Shown here piece by piece: positions 1 through 64,000 of a stretch of DNA of 64,000 bases (the stretch's first letter is position 1; every line of letters begins with the position of its first letter). The notes beneath the pieces are model-generated. The model had not been told where the DNA came from. It searched no databases and saw only the letters and a program-made list of their open reading frames with translations. The stretch spans positions 1-64,000 of the forward strand of contig VLTN01000064.1 of assembly GCA_008330645.1 (NCBI GenBank), written 5' to 3'. The position numbers and the translations under genes are program-made. Origin of the DNA: Cafeteria roenbergensis (lineage: Eukaryota; Sar; Bigyra; Bicosoecida; Cafeteriaceae).

Positions 1-3000
1 GCAGCCGGTCCCGTTCACACCCGGCACGCAGTCGGTGTGGTTCCCGGGAGGCGGAGGGCAGCCGGTCCCGTTCGCACCCGGCACGCAGTCGGTGTGGTTC
101 CCGGGAGGCGGAGGGCAGCCGGTCCCGTTCGCACCCGGCACGCAGTCGGTGTGGTTCCCGGGAGGCGGAGGGCAGCCGGTCCCGTTCGCACCCGGCACGC
201 AGTCGGTGTGGTTCCCGGGAGGCGGAGGGCAGCCGGTCCCGTTCGCACCCGGCACGCAGTCGGTGTGGTTCCCGGGAGGCGGAGGGCAGCCGGTCCCGTC
301 AGGCGCTGGCACGCAGTCGGTGTGGTTCCCGGGAGGCGGAGGGCAGCCGGTCCCGTTCACACCCGGCACGCAGTCGGTGTGGTTCCTGGGAGGCGGAGGG
401 CAGCCGGTCCCGTTCGCACCCGGCACGCAGTCGGTGTGGTTCCCGGGAGGCGGAGGGCAGCCGGTCCCGTTCACACCCGGCACGCAGTCGGTGTGGTTCC
501 CGGAGGCGGAGGGCAGCCGGTCCCGTTCGCACCCGGCACGCAGTCGGTGTGGTTCCCGGGAGGCGGAGGGCAGCCGGTCCCGTTCGCACCCGGCACGCAG
601 TCGGTGTGGTTCCCGGGAGGCGGAGGGCAGCCGGTCCCGTTCACACCCGGCACGCAGTCGGTGTGGTTCCCGGGAGGCGGAGGGCAGCCGGTCCCGTTCG
701 CACCCGGCACGCAGTCGGTGTGGTTCCGGGAGGCGGAGGGCAGCCGGTCCCGTTCGCACCCGGCACGCAGTCGGTGTGGTTCCCGGGAGGCGGAGGGCAG
801 CCGGTCCCGTTCGCACCCGGCACGCAGTCGGTGTGGTTCCCGGGAGGCGGAGGGCAGCCGGTCCCGTTCGCACCCGGCACGCAGTCGGTGTGGTTCCCGG
901 GAGGCGGAGGGCAGCCGGTCCCGTCCGCACCCGGCACGCAGTCGGTGTGGTTCCCGGGAGGCGGAGGGCAGCCGGTCCCGTCCGGCGCCGGCACGCAGTC
1001 GGTGTGGTTCCCGGGAGGCGGAGGGCAGCCGGTCCCGTTCGCACCCGGCACGCAGTCGGTGCGGTTCCCGGGAGGCGGAGGGCAGCCGGTCCCGTTCGCA
1101 CCCGGCACGCACGTTCCCAGTCGGTGTGGTTCCCGGGAGGCGGAGGGCAGCCGGTCCCGTCCGGCGCCGGCACGCAGTCGGTGTGGTTCCCGGGAGGCGG
1201 AGGGCAGCCGGTCCCGTTCGCACCCGGCACGCAGTCGGTGTGGTTCCCGGGAGGCGGAGGGCAGCCGGTCCCGTTCGCACCCGGCACGCAGTCGGTGTGG
1301 TTCCCGGGAGGCGGAGGGCAGCCGGTCCCGTTCGCACCCGGCACGCAGTCGGTGTGGTTCCCGGGAGGCGGAGGGCAGCCGGTCCCGTTCGCACCCGGCA
1401 CGCAGTCGGTGTGGTTCCCGGGAGGCGGAGGGCAGCCGGTCCCGTCCGCACCCGGCACGCAGTCGGTGTGGTTCCCGGGAGGCGGAGGGCAGCCGGTCCC
1501 GTTCGCACCCGGCACGCAGTCGGTGTGGTTCCCGGGAGGCGGAGGGCAGCCGGTCCCGTTCGCACCCGGCACGCAGTCGGTGTGGTTCCCGGGAGGCGGA
1601 GGGCAGCCGGTCCCGTTCGCACCTGGCACGCAGTCGGTGTGGTTCCCGGGAGGCGGAGGGCAGCCGGTCCCGTTCGCACCCGGCACGCAGTCGGTGTGGT
1701 TCCCGGGAGGCGGAGGGCAGCGGTCCCGTTCGCACCCGGCACGCAGTCGGTGTGGTTCCCGGGAGGCGGAGGGCAGCCGGTCCCGTTCGCACCCGGCACG
1801 CAGTCGGTGTGGTTCCCGGGAGGCGGAGGGCAGCCGGTCCCGTTCGCACCCGGCACGCAGTCGGTGTGGTTCCCGGGAGGCGGAGGGCAGCCGGTCCCGT
1901 TCGGCACCCGGCACGCAGTCGGTGTGGTTCCCGGGAGGCGGAGGGCAGCCGGTCCCGTTCGCACCCGGCACGCAGTCGGTGTGGTTCCCGGGAGGCGGAG
2001 GGCAGCCGGTCCCGTTCGCACCCGGCACGCAGTCGGTGTGGTTCCCGGGAGGCGGAGGGCAGCCGGTCCCGTTCGCACCCGGCACGCAGTCGGTGTGGTT
2101 CCCGGGAGGCGGAGGGCAGCCGGTCCCGTTCGCACCCGGCACGCAGTCGGTGTGGTTCCCGGGAGGCGGAGGGCAGCCGGTCCCGTTCGCACCCGGCACG
2201 CAGTCGGTGTGGTTCCCGGGAGGCGGAGGGCAGCCGGTCCCGTTCGCACCCGGCACGCAGTCGGTGTGGTTCCCGGGAGGCGGAGGGCAGCCGGTCCCGT
2301 TCGCACCCGGCACGCAGTCGGTGTGGTTCCCGGGAGGCGGAGGGCAGCCGGTCCCGTTCGCACCCGGCACGCAGTCGGTGTGGTTCCCGGGAGGCGGAGG
2401 GCAGCCGGTCCCGTTCGCACCTGGCACGCAGTCGGTGTGGTTCCCGGGAGGCGGAGGGCAGCCGGTCCCGTCCGGCGCCGGCACGCAGTCGGTGTGGTTC
2501 CCGGGAGGCGGAGGGCAGCCGGTCCCGTCCGGCGCCGGCACGCAGTCGGTGTGGTTCCCGGGAGGCGGAGGGCAGCCGGTCCCGTTCGCACCCGGCACGC
2601 AGTCGGTGTGGTTCCCGGGAGGCGGAGGGCAGCCGGTCCCGTTCGCACCCGGCACGCAGTCGGTGTGGTTCCCGGGAGGCGGAGGGCAGCCGGTCCCGTT
2701 CGCACCCGGCACGCAGTCGGTGTGGTTCCCGGGAGGCGGAGGGCAGCCGGTCCCGTTCGCACCCGGCACGCAGTCGGTGTGGTTCCCGGGAGGCGGAGGG
2801 CAGCCGGTCCCGTTCGCACCCGGCACGCAGTCGGTGTGGTTCCCGGGAGGCGGAGGGCAGCCGGTCCCGTTCGCACCCGGCACGCAGTCGGTGTGGTTCC
2901 CGGGAGGCGGAGGGCAGCCGGTCCCGTTCGCACCCGGCACGCAGTCGGTGTGGTTCCCGGGAGGCGGAGGGCAGCCGGTCCCGTTCGCACCCGGCACGCA

Positions 3001-6000
3001 GTCGGTGTGGTTCCCGGGAGGCGGAGGGCAGCCGGTCCCGTTCGCACCCGGCACGCAGTCGGTGTGGTTCCCGGGAGGCGGAGGGCAGCCGGTCCCGTTC
3101 GCACCCGGCACGCAGTCGGTGTGGTTCCCGGGAGGCGGAGGGCAGCCGGTCCCGTTCGCACCCGGCACGCAGTCGGTGTGGTTCCCGGGAGGCGGAGGGC
3201 AGCCGGTCCCGTTCGCACCCGGCACGCAGTCGGTGTGGTTCCCGGGAGGCGGAGGGCAGCCGGTCCCGTTCGCACCCGGCACGCAGTCGGTGTGGTTCCC
3301 GGGAGGCGGAGGGCAGCCGGTCCCGTCCGGCGCCGGCACGCAGTCGGTGTGGTTCCCGGGAGGCGGAGGGCAGCCGGTCCCGTTCGCACCCGGCACGCAG
3401 TCGGTGTGGTTCCCGGGAGGCGGAGGGCAGCCGGTCCCGTTCGCACCCGGCACGCAGTCGGTGTGGTTCCCGGGAGGCGGAGGGCAGCCGGTCCCGTTCG
3501 CACCCGGCACGCAGTCGGTGTGGTTCCCGGGAGGCGGAGGGCAGCCGGTCCCGTTCGCACCCGGCACGCAGTCGGTGTGGTTCCCGGGAGGCGGAGGGCA
3601 GCCGGTCCCGTTCGCACCCGGCACGCAGTCGGTGTGGTTCCCGGGAGGCGGAGGGCAGCCGGTCCCGTTCGCACCCGGCACGCAGTCGGTGTGGTTCCCG
3701 GGAGGCGGAGGGCAGCCGGTCCCGTTTGCACCCGGCACGCAGTCGGTGTGGTTCCCGGGAGGCGGAGGGCAGCCGGTCCCGTTCGCACCCGGCACGCAGT
3801 CGGTGTGGTTCCCGGGAGGCGGAGGGCAGCCGGTCCCGTTCGCACCCGGCACGCAGTCGGTGTGGTTCCCGGGAGGCGGAGGGCAGCCGGTCCCGTTCGC
3901 ACCCGGCACGCAGTCGGTGTGGTTCCCGGGAGGCGGAGGGCAGCCGGTCCCGTTCGCACCTGGCACGCAGTCGGTGTGGTTCCCGGGAGGCGGAGGGCAG
4001 CCGGTCCCGTTCGCACCCGGCACGCAGTCGGTGTGGTTCCCGGGAGGCGGAGGGCAGCCGGTCCCGTTCGCACCCGGCACGCAGTCGGTGTGGTTCCCGG
4101 GAGGCGGAGGGCAGCCGGTCCCGTTCGCACCCGGCACGCAGTCGGTGTGGTTCCCGGGAGGCGGAGGGCAGCCGGTCCCGTTTGCACCCGGCACGCAGTC
4201 GGTGTGGTTCCCGGGAGGCGGAGGGCAGCCGGTCCCGTTCGCACCCGGCACGCAGTCGGTGTGGTTCCCGGGAGGCGGAGGGCAGCCGGTCCCGTCCGGA
4301 GCCGGCACGCAGTCGGTGTGGTTCCCGGGAGGCGGAGGGCAGCCGGTCCCGTTTGCTCCCGGCACGCAGTCGGTGTGGTTCCCGGGAGGCGGAGGGCAGC
4401 CGGTCCCGTCAGGCGCTGGCACGCAGTCGGTGTGGTTCCCGGGAGGCGGAGGGCAGCCGGTCCCGTTCGCACCCGGCACGCAGTCGGTGTGGTTCCCGGG
4501 AGGCGGAGGGCAGCCGGTCCCGTTCGCACCCGGCACGCAGTCGGTGTGGTTCCCGGGAGGCGGAGGGCAGCCGGTCCCGTTCGCACCCGGCACGCAGTCG
4601 GTGTGGTTCCCGGGAGGCGGAGGGCAGCCGGTCCCGTTCGCACCCGGCACGCAGTCGGTGTGGTTCCCGGGAGGCGGAGGGCAGCCGGTCCCGTTCGCAC
4701 CCGGCACGCAGTCGGTGTGGTTCCCGGGAGGCGGAGGGCAGCCGGTCCCGTTCGCACCCGGCACGCAGTCGGTGTGGTTCCCGGGAGGCGGAGGGCAGCC
4801 GGTCCCGTTCGGCGCCCGGCACGCAGTCGGTGTGGTTCCCGGGAGGCGGAGGGCAGCCGGTCCCGTTCGCACCCGGCACGCAGTCGGTGTGGTTCCCGGG
4901 AGGCGGAGGGCAGCCGGTCCCGTTCGCACCCGGCACGCAGTCGGTGTGGTTCCCGGGAGGCGGAGGGCAGCCGGTCCCGTTCGCACCCGGCACGCAGTCG
5001 GTGTGGTTCCCGGGAGGCGGAGGGCAGCCGGTCCCGTCCGGCGCCGGCACGCAGTCGGTGTGGTTCCCGGGAGGCGGAGGGCAGCCGGTCCCGTTCGCAC
5101 CCGGCACGCAGTCGGTGTGGTTCCCGGGAGGCGGAGGGCAGCCGGTCCCGTTCACACCCGGCACGCAGTCGGTGTGGTTCCCGGGAGGCGGAGGGCAGCC
5201 GGTCCCGTTCGCACCCGGCACGCAGTCGGTGTGGTTCCCGGGAGGCGGAGGGCAGCCGGTCCCGTTCGCACCCGGCACGCAGTCGGTGTGGTTCCCGGGA
5301 GGCGGAGGGCAGCCGGTCCCGTTCGCACCCGGCACGCAGTCGGTGTGGTTCCCGGGAGGCGGAGGGCAGCCGGTCCCGTTTGCACCCGGCACGCAGTCGG
5401 TGTGGTTCCCGGGAGGCGGAGGGCAGCCGGTCCCGTTTCGCACCCGGCACGCAGTCGGTGTGGTTCCCGGGAGGCGGAGGGCAGCCGGTCCCGTTCGCAC
5501 CCGGCACGCAGTCGGTGTGGTTCCCGGGAGGCGGAGGGCAGCCGGTCCCGTTCGCACCCGGCACGCAGTCGGTGTGGTTCCCGGGAGGCGGAGGGCAGCC
5601 GGTCCCGTTCGCACCCGGCACGCAGTCGGTGTGGTTCCCGGGAGGCGGAGGGCAGCCGGTCCCGTTCGCACCCGGCACGCAGTCGGTGTGGTTCCCGGGA
5701 GGCGGAGGGCAGCCGGTCCCGTTCGCACCCGGCACGCAGTCGGTGTGGTTCCCGGGAGGCGGAGGGCAGCCGGTCCCGTTCGCACCCGGCACGCAGTCGG
5801 TGTGGTTCCCGGGAGGCGGAGGGCAGCCGGTCCCGTTCGCACCCGGCACGCAGTCGGTGTGGTTCCCGGGAGGCGGAGGGCAGCCGGTCCCGTCCGGCGC
5901 CGGCACGCAGTCGGTGTGGTTCCCGGGAGGCGGAGGGCAGCCGGTCCCGTCCGGCGCCGGCACGCAGTCGGTGTGGTTCCCGGGAGGCGGAGGGCAGCCG

Positions 6001-7279
6001 GTCCCGTTCGCACCCGGCCCGCAGTCGGTGTGGTTCCCGGGAGGCGGAGGGCAGCCGGTCCCGTTCGCACCCGGCACGCAGTCGGTGTGGTTCCCGGGAG
6101 GCGGAGGGCAGCCGGTCCCGTTCGCACTCGGCACGCAGTCGGTGTGGTTCCCGGGAGGCGGAGGGCAGCCGGTCCCGTTCGCACCCGGCACGCAGTCGGT
6201 GTGGTTCCCGGGAGGCGGAGGGCAGCCGGTCCCGTTCGCACCCGGCACGCAGTCGGTGTGGTTCCCGGGAGGCGGAGGGCAGCCGGTCCCGTTCGCACCC
6301 GGCACGCAGTCGGTGTGGTTCCCGGGAGGCGGAGGGCAGCCGGTCCCGTTCGCACCCGGCACGCAGTCGGTGTGGTTCCCGGGAGGCGGAGGGCAGCCGG
6401 TCCCGTTCGCACCCGGCACGCAGTCGGTGTGGTTCCCGGGAGGCGGAGGGCAGCCGGTCCCGTTCGCACCCGGCACGCAGTCGGTGTGGTTCCCGGGAGG
6501 CGGAGGGCAGCCGGTCCCGTTCACACCCGGCACGCAGTCGGTGTGGTTCCCGGGAGGCGGAGGGCAGCCGGTCCCGTTCGCACCCGGCACGCAGTCGGTG
6601 TGGTTCCCGGGAGGCGGAGGGCAGCCGGTCCCGTTCGCACCCGGCACGCAGTCGGTGTGGTTCCCGGGAGGCGGAGGGCAGCCGGTCCCGTTCGCACCCG
6701 GCACGCAGTCGGTGTGGTTCCCGGGAGGCGGAGGGCAGCCGGTCCCGTTCGCACCCGGCACGCAGTCGGTGTGGTTCCCGGGAGGCGGAGGGCAGCCGGT
6801 CCCGTTCGCACCCGGCACGCAGTCGGTGTGGTTCCCGGGAGGCGGAGGGCAGCCGGTCCCGTTCGCACCCGGCACGCAGTCGGTGTGGTTCCCGGGAGGC
6901 GGAGGGCAGCCGGTCCCGTTCGCACCCGGCACGCAGTCGGTGTGGTTCCCGGGAGGCGGAGGGCAGCCGGTCCCGTTCGCACCCGGCACGCAGTCGGTGT
7001 GGTTCCCGGGAGGCGGAGGGCAGCCGGTCCCGTCCGGCGCCGGCACGCAGTCGGTGTGGTTCCCGGGAGGCGGAGGGCAGCCGGTCCCGTTCGCACCCGG
7101 CACGCAGTCGGTGTGGTTCCCGGGAGGCGGAGGGCAGCCGGTCCCGTTCACACCCGGCACGCAGTCGGTGTGGTTCCCGGGAGGCGGAGGGCAGCCGGTC
7201 CCGTTGGCACCCGGCACGCAGTCGGTGTGGTTCCCGGGAGGCGGAGGGCAGCCGGTCCCGTTCGCACCCGGCACGCAGC
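1..7279. repeat. 57-bp coding tandem array, about 127 units
   Basis: A head-to-tail array of a 57-bp GC-rich unit fills the left end of the window and continues past it. On the minus strand the unit encodes 19 residues, CVPGANGTGCPPPPGNHTD. Recurrent variants sit in one short window of the unit: TTCGCACCC (most common), TTCACACCC (Ala to Val) and TCCGGCGCC (gives APDG, which removes one N-glycosylation sequon). Units are otherwise almost identical, which points to recent homogenisation by unequal exchange or slippage. A few units carry length changes that shift the frame, near 499, 727, 1108, 1720, 1900, 4810 and 5433. The last unit ends at about 7279, where unique sequence begins. Confidence 0.97.
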
Positions 7280-7777
7280 TTGTTCCGTTGCTGTTCGACG
7301 TGTTGCAGGTGGTGAAGTTGTTGCTGACCGAGCTGTTTGCACACTGAGTTGCGTTTCCTGCAGTGGTCTGGTTCACATGTGTGGCGTTGTCGCCAGTTTC
7401 TTCGAGCCGACGTCCGGCGCCTGTGTCGGCAACCTTGCCGAGGTGTCGCGCCAGCTCTTCTGCCCGAGGGCCGTGCTGCAACGCCCGGGCCAAGTCTGCC
7501 TGCGATCGCCATGGCTCGCAGCGGGGGGTGGGGGGGTGGGGGGGGGGGATCTATTGTTGGCGTTCGCCTTTTCGCAACGGCGGCGTCGAGAGGGGCACGC
7601 TTCGTTGCTCGGCGGCATGCTTGGCAGCTCGGGTTGCGTCCCAGGGACACGCGGCACCCGCCGTGCACACCCAGCAGCAGGGTCCGGGCATGTTTTGCCT
7701 GCCCCAAGTTCGCTCACCGTGGCCAAAACGGCGGCCAGCGCGAGCAGGGTTGCTCGCAACGCGCAAGGCAACCGCAT
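1..7777 (-). CDS. Secreted Cys/Pro/Asn-rich repeat glycoprotein (partial, two exons)
   Basis: Seen: exon 1 (7718-7777) encodes 20 residues, MRLPCALRATLLALAAVLAT, a clean signal peptide, and stops at a GTGAGC donor. A 218-nt intron (7500-7717) with a long C-rich pyrimidine tract at 7521-7550 ends in CAG. Exon 2 starts at 7499 in phase 0 and reads ADLARALQHG, so cleavage near the junction is likely. About 75 residues of unique sequence follow, crowded with N-x-S/T sequons (NAT, NQT, NFT, NTS, NGT), and then the 19-residue repeats. Each repeat has two cysteines, a PPPP run and two sequons (NGT and NHT). Inference: an extracellular or cell-surface mucin-like glycoprotein, perhaps disulfide-linked. 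The proper frame holds from the start to about 5437; then unit-level indels move reading into other stop-free frames. These lie in short homopolymer runs, so sequencing error and real decay are both possible. The 3' end lies outside the window. Confidence 0.8.
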
Positions 7778-8631
7778 CGTTGCCTGCAGCTCAGAGCGCT
7801 TCGCCGTGGGCCTGTCAAGCGATGCCGACGATGCTGCGCAAGCCCAGGGAGCCTTGCCTGAGACGTGCGCGGCGCAACAACCCGGAGCTGATCACTCGGT
7901 CGGCCGCGCAAGTCTGAGCGGCGAGTGACCCGTTCGCTTGCCAGGGATCGCCGTGGCTCTGCGTTCAACGCTTTTGCTGCCGTCTCGAAAGGGAACCTCC
8001 TCTCCTTGCCTGGATCGGCGAGCTTCGGCGCCCGATCACCCCGCCCTCCACGATACCACTTGGGAGAGATGGTGCGCTGTCCACCAATCGCGGGACAACG
8101 CACCCTTGGAGCAAGAATGAGCTCGACGACGGCTTCGCAAGTCCAAGCTCGGTCGCGCAGGGCCTCTCAACCAACGCTAGGAAGGCCCGGAGGGCCTCTG
8201 TGCTCGTGCAGTCCGTGGGCAAAATGACTTGGGAAGGCGCTGGCGCCAGCGGCGGCTCGCCAAACTGTCTCAATGTCTCGGGCCCGCCCATCCGCTTGCG
8301 AGGTCGGGGCAAAAACATCGCTCAACGCTCGCAGGCCAGCCGACGAGTTGGTTATGGCGCTGTCAACCGCGGCCCGGATTGGCGTCGCGGAAACGGGGCG
8401 TCTGCGCCGCTGCATGCACTTGGTCGACGCCACAAGCGCCAGCTCTCGGCGGTTGGCGCTGTTCGGCCATTTATAGGGGCGGTGCTTGCTGCCACCGTGA
8501 GCTGAGGAAAGAAAGTTTGCAGCTCGTGACGGTTCAGAGGCTTCGAGGTGCGAGGCAGGCCCAAAATACCACGCACGAAAGCTCTTTTTGCTGCGTCTCG
8601 CCTCGTGGGCACGTTGGCCAAAGTCCGCTCC
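7778..8631. other. Intergenic: upstream region of the repeat-protein gene
   Basis: No convincing gene; the short open frames here look like chance frames in GC-rich DNA. It holds the 5' flank of the repeat-protein gene and the 3' flank of the kinase gene, both on the minus strand. The only promoter-like site I see is a TATA-like motif at 8470-8475. Confidence 0.6.
8470..8475 (-). promoter_or_regulatory. Possible TATA box (TATAAA) for the repeat-protein gene
   Basis: The minus strand reads CCCCTATAAATGGCC in otherwise very GC-rich DNA, on the correct strand for the gene starting at 7777. It lies nearly 700 bp from that start codon, so it would need a long 5' leader or an untranslated exon. 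Chance occurrence is possible. Confidence 0.25.
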
Positions 8632-11600
8632 TCAGCTTTTGGTGTCGGCCAGACTGGCAGCGGCGTCTGCCGCCATGCTTCGTCTGCGGACGCGCTCCCG
8701 GGCGCGAATTGCGCGCGTCACCATAGTCCGCCGCAGCCGCAAGCCGAAGACAACAGCACCAGCGGCGGCAGCTACAGCTGATGCCGGAGTAATTGCTTCG
8801 GCCACCTCCAGCGCGCTGAGCACGATTCGGCCGGTTGCATCCACGCCACTTGCGCGAGCGGCCTGCGCTGCGCCCGGCACAACGCGCGCGCTGGCCTGCC
8901 TCACGGCTGCCACAGACGATGCCGCAACTGGAAGCACGCCTGACCCAGCAGCCCTGTTCGTCTCGCCGGCACTAGAGTCGCCTGCTTGCAACCCAAGGGA
9001 GCCTTGCGCCTGGGTGGGGGATCCGCGGCCAGGCCTGGCAGCATCTCGAGGGATGAGAAGGGCGGCTGGCGAAAGCACTCCACTCACCCAAGGGTGAGAC
9101 AACATGTCCACAGGAAGCGGTCTTTGCGCGGGGTCGCGCCTGAGCAATTGCAGGCAAGCATCAACGGCAGCTGGCGGTAGCTCGCGCAGCACGTCTGACG
9201 GAAAGGCGGCATCCCCCTCCTGAATCTTCGTGTACACCTCCATGACTGTCGCTCCCACGAACGGCGGTCGGCCCGTCAGCGCCTGGAAGATGGTGGCTCC
9301 GATTGCCCAAGCATCTGCCTTTCGCCCACTGTACGGCTTCCCAGTGAGGGTCTCAGGCGCCGCAAATGCTGCCGTGCCTGCCGTTGAGGCGATGGCATCA
9401 TCCGTCCCTTCGAAGATCTGCGCGACCCCAAAATCGCTCACTTTCACGCAGAGCGACTCCCCGTCGCCCGCGAGCTCGCGACGAACAGCAGCAGCTGCAG
9501 TCACCGTGCCAAGCGCCGACCCCACCAACAAATCGGCAGGAGTCAAGTCGTGGTGCGACGGGCCAGCCAGCATGCCTCTGAGCTGTAGACCAGAGTCGCC
9601 CGAGGCAGAAGCTGCACCAGAGTCAGCTCCCGCTCGCGGCATCGGCAAGTGCGACAACGAGGCGTGGGGTGAGGCTGCCGCCACTGCGGCCGCAGCGGCA
9701 GCGGCAGCAGCAGCGGCAGACGTCGTGACGCCCCTCGCCGCAGACTGCGCAGCGGCAGCTGCCTCCGCTGCTGGTGCTGCCCCAGCAACTCCTCCCGGCG
9801 CAGCTTCCAGCGATTGCGCTGGCAGTGGCTGGGACTCCCCCTCCCCGGAGGGTGCACGCCCGGCAGTGACATCTGGCGTCTGCTGGCTCGAGGTTGACGG
9901 CGCAGCCCGTGCGCCGGTGGGATTGCCATCTGCCCGCGGCGCTTCCTTGTCCGGCTCTGCCGCGTGCTGGTGTGGCTCTGCTGGGTTGCGAGGCTCTGTC
10001 GCAAAGGACCTCCCGGAAGCAGTCGTGCCGGCGAGCGAGGCCCCAGCCAGCGTGGCTTCGGCCAGGGCCTCCGCCGCGGCTCTGCCTGTGACCCCCACGA
10101 GGAGGTTTGACGGCTTGATGTCTCTGTGAAGCACCCTCTGAGAGTGGAGGTACGCGACCGCAGAGCAGAGCTGGGCGAACACCCTCCGTGCAGCGCTGGC
10201 ACTCACGGCCTGGGTGTTGACGTCGTCAGGAAGGAGCGTCGTGCCCCTGACCAGCTCTGACACGAGGAAGATGCAGTCGTGTCCCGGGTCGTCAATCACT
10301 TCAACCAGCCGAGCGACGTGAGGATGACGCAGCCGCTTCCAGACTGCAACCTCTCGCTTTGCAGTGTCAAGGGCCGTGCCGAACCGGCCGACTCGCCGCC
10401 GACGCAGCTGTGACCGACGCATGATCTTCACTGCGCGCTCAGACCAACGGGCTGCTCTGGCGTACCCGGCGGGACCATCAACGCCGCCGCCGCCGCCGCC
10501 GCCGCCGCCACTGCTGCCGCCGCCGCCGCCCCCTCGACCCAAGGCGGCCGCAGCCGCGTCGGTGTCGACCCCACGCCGCACCACGCCGTACTGCCCCCTG
10601 CCCAGCTGATCACCCAGCACGTACTGGTTCACTGCATGGATGCGGGCGCCCGGGTCAGACGCCGGCAGAGCCAGCCCCGGACCGACCCCGCTGCTTGCGC
10701 CACCAACGCTGCTGCCGTCGCCAGACGCTTGCGACACGCCGATGGCCTCGACACCGGCTCTGCCGGACGAGCTACAGGCGGACGAAACGCTCTCCGACCG
10801 CTGACGGCGGCGGGCGGAGAGGGGCACGAGGTGCAGCGGCAGCCCGGCGAAGTGCTCCCCGGAGATGGGCAGGCTGGGCGGGGGGCCGGTCACAGACCTG
10901 CGGTGCCGCGACCGGCCGCTGCTGGCGACGGAATGGTCGTCGCCCGCCGCTGCTGCCGCTGCCGCTGCCGCTGCGGCGGCGGCCGCGTTTGCACTCGCCT
11001 CATTGGACGGGTCGCTCGAAGACGACCGGCTGTGCCGCCGCGCCGCGCCCAGGCCAGCGTGCGGGTTGGCGCCAGACCCGACCGACACCCTCCCGCGACG
11101 CCCCCCTGACGTGGCGAGGACCAGCATCTGAACAGGCGGCGTGCTCGCGCCTGCGGAGGCTGCCTCGGCTCGCTGCTCCGGACCCCAGGGGTGACCGGTG
11201 CCGCTGGGACCCTGGACCCCGCCACCGGTTGGACCATCATCTGTTGAGTATCCGGCAGGGTCGGCTCCCGAGACCGATCTCGCGGTGGACTTTGAGGACT
11301 CGCCCCAGGCTGACCCGCGTGCGATGGCGCTTGATGCTGCTTGGTGAAGCTCTACCAGCCCCAGCTCTGCCCCGCCCGAGGCGATGTCCATTGCCACGGC
11401 TGACCCAGCATTGACCCTTCGAGTGACCCTCACCGAGGAGGGTGCTGAAGGGTCGTCTGACCCTCCGAGCAGGTCGTCCATCTGCGGCGTGTCAGAGTGA
11501 CAGCTGCCAGGCGGACCAGCACCCCCGGCAGAGCGCCCGACCGGCCCAGCGGGCATGCGCGCCCGATTGGCGGGGTCGCTCGAGGCAGGCTCGGTCGCGG

Positions 11601-14067
11601 ATCGAGCCCCCGCAGCCATGGCAGCCGGAGGGCCGCGCGGCCGTCTCGACAGAGCAGCAGGGTGCCGGGGGGCTGACGTCGGCAGCGATGCTGCCGCCGC
11701 CGTGGACGGCCCGGTCCGAGCCCGGCCAGCGGGAGGCCCCAACGAGGCGTCCGACACCGGCGGGGGTCCTGCAACGTGGGCCCCAACAACGGCCCTGGGG
11801 GTCCTGCGTGATGCAATAGGGGCCCCATGCGCCGCCCCAGGTTCGGAACAACCTTGCGCCGGACCCGCTGGCGAGGGAAGCGGCTGCTTCTGCAGCCCAA
11901 CATTCCTCAGCGGCGCGACGGGTGTCTCTGAGCCAGAGCCAGCACTGGCAGCACTCTTGCTGCCCCCCGCACGATCGGCAGGCGACTGCATACCCTTCCG
12001 AGAACTGCCACTCGCCGTGCCGTCGCCAACTCCGCCTCCTCCTCCGCCACCTCCTCCGCCACCTCCGGCTCCTGGCAAGGAAGGCCCTGCCGGCTCTGCT
12101 GAGCCTGATGCCTGTGAGCCGCTGCTCAGACTGCTGGCCGTCATGGAGCGACTGCTGCGGCCCGCGAAACCGCTGCCAGCAGCACCGACGCCGACGTCGG
12201 CACCGGCACCGGCACCGGCACCGGCACCGGCGTGCCGCCTCGCCGCGCGGCGGGACCCTGCGTCGGCTGGTGGGCGCGATTCCGACCCAGAGTGGCCGTT
12301 GTCCACAAGCGTGTTGTCGTAGAGAGAGTCTGCCGACCCCATGGCTGTGCCTCCTGCCGCGCGCCAGTCTGCCGCCGCCGGCAGAGCTGTCCGGTCTTTG
12401 CTGCCGGGCGACCCGCCCTTGGCTCTGCCGGCATCCGCAGCGGTATTTGGGGTCTCACTGGACGCCTCTGGCAACGACCCTGCGGCCGGCTGGCCCGCCG
12501 CCGCCGCCGCCGCTGCTGCGTCGGCTGCGGACTGGCGTCCGGACCGTCGGCCGGACCGTCGGCCGGAGCGGGCGCCGAACCGATCGCTGGCCTCGCTGAC
12601 CCGTGATTGGGCGTGAGCAACCGCCCTGAGTACCGGGTCAGCTGATGTCGGTCTGACAGGTCCCTCGACTCTGTGACCCAGGAGCGACGCGTGATCCCCA
12701 GCTGGGCCGTCGCGCCCGGAGCCAGCGCCAGCCCCGCGGCCATCAGCGGCCCCGCCTCCAAGCCCCGCAGCCAGGGCGCTGGCCGTTGCTCTGCCAAGCG
12801 GGGGCGCGCCGGCGGCGCCAAAGTTGTCTCGAAGGCGGTCCAGCGGCAGCGCCCGCCTCCGCAGCGGGTGGGCGAAGCTGCCGTAGAGAGCGGCCCCCGT
12901 GACGAGGCTGCCGCGGTGAGGGCAACGGCGGGGCGGGTACCCCCGCCCGCTCTCTGTGCTGTCGCCCGAGCCGCCCACTCCGCCTCGCTGGCCGACCGCA
13001 CGGCCTCGGCTGACTCCCGGCCCGCCCGCCCCACCGCCGCCAGCTACAGCCAGCCCTGCGGCTGCGGCAGCCTCGCTCGCCTCCCTGGACCCGCGTGCCC
13101 TTCTCCGCGAGCGCAGCTCGACGGCACCGCCGCTGCGCTGGCCGCCCCGCGCCGGCCCCAGGACGCCGTCAGCCAAGCCCGCGCCTGGGCGTCCCCCGCC
13201 GAATCCAGTGCGGGTGCGCCTTCCGTGCACACGGCTAGGGTCGGTCTTGCCAAAGAGCTCAGCTCGCCGGGCTGCCGGTGACTTGGCAAACACAACGTCG
13301 AATGCAAAGTCGCCATCGTAGCCAGCCACGCCGCGGGACACGGACGTCCCAGCAGCCTGCCGCTTCGAGGCTGCGTCGCCCGATACCTCATCGGCGTTCC
13401 GCCCCGGCGCGGCTGTCCCGGGGGCCTCCAGGGCGCCTGCCGGCAACGTTGCGGACCGACGAGCAGAGCTGAGCCGAGGCCGTGGCAGCGCCGGGCCGTC
13501 AGGCCCATGCGCCGCGGATGGCGCCGAGCCCCGATCGACCTCGGCCGCAAGCACCGGATTGGTGCCGCGGTCTGCGCCCTCGCCTTGCGGGGACGGGGCG
13601 GGTGAGCCGTGGGCAGTTGCCCGGCCGCCGTCGGCGGCTGCCGCTGGCTGTTTGCGCGTTGGCCGTGAGATGCTGGCCGGCGCGCCCGCGGATGAGCCCG
13701 GCGCCTTCCCAGGGCGCTGGGCATGTAGCGTTGCGTTGCAGGTGTGCGGCTCCAGGCTGCCCGCATCGTCTCCCAGAGGCACTTGGCCGCCGGACGGCCG
13801 GCCGCTGGCTGAATCGCCGGAAGCGGCGTCCGTGGTCAGACGCCGCGGGATCGGCGACAAGCCAGGCGACGCCCCGCCCACCGAGGACCCAGGGTTGCTC
13901 CCGGTCTTGTGCGCTGCTGGGGGCACCTTGGTACCGCCACCATGGCTGCTGGGGCCGCCGGCGCGGGCCTCGCCGCGCTTCGGCCCGCGCTCGCCCCCTT
14001 TGGCCTCCGCACCCGCACTGGGCTGCGGAAGGGGGACCACCGCCTCGCGGCTCGAGCTGCAGCCCAT
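8632..14067 (-). CDS. CaMKK-like Ser/Thr protein kinase with large disordered regions
   Basis: About 1,811 residues. I start it at ATG 14067 because this gives MGCSSSREAVV, a textbook N-myristoylation/palmitoylation signal; an in-frame ATG at 14223 would bury it. Residues 1 to about 1150 are low-complexity. The kinase domain spans about 1150-1662: glycine loop LGRGQYGVV (~1160), Lys in RAVKIM (~1213), catalytic loop HRDIKPSNLLV (~1314), DFG (~1544), AAPETL, KADAWAIG and a terminal HPW. HRDIKPSNLLV, the DFGVAQIFEGTD stretch and PFVG resemble CaMKK-type kinases, which activate AMPK/SnRK relatives by activation-loop phosphorylation; that substrate is inference. Two inserts are odd: a Gly run between the glycine loop and the Lys, and about 220 Ala/Ser-rich residues between HRD and DFG. 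A hydrophobic stretch flanked by arginines lies near the C terminus. Key catalytic residues are intact. Confidence 0.85.
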   Translation of the reverse strand: MGCSSSREAVVPLPQPSAGAEAKGGERGPKRGEARAGGPSSHGGGTKVPPAAHKTGSNPGSSVGGASPGLSPIPRRLTTDAASGDSASGRPSGGQVPLGDDAGSLEPHTCNATLHAQRPGKAPGSSAGAPASISRPTRKQPAAAADGGRATAHGSPAPSPQGEGADRGTNPVLAAEVDRGSAPSAAHGPDGPALPRPRLSSARRSATLPAGALEAPGTAAPGRNADEVSGDAASKRQAAGTSVSRGVAGYDGDFAFDVVFAKSPAARRAELFGKTDPSRVHGRRTRTGFGGGRPGAGLADGVLGPARGGQRSGGAVELRSRRRARGSREASEAAAAAGLAVAGGGGAGGPGVSRGRAVGQRGGVGGSGDSTESGRGYPPRRCPHRGSLVTGAALYGSFAHPLRRRALPLDRLRDNFGAAGAPPLGRATASALAAGLGGGAADGRGAGAGSGRDGPAGDHASLLGHRVEGPVRPTSADPVLRAVAHAQSRVSEASDRFGARSGRRSGRRSGRQSAADAAAAAAAAGQPAAGSLPEASSETPNTAADAGRAKGGSPGSKDRTALPAAADWRAAGGTAMGSADSLYDNTLVDNGHSGSESRPPADAGSRRAARRHAGAGAGAGAGADVGVGAAGSGFAGRSSRSMTASSLSSGSQASGSAEPAGPSLPGAGGGGGGGGGGGGVGDGTASGSSRKGMQSPADRAGGSKSAASAGSGSETPVAPLRNVGLQKQPLPSPAGPAQGCSEPGAAHGAPIASRRTPRAVVGAHVAGPPPVSDASLGPPAGRARTGPSTAAAASLPTSAPRHPAALSRRPRGPPAAMAAGARSATEPASSDPANRARMPAGPVGRSAGGAGPPGSCHSDTPQMDDLLGGSDDPSAPSSVRVTRRVNAGSAVAMDIASGGAELGLVELHQAASSAIARGSAWGESSKSTARSVSGADPAGYSTDDGPTGGGVQGPSGTGHPWGPEQRAEAASAGASTPPVQMLVLATSGGRRGRVSVGSGANPHAGLGAARRHSRSSSSDPSNEASANAAAAAAAAAAAAAAGDDHSVASSGRSRHRRSVTGPPPSLPISGEHFAGLPLHLVPLSARRRQRSESVSSACSSSGRAGVEAIGVSQASGDGSSVGGASSGVGPGLALPASDPGARIHAVNQYVLGDQLGRGQYGVVRRGVDTDAAAAALGRGGGGGGSSGGGGGGGGGVDGPAGYARAARWSERAVKIMRRSQLRRRRVGRFGTALDTAKREVAVWKRLRHPHVARLVEVIDDPGHDCIFLVSELVRGTTLLPDDVNTQAVSASAARRVFAQLCSAVAYLHSQRVLHRDIKPSNLLVGVTGRAAAEALAEATLAGASLAGTTASGRSFATEPRNPAEPHQHAAEPDKEAPRADGNPTGARAAPSTSSQQTPDVTAGRAPSGEGESQPLPAQSLEAAPGGVAGAAPAAEAAAAAQSAARGVTTSAAAAAAAAAAAVAAASPHASLSHLPMPRAGADSGAASASGDSGLQLRGMLAGPSHHDLTPADLLVGSALGTVTAAAAVRRELAGDGESLCVKVSDFGVAQIFEGTDDAIASTAGTAAFAAPETLTGKPYSGRKADAWAIGATIFQALTGRPPFVGATVMEVYTKIQEGDAAFPSDVLRELPPAAVDACLQLLRRDPAQRPLPVDMLSHPWVSGVLSPAALLIPRDAARPGRGSPTQAQGSLGLQAGDSSAGETNRAAGSGVLPVAASSVAAVRQASARVVPGAAQAARASGVDATGRIVLSALEVAEAITPASAVAAAAGAVVFGLRLRRTMVTRAIRARERVRRRSMAADAAASLADTKS
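10482..10532. repeat. CCG-rich microsatellite in the kinase gene
   Basis: A run of CCG and related triplets encodes polyglycine on the minus strand. It falls inside the kinase N-lobe, between the glycine-rich loop and the ATP-anchoring lysine, so it forms a flexible insert in the fold. Confidence 0.85.
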
Positions 14068-14620
14068 GGCCGAACTCGCGCAGCCGCCAGCAGGGGTGCG
14101 GCGGTCGGCGGGGTCGCAGACGGGCCAGCAGCCGCCCGTTGCGCCCGAGGCGCCTGCCTGAGTTGTGCGTCCCCCAGCGCGCAGCGTTCGCGGGCTCTGC
14201 CTGCCCTTGCCGCTCCCGGCCATGCGGCCTCCCTTCCCCGGCCGGCCGTCCCCTTGGCTCGCGCGCTGAGCGCTCGGAACGAGCGGGATTGCTCCATGCC
14301 GCGGCGCTGGCTAGCGCCTGAGGGCTCAGGCTGCGCAGGCGCCGGAGCGCAATGTTCGGCAGGCCGCAACCCGCGCGGCTCGCGTGTCAGACCTTCGAAA
14401 GCCGCCCGCGCACGCCCCTGGGTGCGCACCAAGCGGAGCGGCGCCCCCGAGCAGAGCTTGCGCCTCTGTTTGTGCGTTTGGGGCAGGCTGGCCCTTGCTC
14501 AGGGCGCGCAGGGGCGGCCGGGACTCGTCGCAGCTCGGGCCGCTGCCGCGGCTGCCCCGTGTCAGTGAACCTCTCGAAAAACCGCTACTCAAAATTGCGC
14601 GTGTGTCAGCGGCTTTGGAC
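14068..14620. other. Intergenic: kinase 5' flank
   Basis: It lies between the kinase start and the stop of the next minus-strand gene. The part from 14068 to 14223 is in frame with the kinase and could be coding if the upstream ATG is used. I see no RNA gene and no clear promoter motif. Confidence 0.5.
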
Positions 14621-17386
14621 TCAGCCTCGAAACTCGTCGAGCACGCTAGACAGCTCCTGCCTGACGCGTGGAGACATCTGGGCCGCACTTGCCCGGGCCT
14701 CTGCGGCGGTGCCCCCGAACCAGGTCAGCCATGCGTCAGCGCCGGCCCCGCACTCTGGCGTTTTGCTGTCGCTTTCCACGTCGTCAGGCCCCGCTCGCGC
14801 CAGCCGGCCGCCTCCCAGCCGGCCAGCCCCGGGCTCTCGGGCTCCACCGTGCGCTCCAGGACCACTGTCGCCTGTGTGCAAGGGCCATGCACTGCCGCTC
14901 ACGCTTGCGGCAGAAGCAGCGCTCGCCGCAGCAGCTGCGGTTGCGCGCGCGGCCTCGGCCGCGCGCGCAACCCTGGCGGCACGCGCAGTCCGTGCCTCCC
15001 GAGCCGTCCGCTCTGCGGCGGCTGCGGCTGCGCGACCCCGCCCCGCCCGGCCAGCGCCCTTCCCGAGCACTGCACGGCCTCGAAACGCGGCCAGCTGCCG
15101 CACCGACATCGCGGTCGTGCCTCCCCCGCGAGCGGAACGCGCCGACCCACCACTTGCGGCAGCCGCCGACACAGCCGCGGGCCGTGTCGCGGCAGCAGGC
15201 ATGGCTCCGCCTCGAGCAAGTCCCAGCAGCTGCTGTCGCGCTGGCAGAGACGCAGACGTCGCGTCCGGGGCGCCGCGCCTTCCACGCCCAGCCCGCAGCA
15301 TCGGGTTGGCAAAGTTGCGAACACTGCTGCCGGGAGTCCCAGGGGGCTCCGCAGCAAGAGGCTCTGCTTCGACACAGCTCACAGCCGCTGAGCCAGCGCC
15401 CGATGCGGCGGCGGACCCCAAGCCACGAGCGCAGGTTCCACTATCGCCAGCCAAGGCCGCCCCACGGGCAGCGTCCGCGTCAACGTCGCCGAGATGGTCG
15501 CCAACGTCGCCCTCACCAAGACCACCATAACCAGTAGTGCGGCCGGCTGATTCGCAGCCGTCGCTGTCACTGTCGCTGTCGCTTTCGTGGTCGCTGTCGC
15601 CCAGGGCTTCGCCCTCAGGAATGCCTCGCAGCGGCAAGCGGTCAGCCCGGTCACGGTCAGCTGGCCGTTTTGCGACTGAGGTCCATTCCGCTTTCCCGTC
15701 GCACAGAATGCCACTGCTGCGGGTGAAGCCGAGGCGAAGGCCCACGCGAGAGCCGTCGTCGCCCCGAAACCCGCTCGTGCCGAGCAGTGGCTCACCCACG
15801 TCCGTGTGCTCGCAGTCGCCTGCAGCGGCCGCTTCGTCCCTCTCCATGATCACGAGCGAGCCCAGCGCGTCGTGGCACGCTTGAAGCAGCCCAACGCTCT
15901 CGCTGGTTGCGTTGCTCTCGGCGCGAGGTGTGGCCTCAGCGGCAGCAGCACGGGCCTCGCGCGCGTGCCGCAGCAAACTCGCCTCGCTTGCAGTCACACT
16001 TACCCTGCGGCCCATGCCCCGCAGCAGCGCGCTGAATGTGACGCACGGCCCAGCGCCAAGGCTCCCCGCGCTGCGCCGGGCTGTCACCATCACCGACCAC
16101 CCGCTGACCACCACCGGTTCCTTCAGCAGCGCCCCTGGCTTGGAGCTCGCTGGCACCCCAGCGGCGGCAGGGCCAGCGGCGCCTTCGCCAGCAGAGCCGG
16201 ATGGCTCCCCGTCGACGCCGCCGAATCCAGCGTCGCCGGCATGAGCCCCTCGGGACCACCTTGGCGTGCCCGGCGGCGCCAGCGGAGGCGCCTGCCGCTG
16301 CGACGGCCCCACCTCTGGAGAGCTGTCACTTGCCCCGCGCCCGCTCGCAGTCAGGACGGCGTCTGCACTGGCTGCGCCACCACCGGGAGCCCGCAGCGGG
16401 GGCAGCGCCGATGCTGCCATGCGGGCTCCGGTGGCACGGGCGGTGCCGACCAGGGGCCGTAGTGCGGGAACTGCTTGGCCAGCCGGCACTGTGACTCCGC
16501 CAGAGCCGGTAGCTCCACCACCCCTGCCACTCGGAGCAGTGGCAGCTGCCAAAACAGGCGAATCGGCACCAGAACTACCAGCACCAGCAATGCCAGCAAT
16601 ACCAGCAAAACCAGCACCAGAAGTACCAGCACCAGCAATACCAGCACCAGCAATACCAGCACCAGCATCAGCGCAATCAAATCCAGCCGCTGGCTCGACC
16701 CCGAGCAAACCCAACAAGCTGCCGGGCTCGGCGGCCCCGCCGCTATCGCCGATTCCGCAAGGGTGCCCTGTCAGCCCAGCGCCGCTTGCCGCAGCCCCCG
16801 GCCCAGCCGCGCCCACGGACCGCATGGCCACGGCTCTTCCGAGCAGAGCACCGATGAGGTCCTCGTCCATGCGCTCGAGGTCCGCTGCGCCGCCGTCGTA
16901 CACCCCCGCCTCCATGCCGTCCTCGCCTTCCCACGTCGGCGGGGCGTCGGCGCCGTCGCTGAAGCTTCCCGTGGACGAGTCATCTCCGCCAGTAGGCGAC
17001 ATCCAGGGGTCGGGCTCGGCCGCGCAGGCGCCGGTGCCACGGTCTCTGTGCCCGTCGCTGGCGAGCGCGTCAGCCGATCCTGCGTCGGAGCCAGTGTCGG
17101 CCAGCGGGGGCCGAGGCACGCCGAGCTCCGGCGAGGAAACTACAAGTTCGTCATCCCGTGCGCAGCTTGGGGCAGCGGCTCGCGTCGCTGGGGCTTGCCG
17201 CGTGCCAGAGCGCGCCTGGAAAGCACCGGAATTTGCTGCAGGCGGTGACCGAGGCGCGCCATCGTCCGTCGCGGAGAGCGTGTCGAGCGCGCTCCCAGGC
17301 CCGGCCGGCTGGGTAGAACTGTCGTCGTCGCCAACCGGCGGACTGCCCGTGCCTGGCGCAGCTGCGCTGCCATCGGCGGCCGACAT
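14621..17386 (-). CDS. Unrecognised low-complexity protein, 921 aa
   Basis: I do not recognise a family. A single exon runs from ATG 17386 to a stop at 14621. Most of the protein is acidic, Ser/Gly/Ala-rich and probably disordered. A better ordered stretch lies around residues 415-540 and includes VSGWSVMVTARRSAG, a helical segment with LLRHAREARAAAAE, and ALGSLVIMERDEAAAA. Around residues 240-275 there is a GAGIAGAG repeat, then a serine/aspartate run near 600. Toward the C terminus an Ala/Arg-rich segment with heptad-like spacing (about residues 755-800) could be a long helix. The tail ends with a compact piece, WLTWFGGTAAEARAS to SSVLDEFRG. No signal peptide or membrane segment is evident. 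The gene is supported by its long open frame and a tail that looks structured. Confidence 0.55.
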   Translation of the reverse strand: MSAADGSAAAPGTGSPPVGDDDSSTQPAGPGSALDTLSATDDGAPRSPPAANSGAFQARSGTRQAPATRAAAPSCARDDELVVSSPELGVPRPPLADTGSDAGSADALASDGHRDRGTGACAAEPDPWMSPTGGDDSSTGSFSDGADAPPTWEGEDGMEAGVYDGGAADLERMDEDLIGALLGRAVAMRSVGAAGPGAAASGAGLTGHPCGIGDSGGAAEPGSLLGLLGVEPAAGFDCADAGAGIAGAGIAGAGTSGAGFAGIAGIAGAGSSGADSPVLAAATAPSGRGGGATGSGGVTVPAGQAVPALRPLVGTARATGARMAASALPPLRAPGGGAASADAVLTASGRGASDSSPEVGPSQRQAPPLAPPGTPRWSRGAHAGDAGFGGVDGEPSGSAGEGAAGPAAAGVPASSKPGALLKEPVVVSGWSVMVTARRSAGSLGAGPCVTFSALLRGMGRRVSVTASEASLLRHAREARAAAAEATPRAESNATSESVGLLQACHDALGSLVIMERDEAAAAGDCEHTDVGEPLLGTSGFRGDDGSRVGLRLGFTRSSGILCDGKAEWTSVAKRPADRDRADRLPLRGIPEGEALGDSDHESDSDSDSDGCESAGRTTGYGGLGEGDVGDHLGDVDADAARGAALAGDSGTCARGLGSAAASGAGSAAVSCVEAEPLAAEPPGTPGSSVRNFANPMLRAGRGRRGAPDATSASLPARQQLLGLARGGAMPAAATRPAAVSAAAASGGSARSARGGGTTAMSVRQLAAFRGRAVLGKGAGRAGRGRAAAAAAERTAREARTARAARVARAAEAARATAAAAASAASAASVSGSAWPLHTGDSGPGAHGGAREPGAGRLGGGRLARAGPDDVESDSKTPECGAGADAWLTWFGGTAAEARASAAQMSPRVRQELSSVLDEFRG
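16567..16672. repeat. 15-bp minisatellite encoding GAGIA repeats
   Basis: Imperfect copies of a unit like ACCAGCACCAGCAAT encode Gly-Ala-Gly-Ile-Ala on the minus strand. It is visibly richer in A than the surrounding DNA, so it is a recent local expansion or has its own composition. Confidence 0.85.
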
Positions 17387-17816
17387 TCACAGCCCAAGCC
17401 AGAGCGTTTCGGCTGGCAACCCGAGGGCAGCCACCCCGTCCCCGCGCACCCCAGGCAAAGACCGGTGCACGACCAAGCGAGCCCTGGGGACTGTCGGACG
17501 AAGCCTGCGGCTTTGGGGTGTCGGTGCCGGCGGGTTTGCTGTGGCGGGCAGCTGTGGCAAGATGCGAGAGTGTGTGAATGGCGGCGGCTCTGCCGGGCGG
17601 CGCACAACTCGCAAACAGGTTGGCACGGGCGAGCACAGGCGCGACGACTGCCCGCATGGGCGGAGGGACAGCAGCAGGGCGGTGCCACTCCCGCTGTGGC
17701 CTTGGCATCGCTCGCGCGGGCGCTCACTCACACTCTCTCATTCTGGACGGCTCGCTTTCGCTGGGCCCGCGCTCATCCTCCAGCAGTCGACTGGAGGCGC
17801 GGATGCTTCCCGGAGC
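17387..17816. other. Intergenic: GAPDH 3' flank
   Basis: It holds the 5' flank of the 921-aa gene and the 3' flank of GAPDH. No gene or clear processing signal was recognised. Confidence 0.5.
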
Positions 17817-19993
<2,177 letters not shown>

Positions 19994-22900
19994 TCAGCTT
20001 GGGCAGCACGGGCCTGCCGGGCTGCAGTTTTTGCGCGCCTCGTCTGCCGGCGCCTTCTTGACTCCCTCGTCCTTTGCGCTGGCGGCCATCGCGACGGTGG
20101 CTCGCTGGCTGAGGCTCACCTTTTGCAGGCGGCCATTGACGAAGGCGCAGGACTCCTGTTTGGCTCGCTTCAGAGACAAGAGCTCGACCTTGGGATACGC
20201 TGCGGCGCCGTCCCCGGTCGCAAGGGTCCACCGCAGGCCGATGGACCCCGGCGCCGCTGGTGGATTCGTGAGCATGGCCGCGGTCGCATCCATGCACGTC
20301 TCAACGAGCCTACGCTCCGCGAGGGCCGGGACGGCGGAGCCCCCGGCGCCAATCGCAGCCTCCACAATGACCTGGCCGACATCCACGTCCATCGCCGTGC
20401 TAGCTGCGCACAGCGACGTTGCCGCGGCGATCATGGGTACGACGCCGGTGAGCCGGAGCGCGGGAGGCCGAGCCAGGAAGAGCGCTGCGTCCCCCTTCTT
20501 ATCGGTCGCCAGGCGCCTCAGCACTCGCAGCTTTGGACGAGCGGACCACACGCTGCCGGCGCTGGCGACCTCGCCGTCCAGATCTCCGCGGTCCCCCGCC
20601 TCCCCAGCCAAGCTGGCATCGAAGCCCGCGTCCACCTGAGTAATTGCGCGCGATAGACTGCCAGTTCTGGTCCCAGTGGCCGCGAGGCTTGGCCCTTCGC
20701 CGTCCGTCACCGGACCAGCAGCCGCACCAGTGGCTGTGCCAGAAGCTGCGTCAGTGGTCGCGTGGCCATCGTCCTCGTCGAGCAACAGAGCCAGCTCTTT
20801 GAGCTGAATCTGGGCCTCCAGGGTTTCAACGCCCTGCTGAGTGCGGGCCTTGGTCTTGGGAAGGTGAGCGCTCTTCCGGGAGAGCCCCTTGGCCGTGAGC
20901 GCGAAACCGTCGGGCGTCACAGGGGCGATCAGGGCTTGCATCGCCGCAGGCTCTGCCTTGCCCATCGTGGCAGCCAGCCTTGATGCTACGCTTCGATCCG
21001 GCAGTGCGGTCACTTCGCCTCGCCCCAGCACCGCCAGCCCGAGAGCAGTCGGTCCGGCAGAGCTCACAATCAGCTCTGCAATGGCCGCAAAGGACAGCTC
21101 CGGAAGTTCAAGAGTGCGCTCCTCCGCAACTTCGCCGCCCTTGCGCTTGAACTCGCGGTTCGCTGCAGCGAGCGTCTCCGCCACGTGAGCTTGCAGCCTG
21201 CGGCGTGCAAACTCCATGCAGCCGTCGGGACAGAGAGCGAGGAAAGCCCCCCGGCCAACGTTGCCGCCGTCCTCGTCCTCGTCCTCGTCCTCGTGGACCA
21301 CGCCCTCGTCGTCCTCCTCCTCGTCCTCCGCCGTCGCAGCTGCGGCTGCCTCCCCCTCCCGCTTCTCCGTGGAGGTGCTGGCCTGCTTCGTGCCACCACC
21401 CCTGGTCGCCGCAGCCTGCTTGCGTGCAGCCACGGCAGCCGCCGCCTCCTTGGCCACCGCCTCCTTGGCCGCCTTGGCAGCTTCCTTGGCCGCCTTGTCA
21501 GCTGCCTCTTGCTTCTCTTGCGGCAAGAGAGGCGCCTCGTCCGCATCGGTGCGCGCGCGCCACTTGCCGCCACCGACGGACACCCAGCCCGCCTTTGTCA
21601 TGGCCTCCGCCTCGCTCAAGCCGTGGCCAAACAGGCCCTGGAGCTCGCACTTCACCTGGCCCAAGCTGAGCGGGGACTCGAGCAGCCTGTTCACGGTGCT
21701 CATCTCAACCACGGGGGCCACTGCCTCGCCATCCAGCGCAGCGGCAAGCTGGCAGGCGAGGATTGCAACTAAGTTGCCGACTTGCGCAGCCCGCAACGGG
21801 GAGCTGAAGCCCTGGGGCGGGAGCGGCTCGCAAGGGGAGAGAAGTCGCGTCTTCCAGTCCTTGGAGGCGGTGGCTGTGTGTCCGACAAGCCGCGCGAAGT
21901 CGCCGGACGGCTCAACAACGAAGGCGCTCGACTTGGAGAGGATCTTGCGAAGCGCCGCGGTGTTGGCGCCGGCTGCAGTGGGGCTCGCTGCTCTGAGGAG
22001 CTCTCCCGCAACGATGGCCGAGTTGGCGATGCTGACGCGCATGTCTACGCACCCAAGGGCATTCCCCGAGACGAGGCCGAGCACGGCAGCTGCTGCCTGG
22101 GCCTGCTTGAAGGCTGGGACCTTGGTGCTGTCAGGGGCGCTGGATGACGCGATGTTGACCATGTCCTCGGCCCACGTGCCTGCGATAGGGTCGACGGCGG
22201 CCTGCTGCTCCTTGTGGGAGAGCCCCTTCTTCCACGCCAGAAACTCGGCGCGGGCCTCTTTCGCGCCGGCGAGGGACGGCACGCAATATGTGCCGCACTC
22301 GTCAAGGTGAGGCAAGGCTCCAGGGTGTTGGAATGCGCATTCAACTTCGTCCGAGAAGTGATTGATTACCGAGAGCATGACGTTGTCGACATCAGGAGGA
22401 CAGGGGGCTCCCACGACGGATGCCAGGAGGAACTGGCTCAGGCTCTTGCCGCCGAGCATGGCGGCGGCCCGGCCGACCAGCGCGACCCCCTGCCCCGACG
22501 ATGTGGTGGGCACCGCAGCCAGAGCACCAGGCGGCGCGCTGCCGCGGCTTGATTGGCTGAAGAGCAGCAGCTGGGCACTGGCCACGGCCGAGTCGCGCAG
22601 CTCACGCGCACGCTGCTCGGTGTTGTCGTCCGGGGCGCCAGAGGCCCAGTCCCTCGCAGCGCCAGTCGCCGGGTGCATGCTATTGCAAGCAGAGTCCGCC
22701 CCCATCGTCCTGCACTCGAGCTTGTCGAAGACCTGGGTGGCGATGTTCTTGGCCAGCCCGAGAGCCTCGCCGCTCAGGGCCGGGTCGGCCCGGCGCTTGC
22801 CAGCTTGGGTATTGATGCAGCGAGCAACGACATAGCGCGTAATGGACACCTGTTCCGACGGGAGTGCAGCGGTGTCTGAACCCATCGACGCCAAAACTGC

Positions 22901-23551
22901 CAGGGGAACAAGCAACGCCTGAAGCTCGCGTTCGGCAAACCCAAACCGGCGAATGCTGTCTGCCGCGGTTTGCGCCTGGACGATCGCCATGACGTTGGCG
23001 GGTGTGGTGATGCAGAGAGCACGGATCAGGAACTTGGCCACGTATGCATTGACGGCGGCCGAACCTGCCTTGCCGTCAGCGACATCCTTGAGGGCGTCAA
23101 GCAGCTGAGTCACGCGGTCCGATGCAGACTCTACTCGTTTGAGCATGACCAGTGCCAACTCTGCAGCCAGAATCCGCAGCACCTCGCCGTGCTTCGTGCC
23201 GCGGGCCTTGGCACGGCCCCGCTTGGCATTGAAACTGGACACGGCCTTGGCGCACTCCACGGGCAGACTCGTAGAGTAACTTTTCGCCTCGACAAGAGCG
23301 TCCGCCAGCTGCTGGTGAGTCGCTGCAAGCATCGGCTCTTTCGCAAGGTCCACTTCCATGCTGCCCAAGAGCGTTGACTGTGCGGGACCAGGAGCGGAGG
23401 GCGGGAATGGGCGAGACAGAGGGCGAGCGCGGGGGCATGAACAAACGGGGCACGCGCGCCCAACCGAGGAGTCAATGCTCTCGATGACTCGCGGCTTGCC
23501 GAGGGACGACTCGTCGCTGCCGGCGCCGCGCCCGCGCTTCGGGGCGCCCAT
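19994..23551 (-). CDS. Unrecognised mainly helical protein, about 1,185 aa
   Basis: I do not recognise a family. The furthest upstream in-frame ATG is at 23551 (MGAPKRGRGAG). A second candidate at 23359 (MEVDLAKEPML) starts the region that looks ordered, and the stretch between may be leader sequence or contain an intron. Using the 23359 start, residues 1 to about 600 look like an alpha-helical repeat or scaffold, with many Ala/Leu helices such as LLDALKDVADGKAG and FLIRALCITTPANVMAIVQ. A Lys/Ala-rich probable coiled coil lies around 610-660 (EAADKAAKEAAKAAKEAVA), and an acidic Asp/Glu tract around 675-700. A second ordered part runs from about 710 to the end. There is no signal peptide or membrane segment. 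The basic N terminus and acidic tract would suit a nuclear or RNP scaffold, but that is speculation. Confidence 0.6.
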   Translation of the reverse strand: MGAPKRGRGAGSDESSLGKPRVIESIDSSVGRACPVCSCPRARPLSRPFPPSAPGPAQSTLLGSMEVDLAKEPMLAATHQQLADALVEAKSYSTSLPVECAKAVSSFNAKRGRAKARGTKHGEVLRILAAELALVMLKRVESASDRVTQLLDALKDVADGKAGSAAVNAYVAKFLIRALCITTPANVMAIVQAQTAADSIRRFGFAERELQALLVPLAVLASMGSDTAALPSEQVSITRYVVARCINTQAGKRRADPALSGEALGLAKNIATQVFDKLECRTMGADSACNSMHPATGAARDWASGAPDDNTEQRARELRDSAVASAQLLLFSQSSRGSAPPGALAAVPTTSSGQGVALVGRAAAMLGGKSLSQFLLASVVGAPCPPDVDNVMLSVINHFSDEVECAFQHPGALPHLDECGTYCVPSLAGAKEARAEFLAWKKGLSHKEQQAAVDPIAGTWAEDMVNIASSSAPDSTKVPAFKQAQAAAAVLGLVSGNALGCVDMRVSIANSAIVAGELLRAASPTAAGANTAALRKILSKSSAFVVEPSGDFARLVGHTATASKDWKTRLLSPCEPLPPQGFSSPLRAAQVGNLVAILACQLAAALDGEAVAPVVEMSTVNRLLESPLSLGQVKCELQGLFGHGLSEAEAMTKAGWVSVGGGKWRARTDADEAPLLPQEKQEAADKAAKEAAKAAKEAVAKEAAAAVAARKQAAATRGGGTKQASTSTEKREGEAAAAATAEDEEEDDEGVVHEDEDEDEDGGNVGRGAFLALCPDGCMEFARRRLQAHVAETLAAANREFKRKGGEVAEERTLELPELSFAAIAELIVSSAGPTALGLAVLGRGEVTALPDRSVASRLAATMGKAEPAAMQALIAPVTPDGFALTAKGLSRKSAHLPKTKARTQQGVETLEAQIQLKELALLLDEDDGHATTDAASGTATGAAAGPVTDGEGPSLAATGTRTGSLSRAITQVDAGFDASLAGEAGDRGDLDGEVASAGSVWSARPKLRVLRRLATDKKGDAALFLARPPALRLTGVVPMIAAATSLCAASTAMDVDVGQVIVEAAIGAGGSAVPALAERRLVETCMDATAAMLTNPPAAPGSIGLRWTLATGDGAAAYPKVELLSLKRAKQESCAFVNGRLQKVSLSQRATVAMAASAKDEGVKKAPADEARKNCSPAGPCCPS

Positions 23552-23898
23552 GGGCAGGCCAGCGACACACTGCTGCACGTTGCGGGGGCTCCCTTACCTT
23601 GGGCATGACGGCTCGGCTGGCTCGTGGGGAGTGCATCTGCCGCGGCGGCAATAGCCTGGATCGCGCTGGGCAGAGCCGAGGGCACGCTCTGCCGACAAAG
23701 CCGCGCCTTGGGCCGACCTCGTGGCGAGGAGAGGTTGAGAGTGCAGCACTTTTGCGATGTGTTGGTTGTCGCCACAGGCCGCAGAGTGGGCACCTTGCCT
23801 GGACCCGCAAAGCACACGCAAGTCCAACCGCAAGCATTGCAGGCCTGGGAGCCGCCGAGCCGGTCCGAGGCTTGTGACCGCAGCGCCCGAGCCTGGAG
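23552..23898. other. Intergenic: 5' flank of the 1,185-aa gene
   Basis: It lies between the stop of the first histidine kinase gene and the start of the unrecognised helical protein, both on the minus strand. Nothing recognisable was seen. Confidence 0.5.
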
Positions 23899-26800
23899 TC
23901 ATGTGCTGCGCGCCATTCGCAGCACGTGAGGCCGGGGCCGCAGGCCAGTGTGCTCGCGCAAGCAGTTGATGAGCTCCACCGGGTCGATCGGCTTCACCAG
24001 AATCGCAAGCGCCCCGCCCCGAAGCAAACTCCCCTGCTCAACCGCGTCCGTCGACCCCGTGGCGCCCAGCACCGGGATCGCCCGCACCCGCGCCGCCATC
24101 GCCGCCTCGCCCGACGACGCCAGCGAGGCCGCCAGCTCCCGGAGCTCGCGCAGCACGCCCTCGCCGTCCAGCTCCGGCATGCGGCTGTCCAGCAGCACCG
24201 CGTCCGGCCACCGCGCACCCCTCCCCAGCGAGGCCGCAGAAGCTGCTGCCGACTCGGACGCAGCTGCGGGCGAGCCCAGGGTGCCGGCCTCGGGGGCGGC
24301 GCTGCTGCGGACGAGGGCCTGGAGGGCGTCCATTGCGCGGCGGCCGTCCTCCATCTCGGCGACGGCGAAGCCCCAGGCGCGGAGGGCCCTGGCAACGCTG
24401 CGGCGTGCGACGGCCACGTCCTCGACCACCCAGACGCACGGCCCATCCGCAGCGATGCTGCACTCGTCAGCGTGGCTGCTTGTGGCGCCGCTGTCTGCGC
24501 CGGCTGTTCCGCGGCTGGACCTGCTTCCCAAGCCGGCCGCACGCCTGGCGGCACGTCTTGCGCTGCGTTCTGCCCGCGACATCGACCGCTCACTTGCGCG
24601 GCTCGGGCCTGACAAGAGCGCGCCGCGCTGCGATGAAATCGCGCTGCTCCCAGACGCCGCGAGCCTTCCAACATGGCTGGAGGGAAGGCTTGCCGCCGGG
24701 GCTTGAGAGCCCGTGGCGTCGAAGGCCGCTTCAGCCGAGGCTCGCCAAGCAGCGCCCCGGGGAACGGTTCTGGCCGCGGTGGGGCTCGAGCCGAACGCGG
24801 CCGAGCTGGCCGGCTCCCCAGTGGCCTCCTGGCCGCGGGCGGCGGTGCGCGCGGGCGCCGAGGCTTCAGCCGCATGGCCCCACACGCTCGACACAGCGCT
24901 GCGGGCTCCGTCCGGCCCGCCCGAGCCCCGCTCCTCCTGCCCTTGGTCTCGCGGGTCGTGCTCCAGCGTGTCGCGCTGTGACTCAAAGCGCGTTCGTTCC
25001 GCATCGCCGGCCCCGGCCCCGGCCCCGGCCCCAGCCCCCGCTGCCGCTCGCCATCCTGCCCCGTGCATGCCACCGGGGTCCGCTGGCTCGCGCAGCGAGC
25101 GGCTTGACAGGGGGTTGTCGGTGACGTCGCATTGACTGCCATCGGCCGAGCTCCCGGCGCGCGCAGGGCCCGACTCCGATGCGCCAGTTCCACGGAGGCC
25201 ATGCCCGCCCTCGCACCGGTGACTGGAAGCAGCAGCCCGCGGTGCGGGGCGCGCGCGCCCGGGGGGGTCCGCCCCCGAAGTGCTGCTCCCGCTGCTCCCG
25301 GAGTGCGCTGCGGCGGCCGCAACAGCCGCTGCCACGGCCACGGCGGGAGCAGGCGCAGCGCACTCCGTCCCCGCAGACGGCGTCACGGAAGACGTGTTGG
25401 CAACGACACAAGGCGCGGCCGCCTGCGTGGCTGAGAGGGCGTCGCTGGCGCCGCAGCCAGCCCCGGGGCGAGGTCCCGCATCTTCGGTGGGGAGGCGGGC
25501 AGAGCCGCTCTGCATGCTCGCGGCTGCGCCAACGGCTGGCTCTGCCGCAGCGCTCTTGCAGGAGGACGAAGCCACGCGCGCGGGGGGGGCTTGCAGCGGC
25601 ACGGGGCCGGTGAGCGACACCCGCTTGACCGCCCTCGCCGGGGCTCTGCCGCCGCCGCCGCCGCCGCCGCCGCCGCTGGCGGGCCTGCCGGTCGTGGCTT
25701 CGGCCGTGGCACCGTCACCACCTCCGCTCGTCGCGCCAGCGGCTGCGCGCGCCACGGCGTCAAGCTGACCCGCGGCCGACGCCGACCGCTCCCGCACTTG
25801 CCGGGGCCGCTGCGCGCCCTGGACCGATGCCTCGGCAGCTCCGGCACCAGCTCCAACACCTCCGCTGGCACCGCTCGCGGGCGGCCCGTGTGCCCGCGGC
25901 TGCCGTCCGTGCCACGACAGCGCCCTCGCAGCCGAGCTGCTCCGCCCGCCGTGAGCTCTGCCGGCAGTTCGGGCGCGGTGGTGCTTGACTGCGCTGCGCA
26001 CAGCGTGCTGGGAGGCGGTGCTCTCCGAGGGCAGGTCCGTTGAGACTCTCGGACGCGCCCACACCGGGATGCGCGCCGTGAAGAGCGTGCCCACGCCCAG
26101 CTTGCTCGCCAGGCTCACGTCCCCGCCCATCTGGTCCACCACGATGGCCCGCACCGTGGACAGCCCCAGCCCGCCCGCTGCCATGGACAGCATGCCGTTG
26201 CCCATGCGCAGCTGCTGGAAGGGCCGGAACAGCGTGTCCGCGCTCAGGCGCTCCTCCGCGATGCCGTGACCGTTGTCCAGCACCTCGATGACCAGCACCT
26301 TGCGCTCGTAGTCACCACAGTCCACTTGCGCAACGGCCGCCGCGATGCCGCTCGTCGACATGGACACCGTGCGGTGCCGCGACGGCCCTCGCCCGTGCAC
26401 CCGCGCCCCTTGCGCGAGGCCGACTTGGTGCCCGGCGGCGTTGGGCGCGATCTTCGCCCGACCGCGCGACGCCCCGCACAAGCCGCAAGGCTGCTCCCCG
26501 CTGCGTCCGAGTTCGCCCCCGCCCCCGGCAGAGCCGCTCCCTGCTGAGGGCTGCGTGGCCCACGCCCGGCGCTCGGAGCGCAAGCACGAGCAGCCCCCCC
26601 CCGCCGGGGCGCGGCACAGGATCCTTGACCTCAGCAGCTCGGGCGGCGACCTGGCGGGCTGGCTGTTGGGGAGGAGCGACGCAGCGCCCAGCACGAGCGA
26701 CACAGTCACTCGGCCGTTGCCCCCAAACGGGGCCACCTTGATGGCGTTGCTGAGGGCGTTGCCGACGACCGACATGATTCGGTCGACGTCCGCAAACACC

Positions 26801-29800
26801 TCAAAGTCCGCAACCGGATCTGCCAGCGTCGGGTCGTGGTCGAGAGCCACGGCATTGGCAGTGTGGACGAGGTGGTTGGGCGCCCAGCTGGGGTGCCCGA
26901 CTGACCCGCCTCCGCTCGAGTGGGCCATGCGCTGCAGCATTGACTCCTGCTCGGTGAAGCTGCTCTGATGGGCTCGCGACCTCTTCGCTGACAGTTTTCT
27001 GTGGAAAGATTTGCCGAGGGTGCCGCTGGGGTGAATCCGGCCGCTGCGGGCCTTGGAGCGAGGCGGCATTGACCGCCCCGTCACCCTGCTCCCGCTCCCG
27101 CTGGCACTGAAGCTGGCTCCCTCGCGAGCGGATCCCGATGCGCCGCCGTCACCGCCCATGCCCCGCTGGCCGCTCGCGCCAGCGGCCTCGTGAGGGCCGC
27201 CTGGAGCCCAGCTCGCCGCCGCCCCCGACCCGCCAACGATGCCCGCTGCCCCGTCGAGCGACGACTTGCCACCGCTGCTGAGGTTGGCCGTCTCAGCCGA
27301 GGCCAGTCCGTCGGCGGACCCGGCCCCGCCTCTTCCCGTGCCGGACACAACGCTGCTTGCCAAGGGCGTGGCAGCTGCCTTGGCCGCTTCAAGCGCTGAC
27401 AGAGGGGCCTTGGGCGCGGGGCGATCGGTGCCCGATGCCGCCGCCGGCTCCTGCCGGGCCGCCCTGGCACCGCGCTCGGTGCTCCGGTGCCTGCCAGCCT
27501 CCCGCCCCGCCCGGCGGCTCGACGGCGCCGCGCCGCGTTCGTGCGGAGCCGCTCTCGAGCTGGGGCCCGCAGCATCGGTCGCGCGGCCGGAGAGGGGGAG
27601 CGGCGCGACTGCGTGGCGCCTCACGTGGATGTCGGGCTCGCCCTCCGCTGACGCCGACGCCGACGCCACGCCGCCCGAGAGGCTCGAAGTGGGAGCCACC
27701 GACCCGGCGCGACCCCTCCAGGTGAACCTGCCGGCGCTCGCGGACCGCGCCTGGAACAGCCGGCCGAAGCACCCCACCGTGGGGCTGCGCCGAGCCTCGC
27801 TCTCCTCGGTGGTGAGGCGCAGCCCTCGCGGCAGCTCTGCCCACGGCCGGACGAACATCGGGTGCTCGTTGCTGATGAGGTTGCCTCGGCCGGTTTCGTC
27901 AATGAAGCCGGTCACGAACGGGTCAATGTCCGGCACGGAGTCAGCAGAGAGCCACGAGTCTTGCTCGGCGCGGCTCAGTGGGCTACTGGCCAGACTCTGG
28001 TCCGCGTGACCGAGCCCAGGCCGCGGCGCGGCTCCGTTGAAGTCCGACGCTGTGCGGTTCGCGCGGTAGAGCGCAGGGCTTGTCACCGCCCGATCGTCGT
28101 GGAACGTCCCGAAACCAGCCTCAGTGACGTCCCGGGGCGATGGCGGCACGATCACGGTCGGGTTCAGGCTGGTTCCGAGGCGGGGGGTTGTGCTGAGAGC
28201 CCGGGCGATGTCCCCGGCATGGCGGCTGGCCCACCCCGCCGCCGCCGCTGCGGCCGCCGCCGCCGCCGCAGCTGCTGCTGCCGGCGGCGTCAGCGAGTGC
28301 CGCTCAGCGCTCTCGAGGGCTGGGGGCAGCAGCTGGTCGGGCGGCCGGACACAGTCCTGGCCCGGAGACGCGCTGACCGACCCCCGCGCGCGCCCTCCCC
28401 CGTGGCCGGCTGGCGGCTCAAGCCCGACGATGACCGTTGGCCCGTGCGCTGGGGATCTGCTGGTGAGGTCGGGCTTGCCGGCGTACGACCGCATACCCGG
28501 TCCGCCCGAGGCGACGGCAGCAGGGCCCCGCACGCGCCCGCCCCGCCCCTCTGTGACACCGGCCGAAGACGCGACAGAGCTCGCATCCGCCGAGTCAGAC
28601 GCCGCGGCACCGACACCCACTGGCTCCGCCCCGTCTCCAGGCGTCTCAGAAGCGGCGTTCGCGCCGCCCATGCTTGCCACAACGGCAGAGCCCGACACCT
28701 CCGTCGAGCTGGTTGTGCCTCGGTGGTTCCCTCGCGCAGACAGGGACAGCCGGTGTGACGTGGGGCCCTCCACCCCCGAACGCGGCCCAGCAGCGGGCTG
28801 TCGCCCAGCCACGACGGACGTTGAAACGGTGACTTGTGCGCCTGCGCGCGCCAGCCTTGGCCGCCCCAGGGCGACGCCGGAGTCGCTTCCGCCGGCGACG
28901 GCCGAAGCATCACCCGCCGGCTCGCCAATCGGGGTGCCGGTGGCTCTGCGGCCGCGATGCCGCAGCCTTCCGCGGCTGCGCGCGTGGGGGGAGCTCTCCG
29001 ACAGCGGCGACGACCCCGGGCTGCAGATCCGGTCAAAGCCGGTTTCGTGCGGGCTCTGGAGCAGGGCAGCGTTGGAGTCTTGCGTCACGGTGGCGCGGTG
29101 CGCGGTGGAGTCGCTTGCTGCGCTGGACACGTGACTTGCCCCGCTCGACCCGTGCTGGACGGACGCGTCATGCCCAGCGACAGGCGACTGCCGCCCCCAG
29201 GCCGCAGCCGCAGCCGCAGCCGAAGAGGCCCTCCGGGGCGACCTCGAGCGCGAATGGGACGACGAGTCGCGATGCGACGAACGGCTCGCCGCACGCGACC
29301 CTGCGTCCTGGAACGCCCGCATGCCCAGCAGGACAGCCCGCACGCGCCGCAGCTGGGCCTCGTGCCGTAGAAGCGGCATCTTTGGCCGAGCAGCCGGCGC
29401 GGCAGGCAGAGCCAGCGCCAAGGCGCCGTGGCCGACCGAGCCAGCGTTGACGCTGGCCTCGGCATGTGACGCTGGCAGGGTGGCCGTCACCCCGCGAAAC
29501 CGCAGCTTCACGCGCTCCGCCCGGCACACCCCCGCGAACGACGACCGCAGCCGGCGCAGCTCCGACCCGGCCACGCGGCTCCAGCCCCACTCCACGCTGC
29601 GCGCCGCCCGCAGCGACGTGACCCGCTCGAACGTGAGCATGTCGTCCAGCTGCCGCTTCGCCGCCTCCACCGACGCGTGCAGGTCGCCCACCAGCTGCGG
29701 CGCCTCGGAGGGGTCGCCGTCGCCACGGATGATGCCGTCGAGGAGGGCGAGGGACAGGGCGGCGCCGTTGAGGGGCGAGCGCGCCTCGTGGGAGACGTAC

Positions 29801-31729
29801 CGGAGCGCCGAGTGCATGTGGTCGGCCGCCTTGCGGGCGTCTGCAGTGCGCTGCTGCGATATATGCGCCTGCGAGAAGAGGATCGCGGAGATGCCCGTGG
29901 CTATGATCATAGCCCCGCTCATCCACGCGTAGGTCACATGCAGCTGACCGGTGCGCACAAACGTGCGTATGCACTCGTCCGACTCGCAGCCCGTCGGCCA
30001 GTGCACCTCGCCCTGGAACTCGGAGAAATCGAACAGCGCAGGGGGGCAGGGCTCTGTCACGATGAAGGCCTCGTTAACGAGCACCATGATGATAGGCATG
30101 ATCATTGCGATGCACGCGGTCACCACCTCTGCCAGGAAGAGCGCTGTCTCGGGCGTGCCGTTCCAGCACACGCCGCTGCTGGCGCCGACGAGGCGAGACA
30201 GCCCGACCCGCGACCCAGGCGTCAGGCCACCTTGCGAGCCGGCGGACGGTGAGCTCTCCCTGTCAGTGGTCACCGACGCACGGCTGCCCAGGCCAGAGTC
30301 CACCTCGACTGACCCGCCTGGGGCGCCCTGCGACGCGCCGCGCGTTCCTCGTGGCTCCAGGGACGCCTGGGCCGTGCCAACAGAGCGGGAGGCTTGGTCG
30401 CCGCGTTGATGCGCGGACCGCGCAGTGGCGCTGCCAGAGGTCTGGACGACCGATGAGCCGCTGCCCGCGCCTCTGGACACCGCGTCGCCAGCGACCCAGG
30501 CCGACGGACGCGAGAGACCAGCCCTGCGCCTCGACCTCGAGCACGCCCGCCAGATGTCGCAGAACATCGCGGGGAAGATACACCAGCTGACCAGCAGCCC
30601 AACCCACAGCAGCACGAACGATGGGATGGTGGCGACGGGTGCGAGTCGCAGCTCCGCGGCGAACACGACTTGCGCAATGTAAATGGTCGCAAGCGCGAGC
30701 TGGGCCCACCGCAGAACCGTGACGGCAGTCATGGGCGGGAGCTGCACGCCCGTGCGCGCCCGAACCACGCGGCGGCAGTGGTCCGAGGCAGGGGTTGACC
30801 TTGGCACGAGCAGCTTGGGCGCCATGGCTTCTGCCGACGCGAGCGCCACGATGCAGGACATCACAAACACGGACATTCGCTCCGCTCCCATGACGTTGCA
30901 CTGGCGGGGAATGCTGAAGATGAACTGCGAGCTCGGGGCGCGTGTTGCGGATCAGGCGGGGAGGCGGCGTGGTGGGCGCGATGGGGGCGGTGGGGGGCGG
31001 GGAGCCTTCCGGCCGAAAGCCCAACCTGCCGAGAGCGCCTCGTCCTGCCGCACTGCCCGTGCGCCGGCTGGCTGAGCTCGGGCTGCTGTGAGCGATGCGT
31101 TTGCGAACTGGCCTTCGACTCACGACCGGCGATATGACGAGGTCTCTTCTGGAGACCAAGTGCAGCAAAGCCGCAGGAAGGACGGAGCAGGCGGAGCCAA
31201 GCACGACCCAGCGCGTCCTGCGGGTTGGGCGGAGCGCTTGAGAGGGCACACGTTGGCGATGCCGCGGGATGCCGCACGAGCAGAGCAAAACGGCAAGAAC
31301 GGCGCGCCCAGAAACTCACGCGCGCTGCGCCGACGAACGGCCGATCAGCCAGGAGGAGGACCATGCCTGGGTCACGACGACGAGGATCGTGACCGCCGCG
31401 CCAACCACTGCGGGCCAGATGTCCAAGCGGCTCTGGTAAAGCGAGGCAGCCACCATCGACCGCGTCGGCGTCCAGTTGCCGGGCAGCGTGTCGACGTGCT
31501 GCATGGCGAAGGCCAAGGGCGCGGCCTCCGTCACCACATACCGCGTCCTCGGCGAAGCGTGCGCAACCACCGGGGCCAGGAACGTGACGGCTAGCACGGC
31601 TCCCAGCAGCAAGGGGGACGCGTTGCGCCACAAGACGTGGCCGCACCCTGCGCTCGGGGCGTGGACCGGGTCGCCCTTGGGCTTTTGCGCCACGAGCACC
31701 GACGGCCATATCGGCACATTCGCTGCCAT
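23899..31729 (-). CDS. Hybrid sensor histidine kinase 1 (three exons, about 2,509 aa)
   Basis: Exons: 31320-31729, 31124-31217 and 23899-30924; introns 102 and 199 nt with GTGAGT donors and CAG acceptors. Exon 1 encodes two membrane segments around a loop with RYVVTEAAP and an NWT sequon. Exon 2 adds a segment beginning TRWVVLG. Exon 3 starts FIFSIPRQC and adds five more; a WPTGCESDEC loop precedes the last. The Arg-rich linker after segment six and the glycosylatable loop fit eight segments with a cytosolic kinase. H-box YVSHEARSPLNG (His ~547), N-box NALSNAIK (~1557), G1 DNGHGI (~1718), then LFRPFQQ and GGLGLST. The C-terminal receiver has the acidic pair in VVEDV, phosphoacceptor Asp in LLDSRMPELDG (~2414) and Lys in VKPID. 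Family role: ligand-driven autophosphorylation, then His-to-Asp transfer. About 1,000 low-complexity residues separate H-box and N-box. The tail after VKPIDPVEL differs from the other three copies. The ligand is unknown. Confidence 0.88.
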
Positions 31730-32224
31730 AGACGGGCAGGGGCGGGAGGCTGGTGGCAGCGCCGCAGGACCGGACGGCGGGTCCGCAGCGAGGCCGGTGT
31801 CGAGAACGCGTGCTTGTCTCCTGTTCAAGCTCTGCCGGAAGCATCGCAAGCGACACCGCTTCGCTCGCGGAGGCTTGGCGGGCGCTTGTGCTCCCGGAAG
31901 AGCACTGGCCTCGCCGGGGGATACTGCCGCTTGAGGAGCGCACTGCCGAGCTCAGCTGCCAGGCTTGGTCAGGTCGCGGTGTGAGCTGAAGTCGAGCTTG
32001 TGATCGGCGCGAGCGCAAACAAACAAAAAACTGCCGACAAAGCGCTCATTCTCGCTCGAATTGTTGCAGACCAGCAGTGCATGACACACAATCTCAGAAA
32101 TGACCGACCCGCCAGGCCGTGTCCCCACACCCCATGGCCCACGTCAGCTCCCCACAAAGCAAGCGAGGCGGTGTGCTCTGTCTCGCGGCGCGGCGGATGC
32201 CCGCAGAACATCGAACGGATCTTG
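31730..32224. other. Intergenic between histidine kinases 1 and 2
   Basis: It holds the 5' flank of kinase 1 and the 3' flank of kinase 2. A relatively AT-rich patch at about 32010-32100 is unusual for this window and may be promoter or 3'-processing sequence. Frames just upstream of 31729 stay open but fall outside the part conserved among the paralogues. Confidence 0.45.
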
Positions 32225-35200
32225 TCAGGGCCATCCGCCACCTCCTCGACGATGCGCGACGGCACGCGCGCCAGGCGGAAGCACGATGCGCGCCTCGCGC
32301 TCCAGCGCCAGCGCCAGCTCCACCGGGTCGATCGGCTTCACCAGAATCGCAAGCGCCCCGCCCCGAAGCAAACTCCCCTGCTCAACCGCGTCCGTCGACC
32401 CCGTGGCGCCCAGCACCGGGATCGCCCGCACCCGCGCCGCCATCGCCGCCTCGCCCGACGACGCCAGCGAGGCCGCCAGCTCCCGGAGCTCGCGCAGCAC
32501 GCCCTCGCCGTCCAGCTCCGGCATGCGGCTGTCCAGCAGCACCGCGTCCGGCCACCGCGCACCCCTCCCCAGCGAGGCCGCAGAAGCTGCTGCCGACTCG
32601 GACGCAGCTGCGGGCGAGCCGACGGTGCCGGCCTCGGGGGCGGCGCTGCTGCGGACGAGGGCCTGGAGGGCGTCCATTGCGCGGCGGCCGTCCTCCATCT
32701 CGGCGACGGCGAAGCCCCAGGCGCGGAGGGCCCTGGCGACGCTGCGGCGTGCGACGGCCACGTCCTCGACCACCCACACGCACGGGAAAGACGCGCAGGT
32801 CTTGGGCATGATTGCCTTGCCTGCCTGCGCTGCGTGCCCTCTCTGCCGAGCTGCCGCCTTTGCAGCGCGTCGCGCCGCACGCTGCTCTCTGGAGAGCCGC
32901 GCGGAGCCGCCAGAGCGCGTGATTGCATTCTCTGCCGTCTCTTCGTGGTGCAGAGCTGGTGAAGATGCCGTGGACGGGCGGTGCGGCGGTGAGGCAAGCT
33001 CGTGAAGTGGCGAGGTGACGTCCTCCAGCACCGTCTGTTGCGAGCTCTGACTGACGCCCCTTTGGCGATTGCAGCCCGCTTGGCAGGCCACGGGGGCAAG
33101 TGCAGCAGGTGCACCTACTAAGCCGCCTGCCGCCCGCCCGCTACTAGCCGTTGCAGCGTTGGCACTGCTGCCATTCGTGCTCTCAGTGGAGCTTGGCGAG
33201 ACGGGCTCCACCAGCAAACTGCTGCTGTCGCTTCTGCCATACAGCCAGGTGCCGGACCTCTGCGCGCGCGGCTGCCCGTCGTCCGCGGGTGCTGCATCTG
33301 AGCCGGTCCTCGCGGCCCAGGAAGCTGCCTGCCCGGCGACGTCACCTGCGCTGGAGGCAGACGGACTGGTGCGCTCGCCGCCACGGCTGCTGCCTGCGTC
33401 GCAGGCTGCTTGCCCAGCAGAGTCTCCGTATGCCTGGAGGTGCTCGCCCCACTGAGCCGCAACGAACTCGGCAGGCTCTCTGGCAATGCCCCAAGCCAAA
33501 TCGGCGTCAGACTCTGCGCCAGATGGCTGCTCTGACCACCCGCTCCGGTCGAAATTGTTGTCTGAGTGGACTCGGCGGGCCCACACCGGGACGCGCGCCG
33601 TGAAGAGCGTGCCCTCGCCCTCCTTGCTCGCCAGGCTCACGTCCCCGCCCATCTGGTCCACCACGATGGCCCGCACCGTGGACAGCCCCAGCCCTCCCGA
33701 CGCAGTCGACAGCATGCCGTCGCCCATGCGCAGCTGCTGGAAGGGCTGAAACAGCCCATCGGTCTCCAACCTGACCGGAGCGATGCCCTTACCGTTGTCC
33801 AGCACCTCGATGACCAGCACCCGCCTGACCACCTCAGACTGGCGCTGCACAGAACGGATGGAGTGCGCTCGCTCCGCACCAGATACTCCAGATGGGAATG
33901 CGGCCACGGATCGGCTCGACCCGAGGGTGTGGGCCGCGACGCTTCCGGTCCGTGTAGCAGCACTGTTGGGGGCCACTTGGACAGACGCCCCTGAGGACCA
34001 GCAGCCCCCCGCCGACAGCGAAGCGCAGCCCTGAGCCGCTCGGCGCGGGGCTCGAACTGGCTTGCCCTTGAGCAGGTTGGCTTGCGCAACCAGGAGGGAC
34101 ACCGTCACGCGTCCCTCGCCGTCAGCGGGAGCGATTTTGATGGCGTTGCTCATGGCGTTTCCAATGACAGACATGATGCGGTCGATGTCAGCGAACACCT
34201 CGTATGCGCTCACAGGCTCGCCAAAGACCTTAAACTCAGCCCGGGGCAGCGAGGGGTGAACCCGCCTGGCGGCCTGCCGTGCCAAGGCGGGGTGCCTTGG
34301 CACAGTTCGCGACTTTGGGCCGGGCCGAGAGACGCCACGACTTCTTGGGCTGAAGGGGCTTCCGTCAGTTGGCTCAGGCGTCCCCTGGTCGGCTCCTCGG
34401 CGAGGCGATCGTGCCTCTCTGAACGGCTCAAGCGCGCGCCCTGCGCTGAGGGATGACCGAATCTCCCGTCCTGCCTTGCGCTTCGACTGGACCGCGAGCA
34501 ATGGTGGCGTGCCTTTGCTGATCGCCTGCGCGGAGGACCCCGGGTCCCCGCCGGGCGGCCTAGTCCAGGCAGCCGACGCCGGGCTGCTTGAGCTGAGAGT
34601 CACACTCTGAACCGCTGTCACGGTGTTGTGTGGACTCGAAGCCGAAGGTCCCTGGACGACGTCTCCAACAGCATCGACTGCCGTGAACTCGACAGAAGTG
34701 CAGCCCGGCATGAAGGCAGCGAAGCGGAGAAACGCCACCTGGCTCAGCGGTCGAGGGGCTCGGTCGGACGATGAATGCAGACTCGAAACCGAGCCGGCTG
34801 GTCCCGAGAGACCGCGAAACCGCAGCTTCACGTGCTCTGCCCGGCACACCCCCGCGAACGATGACCGCAGGCGGCGCAGCTCCGATCCTGCAAGACGAAC
34901 CCAGCTCCATGGCACGCCCTTGGCTGCTCGCAGCGACGTGACCCGCTCGAACGTGAGCATGTCGTCCAGCTGCCGCTTCGCCGCCTCCACCGACGCGTGC
35001 AGGTCGCCCACCAGCTGCGGAGAGTCAGACCGGTTGCCGAAGCCTCGGATGATGTCGTCCAACAGCGACAGCGACAGCGCGGCGCCGTTGAGGGGCGAGC
35101 GCGTCTCGTGGGACACGTACCGCAGCGCGCACTGCATCTGCGCGGCCGCTTTGGCGGAATCCTTCGCCCTCTTGAACGCGGTGGTGGCCTGGGCAAACAC

Positions 35201-37092
35201 TGCCAGCGCGATGGCGGTGAAGCAGTAGATCAGGCAAGCCATCCAGAGAAGCACCGTGTTTAGCTGTTGGGACTTGGATATGCTTATCCAGCACTCTGGG
35301 GAGTCGCAGCCGTCTGGCCAGGCCATTCCTTCGTCTCCTGGGACTGGCGCGAACAGGGACTCCGGGCAGTCGGCAGTTGAGTGCAGCAGCGCTGCGGCCG
35401 ACTGCGCTGCCAGCGGGGACAGCACCCCTGTCATAACGACGACGAGCTGGGCAGCAAAGAGAGCAGATTCGGGGGTCCCATTGCAGCAAGTGCCTGCGAT
35501 GCCACACCCTCGGGAGCGGGCAGGGCGCCGCCGTTGCGGTGGGGCAGACGCCTGAGCCGAGGACGCAGCTGCCTGCCGTCGCGTCAGCGCGCCGCTGCTG
35601 CTGGCCGACGTCAGCCACCTGGATCCAGCGTGCCCTCGAGGACTCAGCGACGACAGCCCCACATCCGCGGCATCGTGTCGCAACTCCCTGTTCAACTCCT
35701 CGCTGGAGGCAGGCCGCTGCAGTCGCCACTTTGCAGGGCCGGATTGCTGACCGTCAGTCGCCTCCTGCTCAACGACCACGACTCTCGCGCGCAGCTGGCA
35801 CGTCTTGACGACATCAATGACAGCCACTCCGAGGGATGGGAGCGCGATGGCGAGAGCAATGTTGAACACGATGACTGTTGGCAGCTGCCCGGATTCGGAA
35901 AACCGGAACTGAGACATCGACCACGCGTGCGTGATGAACGAGGCAGCAGTGCCGGCTTGAATGGTGCGCATGGTCAAGAGGATGTCGATGGGTGGGAGGG
36001 GGAGACGGCAGGCGCGCCTGGCGGATCGCCGAACACAGTCGGAGGCAGGTGCCGCGGCGGGGCGCAGAAGGTCTGGCGCCAGGAGTTCCGGACATGCAAG
36101 GGTGACAATGAGAGCCTGGCACAACGCGGAGAAGTGAGTGAAGTCCATGGTGGTGCACTGCTTGACCGTTCCCAAGCTAACCTGCGAGGAGGCGGCTGGC
36201 ACGTGGCACGGGGCGTCCAGGACGTTGCCAAGGCGCGTGTCATTGCTGCTCGCTGAGGTTCAAGGAGAGCGAGGCCAGCGCGCGACCGCCGCTCACGAAG
36301 GGCATCGCCACCATCCCCATCTCTCTGGTCCACCGAGTGATGAGCATCGGGAGGATCATCGACGCCAGGCCGCACAACAGCCATCGGGTTCTGCGGCGCG
36401 GACATCGTCGCGGCGCAGGCATGAGGGGGAAAAAGAAGACGATGGTCACGCGCACTCGTCGGGGATCCGCCGACCTAGGGAGGCTTCCCCCCCCCCGCCG
36501 CCCCGCAGGGCCAGTATGGGTGTACCGCGGATGCGCTCATCTGGGGGCGCGGCGATCCGGAGGCTGGAGGGCAAAAACGGCGCGCTTGTCGAGCGCTCGT
36601 CACCGCCCGGCCAAGAAACGCCCCAGAGAAGAGCGACCAACTGTAAATCTGCCCGCGGCCGTTCCGAGGCGCACGGCGCCAAACTCACGCAGTCTTCGTG
36701 ACTGTCCGGCCTGCTAGCCAAGACGAGGTGCTTGTCTGGGCTGCAGTGGTGCAAGCGACGACAAACATGGCCAGAATCGGAGTCCAGCCGTCGTCGAGCG
36801 TGCTTGCTTGCTCCAAAGCGGCGTGAGCTGTTATGTTCGCCCCCTCGACAGACTTGAAAAAGGCCAACACCCGAAGGGGAGGTGGCGCCTTTGTAACGAG
36901 GTACCGTCCCTCCCTTGTTGAGCGGGCAATGAGCGGCGTCACAATCGTCGTCGCGAGAACAAGCAGAAGAGCAACAGCCGAAGCGTGCCTCCACAACTGA
37001 GTGCGCCACCCGACAGGCGCTGACTTGCCGTGCGCGGTTGCCTCCGTGCGGCTGACATTGAGTTCAGCCCAGCCATTGTGCCGAAGCAGCAT
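32225..37092 (-). CDS. Hybrid sensor histidine kinase 2 (three exons, about 1,484 aa)
   Basis: Exons: 36689-37092, 36297-36390 and 32225-36181; introns 298 and 115 nt, with GTGAGT and GTGAGC donors. Exon 1 starts at ATG 37092 and has two membrane segments around GRYLVTKAPPP and an NIT sequon. Exon 2 reads TRWLLCGLASMILPM. Exon 3 begins VSLGTVKQCTTM and aligns without gaps to copy 4 over the next membrane segment (LIVTLACPELL). The Cys loop is WPDGCDSPEC. H-box YVSHETRSPLNG (His ~524), N-box NAMSNAIK (~844), G1 DNGKGI (~962), LFQPFQQ, GGLGLST and the receiver Asp in LLDSRMPELDG (~1382) are all present. This is the shortest copy and the most divergent in its ATPase block (VLDNGKGIAPVRLETDG), while its receiver is almost identical to copy 1. 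Linkers are only about 320 and 120 residues, so it is nearest to an ordinary hybrid kinase layout. Confidence 0.88.
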
Positions 37093-37387
37093 TCTTCCCA
37101 GCCGCGCAAGCAGGAGTGTCTGCGAGGCAACTTATGGGCAGCGTTTGCGACGTGGGCATTTGAGAGAAGTGTGGCTCTGCCTGCATCGTGGGTTGGCTGC
37201 TTGTTTCAGGCAATGCTGCGCCTTCGAAATGCCGAGTTGCTTGCCAGGCTCGGGTGCTCCTGAGAGTCACAGGGGCAAAGGCCTTGTGCTGCTGCCATGA
37301 GCAGGTGTGCATGGCAAGCGCGCGCCAAGCGGCAAACAGCGCCCAGCATGGTTGGGCTTGCTCTCGCCGAGCGAACGTCGCAAAGAG
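37093..37387. other. Short intergenic between histidine kinases 2 and 3
   Basis: About 295 bp separate the start codon of kinase 2 from the stop of kinase 3. It must hold both the promoter and the upstream gene's 3' end. No motif was recognised. Confidence 0.4.
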
Positions 37388-40300
37388 CTACTCAACGCCC
37401 TGGCGCTCCCTCGCCTGCGGTGGGAGGGCGACGCGCGCCTCGCGCTCCAGCGCCAGCGCCAGCTCCACCGGGTCGATCGGCTTCACCAGAATCGCAAGCG
37501 CCCCGCCCCGAAGCAAACTCCCCTGCTCAACCGCGTCCGTCGACCCCGTGGCGCCCAGCACCGGGATCGCCCGCACCCGCGCCGCCATCGCCGCCTCGCC
37601 CGACGACGCCAGCGAGGCCGCCAGCTCCCGGAGCTCGCGCAGCACGCCCTCGCCGTCCAGCTCCGGCATGCGGCTGTCCAGCAGCACCGCGTCCGGCCAC
37701 CGCGAAGCCCCCCCCAGCGGGGCCGCAGAAGCTGCTGCCGACTCGGGCACAGCGGCGGGCGAGCCGACCGTGCCGGCCTCTGGGGCGGCGCTGCTGCGGA
37801 CGAGGGCCTGGAGGGCGTCCATTGCGCGGCGGCCGTCCTCCATCTCGGCGACGGCGAAGCCCCAGGCGCGGAGGGCCCTGGCGACGCTGCGGCGTGCGAC
37901 GGCCACGTCCTCGACCACCCAGACGCAGGGCCGCGGCGCGTCGTCAGAGGCGGACTGCGAGCACACGCTGTCGGCAGCGGACCCCGCGGACGCCTGCGAC
38001 GCGGCTCTGGCCGCCGCCTTGGCCGCTCGCCGCATCGCCCGCTCCTCCCTGGAGGCGGCAGCTTGGCTTGCGCCACGCCGCCCCACCCGCGCTATGGGGG
38101 CGGCCGGGCCGCCTCTAGCGTGCGCACTGCCAAGTCTGGGCGACAGTACTCCTGCGCGTGTGGCGGTGTCTCTTCCGAGAGCGGCATCGGGCGCGCTCGC
38201 GGCCGCGGACGGGGCGGCACCTGCGCTGTCGCCCCCTCTGACCTCTGCGAGGTCTGTGACGTCGGCCGCGTCCACCTCTGGCACGTCCTCGTGCCTTGGG
38301 ACGCTGCTGCGGCGCCGGCCCATGCCCCGCCTCGCAGCCACGGCGCTCGACGGCGGGGTCGGCAGATGAATTCGCGCCGGGGTCCCCTCAACCGTGTCAG
38401 CCGTGCTGCCGTCGCTGCTGCTGCTGCGCGTGCCGTCGTCGTCCGTCCAGGCTCGCACGGAGCTGCCCCGTGCTGTGCAGTCGAAGCCGGAGGCCACGCC
38501 CCGGGATACCGCCACTCTTGCCGACGCAAGGCCGCTGCCCACAGCGCTGCCGCTGTCCCCGGACGTCGCGAGCGGCCCTGACGTGACGTCGTCACTGCTG
38601 TCAGACCCAAGACCGGACAGAGCGGCGCTGCCCAGCGCAGCCCGGCCGCGCGACGGCGCCACGCCGGGGCGTTCCCACTTCCGATCCGAGGCGAACCCGC
38701 GCTCCGACCGCCACGTGGTCGCAGCCATGCTGGTGGTCTCCCGAACCAGGCCCCACGCCACGTCGCTCCCGGCCTCTGACAGAGTCCCGTCCTCTGACCA
38801 CGCGTGCGACGTGTCGAACTCCGGGCCAACGATGCGGCGCCGCGCCCACACCGGGATGCGCGCCGTGAAGAGCGTGCCCACGCCCAGCTTGCTCGCCAGG
38901 CTCACGTCCCCGCCCATCTGGTCCACCACGATGGCCCGCACAGTGGACAGCCCCAGCCCGCCCGCTGCCATGGACAGCATGCCGTCGCCCATGCGCAGCT
39001 GCTGGAAGGGCCGGAACAGCGTGTCCGCGCTCAGGCGCTCCTCCGCGATGCCCCTGCCGTTGTCCAGCACTTCGATGACCAGCACCTTGCGCTCACAGGC
39101 GCGCGTTGGGCCGTCGACGTCTTGGGAGGATGGCCCCGCCCGGCTGCCCCGGCTGCCCCGGCTGCCACCTGCAATGTAGGCGGAGCCAGGCTCGGGCGAT
39201 GCAGCGGTTTGGGCGCAGCGGGGCGGCCGCGTCGGCTGTCTGGGTGGCGGGCAGCACGCGGGCGCAAGCTTGCAGTAGCCGCGCTGCGCCGCCTTGGGGG
39301 CTCGCATGGGCCAGGAGCCGGGCAGCAGGGAGGGCGCTGCTAGGACGAGTGAGACGGTGACGCGGCCGCGCCCGTCGCTGGAGGTCACGTACTTGATGGC
39401 GTTGCTGAGGGCGTTTCCGATGACCGACATGATGCGATCGATGTCCGCGAACACCTCAAAGTCCGCCACCGGCTCGCCGTGGGTGGGCCGCCGACTGGGC
39501 TTGCGAACGTTGCCCGGGGTCAATCTGCTGTCCTCTGTGTTGCCGCCCGCGTTGGAGGAGAGTGCGTTTGGCGCCGCGGGCTTTGGCGCTGGCCTTCGGT
39601 GGGTCGCCGCTGGCGCGGCGCCCAGGCGAGAGGCGGGTCCGTGCGCCGAGTCCTGCTCGGGCTGCTGTCGCGGCGATGGCAGGGCTGCTGCGGCGGCTGC
39701 CATCACAGCTGTCATGCCGCCAGCTGGCGCTCTAACGCCTGCTGGGTGCGCTTCCATCGCTGGTGCAGGGCTCAGCACTCCGGCTCCCTGGCTCGAGGGC
39801 ACCTCTGCTGGAGCGCCGCCTGGTCGCGGCGGCGGCTTGAGCAGGCCCCTCGTTTCGCTGACGTTGAGGGCGTCAATGCTCCCACCGGAGCTGGTCGTGC
39901 GCGCGACGTTCTCGCTGGACCCCGTCTGGGAGCTGTCGAAGAAGGGCTGCCCCGCCATTTCGACGCCCTTGGAGCTGCTTCTCCCGCTGACAGCAACGAC
40001 GCCGCTTCTGCCGGCGCCCGCCCCAGCGATGGTTGGCCCTGTGGTCAGGCTCAGCAAGGGGGCCGGGTCATCTCTCTCCACAGCGCCCCGGTGCGGCTGT
40101 GGCACCGCCGGCCGGCTGCTCCAAACGAAGCCTCCTCGCCCGTCAGCCGGCTGCGACGCAAGCGACTGAACTGCAACCGTCTTTCGGGTCGCCGAGCTGC
40201 CGTGCATGCAGATGCCCTCCGCAGCGAGCGGGGCGGAGGGCACGCCGAGCGCCGCACTCGGCGCCGTTTTGCCGGCGGCGATGGACGCTGCGCTGCTGAC

Positions 40301-42725
40301 ATCACCTCCGCTCCGCCCAGCGGCGGTGTGCAGCTGCGACCCGTTCCCCGCAGAGCTACCCGACTCCGCGCCGCTACGAATGTCAGCTGCTGTGACGGCG
40401 CTATCGTCATTGGTCGGCTCCACCGCGCCCTCCACCTTGCCCAGCTTGACGTGCCGCAGCAGCGACAGCTGGCCCGAAACGAAGCTGGACTCGCGGATGA
40501 TGGAGCTCCCGAGCCCCCCGCAAGCAGGCCGCGACGATACCCCGCGAAACCGCAGCTTCACGCGCTCCGCCCGGCACACCCCCGCGAACGACGACCGCAG
40601 CCGGCGCAGCTCCGACCCGGCCACGCGGCTCCAGCCCCACTCCACGCTGCGCGCCGCCCGCAGCGACGTGACCCGCTCGAACGTGAGCATGTCGTCCAGC
40701 TGCCGCTTCGCCGCCTCCACCGACGCGTGCAGGTCGCCCACCAGCTGCGGCGCCTCGGAGGGGTCGCCGTCGCCACGGATGATGCCGTCGAGGAGGGCGA
40801 GGGACAGGGCGGCGCCGTTGAGGGGCGAGCGCGCCTCGTGGGAGACGTAGCAGAGCGCCGAGTGCATGTGGTCGGCCGCCTTGCGCGCGTCCTCTGCGCG
40901 CTCCTTGGCCACGGTGGCCTGGCCGTACATGATGGCCAGGGCACAGGAAGACGCGACCACGACTGAAGCAATCCATGTGGCGTACACGGTGAGCTCCAGG
41001 GAGGCTATGATGCTTTCGCGGCAGTCAGCAGAGGTGCAGCCGTGCGGCCAGTGGTCGAAACGCCTAGCTATCTCAGCAACGTTGCCGAACGTGGTCAGGC
41101 AGCTTCCATGGCCGTTGTGGCCGTGGGCAAGGAAAATGACGATGGCAACGTTGGGGGCCACGATGCCCACGGCGAGAGCGACCAGCTGCGCGAAGAAAGT
41201 TGCAGAGGCGGGCGTGCAAGAGGGGCGGCAAAACTCCCCTGCCGCAAACTCGGTGGACGCCTCAGACTGGCCCGAAGACGTGTACTCGCCCGAGATGCTC
41301 GTGCCCCTCGCGGTGCTGACGGCGCTACGACTCCGCGCGCGGCTGGCACCTGCGTGCAAGGTGCCGCCGGCCACCAAATCCGTCGCGAGCGCGACGGTCG
41401 CTCCAGGCGTGCTGCTTGCCGTCGACGCCGGGGAGACCGAGCTCCGCCGCGTTTGGCTCAGCTGGTCAAGGGTGGCTACCACAAACATGGCCGTCACCGA
41501 TGCCATTGTCGCCCAGTAGACGAACAGCGCGCCGGCCAAGCCCAGCGAGTTTGCTCCTGTTCCGACGGCTCCCGCCACTGCGGCCAGGAAGCAGGCCACC
41601 ATGCCGGCTTGCACCACGCGCAGAATCAGGAAGCCGTCCACGGAGGGCAGCTGGATCATGCACACCCTTTGACACGCGGCTCGAACCGAGTCCGAAAAGG
41701 GTTGCTGCTTGGGGCGCAGGACGTCGCTGGACAGCGTCTCGGCGAAGCCGAGCGACACCACGACGACAACCATCATCACGCAAAGGGCGGGGAGCTCGAT
41801 GAATGTGCAGCAGTGGTGGCCGATGGAGAAGATCTCCTGCGGGAGCGCGGGGCCGGGCGGGAGCGAGCGCAGCAGGCGCTCGAGTTGCTCGTTGGAGGGC
41901 ACGCCGCGCAGGCGGGGACAGGAGCCTGCCCCGCCACGCCGCCGTATGCCCCGTGGCTCGGGCATCCCGCGCACGGGTCCACCTGGCAGGGACGCGAGGG
42001 CAAGCGGGCTGGCGAACGGCGCGCCAGCGCTCACGAGCGTCGGCACGAGCATTGTTGGCGAACCGAGCGAATGGGTCGCAAACGCCGGCAGGACGCCCAG
42101 AAACACCCCCAAAGCGACGCCCAGGGACCTGCGCGCGGGTGGCAATGGCGGGGCGGGGAATCGTGAGCTGAGCACTCGCGCAAGCCTCGCTGCCGGGAGG
42201 ACTCCAGCGCCGGCCCGGGCTTCGGAGGAAACAGGCCGGCGGCTCGGGGGCTGGACGCGGCGGCCAGCTCAACGAAAGCGCGCATTCCGGCAGCTCGAGC
42301 CCGAGCCCAAGGGGAGGGCGAGTGGCTCACGCTCGGCGGACTCGCAGCTTCACCAGTCCGCTTCCGGAGATCGCCAGGGCGGCCACGAGCAAGGCGGCCG
42401 CGAAGCCCGCCGCTGCGGGCACTTGCGCGGCCGACTGCAAGTCCTCGACTCGCGCCTTGGTCCGCAGCAGGGAGGCCGAGCCGTTGGCCGCCACGAGGCC
42501 CCGGATGTGCTCGTTCGCCGCCATCATGGGCGGGCCCGGCGTCACGAGGTAGGCGGCTTCGGTGAGCCTGGCCAGAAAGGGGGCCGCGAGAGCGACCGCG
42601 CTCATCAACACAACGCCGAAGCTCGCGAGCGGAGAGCCGAGGCACCGCCCGCCCCAATGGCCATTTCTGTCACCAGCGGCGCTCGCACTTTGCCCCACCG
42701 CAACGGCAGTGGACCGCCAAGGCAT
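37388..42725 (-). CDS. Hybrid sensor histidine kinase 3 (three exons, about 1,645 aa)
   Basis: Exons: 42331-42725, 42035-42128 and 37388-41836; introns 202 and 198 nt with GTGAGC donors. The start ATG 42725 (MPWRSTAVAVGQ) gives an exon 1 of the same size as in the paralogues; an upstream in-frame extension is not conserved. The exon 1 loop carries AAYLVTPGPP and an NGS sequon. Intron 2 happens to be stop-free and in frame, so exons 2 and 3 look fused, but the splice sites align exactly with the other copies (exon 3 starts EIFSIGHHCC, compare FIFSIPRQC in copy 1). The Cys loop is WPHGCTSADC. H-box His ~496 (YVSHEARSPLNG), N-box NALSNAIK (~976), G1 DNGRGI (~1089) and receiver Asp ~1549 are intact. 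It shares the stretch REERAMRRAAKAAARAASQ and the residues up to the receiver with copy 4. Confidence 0.87.
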
Positions 42726-43117
42726 GCCCCTTGGGGTCCCAAGCCGGCGGGGCTGGCAAAAACACGCAGGCAGTGCCGCTGCTGTCTCGGACTCGATGAT
42801 GACACCGTCGCGGTCGGGCTCTGCCACCGGCTGCCCGCACAGTGCGGAGCGACACGGCCCAGCAGGAACGCTCTCTCCCAGATGCAGGGATGCACGCGCG
42901 GGAGGGCCGCAGCCCCAGGCCCGTGCTCTGCTCGCAGCCATGGGCAGCAAGGGCGAAGCGGGGGTGGAGGGGATTGCGCGCAATGCTTGCGTGGTCGAGC
43001 GAAGGTGCTTGCAGAGTCTTCGGCCCCATGCACTCAGACGCACGGTTCCGCGCTGGCACGCAACACACATGACGGCTCGGATGCAGCCCGTACCGCGCAA
43101 GGCGGTCTCCCTTAGAC
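42726..43117. other. Intergenic between histidine kinases 3 and 4
   Basis: It is open in frame with exon 1 of kinase 3, but the predicted peptide is Arg/Cys/Pro-rich and matches nothing in the other copies. It is best read as promoter and 5' leader, plus the 3' end of kinase 4. Confidence 0.45.
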
Positions 43118-46100
43118 TCATTGGTCTGCGTCATGCGCGACAAGGACCGCCTGGGCTGCCGGAGGCAGGACAATGCGCGCTTCGTGCTCCAGCGCCAGCG
43201 CCAGCTCCACCGGGTCGATCGGCTTCACCAGAATCGCAAGCGCCCCGCCCCGAAGCAAACTCCCCTGCTCAACCGCGTCCGTCGACCCCGTGGCGCCCAG
43301 CACCGGGATCGCCCGCACCCGCGCCGCCATCGCCGCCTCGCCCGACGACGCCAGCGAGGCCGCCAGCTCCCGGAGCTCGCGCAGCACGCCCTCGCCGTCC
43401 AGCTCCGGCATGCGGCTGTCCAGCAGCACCGCGTCCGGCCACCGCGCAGTCCCCCCCAGCGAGCCCGCAGATGACGCCGACGTCGCTGCCGCAACCACGG
43501 GCGAGCCGACGGTGCCGGCCTCGGGGGCGGCGCTGCTGCGGACAAGGGCCTGGAGGGCGTCCATTGCGCGGCGGCCGTCCTCCATCTCGGCGACGGCGAA
43601 GCCCCAGGCGCGGAGGGCCCTGGCGACGCTGCGGCGTGCGACGGCCACGTCCTCGACCACCCAGACGCAGGGCCGCGGCGCGTCGTCAGAGGCGGACTGC
43701 GAGCACACGCTGTCGGCGGCGGACCCCGCGGACGCCTGCGACGCGGCTCTGGCCGCCGCCTTGGCCGCTCGCCGCATCGCCCGCTCCTCCCTGGTCGACG
43801 AGGCGACCGCTACCGGAGGAGACATCGGGGACAGCTCAGCCGCTGATCCTGCCGAACGCAGCGAAGCAGCCGCTGCAGCGCGCCTCGCCAGCCGCGAAGG
43901 CTGGACGCGCGGCCGGACGCTGCCACCAGCCTCGGTGCTATGGGCGGCCGCGCTCCCTGAAGGCGTTTCGTCGGCACGGCGCGCTGGGAGGCCCACGGGG
44001 CTGTGGCCCGTGGCACTCACCGCCGATTCGGTTATATCCGGCTCGCTCTCGAGGGAGCCGAGGCCAGCTGCGCTGCCGGACGTGGCGGACCGCTTTCCGC
44101 GCATGACTGCAGTCTGCTGCAATCCGGCCGCTGACGCTGCCCCCATGGTCGTGGCGTCCGAGACGCCGTCGCGCGCTGCGCGGCGGCCCTGCCATGACCT
44201 CGAGCGCTCTGGCACCGCCTTGGGTGACCGCGGGGATATTGCCATCGGCAGCGGGAGCGGCGGCGACTTGCGGCTCGACTGCGCAACAGGCCTCGACTGC
44301 GCCGCGTTGGACCCCGCGCGCGCACGGTCCTTTGAGGCGGCTCGGCCCCGGGCGCCAGCGTGGCGCAGCGACGCCCTCGATCGAGCTCGCGCCCTCGTGC
44401 CTGCGACTGAGGGGATGGAGGTCGATGCCGGATCGTCGGGCGTCACAGGCCGCGCCCACACCGGGATGCGCGCCGTGAAGAGCGTGCCCACGCCCAGCTT
44501 GCTCGCCAGGCTCACGTCCCCGCCCATCTGGTCCACCACGATGGCCCGCACCGTGGACAGCCCCAGCCCGCCCGCGGCCATGGATAGCATGCCGTCGCCC
44601 ATGCGCAGCTGCTGGAAGGGCCGGAACAGCGTGTCCGCGCTCAGGCGCTCCTCCGCGATGCCCCTGCCGTTGTCCAGCACCTCGATGACCAGCACCTTGC
44701 GCTCGTACTTGTGGCGGCCGATCCCAGCGCCCGGCATGCCATCACGAGGCCGCCCCTCGCCCAGCTGCGACCAGTCAGACAGCTGCGACGCGCCCCCGGC
44801 CACGGTGCTGTCCCCGCCGCCAACACCCCTGGCGTCCGACCCGTGGAGCGACCACCGCAGGCTCTCCAGCCTGTGGCGGCGAAACAATCCGCCGTAATCG
44901 CTGGAGCCCTGAGCCTCAGCTCCGTCCACAGACCCCACCGTGCCGCTGCCGCTGCCGCTGCCGCTGCCGGCCGCCGCGCCAGCCCGCCCCGGCCCCCACG
45001 TTGCAGAGGCGACCTTGCTGTCAGCGCCCCGCTGCCCAGCGTCGTCCACCGGCCGCACGCTCGTCTTGCTGCCGTGGACGCGAAGCCTGCTGAACGACGC
45101 ACCGGCCGCAGCTGGGGCACCACGCTTGCCGCCCAAGCCAGCGTCCGCACCGACGATTGTGGACGTCAGCACGGGACCCTCGCCCCGACCAATGGCCCCA
45201 GGCCCGAAAGCCGGCCGCAGTGACCCCGACACTGCCATTGGCAGGGCATGTCGCTCAACGGATACATGCGCCAGCGACCGCGCCTGCCGACGGGCACCCC
45301 GTGCGCGCAGACAGCAACGCCAGCGGCAGAGCCACCCCCACCAGGTGCTCTGCCGGCGCGCGCGGTCCTCGCCGGCGCCGCCGCTGGGCGGCTCTGCCGT
45401 CCTGCTTGGCAGCTGGGGCCCCGACGACCGACACGTCATCGGGTCCGCCAGGGAACCAGCCGCTCCCTCAGGTCGGCATCGTCTGGTGGCAGCCTGCTTG
45501 GGCAGAGCCGCGCGGGGCATGGACAAGGTCTGGCTCCGCGCACGCGGCTTTCGGTGCCTTCGTGGGGTCAGACTCAGCTCCAGCACCCCGGACAGCGTCC
45601 CATCCCCGATCCTGCCGGACATGTCCGTGCGGCGTGCTCTGCCAGCTCTGCCCAGGACCTTGAGCGGTCCAGGGCACCACTTCGACTGCAGCTCAGGCGG
45701 GGCCCTGGCCGGCTCGGAATTCGGAAGGATCGAAGCCGGAGCGACGATGAGCGACACTGTGACCTGGCCCATGCCTGCACCGGGGACCACCTTGATGGCG
45801 TTGCTGAGGGCGTTTCCGATGACCGACATGATGCGATCGATGTCCACAAACACCTCAAACGAGGCAGCCGGCAGAGCCGCAAGCCCCGTGACTCCCGTCG
45901 CGCTGGCCGCAGCAGCCGCCGGGCTGACGTCAGCGGTCATGACCTTGCTGCCCGCGCTCTGCGCGCCACCCAGCGCCGCCACGGCCCTTGCTAGGGCGCC
46001 AGGGGTCACGAACGGGGCCATCCCTGCTCGCACCGCGACGGCCTCGCCGCTAGCGCCAACAACAGGCTCTGCCAGATGACGTCTGAAGCTCTGCCCATCG

Positions 46101-49100
46101 TCCCACGCAACGGCAGAGCCCGGCCTCCAGATGCCAGGCGCAGCCAGCGGGTGAGCCGTCGACAGCTGGTGCGACGCGCACCCCACACGCAACGTGCCTG
46201 CCATGGCCTGCTCGTCCGTCGGCAGAGCAAACTGGGTCAGCATTGGGTCGCACGGCACGGCAACGGTGTCGCTGCACTGCGACGCCAGGGCATCTGACCG
46301 GTACGTGATGTCCTGATGCTGGGAATCAGCTGACAGCTGACGATGGCCTTGTCCAGCGTGGTGGCCATGCGCTGTCGGGTAGGAAGGATTGGAAGGATTG
46401 GAAGGATTGGAAGGACGGGGAGGATGTGGGGGGCTCGACGTCGCGACGGAGCTCGATACCTCCGTGGGATCCGCTGCCGCGTAGCGACCCAGCGCGGCAG
46501 AGCCGGTAGAAGGTCCTATGGCAGAGCCGGTAGAAGGTCCTATGGCAGAGCCGATAGGAGGTCCTATGGCAGAGCCAGTCCCAGATGCGACGGCCGATCC
46601 GCCGGGCAGCGCGGACGGAGCCTGCGCGGCGGTGCCGCTGCCATCGCGCTGGGCGGCTGCGAGCAGATAGCCGGAGGGGCGGCGCTCGCTCGGCGCGCCC
46701 GGTGGCTGCCCAGCGACGAGACCCGCGGTGGGGGCGCTGGCGCCGTCGCTCGCAGGCTGCACGTACGGGCCGCCTTCGGCGTCACCGCGCCGTGCAGAGC
46801 CACTTTGCTCCGAGCCGGCCAGGCCTTCCTGGCTGCGGGAGACTGCTGCTGCTGCTGACCCCGCGTCTTGGGCGCGGCGTGGAAACGCTGACGGGGACCC
46901 CGGTGGTGGTGGCGGCTCGCTCAGCGCCCCCTCTGCGGCGAGCTGCTTGGCCGCGACAGGCGCCCCCTCCGCCCCCCACGCTCCTCCCAGCGGAAGGTTC
47001 CAGGAGCGCTCCTGCATCTCCGCCGCACTCTCCGCCCCACGGCCGCCCGCGGTCTGGTCACAGCCCTCCTGTGGCGGCGGCGGGGCGCTCGCTAGCAGCG
47101 ACGCCACGAAGGGCTGGCTCTGCCACCCCACCTGCAGGCCGGCGCGAAAGGTTGCTGATGGGGTGAAGATGTCCCCTGACTGGGTCATGATGGCCCCGGG
47201 AGGGACCACCATCGGGTCGTGCCAGTGATGCCTGTCAGCCGAGTGCCCGCTGCTGTGAAGCCTTCTCAAGTTGCGGGCCACCTGCCCGGCTGGAATGATG
47301 CCGGAGTGACTGCCCTCCCCCAGAAAAGAGCCGGTCATCGACCCGCTGCTTGTGTTGAGGGCAGAGCTTCCCGGCGATCGGTTCATTGTTCCGCCGGCGG
47401 CAGTGACTCCGTTCGCGCCGCCTGCCGCTGCAGCGTTGGCAGCAGCTGCTGCAAGGCGGATATCCCGGTCACTGTTGAGTCCCCGGCGGGTCACGTCCCA
47501 GTCGTCGGTCCATCTGGTCTCACAAGAGCCGCTGCGCGGCGACGGCTGCCCCGGCTCGTGCATCCTTCCAGCCAGCACGAAGGGCCCTCGCCGGAACGGC
47601 GAAACGTATGGCCGAGCCGTGCCTCCCCCGTCCGCGTCCCTCTGGGCAGACCGGTCTCTGGGCAGCGCCGCTGCCACGCCGCTCACCGGCGGGTCGTCGG
47701 CTGATTCTTCGCTAGAGCTGCTGGTGGCTCTGCCGGCACCACCAGAGGCTCTGCCAGAACCGCCCGGTTTCCCCTTCGCAACTCCATGACGAGGCCTGGC
47801 AGAGCTGCCTCGAGCTCTGCCGGACCCAGTGAGCTGATGCGCCGGCGACAGGGCACACCCGCCAGCCTCGTCCACGCTCAGCCTGGTGACGTCATCCATA
47901 TAGCTCTGCTGGGACACGGAAGGATTCTCTGTGGATCCTTCCGCTTCCTGGCTATGGGGAAGGACTTGAGCCCTCGTCGCTTGGCCAGCCGCGGAGTCGC
48001 TCTGCCAGGCACTTCGCCGGATATTGGGCGCGCTCGCCCCGTGGGTGGCTCGTCCCAGCGGAGTGTTGGTCCGATTTGCAGTTTCACCAGCAGCCGCATC
48101 GCCTTGCGAGGGCAGAGCATGTTGCACGGCGGCAAAAACGGCTCTGCCAGACTGAGCTCTGCCAGGACCGGATGCCAGAGTGGAGCGCCGAGCGCTGCTG
48201 ACAGGCGCCGGTGCTGTTGGAAGAGTTGCTGCTGCTGCTTCTGCTTCTGCTTCTGCTGCTGCTGCTACGGTTGCAGTTGCGGTTGCAGTTGCGGTTGAAG
48301 GTTTTGCGCTGGAGCCGTTCTCGCCAGAGCGGGGGCCGTCGCTGAGCAGAGCCCCACGGTCCCCGCTGCGGTCGCCGAGCGACGCGCCATCAAGGAGAGC
48401 AGCGCGCCCGATGGCTCTGCCGGTCCCGGGGCCGGGGCTGCCGTTGCACCAGGAGACGCCCTCCTTGCCTGACCGACTTGCGATTGACGAAGCGTCGGTG
48501 TGACCCGCCAGCTCGGTGTCGACGAGGTGAGCGGAAGTGAGCGAAGCGCAGACGCTCTCGCGCGGCGTAACGCCCCGATCCGGGGAGACGGAGGTGCGAT
48601 TGCCTCGTGATAAACCCGGGACCGAGGCATGACCAGCGCGGGTCCGATAGGTGTCGGATCTCGCTCCAGCCCTGGCAGACATGCCACAAGCTGCTCCTGC
48701 GGTCGAGCTTTCCGCTAGCGGGCTTTCTGCGGGCGGGCTGACTGCTAGCGGGCTTTCTGCTAGCGGGCTGACTGCTAGCGGGTTTTCGCCGGAGACAGGT
48801 GACTCCGCACACGCTGCAGAGCAATCCGCCGCGCGGTGCTCTGCCACCGCCGAGCGAGCGCGGGGCCTGGCCACGAGCGCCACGGATGCTCTGCCCGAGG
48901 GACTCGGAATGATTGCGATGGAGGCACCCTTGTCGCTGGGCGCGAAGTGCGATGACACAGTGTCGCCCGCAAGGTCCCACCCGGCAGAGCCGTCCATGAC
49001 AGCCGTCGTCCAGTTGGCCAGATGCGCGACGAGATCGGAGTCGCTCTGAATGCCGCGAAACCGCAGCTTCACGCGCTCCGCCCGGCACACCCCCGCGAAC

Positions 49101-51416
49101 GACGACCGCAGCCGGCGCAGCTCCGACCCGGCCACGCGGCTCCAGCCCCACGGAACGCCCTTGGCTGCTCGCAGCGACGTGACCCGCTCGAACGTGAGCA
49201 TGTCGTCCAGCTGCCGCTTCGCCGCCTCCATCGACGCGTGCAGGTCGCCCACCAGCTGCGGCGCCTCGGAGGGGTCGCCGTCGCCACGGATGATGCCGTC
49301 GAGGAGGGCGAGGGACAGGGCGGCGCCGTTGAGGGGCGAGCGCGCCTCGTGGGAGACGTACCGGAGCGCCGAGTGCATGTGGTCGGCCGCCTTGCGGGCG
49401 TCTGCAGTGCGCTGCCTCACAATGTCTGCTTGCGCAAAGAGAATGATCACGATGCATGTGATCACCATCACGGCGGTGCTCATCCAGGCGTACCGGACGG
49501 CGAACTGGGCAGTTGCGGCGAGGCTCCCGATGCACTCGGGAGAGCTGCAGCCGGTGGGCCAGGCCATGTCTGGGACTGGCTCGTGCAGATTAAACAAGAA
49601 CGTGGGGCAGCCGTCGTAGTGCATGATCGCCTGGCCCAGGGATGCCGCCAACGATGGGGCAGTGGAGCCGATCACGATGGCAGCGATGGTGGTGAAAATC
49701 GTTGCCAGATTGGTCTTCCTGCTGAGTCCCCCGCACCGTGTGCAGCCCACTGGGCGGTGCATGGCAGTCGCTGCGTATTCGCCCATCGTAGAATGGCTTC
49801 GAACAGACTCCTCAGCTTGCGACTCGGAGCTGCTCTCGGCAGGCGCAAGCGAAGCGCCCGCGTTCGCCACGCCACGCCACGCGATGCAACGGTCAGTGAC
49901 GAAGACGACGATGACGAAGATGAAGGCCGTCAACGCAACCCAGTAGAAGAGAGCCACAGGAAGCATGCCAGCGAGGCTGCCGGAGAAGGCGACGCCGCCA
50001 ATGACCTGGAAACAAAAGCCCAGGAACACGGCGAGCTGCAGGAACCTCAGCACCAGCAGCGAGTTCGCCGGGGGCAGCGCAATGCCCAGGCACACCTTGG
50101 CAAGGCGACGCAGGAGCGAGGAAAACGGCTGCTTCGACGCCTGAAGCCCGAACGGCGTCAGGAGTTCCGTGCAGCCCAGAGTCACCAGGATGGAACCAAG
50201 AAACTCTGTGAACCACGAGAGGCCGATGAAGGAGCAGCTACCAGACACGCCCTTCGTCAATGACTGCGCGGCACGGTGGGTGGGGGTTGCGGGGCGAGAT
50301 TGGGTGGGGGAGGCGGAAGACGGGGGCGAGTCGGAGTCAGCGGACAGGCGGGGCAGGAGGCCGGTCGAGAGGCGGGGCGGGCTGATGGGCTCGGGCTCTG
50401 AGCGAGGCGTGTCGGCCGCAACTTGGCAGGCCTACTGGCTCCGGCAGCCAGCCGCTGGCTCCCTGCTGCCGCTGTCCGAGCCACCGAGCCACGGGAAGCA
50501 AGTGCTCGGCACGCGCAGCGTCCCGGGCGAGGCATTCGCGAGGCGCTGGGCGCGACGTGATCGCGGGGAGGCTGCGGTTGCTCACGAACGAGGGCACCAG
50601 GAACGAGCTCCAGGCTCCGGCCCGCGAGAGCAGGCGCGGGAGCGAGACGATGAGGTTGCCCAGCACGACCCAGCGCGCCCTGCGAGCAAGGAGGCGGCAC
50701 ACCCGGGGCCAAAGCGTTGCGAGCACGGCGAGCTGGAGGCGAGTGCACCTTCGCCTTTGACCTTGCATCCGGCCACCGCTGCGAGGCCGCGCGCGCGCCT
50801 CGCCACGGCAAAGGAGGCAGGCACCTCGGCAGTGACTCCGGACAGCTCCGGAGGCCGCCGGTGAGGCGGGCAGCGGGGGCCGGGCAAGGGGAAGCCGGAA
50901 GCGCAAGCAGTAACGCCCGGCGCAAGCCAGCGCTGGTCCGCGCTTGCTCGGGGGCCGCAGGTGGCCCGCAGCGCCTGCAGATCAGCGCGGAGCTCACGCC
51001 CTCGACACCTTGCCGTTCACCAGTTTGGAGGAAGCCGCGAACTGCGCGGTCACCAGCACCAAGGCGGTGATTGAAGTCGCGTCAGCGGCGGCGAGCGCCG
51101 CTTCCGTCGTCGCAAGGCCGGTGAGCGATGTTCGGAACACAGAGGCCGACAAGTTGCCGCGGACGGACTGCAGGAACCGCGTTGCGACTGCAACGGGGGG
51201 CTGGTCCACCACGAGGTACCGGGACCGCGTGACCTTTGCGGCAACTGGGGCCAGTAATGCCACTGTCACAAGCAGGCCGACAAGAATGGCGTTGAGCCTG
51301 CGCCACGCCACGCGCCAGCACGACACCCCCACGCTGGCGGGCGCCCGAGCCCCTAGTCTGCGGCCGTTCACCTGGAGGGTGGCCCATCCCTGGGCGGCCC
51401 CGCCCAGGGATTGCAT
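43118..51416 (-). CDS. Hybrid sensor histidine kinase 4 (three exons, about 2,552 aa)
   Basis: Exons: 50998-51416, 50586-50679 and 43118-50263; introns 318 and 322 nt with GTGAGC donors. Exon 1 starts at ATG 51416 and has two membrane segments around SRYLVVDQPPVAVA and an NLS sequon. Exon 2 reads ARWVVLGNLIVSLPRLL. Exon 3 has no ATG before or within its first membrane segments, so the protein needs the upstream exons; this is direct support for the splice model. The Cys loop is WPTGCSSPEC. H-box His ~476, N-box ~1658, G1 DNGRGI ~2037, receiver Asp ~2456. The linker between H-box and N-box is about 1,180 residues and that between N-box and G1 about 380, the longest of the four. It contains PLAES-type, GSAIGPST and SNP repeats and is dense in the GGCAGAGC word. 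Its H-box block mixes copy-1-like and copy-2-like sequence. Confidence 0.88.
46381..46416. repeat. 9-bp minisatellite in kinase 4 linker
   Basis: Four tandem copies of a unit like GGAAGGATT encode Ser-Asn-Pro repeats on the minus strand, inside the disordered linker. Confidence 0.85.
46494..46577. repeat. 24-bp minisatellite in kinase 4 linker
   Basis: About three and a half copies of a unit starting GGCAGAGCCGGTAGAAGG encode GSAIGPST repeats on the minus strand. Each copy carries the over-represented GGCAGAGC word. Confidence 0.9.
48713..48787. repeat. 15-bp minisatellite in kinase 4 linker
   Basis: About five copies of a unit like GCTAGCGGGCTTTCT encode PLAES and PLAVS repeats on the minus strand. 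It lies in the linker just after the H-box region. Confidence 0.9.
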
Positions 51417-51652
51417 GGGGCCGGCCGGTGTGGCGTCGGTTCGGTGAGGGGTCGCTGCTCTGCCGCCCTGTTGCAGTCGCTGCCCGCCGGGTCAGCCGCC
51501 GGGGCACGGAGAGGCAGGCAGCCCCGGCGTGTGCAGGCGGAGTGAATGGGCGACTGGACACGCGCGCTGCCACAACGAAGAGGGCCGGAATTGGGTGGTG
51601 GGAGCAGCACCAGGAGACACGCAGCTGCAACATTCCCAGCGCGGTCCGGCCA
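51417..51652. other. Short intergenic upstream of histidine kinase 4
   Basis: It separates the kinase 4 start codon from the stop of the next gene on the same strand. No motif was recognised. Confidence 0.4.
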
Positions 51653-54292
51653 TCACAGCGCCTGTTTCGCTGCAGCCTCCGGCCGCGCTAGGTCAATCTC
51701 GGGCTCCCCTGTCCCAGCGACCAGGTCGAGCTCGAATCCGCCGCCCATGTCGTCGTCATCTTGGATGATTCGGGGGTCCTCCCTGAAGCTGTAGTCGGGA
51801 TCGTCGAAAACGCCAGCCTCCCGCATGTCGCCCGCAACTCGGTTCCTTACCTCGATTGACTCAAGCTGGAGCTCCTTCTTCGCCTCGCGGCGGTTGTACA
51901 CGATGTCCACAAAGTGGATGAACTCTGTGTCCGCGTCGTACTCGACTGTGACGCGCGGGGGTGCACCGCCGTACGCCTTGACGTCGGGCTCCTCCCACGA
52001 AATTCGAACCATCGTGTTGGCATTCTGGGCGTCCCGCTCCTCCATGGCCGTGGGCTTGGACTCGAGGTACAGGTTGAAGCGGTCGGGGCGGTAGCGCTGC
52101 ATGATCTTGATGCGCACCGTGAGCGTGCCGTTGTACTGGAAGTCCCAGAACAGCAACAGCCGATAGAGGCCGTACGCGCAGGTCGCCCAGAAGAGCATGT
52201 TGAAGAAGAACCACAGGATGGGCGAGCCCGTGATCATGGGGTCGGCAAAGTCCTTCATCCACTGCGTGTCCATGACGGACCAGGAGCCGGTGATGCGGTC
52301 CAGAATGGCGAACGCGATGAGGCCGGACAGCAGCAGCCCCACGATTTCCAGCAGCGACGCCACCCGGTTGTGGGTCTCGTGCATCCGCACCAGCGAGCGC
52401 GTGTTCTGCTCGACCCTGTCGTGGGTGCGAAGAAGCCTGGACTCGGCGACGATGCTTGCCAGGCCGTTGAGGAAGTCTAGCTCCTTCGTGATGGAGGCCA
52501 CGTTCTTGCGCAGGTCAGTGACGCGCACCGACAGCTGCCCGGCCAAGTCTGCGATTTGCAGGCGCTCGTAGAGCGACCGGCCCGCTGCGTCGGCCGGCTC
52601 GGGGGGCACCTCGGAGGAGTCGAGGGACTCCTTGAGGTAGCCCAGGATCTCCCCCAGCATGCGGATGTCGTCCTCCAGCCGCTGCATGTCGGCGCGGATC
52701 TTGTGAAGGGATTCGGGGTCCTCGTAGTGTGTGTTGAGCAGGCTTCTGACGCGCTTCATGGCGTCCTTGATCAGGAACAGCCGGTTCCAAAAGTTGCGGA
52801 CGAAGAGGTCCATGGCAGTGAACTGCAGGAACGAGCAGAGCAGCGGCTCGTGGTGCCTGGAGTTTGGCCCGGCGATGAGCAGTCCCGTTGAGCCGAAGAT
52901 GAGCGTGTCGTGCTCGCTGACGTCGAAAGCGGCGCGGGTGTCGCCGATGACCTGCTTGAGCTCGTTTTCGTACTCCCCCTTGTCCAGGTACTCCTCGGCC
53001 GTGAGGTGGGGGGTGATTTCGTTGGCGATGATCAGGTTCACCTTGTCGCGCTGCTCGGCGTCGCCCGTGAAGACGAGGTTGAGGAGGCGGCGTTGGTAGG
53101 ACGAGATGACCGAGTCGACGATCGTGGAGGAGTCCCTGGCCACGTCGACGAGCAGACGCGAGAGGTGGTCGAGGGAGATGTTGTCCTTGATGCGGTCCAT
53201 GACGGCCTCCAGCTGCATGCCGTAGAAAACGGTCCCGTCGGCGTTGATGCTCACGCCGAACGTCTCCACCTGAACAATGCCCGCCTCCTCGGGCAGGTGG
53301 ATGTCGGCCTCGAAGTTGAGGTGCTTGGTCAGGGTGTAGTCGAGGATGTCCACGCTGGTGAGCCCCGGCTCCACCTCGAACTTTGTGCCCGTTTCGTCCT
53401 CGTCGATCAAAGCCGTGAAGAAGCCGCCCTGCACTCGCTCGGTGGAGCCCAGGTTAACGTTCATCTGCACGATTTGGTTTGCCCCGCAAGGGATGAACTC
53501 TGCCTCGATGATGGAAACCGAGTTGAGCGTGATGACCTCGTCGAGCTCGTCGCGGATGTTGGACACGCTCACGGCGCACTCGCCGGCTCTGTCGGCCTGG
53601 GAGATGGTCGGCCGCCCCCCGAAGCGAAGGCACTGCGGCACGTAGGCGGATGAAACGTACGAGACGTCCTCGATCTCTGTGGCGGACGAAATTCGCTCGT
53701 AGCCCGCCGGGCCCAGCAGAACGTACTGCTCGCCGCGCCAGACGACGCGGAGCAGCTCCCGCGTGCCGGGCGCGAAGATGAGCTCGTGGACTGCCTCCTT
53801 GTCGTGCTTGGGCATGCGGCGCACCAGCTCTTGCCCCTTCTTGCTGATCTGGTAGCAAGTGACCGGCAGATATGACTTGGAGGACAGCTTGAGCCCGTTG
53901 AGCAGCTCCTCCTCGCGCAGAAAGTCAATGTCTGAGCAGCCCTCTTGGGACTTGTTGAAGTACCGCCGCTTGCCCTCGATGACTTCGCTTGCAGGCGCGT
54001 AGTCGAAGTCCAGCACTTGCGCCACGATGGCCTCGTAGATGAGCACCAGCAGCGCCTGCCTGCGAATCCACTCCTCCTTGTCGGCAGCCGTTCGCGCCGG
54101 CTTTGTGTACAGGCCAATCAAGTACAGCATCCGCCCCTGGTTCTCGGTCAGGCCCGTGGACAGCGCGTCCATGTCCTCGTCCTCCTCCTCCTCCTCGTCC
54201 ATGAGCTCGTCGTCCATGAGGTCCTCCCCCACGTCCGACTCGTAGTCCGCGTCCTCGCGGCTGCGGCCTCCCACCACGGATGAGCCAGCCAT
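51653..54292 (-). CDS. Unrecognised protein with winged-helix-like N part and two C-terminal membrane segments
   Basis: About 879 residues from ATG 54292 (MAGSSVVGGRSRED). It is notably free of low-complexity filler and of the GGCAGAGC word, which suggests strong constraint. An acidic N terminus (residues ~15-45) is followed by a helical segment, RMLYLIGLYTKP. Residues ~80-160 (YFNKSQEGCSDIDFLREEE, then CYQISKKGQELVRRM) look like a winged-helix fold, an impression from pattern only. A long beta-rich middle follows (WRGEQYVLLGPAGYERISS). Helices with coiled-coil character lie at ~540-640, then membrane segments at ~646-670 (LLEIVGLLLSGLIAFAIL) and ~694-720 (ILWFFFNMLFWATCAYGLY). The cytosolic-looking tail includes MQRYRPDRFNLYLESKP and an acidic end. 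The layout of a long helix followed by two close membrane spans recalls CorA or DUF155/RMD1 proteins, but I see no diagnostic motif. Function unknown. Confidence 0.8.
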   Translation of the reverse strand: MAGSSVVGGRSREDADYESDVGEDLMDDELMDEEEEEDEDMDALSTGLTENQGRMLYLIGLYTKPARTAADKEEWIRRQALLVLIYEAIVAQVLDFDYAPASEVIEGKRRYFNKSQEGCSDIDFLREEELLNGLKLSSKSYLPVTCYQISKKGQELVRRMPKHDKEAVHELIFAPGTRELLRVVWRGEQYVLLGPAGYERISSATEIEDVSYVSSAYVPQCLRFGGRPTISQADRAGECAVSVSNIRDELDEVITLNSVSIIEAEFIPCGANQIVQMNVNLGSTERVQGGFFTALIDEDETGTKFEVEPGLTSVDILDYTLTKHLNFEADIHLPEEAGIVQVETFGVSINADGTVFYGMQLEAVMDRIKDNISLDHLSRLLVDVARDSSTIVDSVISSYQRRLLNLVFTGDAEQRDKVNLIIANEITPHLTAEEYLDKGEYENELKQVIGDTRAAFDVSEHDTLIFGSTGLLIAGPNSRHHEPLLCSFLQFTAMDLFVRNFWNRLFLIKDAMKRVRSLLNTHYEDPESLHKIRADMQRLEDDIRMLGEILGYLKESLDSSEVPPEPADAAGRSLYERLQIADLAGQLSVRVTDLRKNVASITKELDFLNGLASIVAESRLLRTHDRVEQNTRSLVRMHETHNRVASLLEIVGLLLSGLIAFAILDRITGSWSVMDTQWMKDFADPMITGSPILWFFFNMLFWATCAYGLYRLLLFWDFQYNGTLTVRIKIMQRYRPDRFNLYLESKPTAMEERDAQNANTMVRISWEEPDVKAYGGAPPRVTVEYDADTEFIHFVDIVYNRREAKKELQLESIEVRNRVAGDMREAGVFDDPDYSFREDPRIIQDDDDMGGGFELDLVAGTGEPEIDLARPEAAAKQAL

Positions 54293-54849
54293 GCCCACAG
54301 ACGCGGCCGTCTGCGTGGGTTCGAATCGGTCGGGAGGCGCGCGGAGGGGGGGGGGCAGAGGCGACGGAGTGGACGGGCTGGAGTTGGAGGGCGCCCGAAA
54401 CCAGGTGCCGCGTCATCGGCCGGTGGTGTCCAGGCAAGGGGGCTTGCTGCCGCGCAGAGCGTGCCCCAGCTGGCACCAAGACATGGTTTCTGCCGGCGTG
54501 CCATGGCGAGGTGGTCGCGCAACACTCGCGGCCAGCTCAAGCGCGCATTCTTGCGAGGCGCAGCGCGAGTTTCGGCCTCGGCCGTCGACGCGTGCAGCGC
54601 ACGCAGCAAGATAGGCACGCAAGAGGCGACCAGAGCCAAGCGCCTCACAGCAGGAGCCCTGACTTGCGAGGCCATGAGCCCACGCTTCGACCTGAGAGCG
54701 GGGCCGCGGCCGGTGTCCAGAAAACGGCTGTTTTGGCGACGCCCGGCCGGCAGAGCCGCGGCCGCGGGTCTCGAGCCGCAACCCGAGCAGCGAGGCACGT
54801 GGGGTCAGAGGAGGGTGCTGTGCCCCGGCGCATCCACCGGAGCGCCGCG
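54293..54849. promoter_or_regulatory. Divergent intergenic region, likely bidirectional promoter
   Basis: It lies between two genes transcribed away from each other (starts at 54292 on minus and 54850 on plus), so it should hold both promoters. No TATA box was seen; the element types are unknown. Confidence 0.5.
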
Positions 54850-56922
54850 ATGAAGTGCACGCTACTTATCCTGGCGGCCCTGGCGGCGTCGGTCGCGGCC
54901 GCTCGGGAGGACGACGCCGATTACCTCTCCGCGAAGCTCACGCCGCCTTGGGTCGACACTGTGAGTCCCGCGTCTTGGCCCACCCCGTGCCCCCAGCGAC
55001 TCGGCCCCGCTGCCCTGAGCTGCGGGTTGTGTGCGCCTGGACGCTGGCCATCCTTGTGCGCGCGGGGCTGCGTTCGCGGGGCGTGGGGGCCGGGCGGCGA
55101 TGGTTTGCCATTGTGTTTGTGGCTTGCCGCGCTCGCCGCTGCCCCGCGCCCCTGAGCGTGTGCGTCCCCCGCGGCCCCCGCCCGTTCTACACGCGCCACA
55201 CCGGGCCGAGTTGCGCGCACGGCAGTCAGCCAGCCGCCGCCGCTGCCCCGCCGCCATGCCGTGCCTGCTTGCAGCCGCGGCACTGCTCGCGAACACCGCT
55301 CACCGCGCTCCCCCCGCCTCCTCGGGCCTCGCCGCGCCGCGCAGACGGACTCACCGACCATCGAGCTGAAGGCTCCGCCCCAGCCCCCCAACCCGCCCCC
55401 GCCCCCCAAGGACGGCGCCATCTGGGGCACCTTCTACCCGGCGGCCCCGCCCCCGCCCCCGCCCCCCCCTCCGCCCATGCCCTTCCCCCTGGCGGCCGCG
55501 GCGGGCGGCGGGAAGGCCTCCGGAACCGAGACCACCGGCTCCACGGGCGCGCCCTCCTTCTTGCAGCTGCTGGCCGCAGATCTGGCGGCAAACCCGCTCA
55601 CCCGCCTGCCCCCCGGGAGCACCGACGGGTTCAACGCACACTTTGCGTCGGCGCAGGTGGACCCCGCCGCGGGCCGCTCGCTCATTCAGGCCCACGCAGC
55701 GTCGCTCGCCGCGGCAGCGTCGCTCGCGCCCCGCGCTGCGTCTGACAAGACCGCTGCCACGTCCGACGTCGACGGCTCTGCCGGATTGGTGGCGAGCCTC
55801 GCCGCAGAGGCCACGCTGGCCGCCGGCGAAGCCGCCGCTGCTGCCGTCGACAGAGCAATCACCTCCGCGTCGGCGGAGCGTCATCACCACATCGCCGCCG
55901 GGTCAGTGGCTGAGCCGTCGCGTCACGCCGCGCACGTCCCGATCGCGTCGCTCCTCCAGTCCTCAGCGGTTTCGCGTGCTGCGAGGCACGTCGCTCGGAA
56001 GCGCGCGGCGCAACGCAAGGCCGAGGCTGCTGCAACTGAGCAACTCGCGTCCCTCGGCAGAGCCGCCACGGCCCGCGCCACCCTCTCGCAAGCCATGGCT
56101 CTGCCGCGCTTCGCGTCAGCGGCCCTGTCCGCATACGGCTCTCGCCGGGCCGCCGCTGCCGCGGCGCTCCGCTCTGCCGCGCACTCGGCAGAGCTGGCGG
56201 CAGCTGGGGCCCTGCGCGGAGTTGGCGAGGGGGAGCTCCCGTCCGCAGTGGGGGTTGCTCCGCCGGAAGGATCCACCGCCGAAACCGCCAGGTTCGCCGG
56301 CACCACCGCCTCGAGAGTGCTGCAGCACGCTGGCCGGCTGCAGCGGTTTCGGGCGCAGTCCAGGGCAGGGGCGTCAGCTGACGCAGCAGCTGACGCGGCA
56401 GCAGGCTCCAAGACTGGCGCTCACGGCAAGGCCACGGCCGGCGCCTCAACTAAGGCTGGAACTATGGCTGGGTTCCTTCCCTATTTCGCCCACAACTACC
56501 ACTCGAACCCTATGGAGTACCCGTACAACCCCTTCTCGATGGTGTCACCCCACAACTACGGCCCGACCGGCTTCGGCGCCACCACGGCAGCAGGCCCGCT
56601 GTACGCAAACTTTGGATACTTCCCGCCGTCGTCACAGATCCTCAAGGGGACTGCGGGCCCGCTCGGGGACCCCGACCACCCCGGCCAGCTCAAGGCAGGC
56701 GCTGCGACCCCCGACGCCACCGACAACGGCGACCCCCTGGACAAGCCCCCCCCCACAGGCGCCTATAACCCCATGGCCCCCCCCTTCTTCCTCCGGGGCA
56801 CGGGCTGGCCCTTCCCCTACTACATGAACCCCAACACCGCGCCCCCGGCCCATCTCAACCCCATCAGCGCGGCTCACTACGCAGGACGAATGAGCAACGT
56901 GCCCGTGTGGCGCGACTGGTAG
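54850..56922 (+). CDS. Secreted Ala-rich protein with Tyr/Pro-rich C-terminal domain (two exons)
   Basis: Exon 1 (54850-54960) encodes MKCTLLILAALAASVAAARE, a clear signal peptide, and ends at a GTGAGT donor after PPWVDT. A 384-nt intron ends CAG at 55344. Exon 2 (55345-56922) continues in phase 0 with TDSPTIELKAPPQPP. The total is about 562 residues. A proline-rich region (several PPPPP runs, residues ~45-80) precedes a long Ala/Ser/Arg-rich helical middle (to ~430). A distinct C-terminal domain of about 150 residues is rich in Tyr, Asn, Pro and Phe (FLPYFAHNYHSNPMEYPYNP, later GYFPPSSQI and WPFPYYMNPN). I recognise no family. The signal peptide, absence of a membrane segment and aromatic/Pro-rich tail suggest an extracellular matrix, wall or lorica-type structural protein; that is inference. 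The middle region carries several GGCAGAGC words. Confidence 0.75.
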
Positions 56923-56990
56923 AGCCGCAACGGCGCGCAGCCCAGTGGCAGAGCCGGAGCCTGTGTCGCCGCAGGTGCTGCCGCTGCTGC

Positions 56991-57023
<33 letters not shown>

Positions 57024-57277
57024 TGCCAGCAGTGCGTGACGGTTTCGCCGGTTTCACCACGAATGATGAATGCTTTCACGCGCTGAGCTGACCCGGCCGT
57101 CGAACCATGCCATCGGCGCGCTATTGCGGCCGGGCGCCGATGACCAACACTCTCGTGACGAAGCGCGGGGCAACCCCGCCACAGCCACAGGCGCGTTGCG
57201 CAGCCGAGGCAGCCGCGCTCCGTCGCGTGCTTCACCCATCAAGCCTCCACCACGAGCACATCACAAGCCAGTCATCG
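56923..57277. other. Convergent intergenic region with CTG microsatellite
   Basis: The genes on either side end here in opposite directions, so it should hold two 3' ends. Its main feature is a (CTG)n-like tract at 56976-57027. No gene was seen. Confidence 0.6.
56976..57027. repeat. CTG/CAG microsatellite
   Basis: A run of CTG triplets interrupted by GTG, outside the coding sequence just downstream of the secreted-protein gene. Confidence 0.9.
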
Positions 57278-60200
57278 TCAGTACCCCGGAATTTCCTCTC
57301 CCCAAATGTCGCCGCCTCCCATGGCGGCAGCTCGTCGCTCCGCGTCTCTCACGACGGCGTCCACCAGCAACGGCGACGTCGACGGGTCGCGGTCGCGGTC
57401 GCTGCCGCCGTCGCCGCCTCGAGCGGTGTCATCGCCGCCGCCAGCGAGGGCATCGTCGCCTCCTCGACGGCCAGACCGGCTTGAGGGAGCGACGTCGTCC
57501 GAGGCTCCGGCTCTGCCAGATTGTTCGATCGCAAGCGGCCTGCCTCGAATCAGCGCAGAGGCGGCGGACGCCGAGGCAGCCTCCAGAAGGCCTAGCAAGT
57601 CTGCGCCGCCGCTGCCGCTGCCACTGCCGCTGCCACTGCCGCTGCCGCTGCCAGAGCCGCCGTTCGAAGCGTCAGCAACGGCGGCAGCCGAAGCTGCATC
57701 AGCACCTGCAACGGGCGCGGCTCTGCCGGCAGAGCCATGTCCAGCGCTCTGGGGCCCAAAGTCCACCGGCGCGGTTTCGCCTCGGCTCCCTGGGGTGTCA
57801 GACCCCGACAGCCTGCCGCCTGATGCCTGCCTGCTGGCCAGCTCTGCCGATGCCTGCTTCGCAGCCAGCTCTGCCTGACGTCTCCGCTCTGCCGAAGCCT
57901 CACTTCGCCGCCTGGCCTCGTCCTCGGCGGCTTGCAGGCAGCGGGCTGAGCAGAATCGCCGCGACGGCGCGTCGGCGTCACCCTCGGTCCGGGGCTGCAC
58001 CACCCCGGATGACTCGGAGGTGATTGTGAAGGTGCGCAGGCAGTGGAAGCAGCTGGCCTTGCCAATCACCACCCCATCACCGGCATCAGCACCACCTCCT
58101 GCACTGCGCGACGTCGCGCCGGCAGAGCTACTTTTACCGGCTCTGCCGGTGCCGAGTCGCCACTCCATCACCGCGGCCTCGAAGGCTGCGTGCTCTGCCG
58201 CCTCGCCCGGCGCCGCACCGCCGCTGGCGGCCGCACCGCCGCTGGCGGCCGCACCACCACTGGCGGCCGCACCACCACTGGCGGCCGCACCGCCGCTGGC
58301 TCCTGTGCCGCCGAACGGGTTCACCCAAGCGTCGCCCCCGGCAGAGCTCAGATCCGCGGCAGCGGCGGCTCTGCCGGACGCTGAGGAGGCCTTTGCTTTG
58401 ATGACGGTGCCGTCTGCTGGCGGTCCGGATCCCGTCGCCGGGCCATCATCGCCGCGTCGCCATGCCATCACTGCTTCGCGAAACGCTGCGTGCTCAGCCT
58501 CCTCGTCGATCGCGCCGGCCAGAGCGGCGCCACCGGCCGCTTGACGGGCGTCGGCGGCGTTGACAATCGTCGTCGGCTCTCTGGACGTGCCTGCCATCCG
58601 GCGCAACTGTTCCTCCGACGACGCCCGGAGACCATCACTCTCCGACCAGTGCGTGCGACGCCGGCCGCCGGCGCCGGGGCTGCGCGAGCCGGTTCCGGTG
58701 CCGGTGCCGGTGCCGGTGCCAACGCCGACGCCTCCTCCGCCAGCGCCGCCGCCAGCGCCAGCGCCAGCGCCAGTCGCGCCTGTGTCAGCTGGTGCAAATG
58801 AAACTGCAGCCGGCTGGCCGGGGCGACCACGCGCTGATGCCGCCGGTGACTGGCCGGTGACCGCCCCCTTCAGGGTGGCCACCCCTCGCAATAGGACCTT
58901 CCTATGGCCCAACGCCTTCACGCCCATGTAGTCTAGATCGTCCTGGCAGAGCTCCAAGAGCACTTCGCCCGTAACGGCATTTTCCTGGAACGTTCCTGAG
59001 TAACGCCCAAGCCCCAGCGTGGCCAGCCAGTCGCACACGGTGGCTTCATCCCACCGAGACACGTCTCGCACTTCGTCCATCACCGCCGAGTCAATGGCTT
59101 CGCGGTGCCTGGCAGAGCCGATGGGGTCAGCTGAGCCATCGTCTCCAACGGATCCGCCACCGACTGCTGCACCGTTCGACCGACCACCACTGGAGGTTGC
59201 AGATGCAGTTGAGGGATTTCCGCGCGCAGATGTTGGTGCCCCCGCGGCGCCCAGGCGGCGGCGGCGAGCCGAGCCGGGTCGCGCCTTGGCCAACGCACCG
59301 GCGGTGGAAGAGCCACCCGCGAAACCGCCGCTGCCACCATGTTTGCTACTGCCTCCAGCCGCTGGAAGGACAAGCCTTGGCCCCGACCCTCCAGATCCTG
59401 ACCGTGAAACCGCGGGGGGGTCCTCTCGGGGCCCCAGTGACGCCAGAGCTGCCGCCGTGGCTACGAGCGCACTCCGACTCTCGGCAGAGCCGCCAGATTC
59501 AATGGCAGAGCTGCTGCCATCGTCACGTCCCCTGGCAGAGCGCACGGCAGACTGGCGAACGGGCGGCGAGCCGCCGACTGGGCCGCCGACTGGGCCGCCG
59601 CTGCCGCCGCCGCTGCCGCTGCCGCTGCCGCTGCCGCCGTCCCCAGCGACCGATGACGGCGCCCGGAGTGATTGCTTGTTGATGGAGGCGCCTCCCACGC
59701 GCAGTGACCCCAGAGCGGTTTCGCCGTCTTGGGCCTGGCGACCCGATGCGGGGCCAAGCCGCGCCGGGCTGCCTCCCGCTGCTGATGTTCCCGTGACAGG
59801 TCCCCCAGCTGACAGGCCTCCCAGCTTGGATCCAGCCGCGACCATAGTTCTGGCCGGTTTCAGCGGAGCCTTTGCGCCGCGCGGTTTCGTGTGCCTTCCG
59901 GGCGGCGACGCCGCCTGAGGAAGGAAGGATCCCAGACTGGAGGGATCGGGTCGACGTCCCTTTGCGCTGCCCGTGCGTGACGACTCGGCCTCCGATCGCG
60001 CCGAAGTGGCTCTGCCTGGGGTTCCCGACGCAGAGCGGCCTCTGGGCACGGTCCCAGCGGTGCCAGGTGAGGGTGCGGCCGCCGCCCATATGACGCCGCC
60101 CGCTCTGCGCCGTTGCTCCTGCTGCGTTTGAATTCGCTGGCGCTCCTTGTCAGCGAGCTGTTGCGCCTCGGCGAGGCGGCGCTGCAGGTCCATGGCCTCG

Positions 60201-60565
60201 CGGGCCAGCTGCTCGGAGCGGCGACTGCAGGGGCGACGAGGGCGGGCCGGGGAGGGGGGGGGAAGGGGGGGGGGGGCAGTGCCATGGGACTGGCTGGCAG
60301 CGCCATTGGGCTGGCTGGCAGCGCCATTGGGCTGGCTGGCAGCGCCATTGCGGCGGTGTTCAGAGGCTTGGGACGGGTGCAGTGGCTGCGATGCTGTCGA
60401 CGGCAGCCGTGCAAGCGCGGCGTTGCGACGGGCATGCCGCGGTGCAGCGCGTTTCAAGGCGACGAGGAGTTCCGTCGTCGGCCGCCGCGGAGCGCCCACG
60501 CAAACATAGCAACGGCAGGCAACCTTTGCAAGCGGCGCCGTCGCCGCGCTGGGGGAGGCGTGCAT
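57278..60565 (-). CDS. SAM-domain protein with zinc-finger-like C part
   Basis: About 1,095 residues from ATG 60565; the frame is open further up but without an ATG. Start and possible 5' introns are uncertain. A predicted coiled coil lies near 120-160 (AREAMDLQRRLAEAQQLADK). Residues ~498-567 form a SAM domain (VSRWDEATVCDWLATLGLG, then DDLDYMGVKALGHRKVLLRG), which usually mediates protein oligomerisation or binding. Two copies of a short motif, EHAAFREAVMAWRRG (~688) and EHAAFEAAVMEWRLG (~790), follow. A Cys4 finger-like unit (~837-878) has SCFHCLRTF and RRFCSARCLQAAEDEARRR. The rest is Ser/Gly/Ala-rich and disordered, with (ASGGA)n repeats. Inference: a scaffold or adaptor; the target is unknown. 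The linkers carry many GGCAGAGC words while the SAM core has none. Confidence 0.75.
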   Translation of the reverse strand: MHASPSAATAPLAKVACRCYVCVGAPRRPTTELLVALKRAAPRHARRNAALARLPSTASQPLHPSQASEHRRNGAASQPNGAASQPNGAASQSHGTAPPPLPPPSPARPRRPCSRRSEQLAREAMDLQRRLAEAQQLADKERQRIQTQQEQRRRAGGVIWAAAAPSPGTAGTVPRGRSASGTPGRATSARSEAESSRTGSAKGRRPDPSSLGSFLPQAASPPGRHTKPRGAKAPLKPARTMVAAGSKLGGLSAGGPVTGTSAAGGSPARLGPASGRQAQDGETALGSLRVGGASINKQSLRAPSSVAGDGGSGSGSGSGGGSGGPVGGPVGGSPPVRQSAVRSARGRDDGSSSAIESGGSAESRSALVATAAALASLGPREDPPAVSRSGSGGSGPRLVLPAAGGSSKHGGSGGFAGGSSTAGALAKARPGSARRRRLGAAGAPTSARGNPSTASATSSGGRSNGAAVGGGSVGDDGSADPIGSARHREAIDSAVMDEVRDVSRWDEATVCDWLATLGLGRYSGTFQENAVTGEVLLELCQDDLDYMGVKALGHRKVLLRGVATLKGAVTGQSPAASARGRPGQPAAVSFAPADTGATGAGAGAGGGAGGGGVGVGTGTGTGTGTGSRSPGAGGRRRTHWSESDGLRASSEEQLRRMAGTSREPTTIVNAADARQAAGGAALAGAIDEEAEHAAFREAVMAWRRGDDGPATGSGPPADGTVIKAKASSASGRAAAAADLSSAGGDAWVNPFGGTGASGGAAASGGAAASGGAAASGGAAASGGAAPGEAAEHAAFEAAVMEWRLGTGRAGKSSSAGATSRSAGGGADAGDGVVIGKASCFHCLRTFTITSESSGVVQPRTEGDADAPSRRFCSARCLQAAEDEARRRSEASAERRRQAELAAKQASAELASRQASGGRLSGSDTPGSRGETAPVDFGPQSAGHGSAGRAAPVAGADAASAAAVADASNGGSGSGSGSGSGSGSGSGGADLLGLLEAASASAASALIRGRPLAIEQSGRAGASDDVAPSSRSGRRGGDDALAGGGDDTARGGDGGSDRDRDPSTSPLLVDAVVRDAERRAAAMGGGDIWGEEIPGY
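58213..58298. repeat. 18-bp minisatellite encoding ASGGAA repeats
   Basis: About five copies of a unit like GCACCGCCGCTGGCGGCC lie between the two EHAAF motifs of the SAM-domain protein gene. Confidence 0.9.
60290..60351. repeat. 21-bp minisatellite near the SAM gene 5' end
   Basis: Three copies of GGCTGGCTGGCAGCGCCATTG encode QPNGAAS on the minus strand. The repeat lies in the N-terminal part of the SAM-domain protein. Confidence 0.85.
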
Positions 60566-60925
60566 GGGCCGGGCTGCGCGCCCGCCAGCCGACGGCGCGA
60601 GGCGTTGCGGGCGCAGGAACACAGCTTCACCCGAGGGAGGGGAGGGGAAAGCAGGCTCGCGATAGACTCACGGCTTTTCGCTCATGCCTGGCCCGTGGCT
60701 GGCGTCGCGGGAACTCGCGCCGGGGCTGCGCCGCGCGCGGGAGGGTGGTGCGCCACCGGCGTTGTTGGCACGCGTGGAGTGGCTCTGCTGGCCCACACTC
60801 GGCCGGCGCGCGCCCCCGCGACCTCACGAGAGTCAGCACAGGGCACATCGTCCGGCGGCACCAAGCCAGATCGCCACCGGTGTTGGCAGCGGCCGATCCG
60901 GCGCCGACTCAGCACCCCTACAAGA
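60566..60925. promoter_or_regulatory. Divergent intergenic region, likely bidirectional promoter
   Basis: About 360 bp lie between the minus-strand SAM-protein start and the plus-strand HD-domain gene start. It probably holds both promoters; no defined motif was seen. Confidence 0.45.
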
Positions 60926-62848
60926 ATGCAAGATGCTGGCAGCGGAGCGAAGCCGGAACCTCGCAAGCCGCGCCGGTCGCCCGCTGTGCATGCTGCCCGG
61001 CGCGCTGTGGATTTCGCCACTGCTGCAGGCCGCCTGAAGCTGACGGTGCGGTCCGGCTGGGTTCAGCACGGCGTCCCGGGGGCTGAAAGCGTGGCTGACC
61101 ACAGCCACAGAGTTGCGCTTCTGGCCCTGGCTGGTGCTGCCGTGGAGGGCCTCGACGGCTCGCTCGCCGCCGCCATTGCCGTCGTGCACGACCTGGCAGA
61201 GGCGAGCGTGGGCGACATCACGCCGCGCGACGGCGTGCCCTCGGCCATGAAGGAGGAGCTGGAGCGAGACGCGCTGGACGGCATGTGCCTTCGGCTTGCA
61301 GACGGGGGCCCAGGCCTTGCAGAGGCGGCGGCGTCGGTGCGCGCTATGTGGGGCGCTTATGCCGCCGCCGCCAGCCCAGAGGCGCGACTGGTCAAGGACT
61401 GCGACAAGATCGAAATGTGTCTGCAGGCGCTCGAGTACGAGGTCGAGGTGAGCGCGTCCGGCTTGCGAGACCCGTCGGCCGAGCGATACAGCTGGGAAGG
61501 GGGGTGGCGGGGGGGAGTGCGCGTCACCCAGACCCGCTTCGCTCCCCCAGTCCTCTTGGATCGGGCGCTGTGTGCATCTCACTCCATCGCCCTCCTCAGC
61601 GCGCACTTGTTGCAGTGGCTGCGCGACCGAGAAACAACAATACACCGCGCACATATTGACCATCTGTACGCGCGCGTCTTTCGCACAGCTACTGCATCGC
61701 TGCCTCTTCTCCGCGGTCACATTCGCATCGCATTTTTGTGCTTTTATGTCTCCCCCTCGCTGCCCGCCCGCGCGCGCGCTCGCATCGGTGTTCAACCTCT
61801 TCGACCGCGTTGCCGCGCGAGGCCTTCGCAGGCTGATGAGCGGTGCTTGGACCAGTTCATAGACTGCGTGACTCCTGCCAGGCTCCACACCGCATTTGCC
61901 AAGGCGTGTCTTGCAGACATCGTGAGGCGGAGAGACGACCTGCTGCCGCCCCGTCTGCCCGGCGCAGGCCAAGACAGCGCCGCCCCCCGCGCCAAGGCGC
62001 CCCGCGCGCCGGACGACGCTTCCACTGACACCGAATCCGATGCCGACGAGGAGCCCCCCGGCTCGCAAACACGGGCCTCATCGACAGCGCGCCGCCGCCG
62101 CAGCAGCCGCCGCCGCCGCCTCCTCAATCACGGACAGGGGGCGGGCCCGACCGCAGCGAGTGCTGCGGTCGCGACAGAGACTGCGCGCCCCGCGCCCGTG
62201 CTTCCGGCCCGCCTGCACCTGCGTTCGGCAGAGAGCACCGCTAGCGAAGCCGCGTCGCTAATCGCCAGCACCGGCTTTGTCCCGGGGCTCGCGACGAAGC
62301 TGGGGCTGGCCCTCGCTCGTATAGCCGCTGACGACACCTCGCCCGCTGCCCTCGCGGTCGCCGCTCTGGACAACGGGAAACCGCGCGCGCTCGTTGCGCA
62401 GGCGCTGCGAGTGATGCGGCCGCTCGCCGGGAGCCGCCAGGGGGCCGGCGCGCCGAGGCTGCCCGCGAGCGTGGCAGGTGCCTTTGTCTCGCCGTTTGGG
62501 CGGGATCCTGCGGATCGCAGCGCCGAAATTCCCACCGGGCCGGACGCGCTGGGCATGCCCCAGAATTGCGGCGTTGGCCGCTGCACTGACGCCCAGCCGC
62601 GCCAGAGTGCAGCCCGTGGAACCGAAGGTGGTCGCGGTGGCGGCGCCCGTGGCGACTCGCCGAGCAGCGGCGGGTGCGCGCGATGGTGGCGGTTTTGCGG
62701 CCCGAGCGACGAGGCAGCGTGGGGCCAAGGGTTCGCGTCGGTAACGCTGCCCGTGCCGCTTCTCGCGCTGCTGCTCGTCGCTGCTGTCATGGTTGGGTCG
62801 GTGTTGGGCCCAGGGGGGGCTTTGAGGCTCGGGCTGCTGTCTGACTGA
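60926..62848 (+). CDS. HDDC2: HDDC2-like HD-domain phosphohydrolase with C-terminal extension and tail anchor (two exons)
   Basis: Exon 1 (60926-61447) holds almost the whole HD domain. It aligns well to the HDDC2/YfbR family: RLKLTVRSGWVQHGV, ESVADHSHR (His ~59), VVHDLAEASVGDITP (His-Asp ~88-89), LVKDCDKIEM (Asp ~160) and ALEYE. These residues form the metal site. Related enzymes are 5'-deoxynucleotidases acting on dNMPs; the substrate here is inferred. The exon ends GAG before GTGAGC; a 384-nt, relatively AT-rich intron follows. Exon 2 (61832-62848) starts in phase 0 with ADERCLDQFIDCVTP, which matches the family's last helix. The product is about 512 residues against about 200 for HDDC2. 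The extra part is disordered, with a helical patch (EAASLIASTGFVPGLATKLG), and ends in a single hydrophobic segment (LPVPLLALLLVAAVMVGSVL) some 15 residues from the C terminus. That suggests a tail-anchored membrane protein. Confidence 0.85.
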   Translation: MQDAGSGAKPEPRKPRRSPAVHAARRAVDFATAAGRLKLTVRSGWVQHGVPGAESVADHSHRVALLALAGAAVEGLDGSLAAAIAVVHDLAEASVGDITPRDGVPSAMKEELERDALDGMCLRLADGGPGLAEAAASVRAMWGAYAAAASPEARLVKDCDKIEMCLQALEYEVEVSASGLRDPSAERYSWEGGWRGGVRVTQTRFAPPVLLDRALCASHSIALLSAHLLQWLRDRETTIHRAHIDHLYARVFRTATASLPLLRGHIRIAFLCFYVSPSLPARARARIGVQPLRPRCRARPSQADERCLDQFIDCVTPARLHTAFAKACLADIVRRRDDLLPPRLPGAGQDSAAPRAKAPRAPDDASTDTESDADEEPPGSQTRASSTARRRRSSRRRRLLNHGQGAGPTAASAAVATETARPAPVLPARLHLRSAESTASEAASLIASTGFVPGLATKLGLALARIAADDTSPAALAVAALDNGKPRALVAQALRVMRPLAGSRQGAGAPRLPASVAGAFVSPFGRDPADRSAEIPTGPDALGMPQNCGVGRCTDAQPRQSAARGTEGGRGGGARGDSPSSGGCARWWRFCGPSDEAAWGQGFASVTLPVPLLALLLVAAVMVGSVLGPGGALRLGLLSD

Positions 62849-63164
62849 GTGGAGCAGGCCTGAGTGCACGCGCGTTGAGCCATCGAAGCGGCGCAACGTG
62901 AGTTGAACATTCGAGCGGGCGCCCTTCGTCCGCCCTGCGCTCACAACAGCCATGGGACAGGTCCGAGGGGGAAAGGGGAACACTCCGCCGGAGCCGATTT
63001 GCTGGAACTCGGCGCCAAGCAGAAGCACCGCGACCAGCCATTTGCGCGACAATGCCCTACCGCCTGCGGTTGGTTTCCGCGCCACGAGCCAAGGCAGAGC
63101 CGAATTCGCGCTGCACGAACCGAGCCCCGGCCGGGGCACCCCAAGCGCCCAGGCCTTGCGAGCC
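62849..63164. other. Intergenic upstream of the last gene
   Basis: About 316 bp between two plus-strand genes. No RNA gene or promoter motif was recognised. Confidence 0.4.
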
Positions 63165-64000
63165 ATGGACGGCGCCGAGCAGGGTGCAGCCACTGGGCAA
63201 GGCAGCTCTCGCCACCGCACGCGCGGCAAGCGCAGCAAGGCCGGCGGGCGGCACGATGACTACGACATCGACGACTTGGTCAAGTTCGCCAAGGGCGGCC
63301 GCCAGATCCTCGCAGCTGAGGAGCAGAAGCGCAGGGCGGCCGCCACCGTCGCCCACGAGACCGCCAAGGTAGCAACGCGCACCATGGGCCGGCGCGTGGC
63401 CCAAGCTCGGCTCCGACTCACTGGCACGGCGATGACGGCCGGAACGAGCCTCGCCGATACGCTCGGCGGCCTTGGCGCCCTCGAGGAGGCTTCAAGCCAC
63501 GCAGCTCCGGTGCAGGCGGATGAAGACTCTGGTGGGAACCCGCTCACGGGGGGAACGGTGGCAGCTGCGGCATCGGGGGCGGGCGTGCCGGCTGACGCAG
63601 CGCAGGCTCAAGAATCCGCAGCCGCAGCCGACGATGGCGCCGCTGCGCTGGCCGAAGCCGCCGCCGGTGCATCCCATGCGGATGACAGTGTCGCCAGCAC
63701 CAGTGCCGGCGCTGGTGCTGGTGCCGGAGCCGGTGCCGGTGCTGGTGCTGGTGCTGGTGCTGTTGCCGGTGCCGGTGCTGGTGCCGGTGCCGGTGCTGGT
63801 GCTGGTGCCGACGCCACCGACGCCACCGCCGCGGCAGACAGCGCTCTGTGGGAGCGCGCCAGTGCGTTCCTCCAGGCCATGCGTCGCCGCAGCCGCCCCG
63901 GGGCGTCGGCACCGGAGGTGGCGTCGGCGCCGCAGGCTGTGGTGCTGCTGCGAAGCGTATCAGCTCTCAGTCAGCGCCACCGCGAGCTGGCGGCGGCGGC
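63165..64000 (+). CDS. Unrecognised Ala/Gly-rich protein, 5' part only
   Basis: The frame opens at ATG 63165 and stays open to the window edge (278 codons). The first 90 residues look structured: a basic start (RHRTRGKRSKAGGRHDDYD), an acidic/hydrophobic patch (DIDDLVKFAKGGRQILAAEE) and helices (AEEQKRRAAATVAHETAKVA). Acidic Ala-rich sequence follows, then a pure Ala-Gly repeat at 63704-63810, then WERASAFLQAMRRRSR. No signal peptide, membrane segment or known domain is visible. The start is supported by the charged N terminus, but an intron upstream cannot be excluded. Confidence 0.5.
   Translation, partial: MDGAEQGAATGQGSSRHRTRGKRSKAGGRHDDYDIDDLVKFAKGGRQILAAEEQKRRAAATVAHETAKVATRTMGRRVAQARLRLTGTAMTAGTSLADTLGGLGALEEASSHAAPVQADEDSGGNPLTGGTVAAAASGAGVPADAAQAQESAAAADDGAAALAEAAAGASHADDSVASTSAGAGAGAGAGAGAGAGAGAVAGAGAGAGAGAGAGADATDATAAADSALWERASAFLQAMRRRSRPGASAPEVASAPQAVVLLRSVSALSQRHRELAAA
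63704..63810. repeat. GCTGGT/GCCGGT minisatellite encoding (Ala-Gly)n
   Basis: Hexamers GCTGGT and GCCGGT alternate irregularly for over 100 bp within the last gene. Their synonymous differences show the array is not brand new. Confidence 0.92.

What the first reader, a model, noticed from the sequence alone, without database searches (positions are those of the whole stretch)
23899..51416. Four tandem sensor kinases with overlooked 5' exons
Directly upstream of each long kinase frame lies a short frame with two membrane segments. In all four cases its stop codon TGA sits inside a splice donor (GC followed by GTGAGC or GTGAGT). In all four, a CAG acceptor downstream opens a 94-nt exon of related sequence (A-x-RWVVLG or similar) ending at another GTGAG donor. 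A second acceptor then opens the kinase exon in the correct phase. Equal exon lengths, equal phases (2 then 0) and gap-free alignment across the junctions in four copies are hard to get by chance. Copy 4's third exon has no usable ATG of its own. Ordinary gene calling would split each gene into a small membrane protein plus a truncated kinase.
Basis: seen in the sequence. Interest (0 to 1): 0.85.

Follow-up and report, generated by a model that had tools for sequence, protein, structure and literature searches.

The report
Spliced tandem sensor kinases in Cafeteria

Summary
The exons are very probably real and the splicing is ordinary. The window lies in a 36.3-Mb, G+C-rich eukaryotic genome whose numbers match Cafeteria strain BVI. 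Four tandem hybrid histidine kinases on the minus strand each have exon 1, a 94-nt exon 2 and a long kinase exon, phases 2 then 0, with GTGAG donors and GCAG acceptors. Of 26 relatives elsewhere in the genome, six share the exon 1 donor and exon 2 (four through exon 3), nine keep intron 1 with exons 2 and 3 fused, four on contig C28 read all in one frame, seven are unresolved. The close relatives' spliced proteins align through both junctions to the C28 frame; the window copies align to C28 only weakly. The in-donor TGA is automatic for any phase-2 GTGAG donor. 'Overlooked' could not be tested. More notable: synonymous sites are saturated in the sensors (pS 0.62-0.72) but almost unchanged in the receiver's second half (0-0.014), and DNA similarity is confined to four islands. 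Gene conversion of the signalling module, with sensors diverging, explains this best; the C28 array shows the same for its histidine domain, the C40 array does not.

The parts
31320..31729 (-). Copy 1 exon 1 (from first ATG), phase-2 donor GC|GTGAGT
31124..31217 (-). Copy 1 exon 2, 94 nt (TRWVVLG...), acceptor GCAG, donor GTGAGT
23899..30924 (-). Copy 1 exon 3: further membrane segments, HisKA, HATPase, receiver
36689..37092 (-). Copy 2 exon 1, donor GC|GTGAGT
36297..36390 (-). Copy 2 exon 2, 94 nt, donor GTGAGC
32225..36181 (-). Copy 2 exon 3 (kinase exon)
42331..42725 (-). Copy 3 exon 1, donor GC|GTGAGC; the frame is open further upstream, so the start codon is unsure
42035..42128 (-). Copy 3 exon 2, 94 nt, donor GTGAGC
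37388..41836 (-). Copy 3 exon 3 (kinase exon); the preceding intron is open and 198 nt, so readable if retained
50998..51416 (-). Copy 4 exon 1, donor GC|GTGAGC
50586..50679 (-). Copy 4 exon 2, 94 nt, donor GTGAGC
43118..50263 (-). Copy 4 exon 3 (kinase exon), no ATG before 49966
29492..29833 (-). Histidine-domain (DHp) island of copy 1; counterparts 34812-35153, 40542-40883, 49053-49394; 84-98% nt identity in the six pairwise hits
26048..26299 (-). ATPase (CA) island of copy 1; counterparts near 33571-33821, 38839-39094, 44449-44704; 86-98% nt identity
23972..24441 (-). Receiver island of copy 1; counterparts 32316-32785, 37461-37930, 43203-43672; 95-99% nt identity, second half pS 0-0.014

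Best explanation
These are four tandem genes for membrane-bound hybrid histidine kinases (about eight membrane segments, then histidine domain, ATPase and receiver) of a bicosoecid flagellate. Each pre-mRNA is spliced at two ordinary GT-AG introns, joining exon 1, exon 2 (one membrane segment) and exon 3 (the remaining segments plus kinase and receiver). Supported by comparison: exon order, junctions and phases. Inferred: a signal acts on the fast-evolving sensor, the histidine autophosphorylates, and phosphate moves to the receiver and on to unknown partners. Also inferred (about 0.8 likely): the array arose by local duplication, and gene conversion homogenises the signalling islands while sensors and inserts diverge. 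The stated confidence is for the exon structure.
For: Splice sites and phases in 4 of 4 copies; shared 94-nt length beyond shuffles; codon-position pattern. Of the 26 relatives outside the window for which a locus was held: 6 have the phase-2 exon 1 donor and a matching exon 2 (L013, L015, L016, L018, L021, L023; exon 2 identical in protein in L016 and L021), 4 of them with an in-frame exon 3 acceptor (L015, L016, L018, L023); 9 have intron 1 in the same phase with exons 2 and 3 in one frame (L022, L024, L025, L026, L028, L031, L035, L036, L038, acceptor picked by eye among candidates); 4 on contig C28 read through all parts in one frame (L029, L030, L032, L033). A profile of the four close relatives (spliced) aligns with the uninterrupted C28 profile over 261 columns through both junctions (probability 92.9, E 3.8e-7). 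Mitochondrial carrier genes of this genome use the same signals: 8 of 12 fragment pairs gave a frame-consistent GTGAG/GCAG solution, 3 of the 8 with more than one possible acceptor; 4 gave none. HisKA, HATPase and Response_reg are over Pfam cut-offs in 4 of 4. Homogenisation: pS 0.62-0.72 in exons 1+2 and sensor against 0.006-0.29 (histidine domain), 0.06-0.23 (ATPase), 0.05-0.10 (receiver first half), 0-0.014 (second half); DNA similarity in four islands; the four copies are one well-supported group in both sensor and histidine-domain trees of 22 rows (18 of the 26 relatives used), with different but weakly supported inner branching.
Against: No transcript was seen. Direct alignment of window sensors to C28 is weak: 67 columns at the end of the sensor, probability 12.5, E 0.0023, not reaching exons 1 and 2; window to close relatives is significant only over the last 56 columns (E 1.6e-7). 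The link across the junctions is therefore through the close relatives and the shared intron places. Seven of 26 relatives are unresolved. N-box pS is 0.29-0.56, and copy 2 is less homogenised in histidine domain and ATPase. The C40 array shows no homogenisation (pS 0.73-0.76).
Confidence: 0.9

Rival explanations
1. Separate genes: each short frame is an independent small membrane protein ending at the TGA, and the kinase starts within exon 3.
For: The short frames do end in TGA, and copies 1 and 2 have ATGs near the start of exon 3 (30891, 36148).
Against: Copy 4 has no usable ATG there. Relatives encode the parts in one frame. The intron places and phases recur in relatives.
Confidence: 0.05
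2. The near-identical signalling islands reflect recent duplication followed by replacement of the sensors from elsewhere (domain swap), not gene conversion.
For: It would also give identical kinases with divergent sensors, as measured.
Against: The four sensors form one group with strong support and share the 94-nt exon 2. Most of the spacer sequence between the islands is also unalignable at the DNA level, which a swap of the sensor alone does not explain.
Confidence: 0.12
3. The islands are alike because of selection on protein and codon usage alone.
For: They are catalytic domains with high third-position G+C.
Against: The histidine domain is saturated at synonymous sites in the C40 array (pS 0.73-0.76), and the listed receivers outside the window are at most 48% identical in protein.
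Confidence: 0.05

Closest known systems
Eukaryotic hybrid histidine kinases (as in slime moulds, fungi and plants; recalled)
   Same: Membrane region, HisKA, HATPase and receiver in one chain.
   Different: The sensor has no Pfam match above cut-off in copies 3 and 4. Inserts of 204-1066, 87-351 and 259-537 residues lie between histidine domain, N-box, ATPase and receiver.
Cafeteria burkhardae histidine kinases raised in stationary phase (PMC7852580, passages)
   Same: Probably the same species; histidine kinase and receiver domains are enriched among genes raised in stationary phase.
   Different: The passages report domain enrichment; I saw no individual genes, so these four are not shown to be among them.
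Tandem receptors under partial gene conversion, such as TLR1/TLR6 (PMC2077338) and clustered protocadherins (PMC1852091); both seen only in the search listing
   Same: One part of neighbouring receptors is homogenised by gene conversion while other parts diverge (details recalled).
   Different: Vertebrate receptors, not protist two-component kinases; here the homogenised DNA lies in four separate islands.

Membership tests
Hybrid histidine kinase | HisKA domain with phospho-acceptor His | tested here: met
   HisKA over cut-off in 4 of 4; SHEARSPL or SHETRSPL in 4 of 4; role of the motif recalled
Hybrid histidine kinase | HATPase domain | tested here: met
   PF02518 over cut-off in 4 of 4, profile positions 36-109 of 111
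Hybrid histidine kinase | Receiver domain with phospho-acceptor Asp | tested here: met
   PF00072 over cut-off in 4 of 4; LLDSRMP and VKP in 4 of 4; roles recalled
Hybrid histidine kinase | Autophosphorylation and phosphotransfer | not testable with these tools
   needs purified protein
Spliceosomal (GT-AG) introns | Consensus donors and acceptors with preserved reading frame | tested here: met
   8 of 8 introns; same signals in 8 of 12 carrier-gene fragment pairs
Spliceosomal (GT-AG) introns | Homologues with the intron absent and the exons fused | tested here: met
   intron 1 absent in 4 and intron 2 absent in 13 of the 19 resolved relatives; alignment across both junctions shown for close relatives against C28, not directly for the window copies
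Spliceosomal (GT-AG) introns | Junction-spanning transcripts | not testable with these tools
   no reads held
Known sensor-domain families | Pfam match in the membrane region | tested here: not met
   only hits below cut-off in copy 3 (DUF6535 E=0.072, PMT_4TMC E=0.14), none in copy 4, at E up to 1; none in the four kinase frames at 0.001

The most novel reading that the evidence does not exclude
An array-based sensor repertoire in a predatory flagellate: gene conversion confined to short signalling islands keeps all receptors of an array wired to the same phosphorelay, while sensors and long inserts within the catalytic core diverge freely, so new specificities can be tried without rewiring the output. 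A second array (C28) does the same with a histidine domain that seems to have lost its phospho-acceptor His.
Probability: 0.35. Interest if true: 0.55.

Novelty: new member of a known kind. Interest (0 to 1): 0.3.

Why it matters
The exon model gives fuller N-termini for a family of flagellate sensor kinases, useful for expression or ligand work on a marine bacterivore. The island-wise homogenisation, if confirmed in other strains, would be a clear protist case of signalling domains evolving in concert while sensors diversify.

Tried and rejected
Viral contigs: no confirmed relative of copy 2. Blind profile ranking of exon-2 models: not decisive and partly unfavourable. Structure prediction from copy 4 exon 3 with four rows: mean pLDDT 50.5, too poor for a fold search, so none was run. 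PDB sequence search with the copy 3 frame: three entries, named as histidine kinases or a receiver domain of one, E 2.4e-4 to 1e-3. That the long core inserts are introns: not shown and not excluded. After the histidine domain only 2 of 4 copies have a GT at the border, while all four have an AG just before the N-box, in a Glu codon; third-position G+C is often but not always raised. Papers, held library only: 'histidine kinase' + 'concerted evolution' + 'sensor domain' gave none; 'hybrid histidine kinase' + 'gene conversion' + 'tandem' gave two Borrelia papers, seen as listing; any two of 'Cafeteria', 'histidine kinase', 'bicosoecid' gave 58 papers, 15 listed, of which I looked at passages of four (PMC7852580, PMC5447177, PMC6972860, PMC8547959); those of PMC5447177 and PMC8547959 were not used. 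In one search loci on the minus strand were read in the wrong orientation; one search corrected this. In one search a 51-nt 100% match of copies 2 and 3 is an artefact of overlapping input. In one search, L029 and L033 are recent near-copies (sensor pS 0.25).

Unresolved relatives: L014 (no exon 2 found by the scan), L017 (frame break, not scanned), L019 and L020 (no fitting acceptor), L027 (acceptor, no donor in the locus), L034 and L037 (not scanned). Four further matches had no locus.
Full report
Setting. The window is positions 1-64000 of contig C64 in a genome of 36,303,456 bases in 167 contigs; G+C is 67-76% per 4 kb of the window. The published Cafeteria BVI assembly has 170 contigs, 36,327,047 bp, 70.1% G+C and N50 460,467 bp (PMC6972860, passages); contig C26 here is exactly 460,467 bases. 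I take it to be that strain, from matching numbers, not from a sequence comparison. That cultured strains of this kind are now called C. burkhardae comes from PMC7852580 (passages); BVI itself was not named in what I saw there.

The observation. Each of the four long minus-strand frames holds HisKA, HATPase and receiver domains above Pfam cut-offs. The exon model is as reported: exon 1 ends in phase 2 at GC|GTGAG(T/C), a 94-nt exon 2 follows a GCAG acceptor and ends in phase 0 at GTGAG(T/C), and exon 3 opens at an in-frame GCAG. In shuffles a 94-nt exon arises in under 1% of cases per copy, though an exon of some suitable length arises in 12-22%. Exon 2 has a coding-like codon-position pattern that the introns lack. 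The stop codon inside the donor adds nothing, because a phase-2 GTGAG donor always reads xxG TGA G.

The comparative test. A search with the histidine domain found 34 matches in the genome: four in the window, 26 others with loci, four without. Of the 26, six have the phase-2 donor and an exon 2 of 82-88 nt with GTGAG donor and GCAG acceptor; four of these continue into an in-frame exon 3, while L013 and L021 gave no in-frame acceptor, their frames being broken downstream. For L015 two donors and two acceptors were possible and I chose by eye. Nine have intron 1 in the same phase but exons 2 and 3 in one open frame. Four on contig C28 read the equivalents of all three exons in a single frame. 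Seven are unresolved or were not scanned (listed under tried and rejected). A profile of the four complete close relatives aligns with the C28 profile over 261 columns, through both junctions (probability 92.9, E 3.8e-7). Against this, the window sensors align to C28 only over 67 columns near the end (probability 12.5), and to the close relatives significantly only over 56 columns there; and a blind ranking of exon-2 candidates did not single out the model. Carrier genes of this genome use the same splice signals in 8 of 12 fragment pairs tried.

Is it overlooked? The published annotation used BRAKER trained with transcripts and reports 1.67-1.89 introns per gene. I had no access to the gene models, so the claim is open.

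What the proteins are. Hydropathy gives eight membrane peaks in the spliced copy 3; at the same threshold fewer (about five to seven) stand out in the others, where the copy 1 input was cut within the first segment. Then come histidine domain, N-box, ATPase and receiver. The sensor of copies 3 and 4 has no Pfam family. Inserts of 204-1066 residues lie between histidine domain and N-box, 87-351 between N-box and ATPase, 259-537 between ATPase and receiver. The N-box and other motifs were assigned by eye from recalled consensus. A structure model was too poor to use.

Homogenised signalling, divergent sensing. Between copies, synonymous differences are saturated in exons 1+2 and sensor (pS 0.62-0.72), but are 0.006-0.29 in the histidine domain, 0.29-0.56 in the short N-box, 0.06-0.23 in the ATPase, 0.05-0.10 in the receiver's first half and 0-0.014 in its second half. 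At blastn E 1e-5 or better, DNA similarity appears in four islands of 69-645 nt and their edges: between copies 1 and 4 the histidine island runs about 100 nt into the last membrane segment, and between copies 3 and 4 the receiver island runs about 120 nt into the spacer. The rest of sensors, introns and spacers gave no match. Receivers elsewhere in the genome, as listed, are at most 48% identical in protein. The four copies form one group in both trees. This fits local duplication with gene conversion of the islands. In the C28 array, sensors of L029, L030 and L032 are saturated (pS 0.67-0.69) and the histidine domains nearly identical (0.03-0.08); the C40 array shows no such effect (0.73-0.76), and C22 is intermediate (0.26 against 0.55).

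Function. By domain content these are two-component receptors; ligand and partners are unknown. Histidine kinase domains are enriched among C. burkhardae genes raised in stationary phase (PMC7852580), which suggests, but does not show, a role in sensing prey or starvation.

Verdict. The splicing itself is ordinary. The domain-wise homogenisation is the part worth following.

Noticed in passing
window 23972-24441, 32316-32785, 37461-37930, 43203-43672 and the histidine-domain and ATPase islands: Signalling islands nearly identical between copies whose sensors, introns and most spacers are saturated or unalignable; best explained by gene conversion.
   Followed up: yes
L029, L030, L032, L033 (contig C28): A second tandem array whose histidine-domain motif reads SMRSRGPL where the window copies have SHEARSPL or SHETRSPL, so the phospho-acceptor His seems lost in all four, with near-identical domains and divergent sensors.
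   Followed up: partly
window exon 3 of all four copies: Very long, often low-complexity inserts split the kinase core (up to 1066 residues between histidine domain and N-box); that some are introns is not excluded.
   Followed up: partly
L013/L014 and L016/L017/L021: Copies sharing long identical translated stretches on different contigs or places, with frame breaks; could be alleles, recent duplicates or assembly errors.
   Followed up: no
window 41837-42034: Copy 3 intron 2 is 198 nt and open in frame with exons 2 and 3, so retention would add 66 residues without a stop.
   Followed up: no
window 8632-14223 (-) and 57278-60622 (-): Open frames with a protein kinase domain and a SAM domain respectively.
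   Followed up: no
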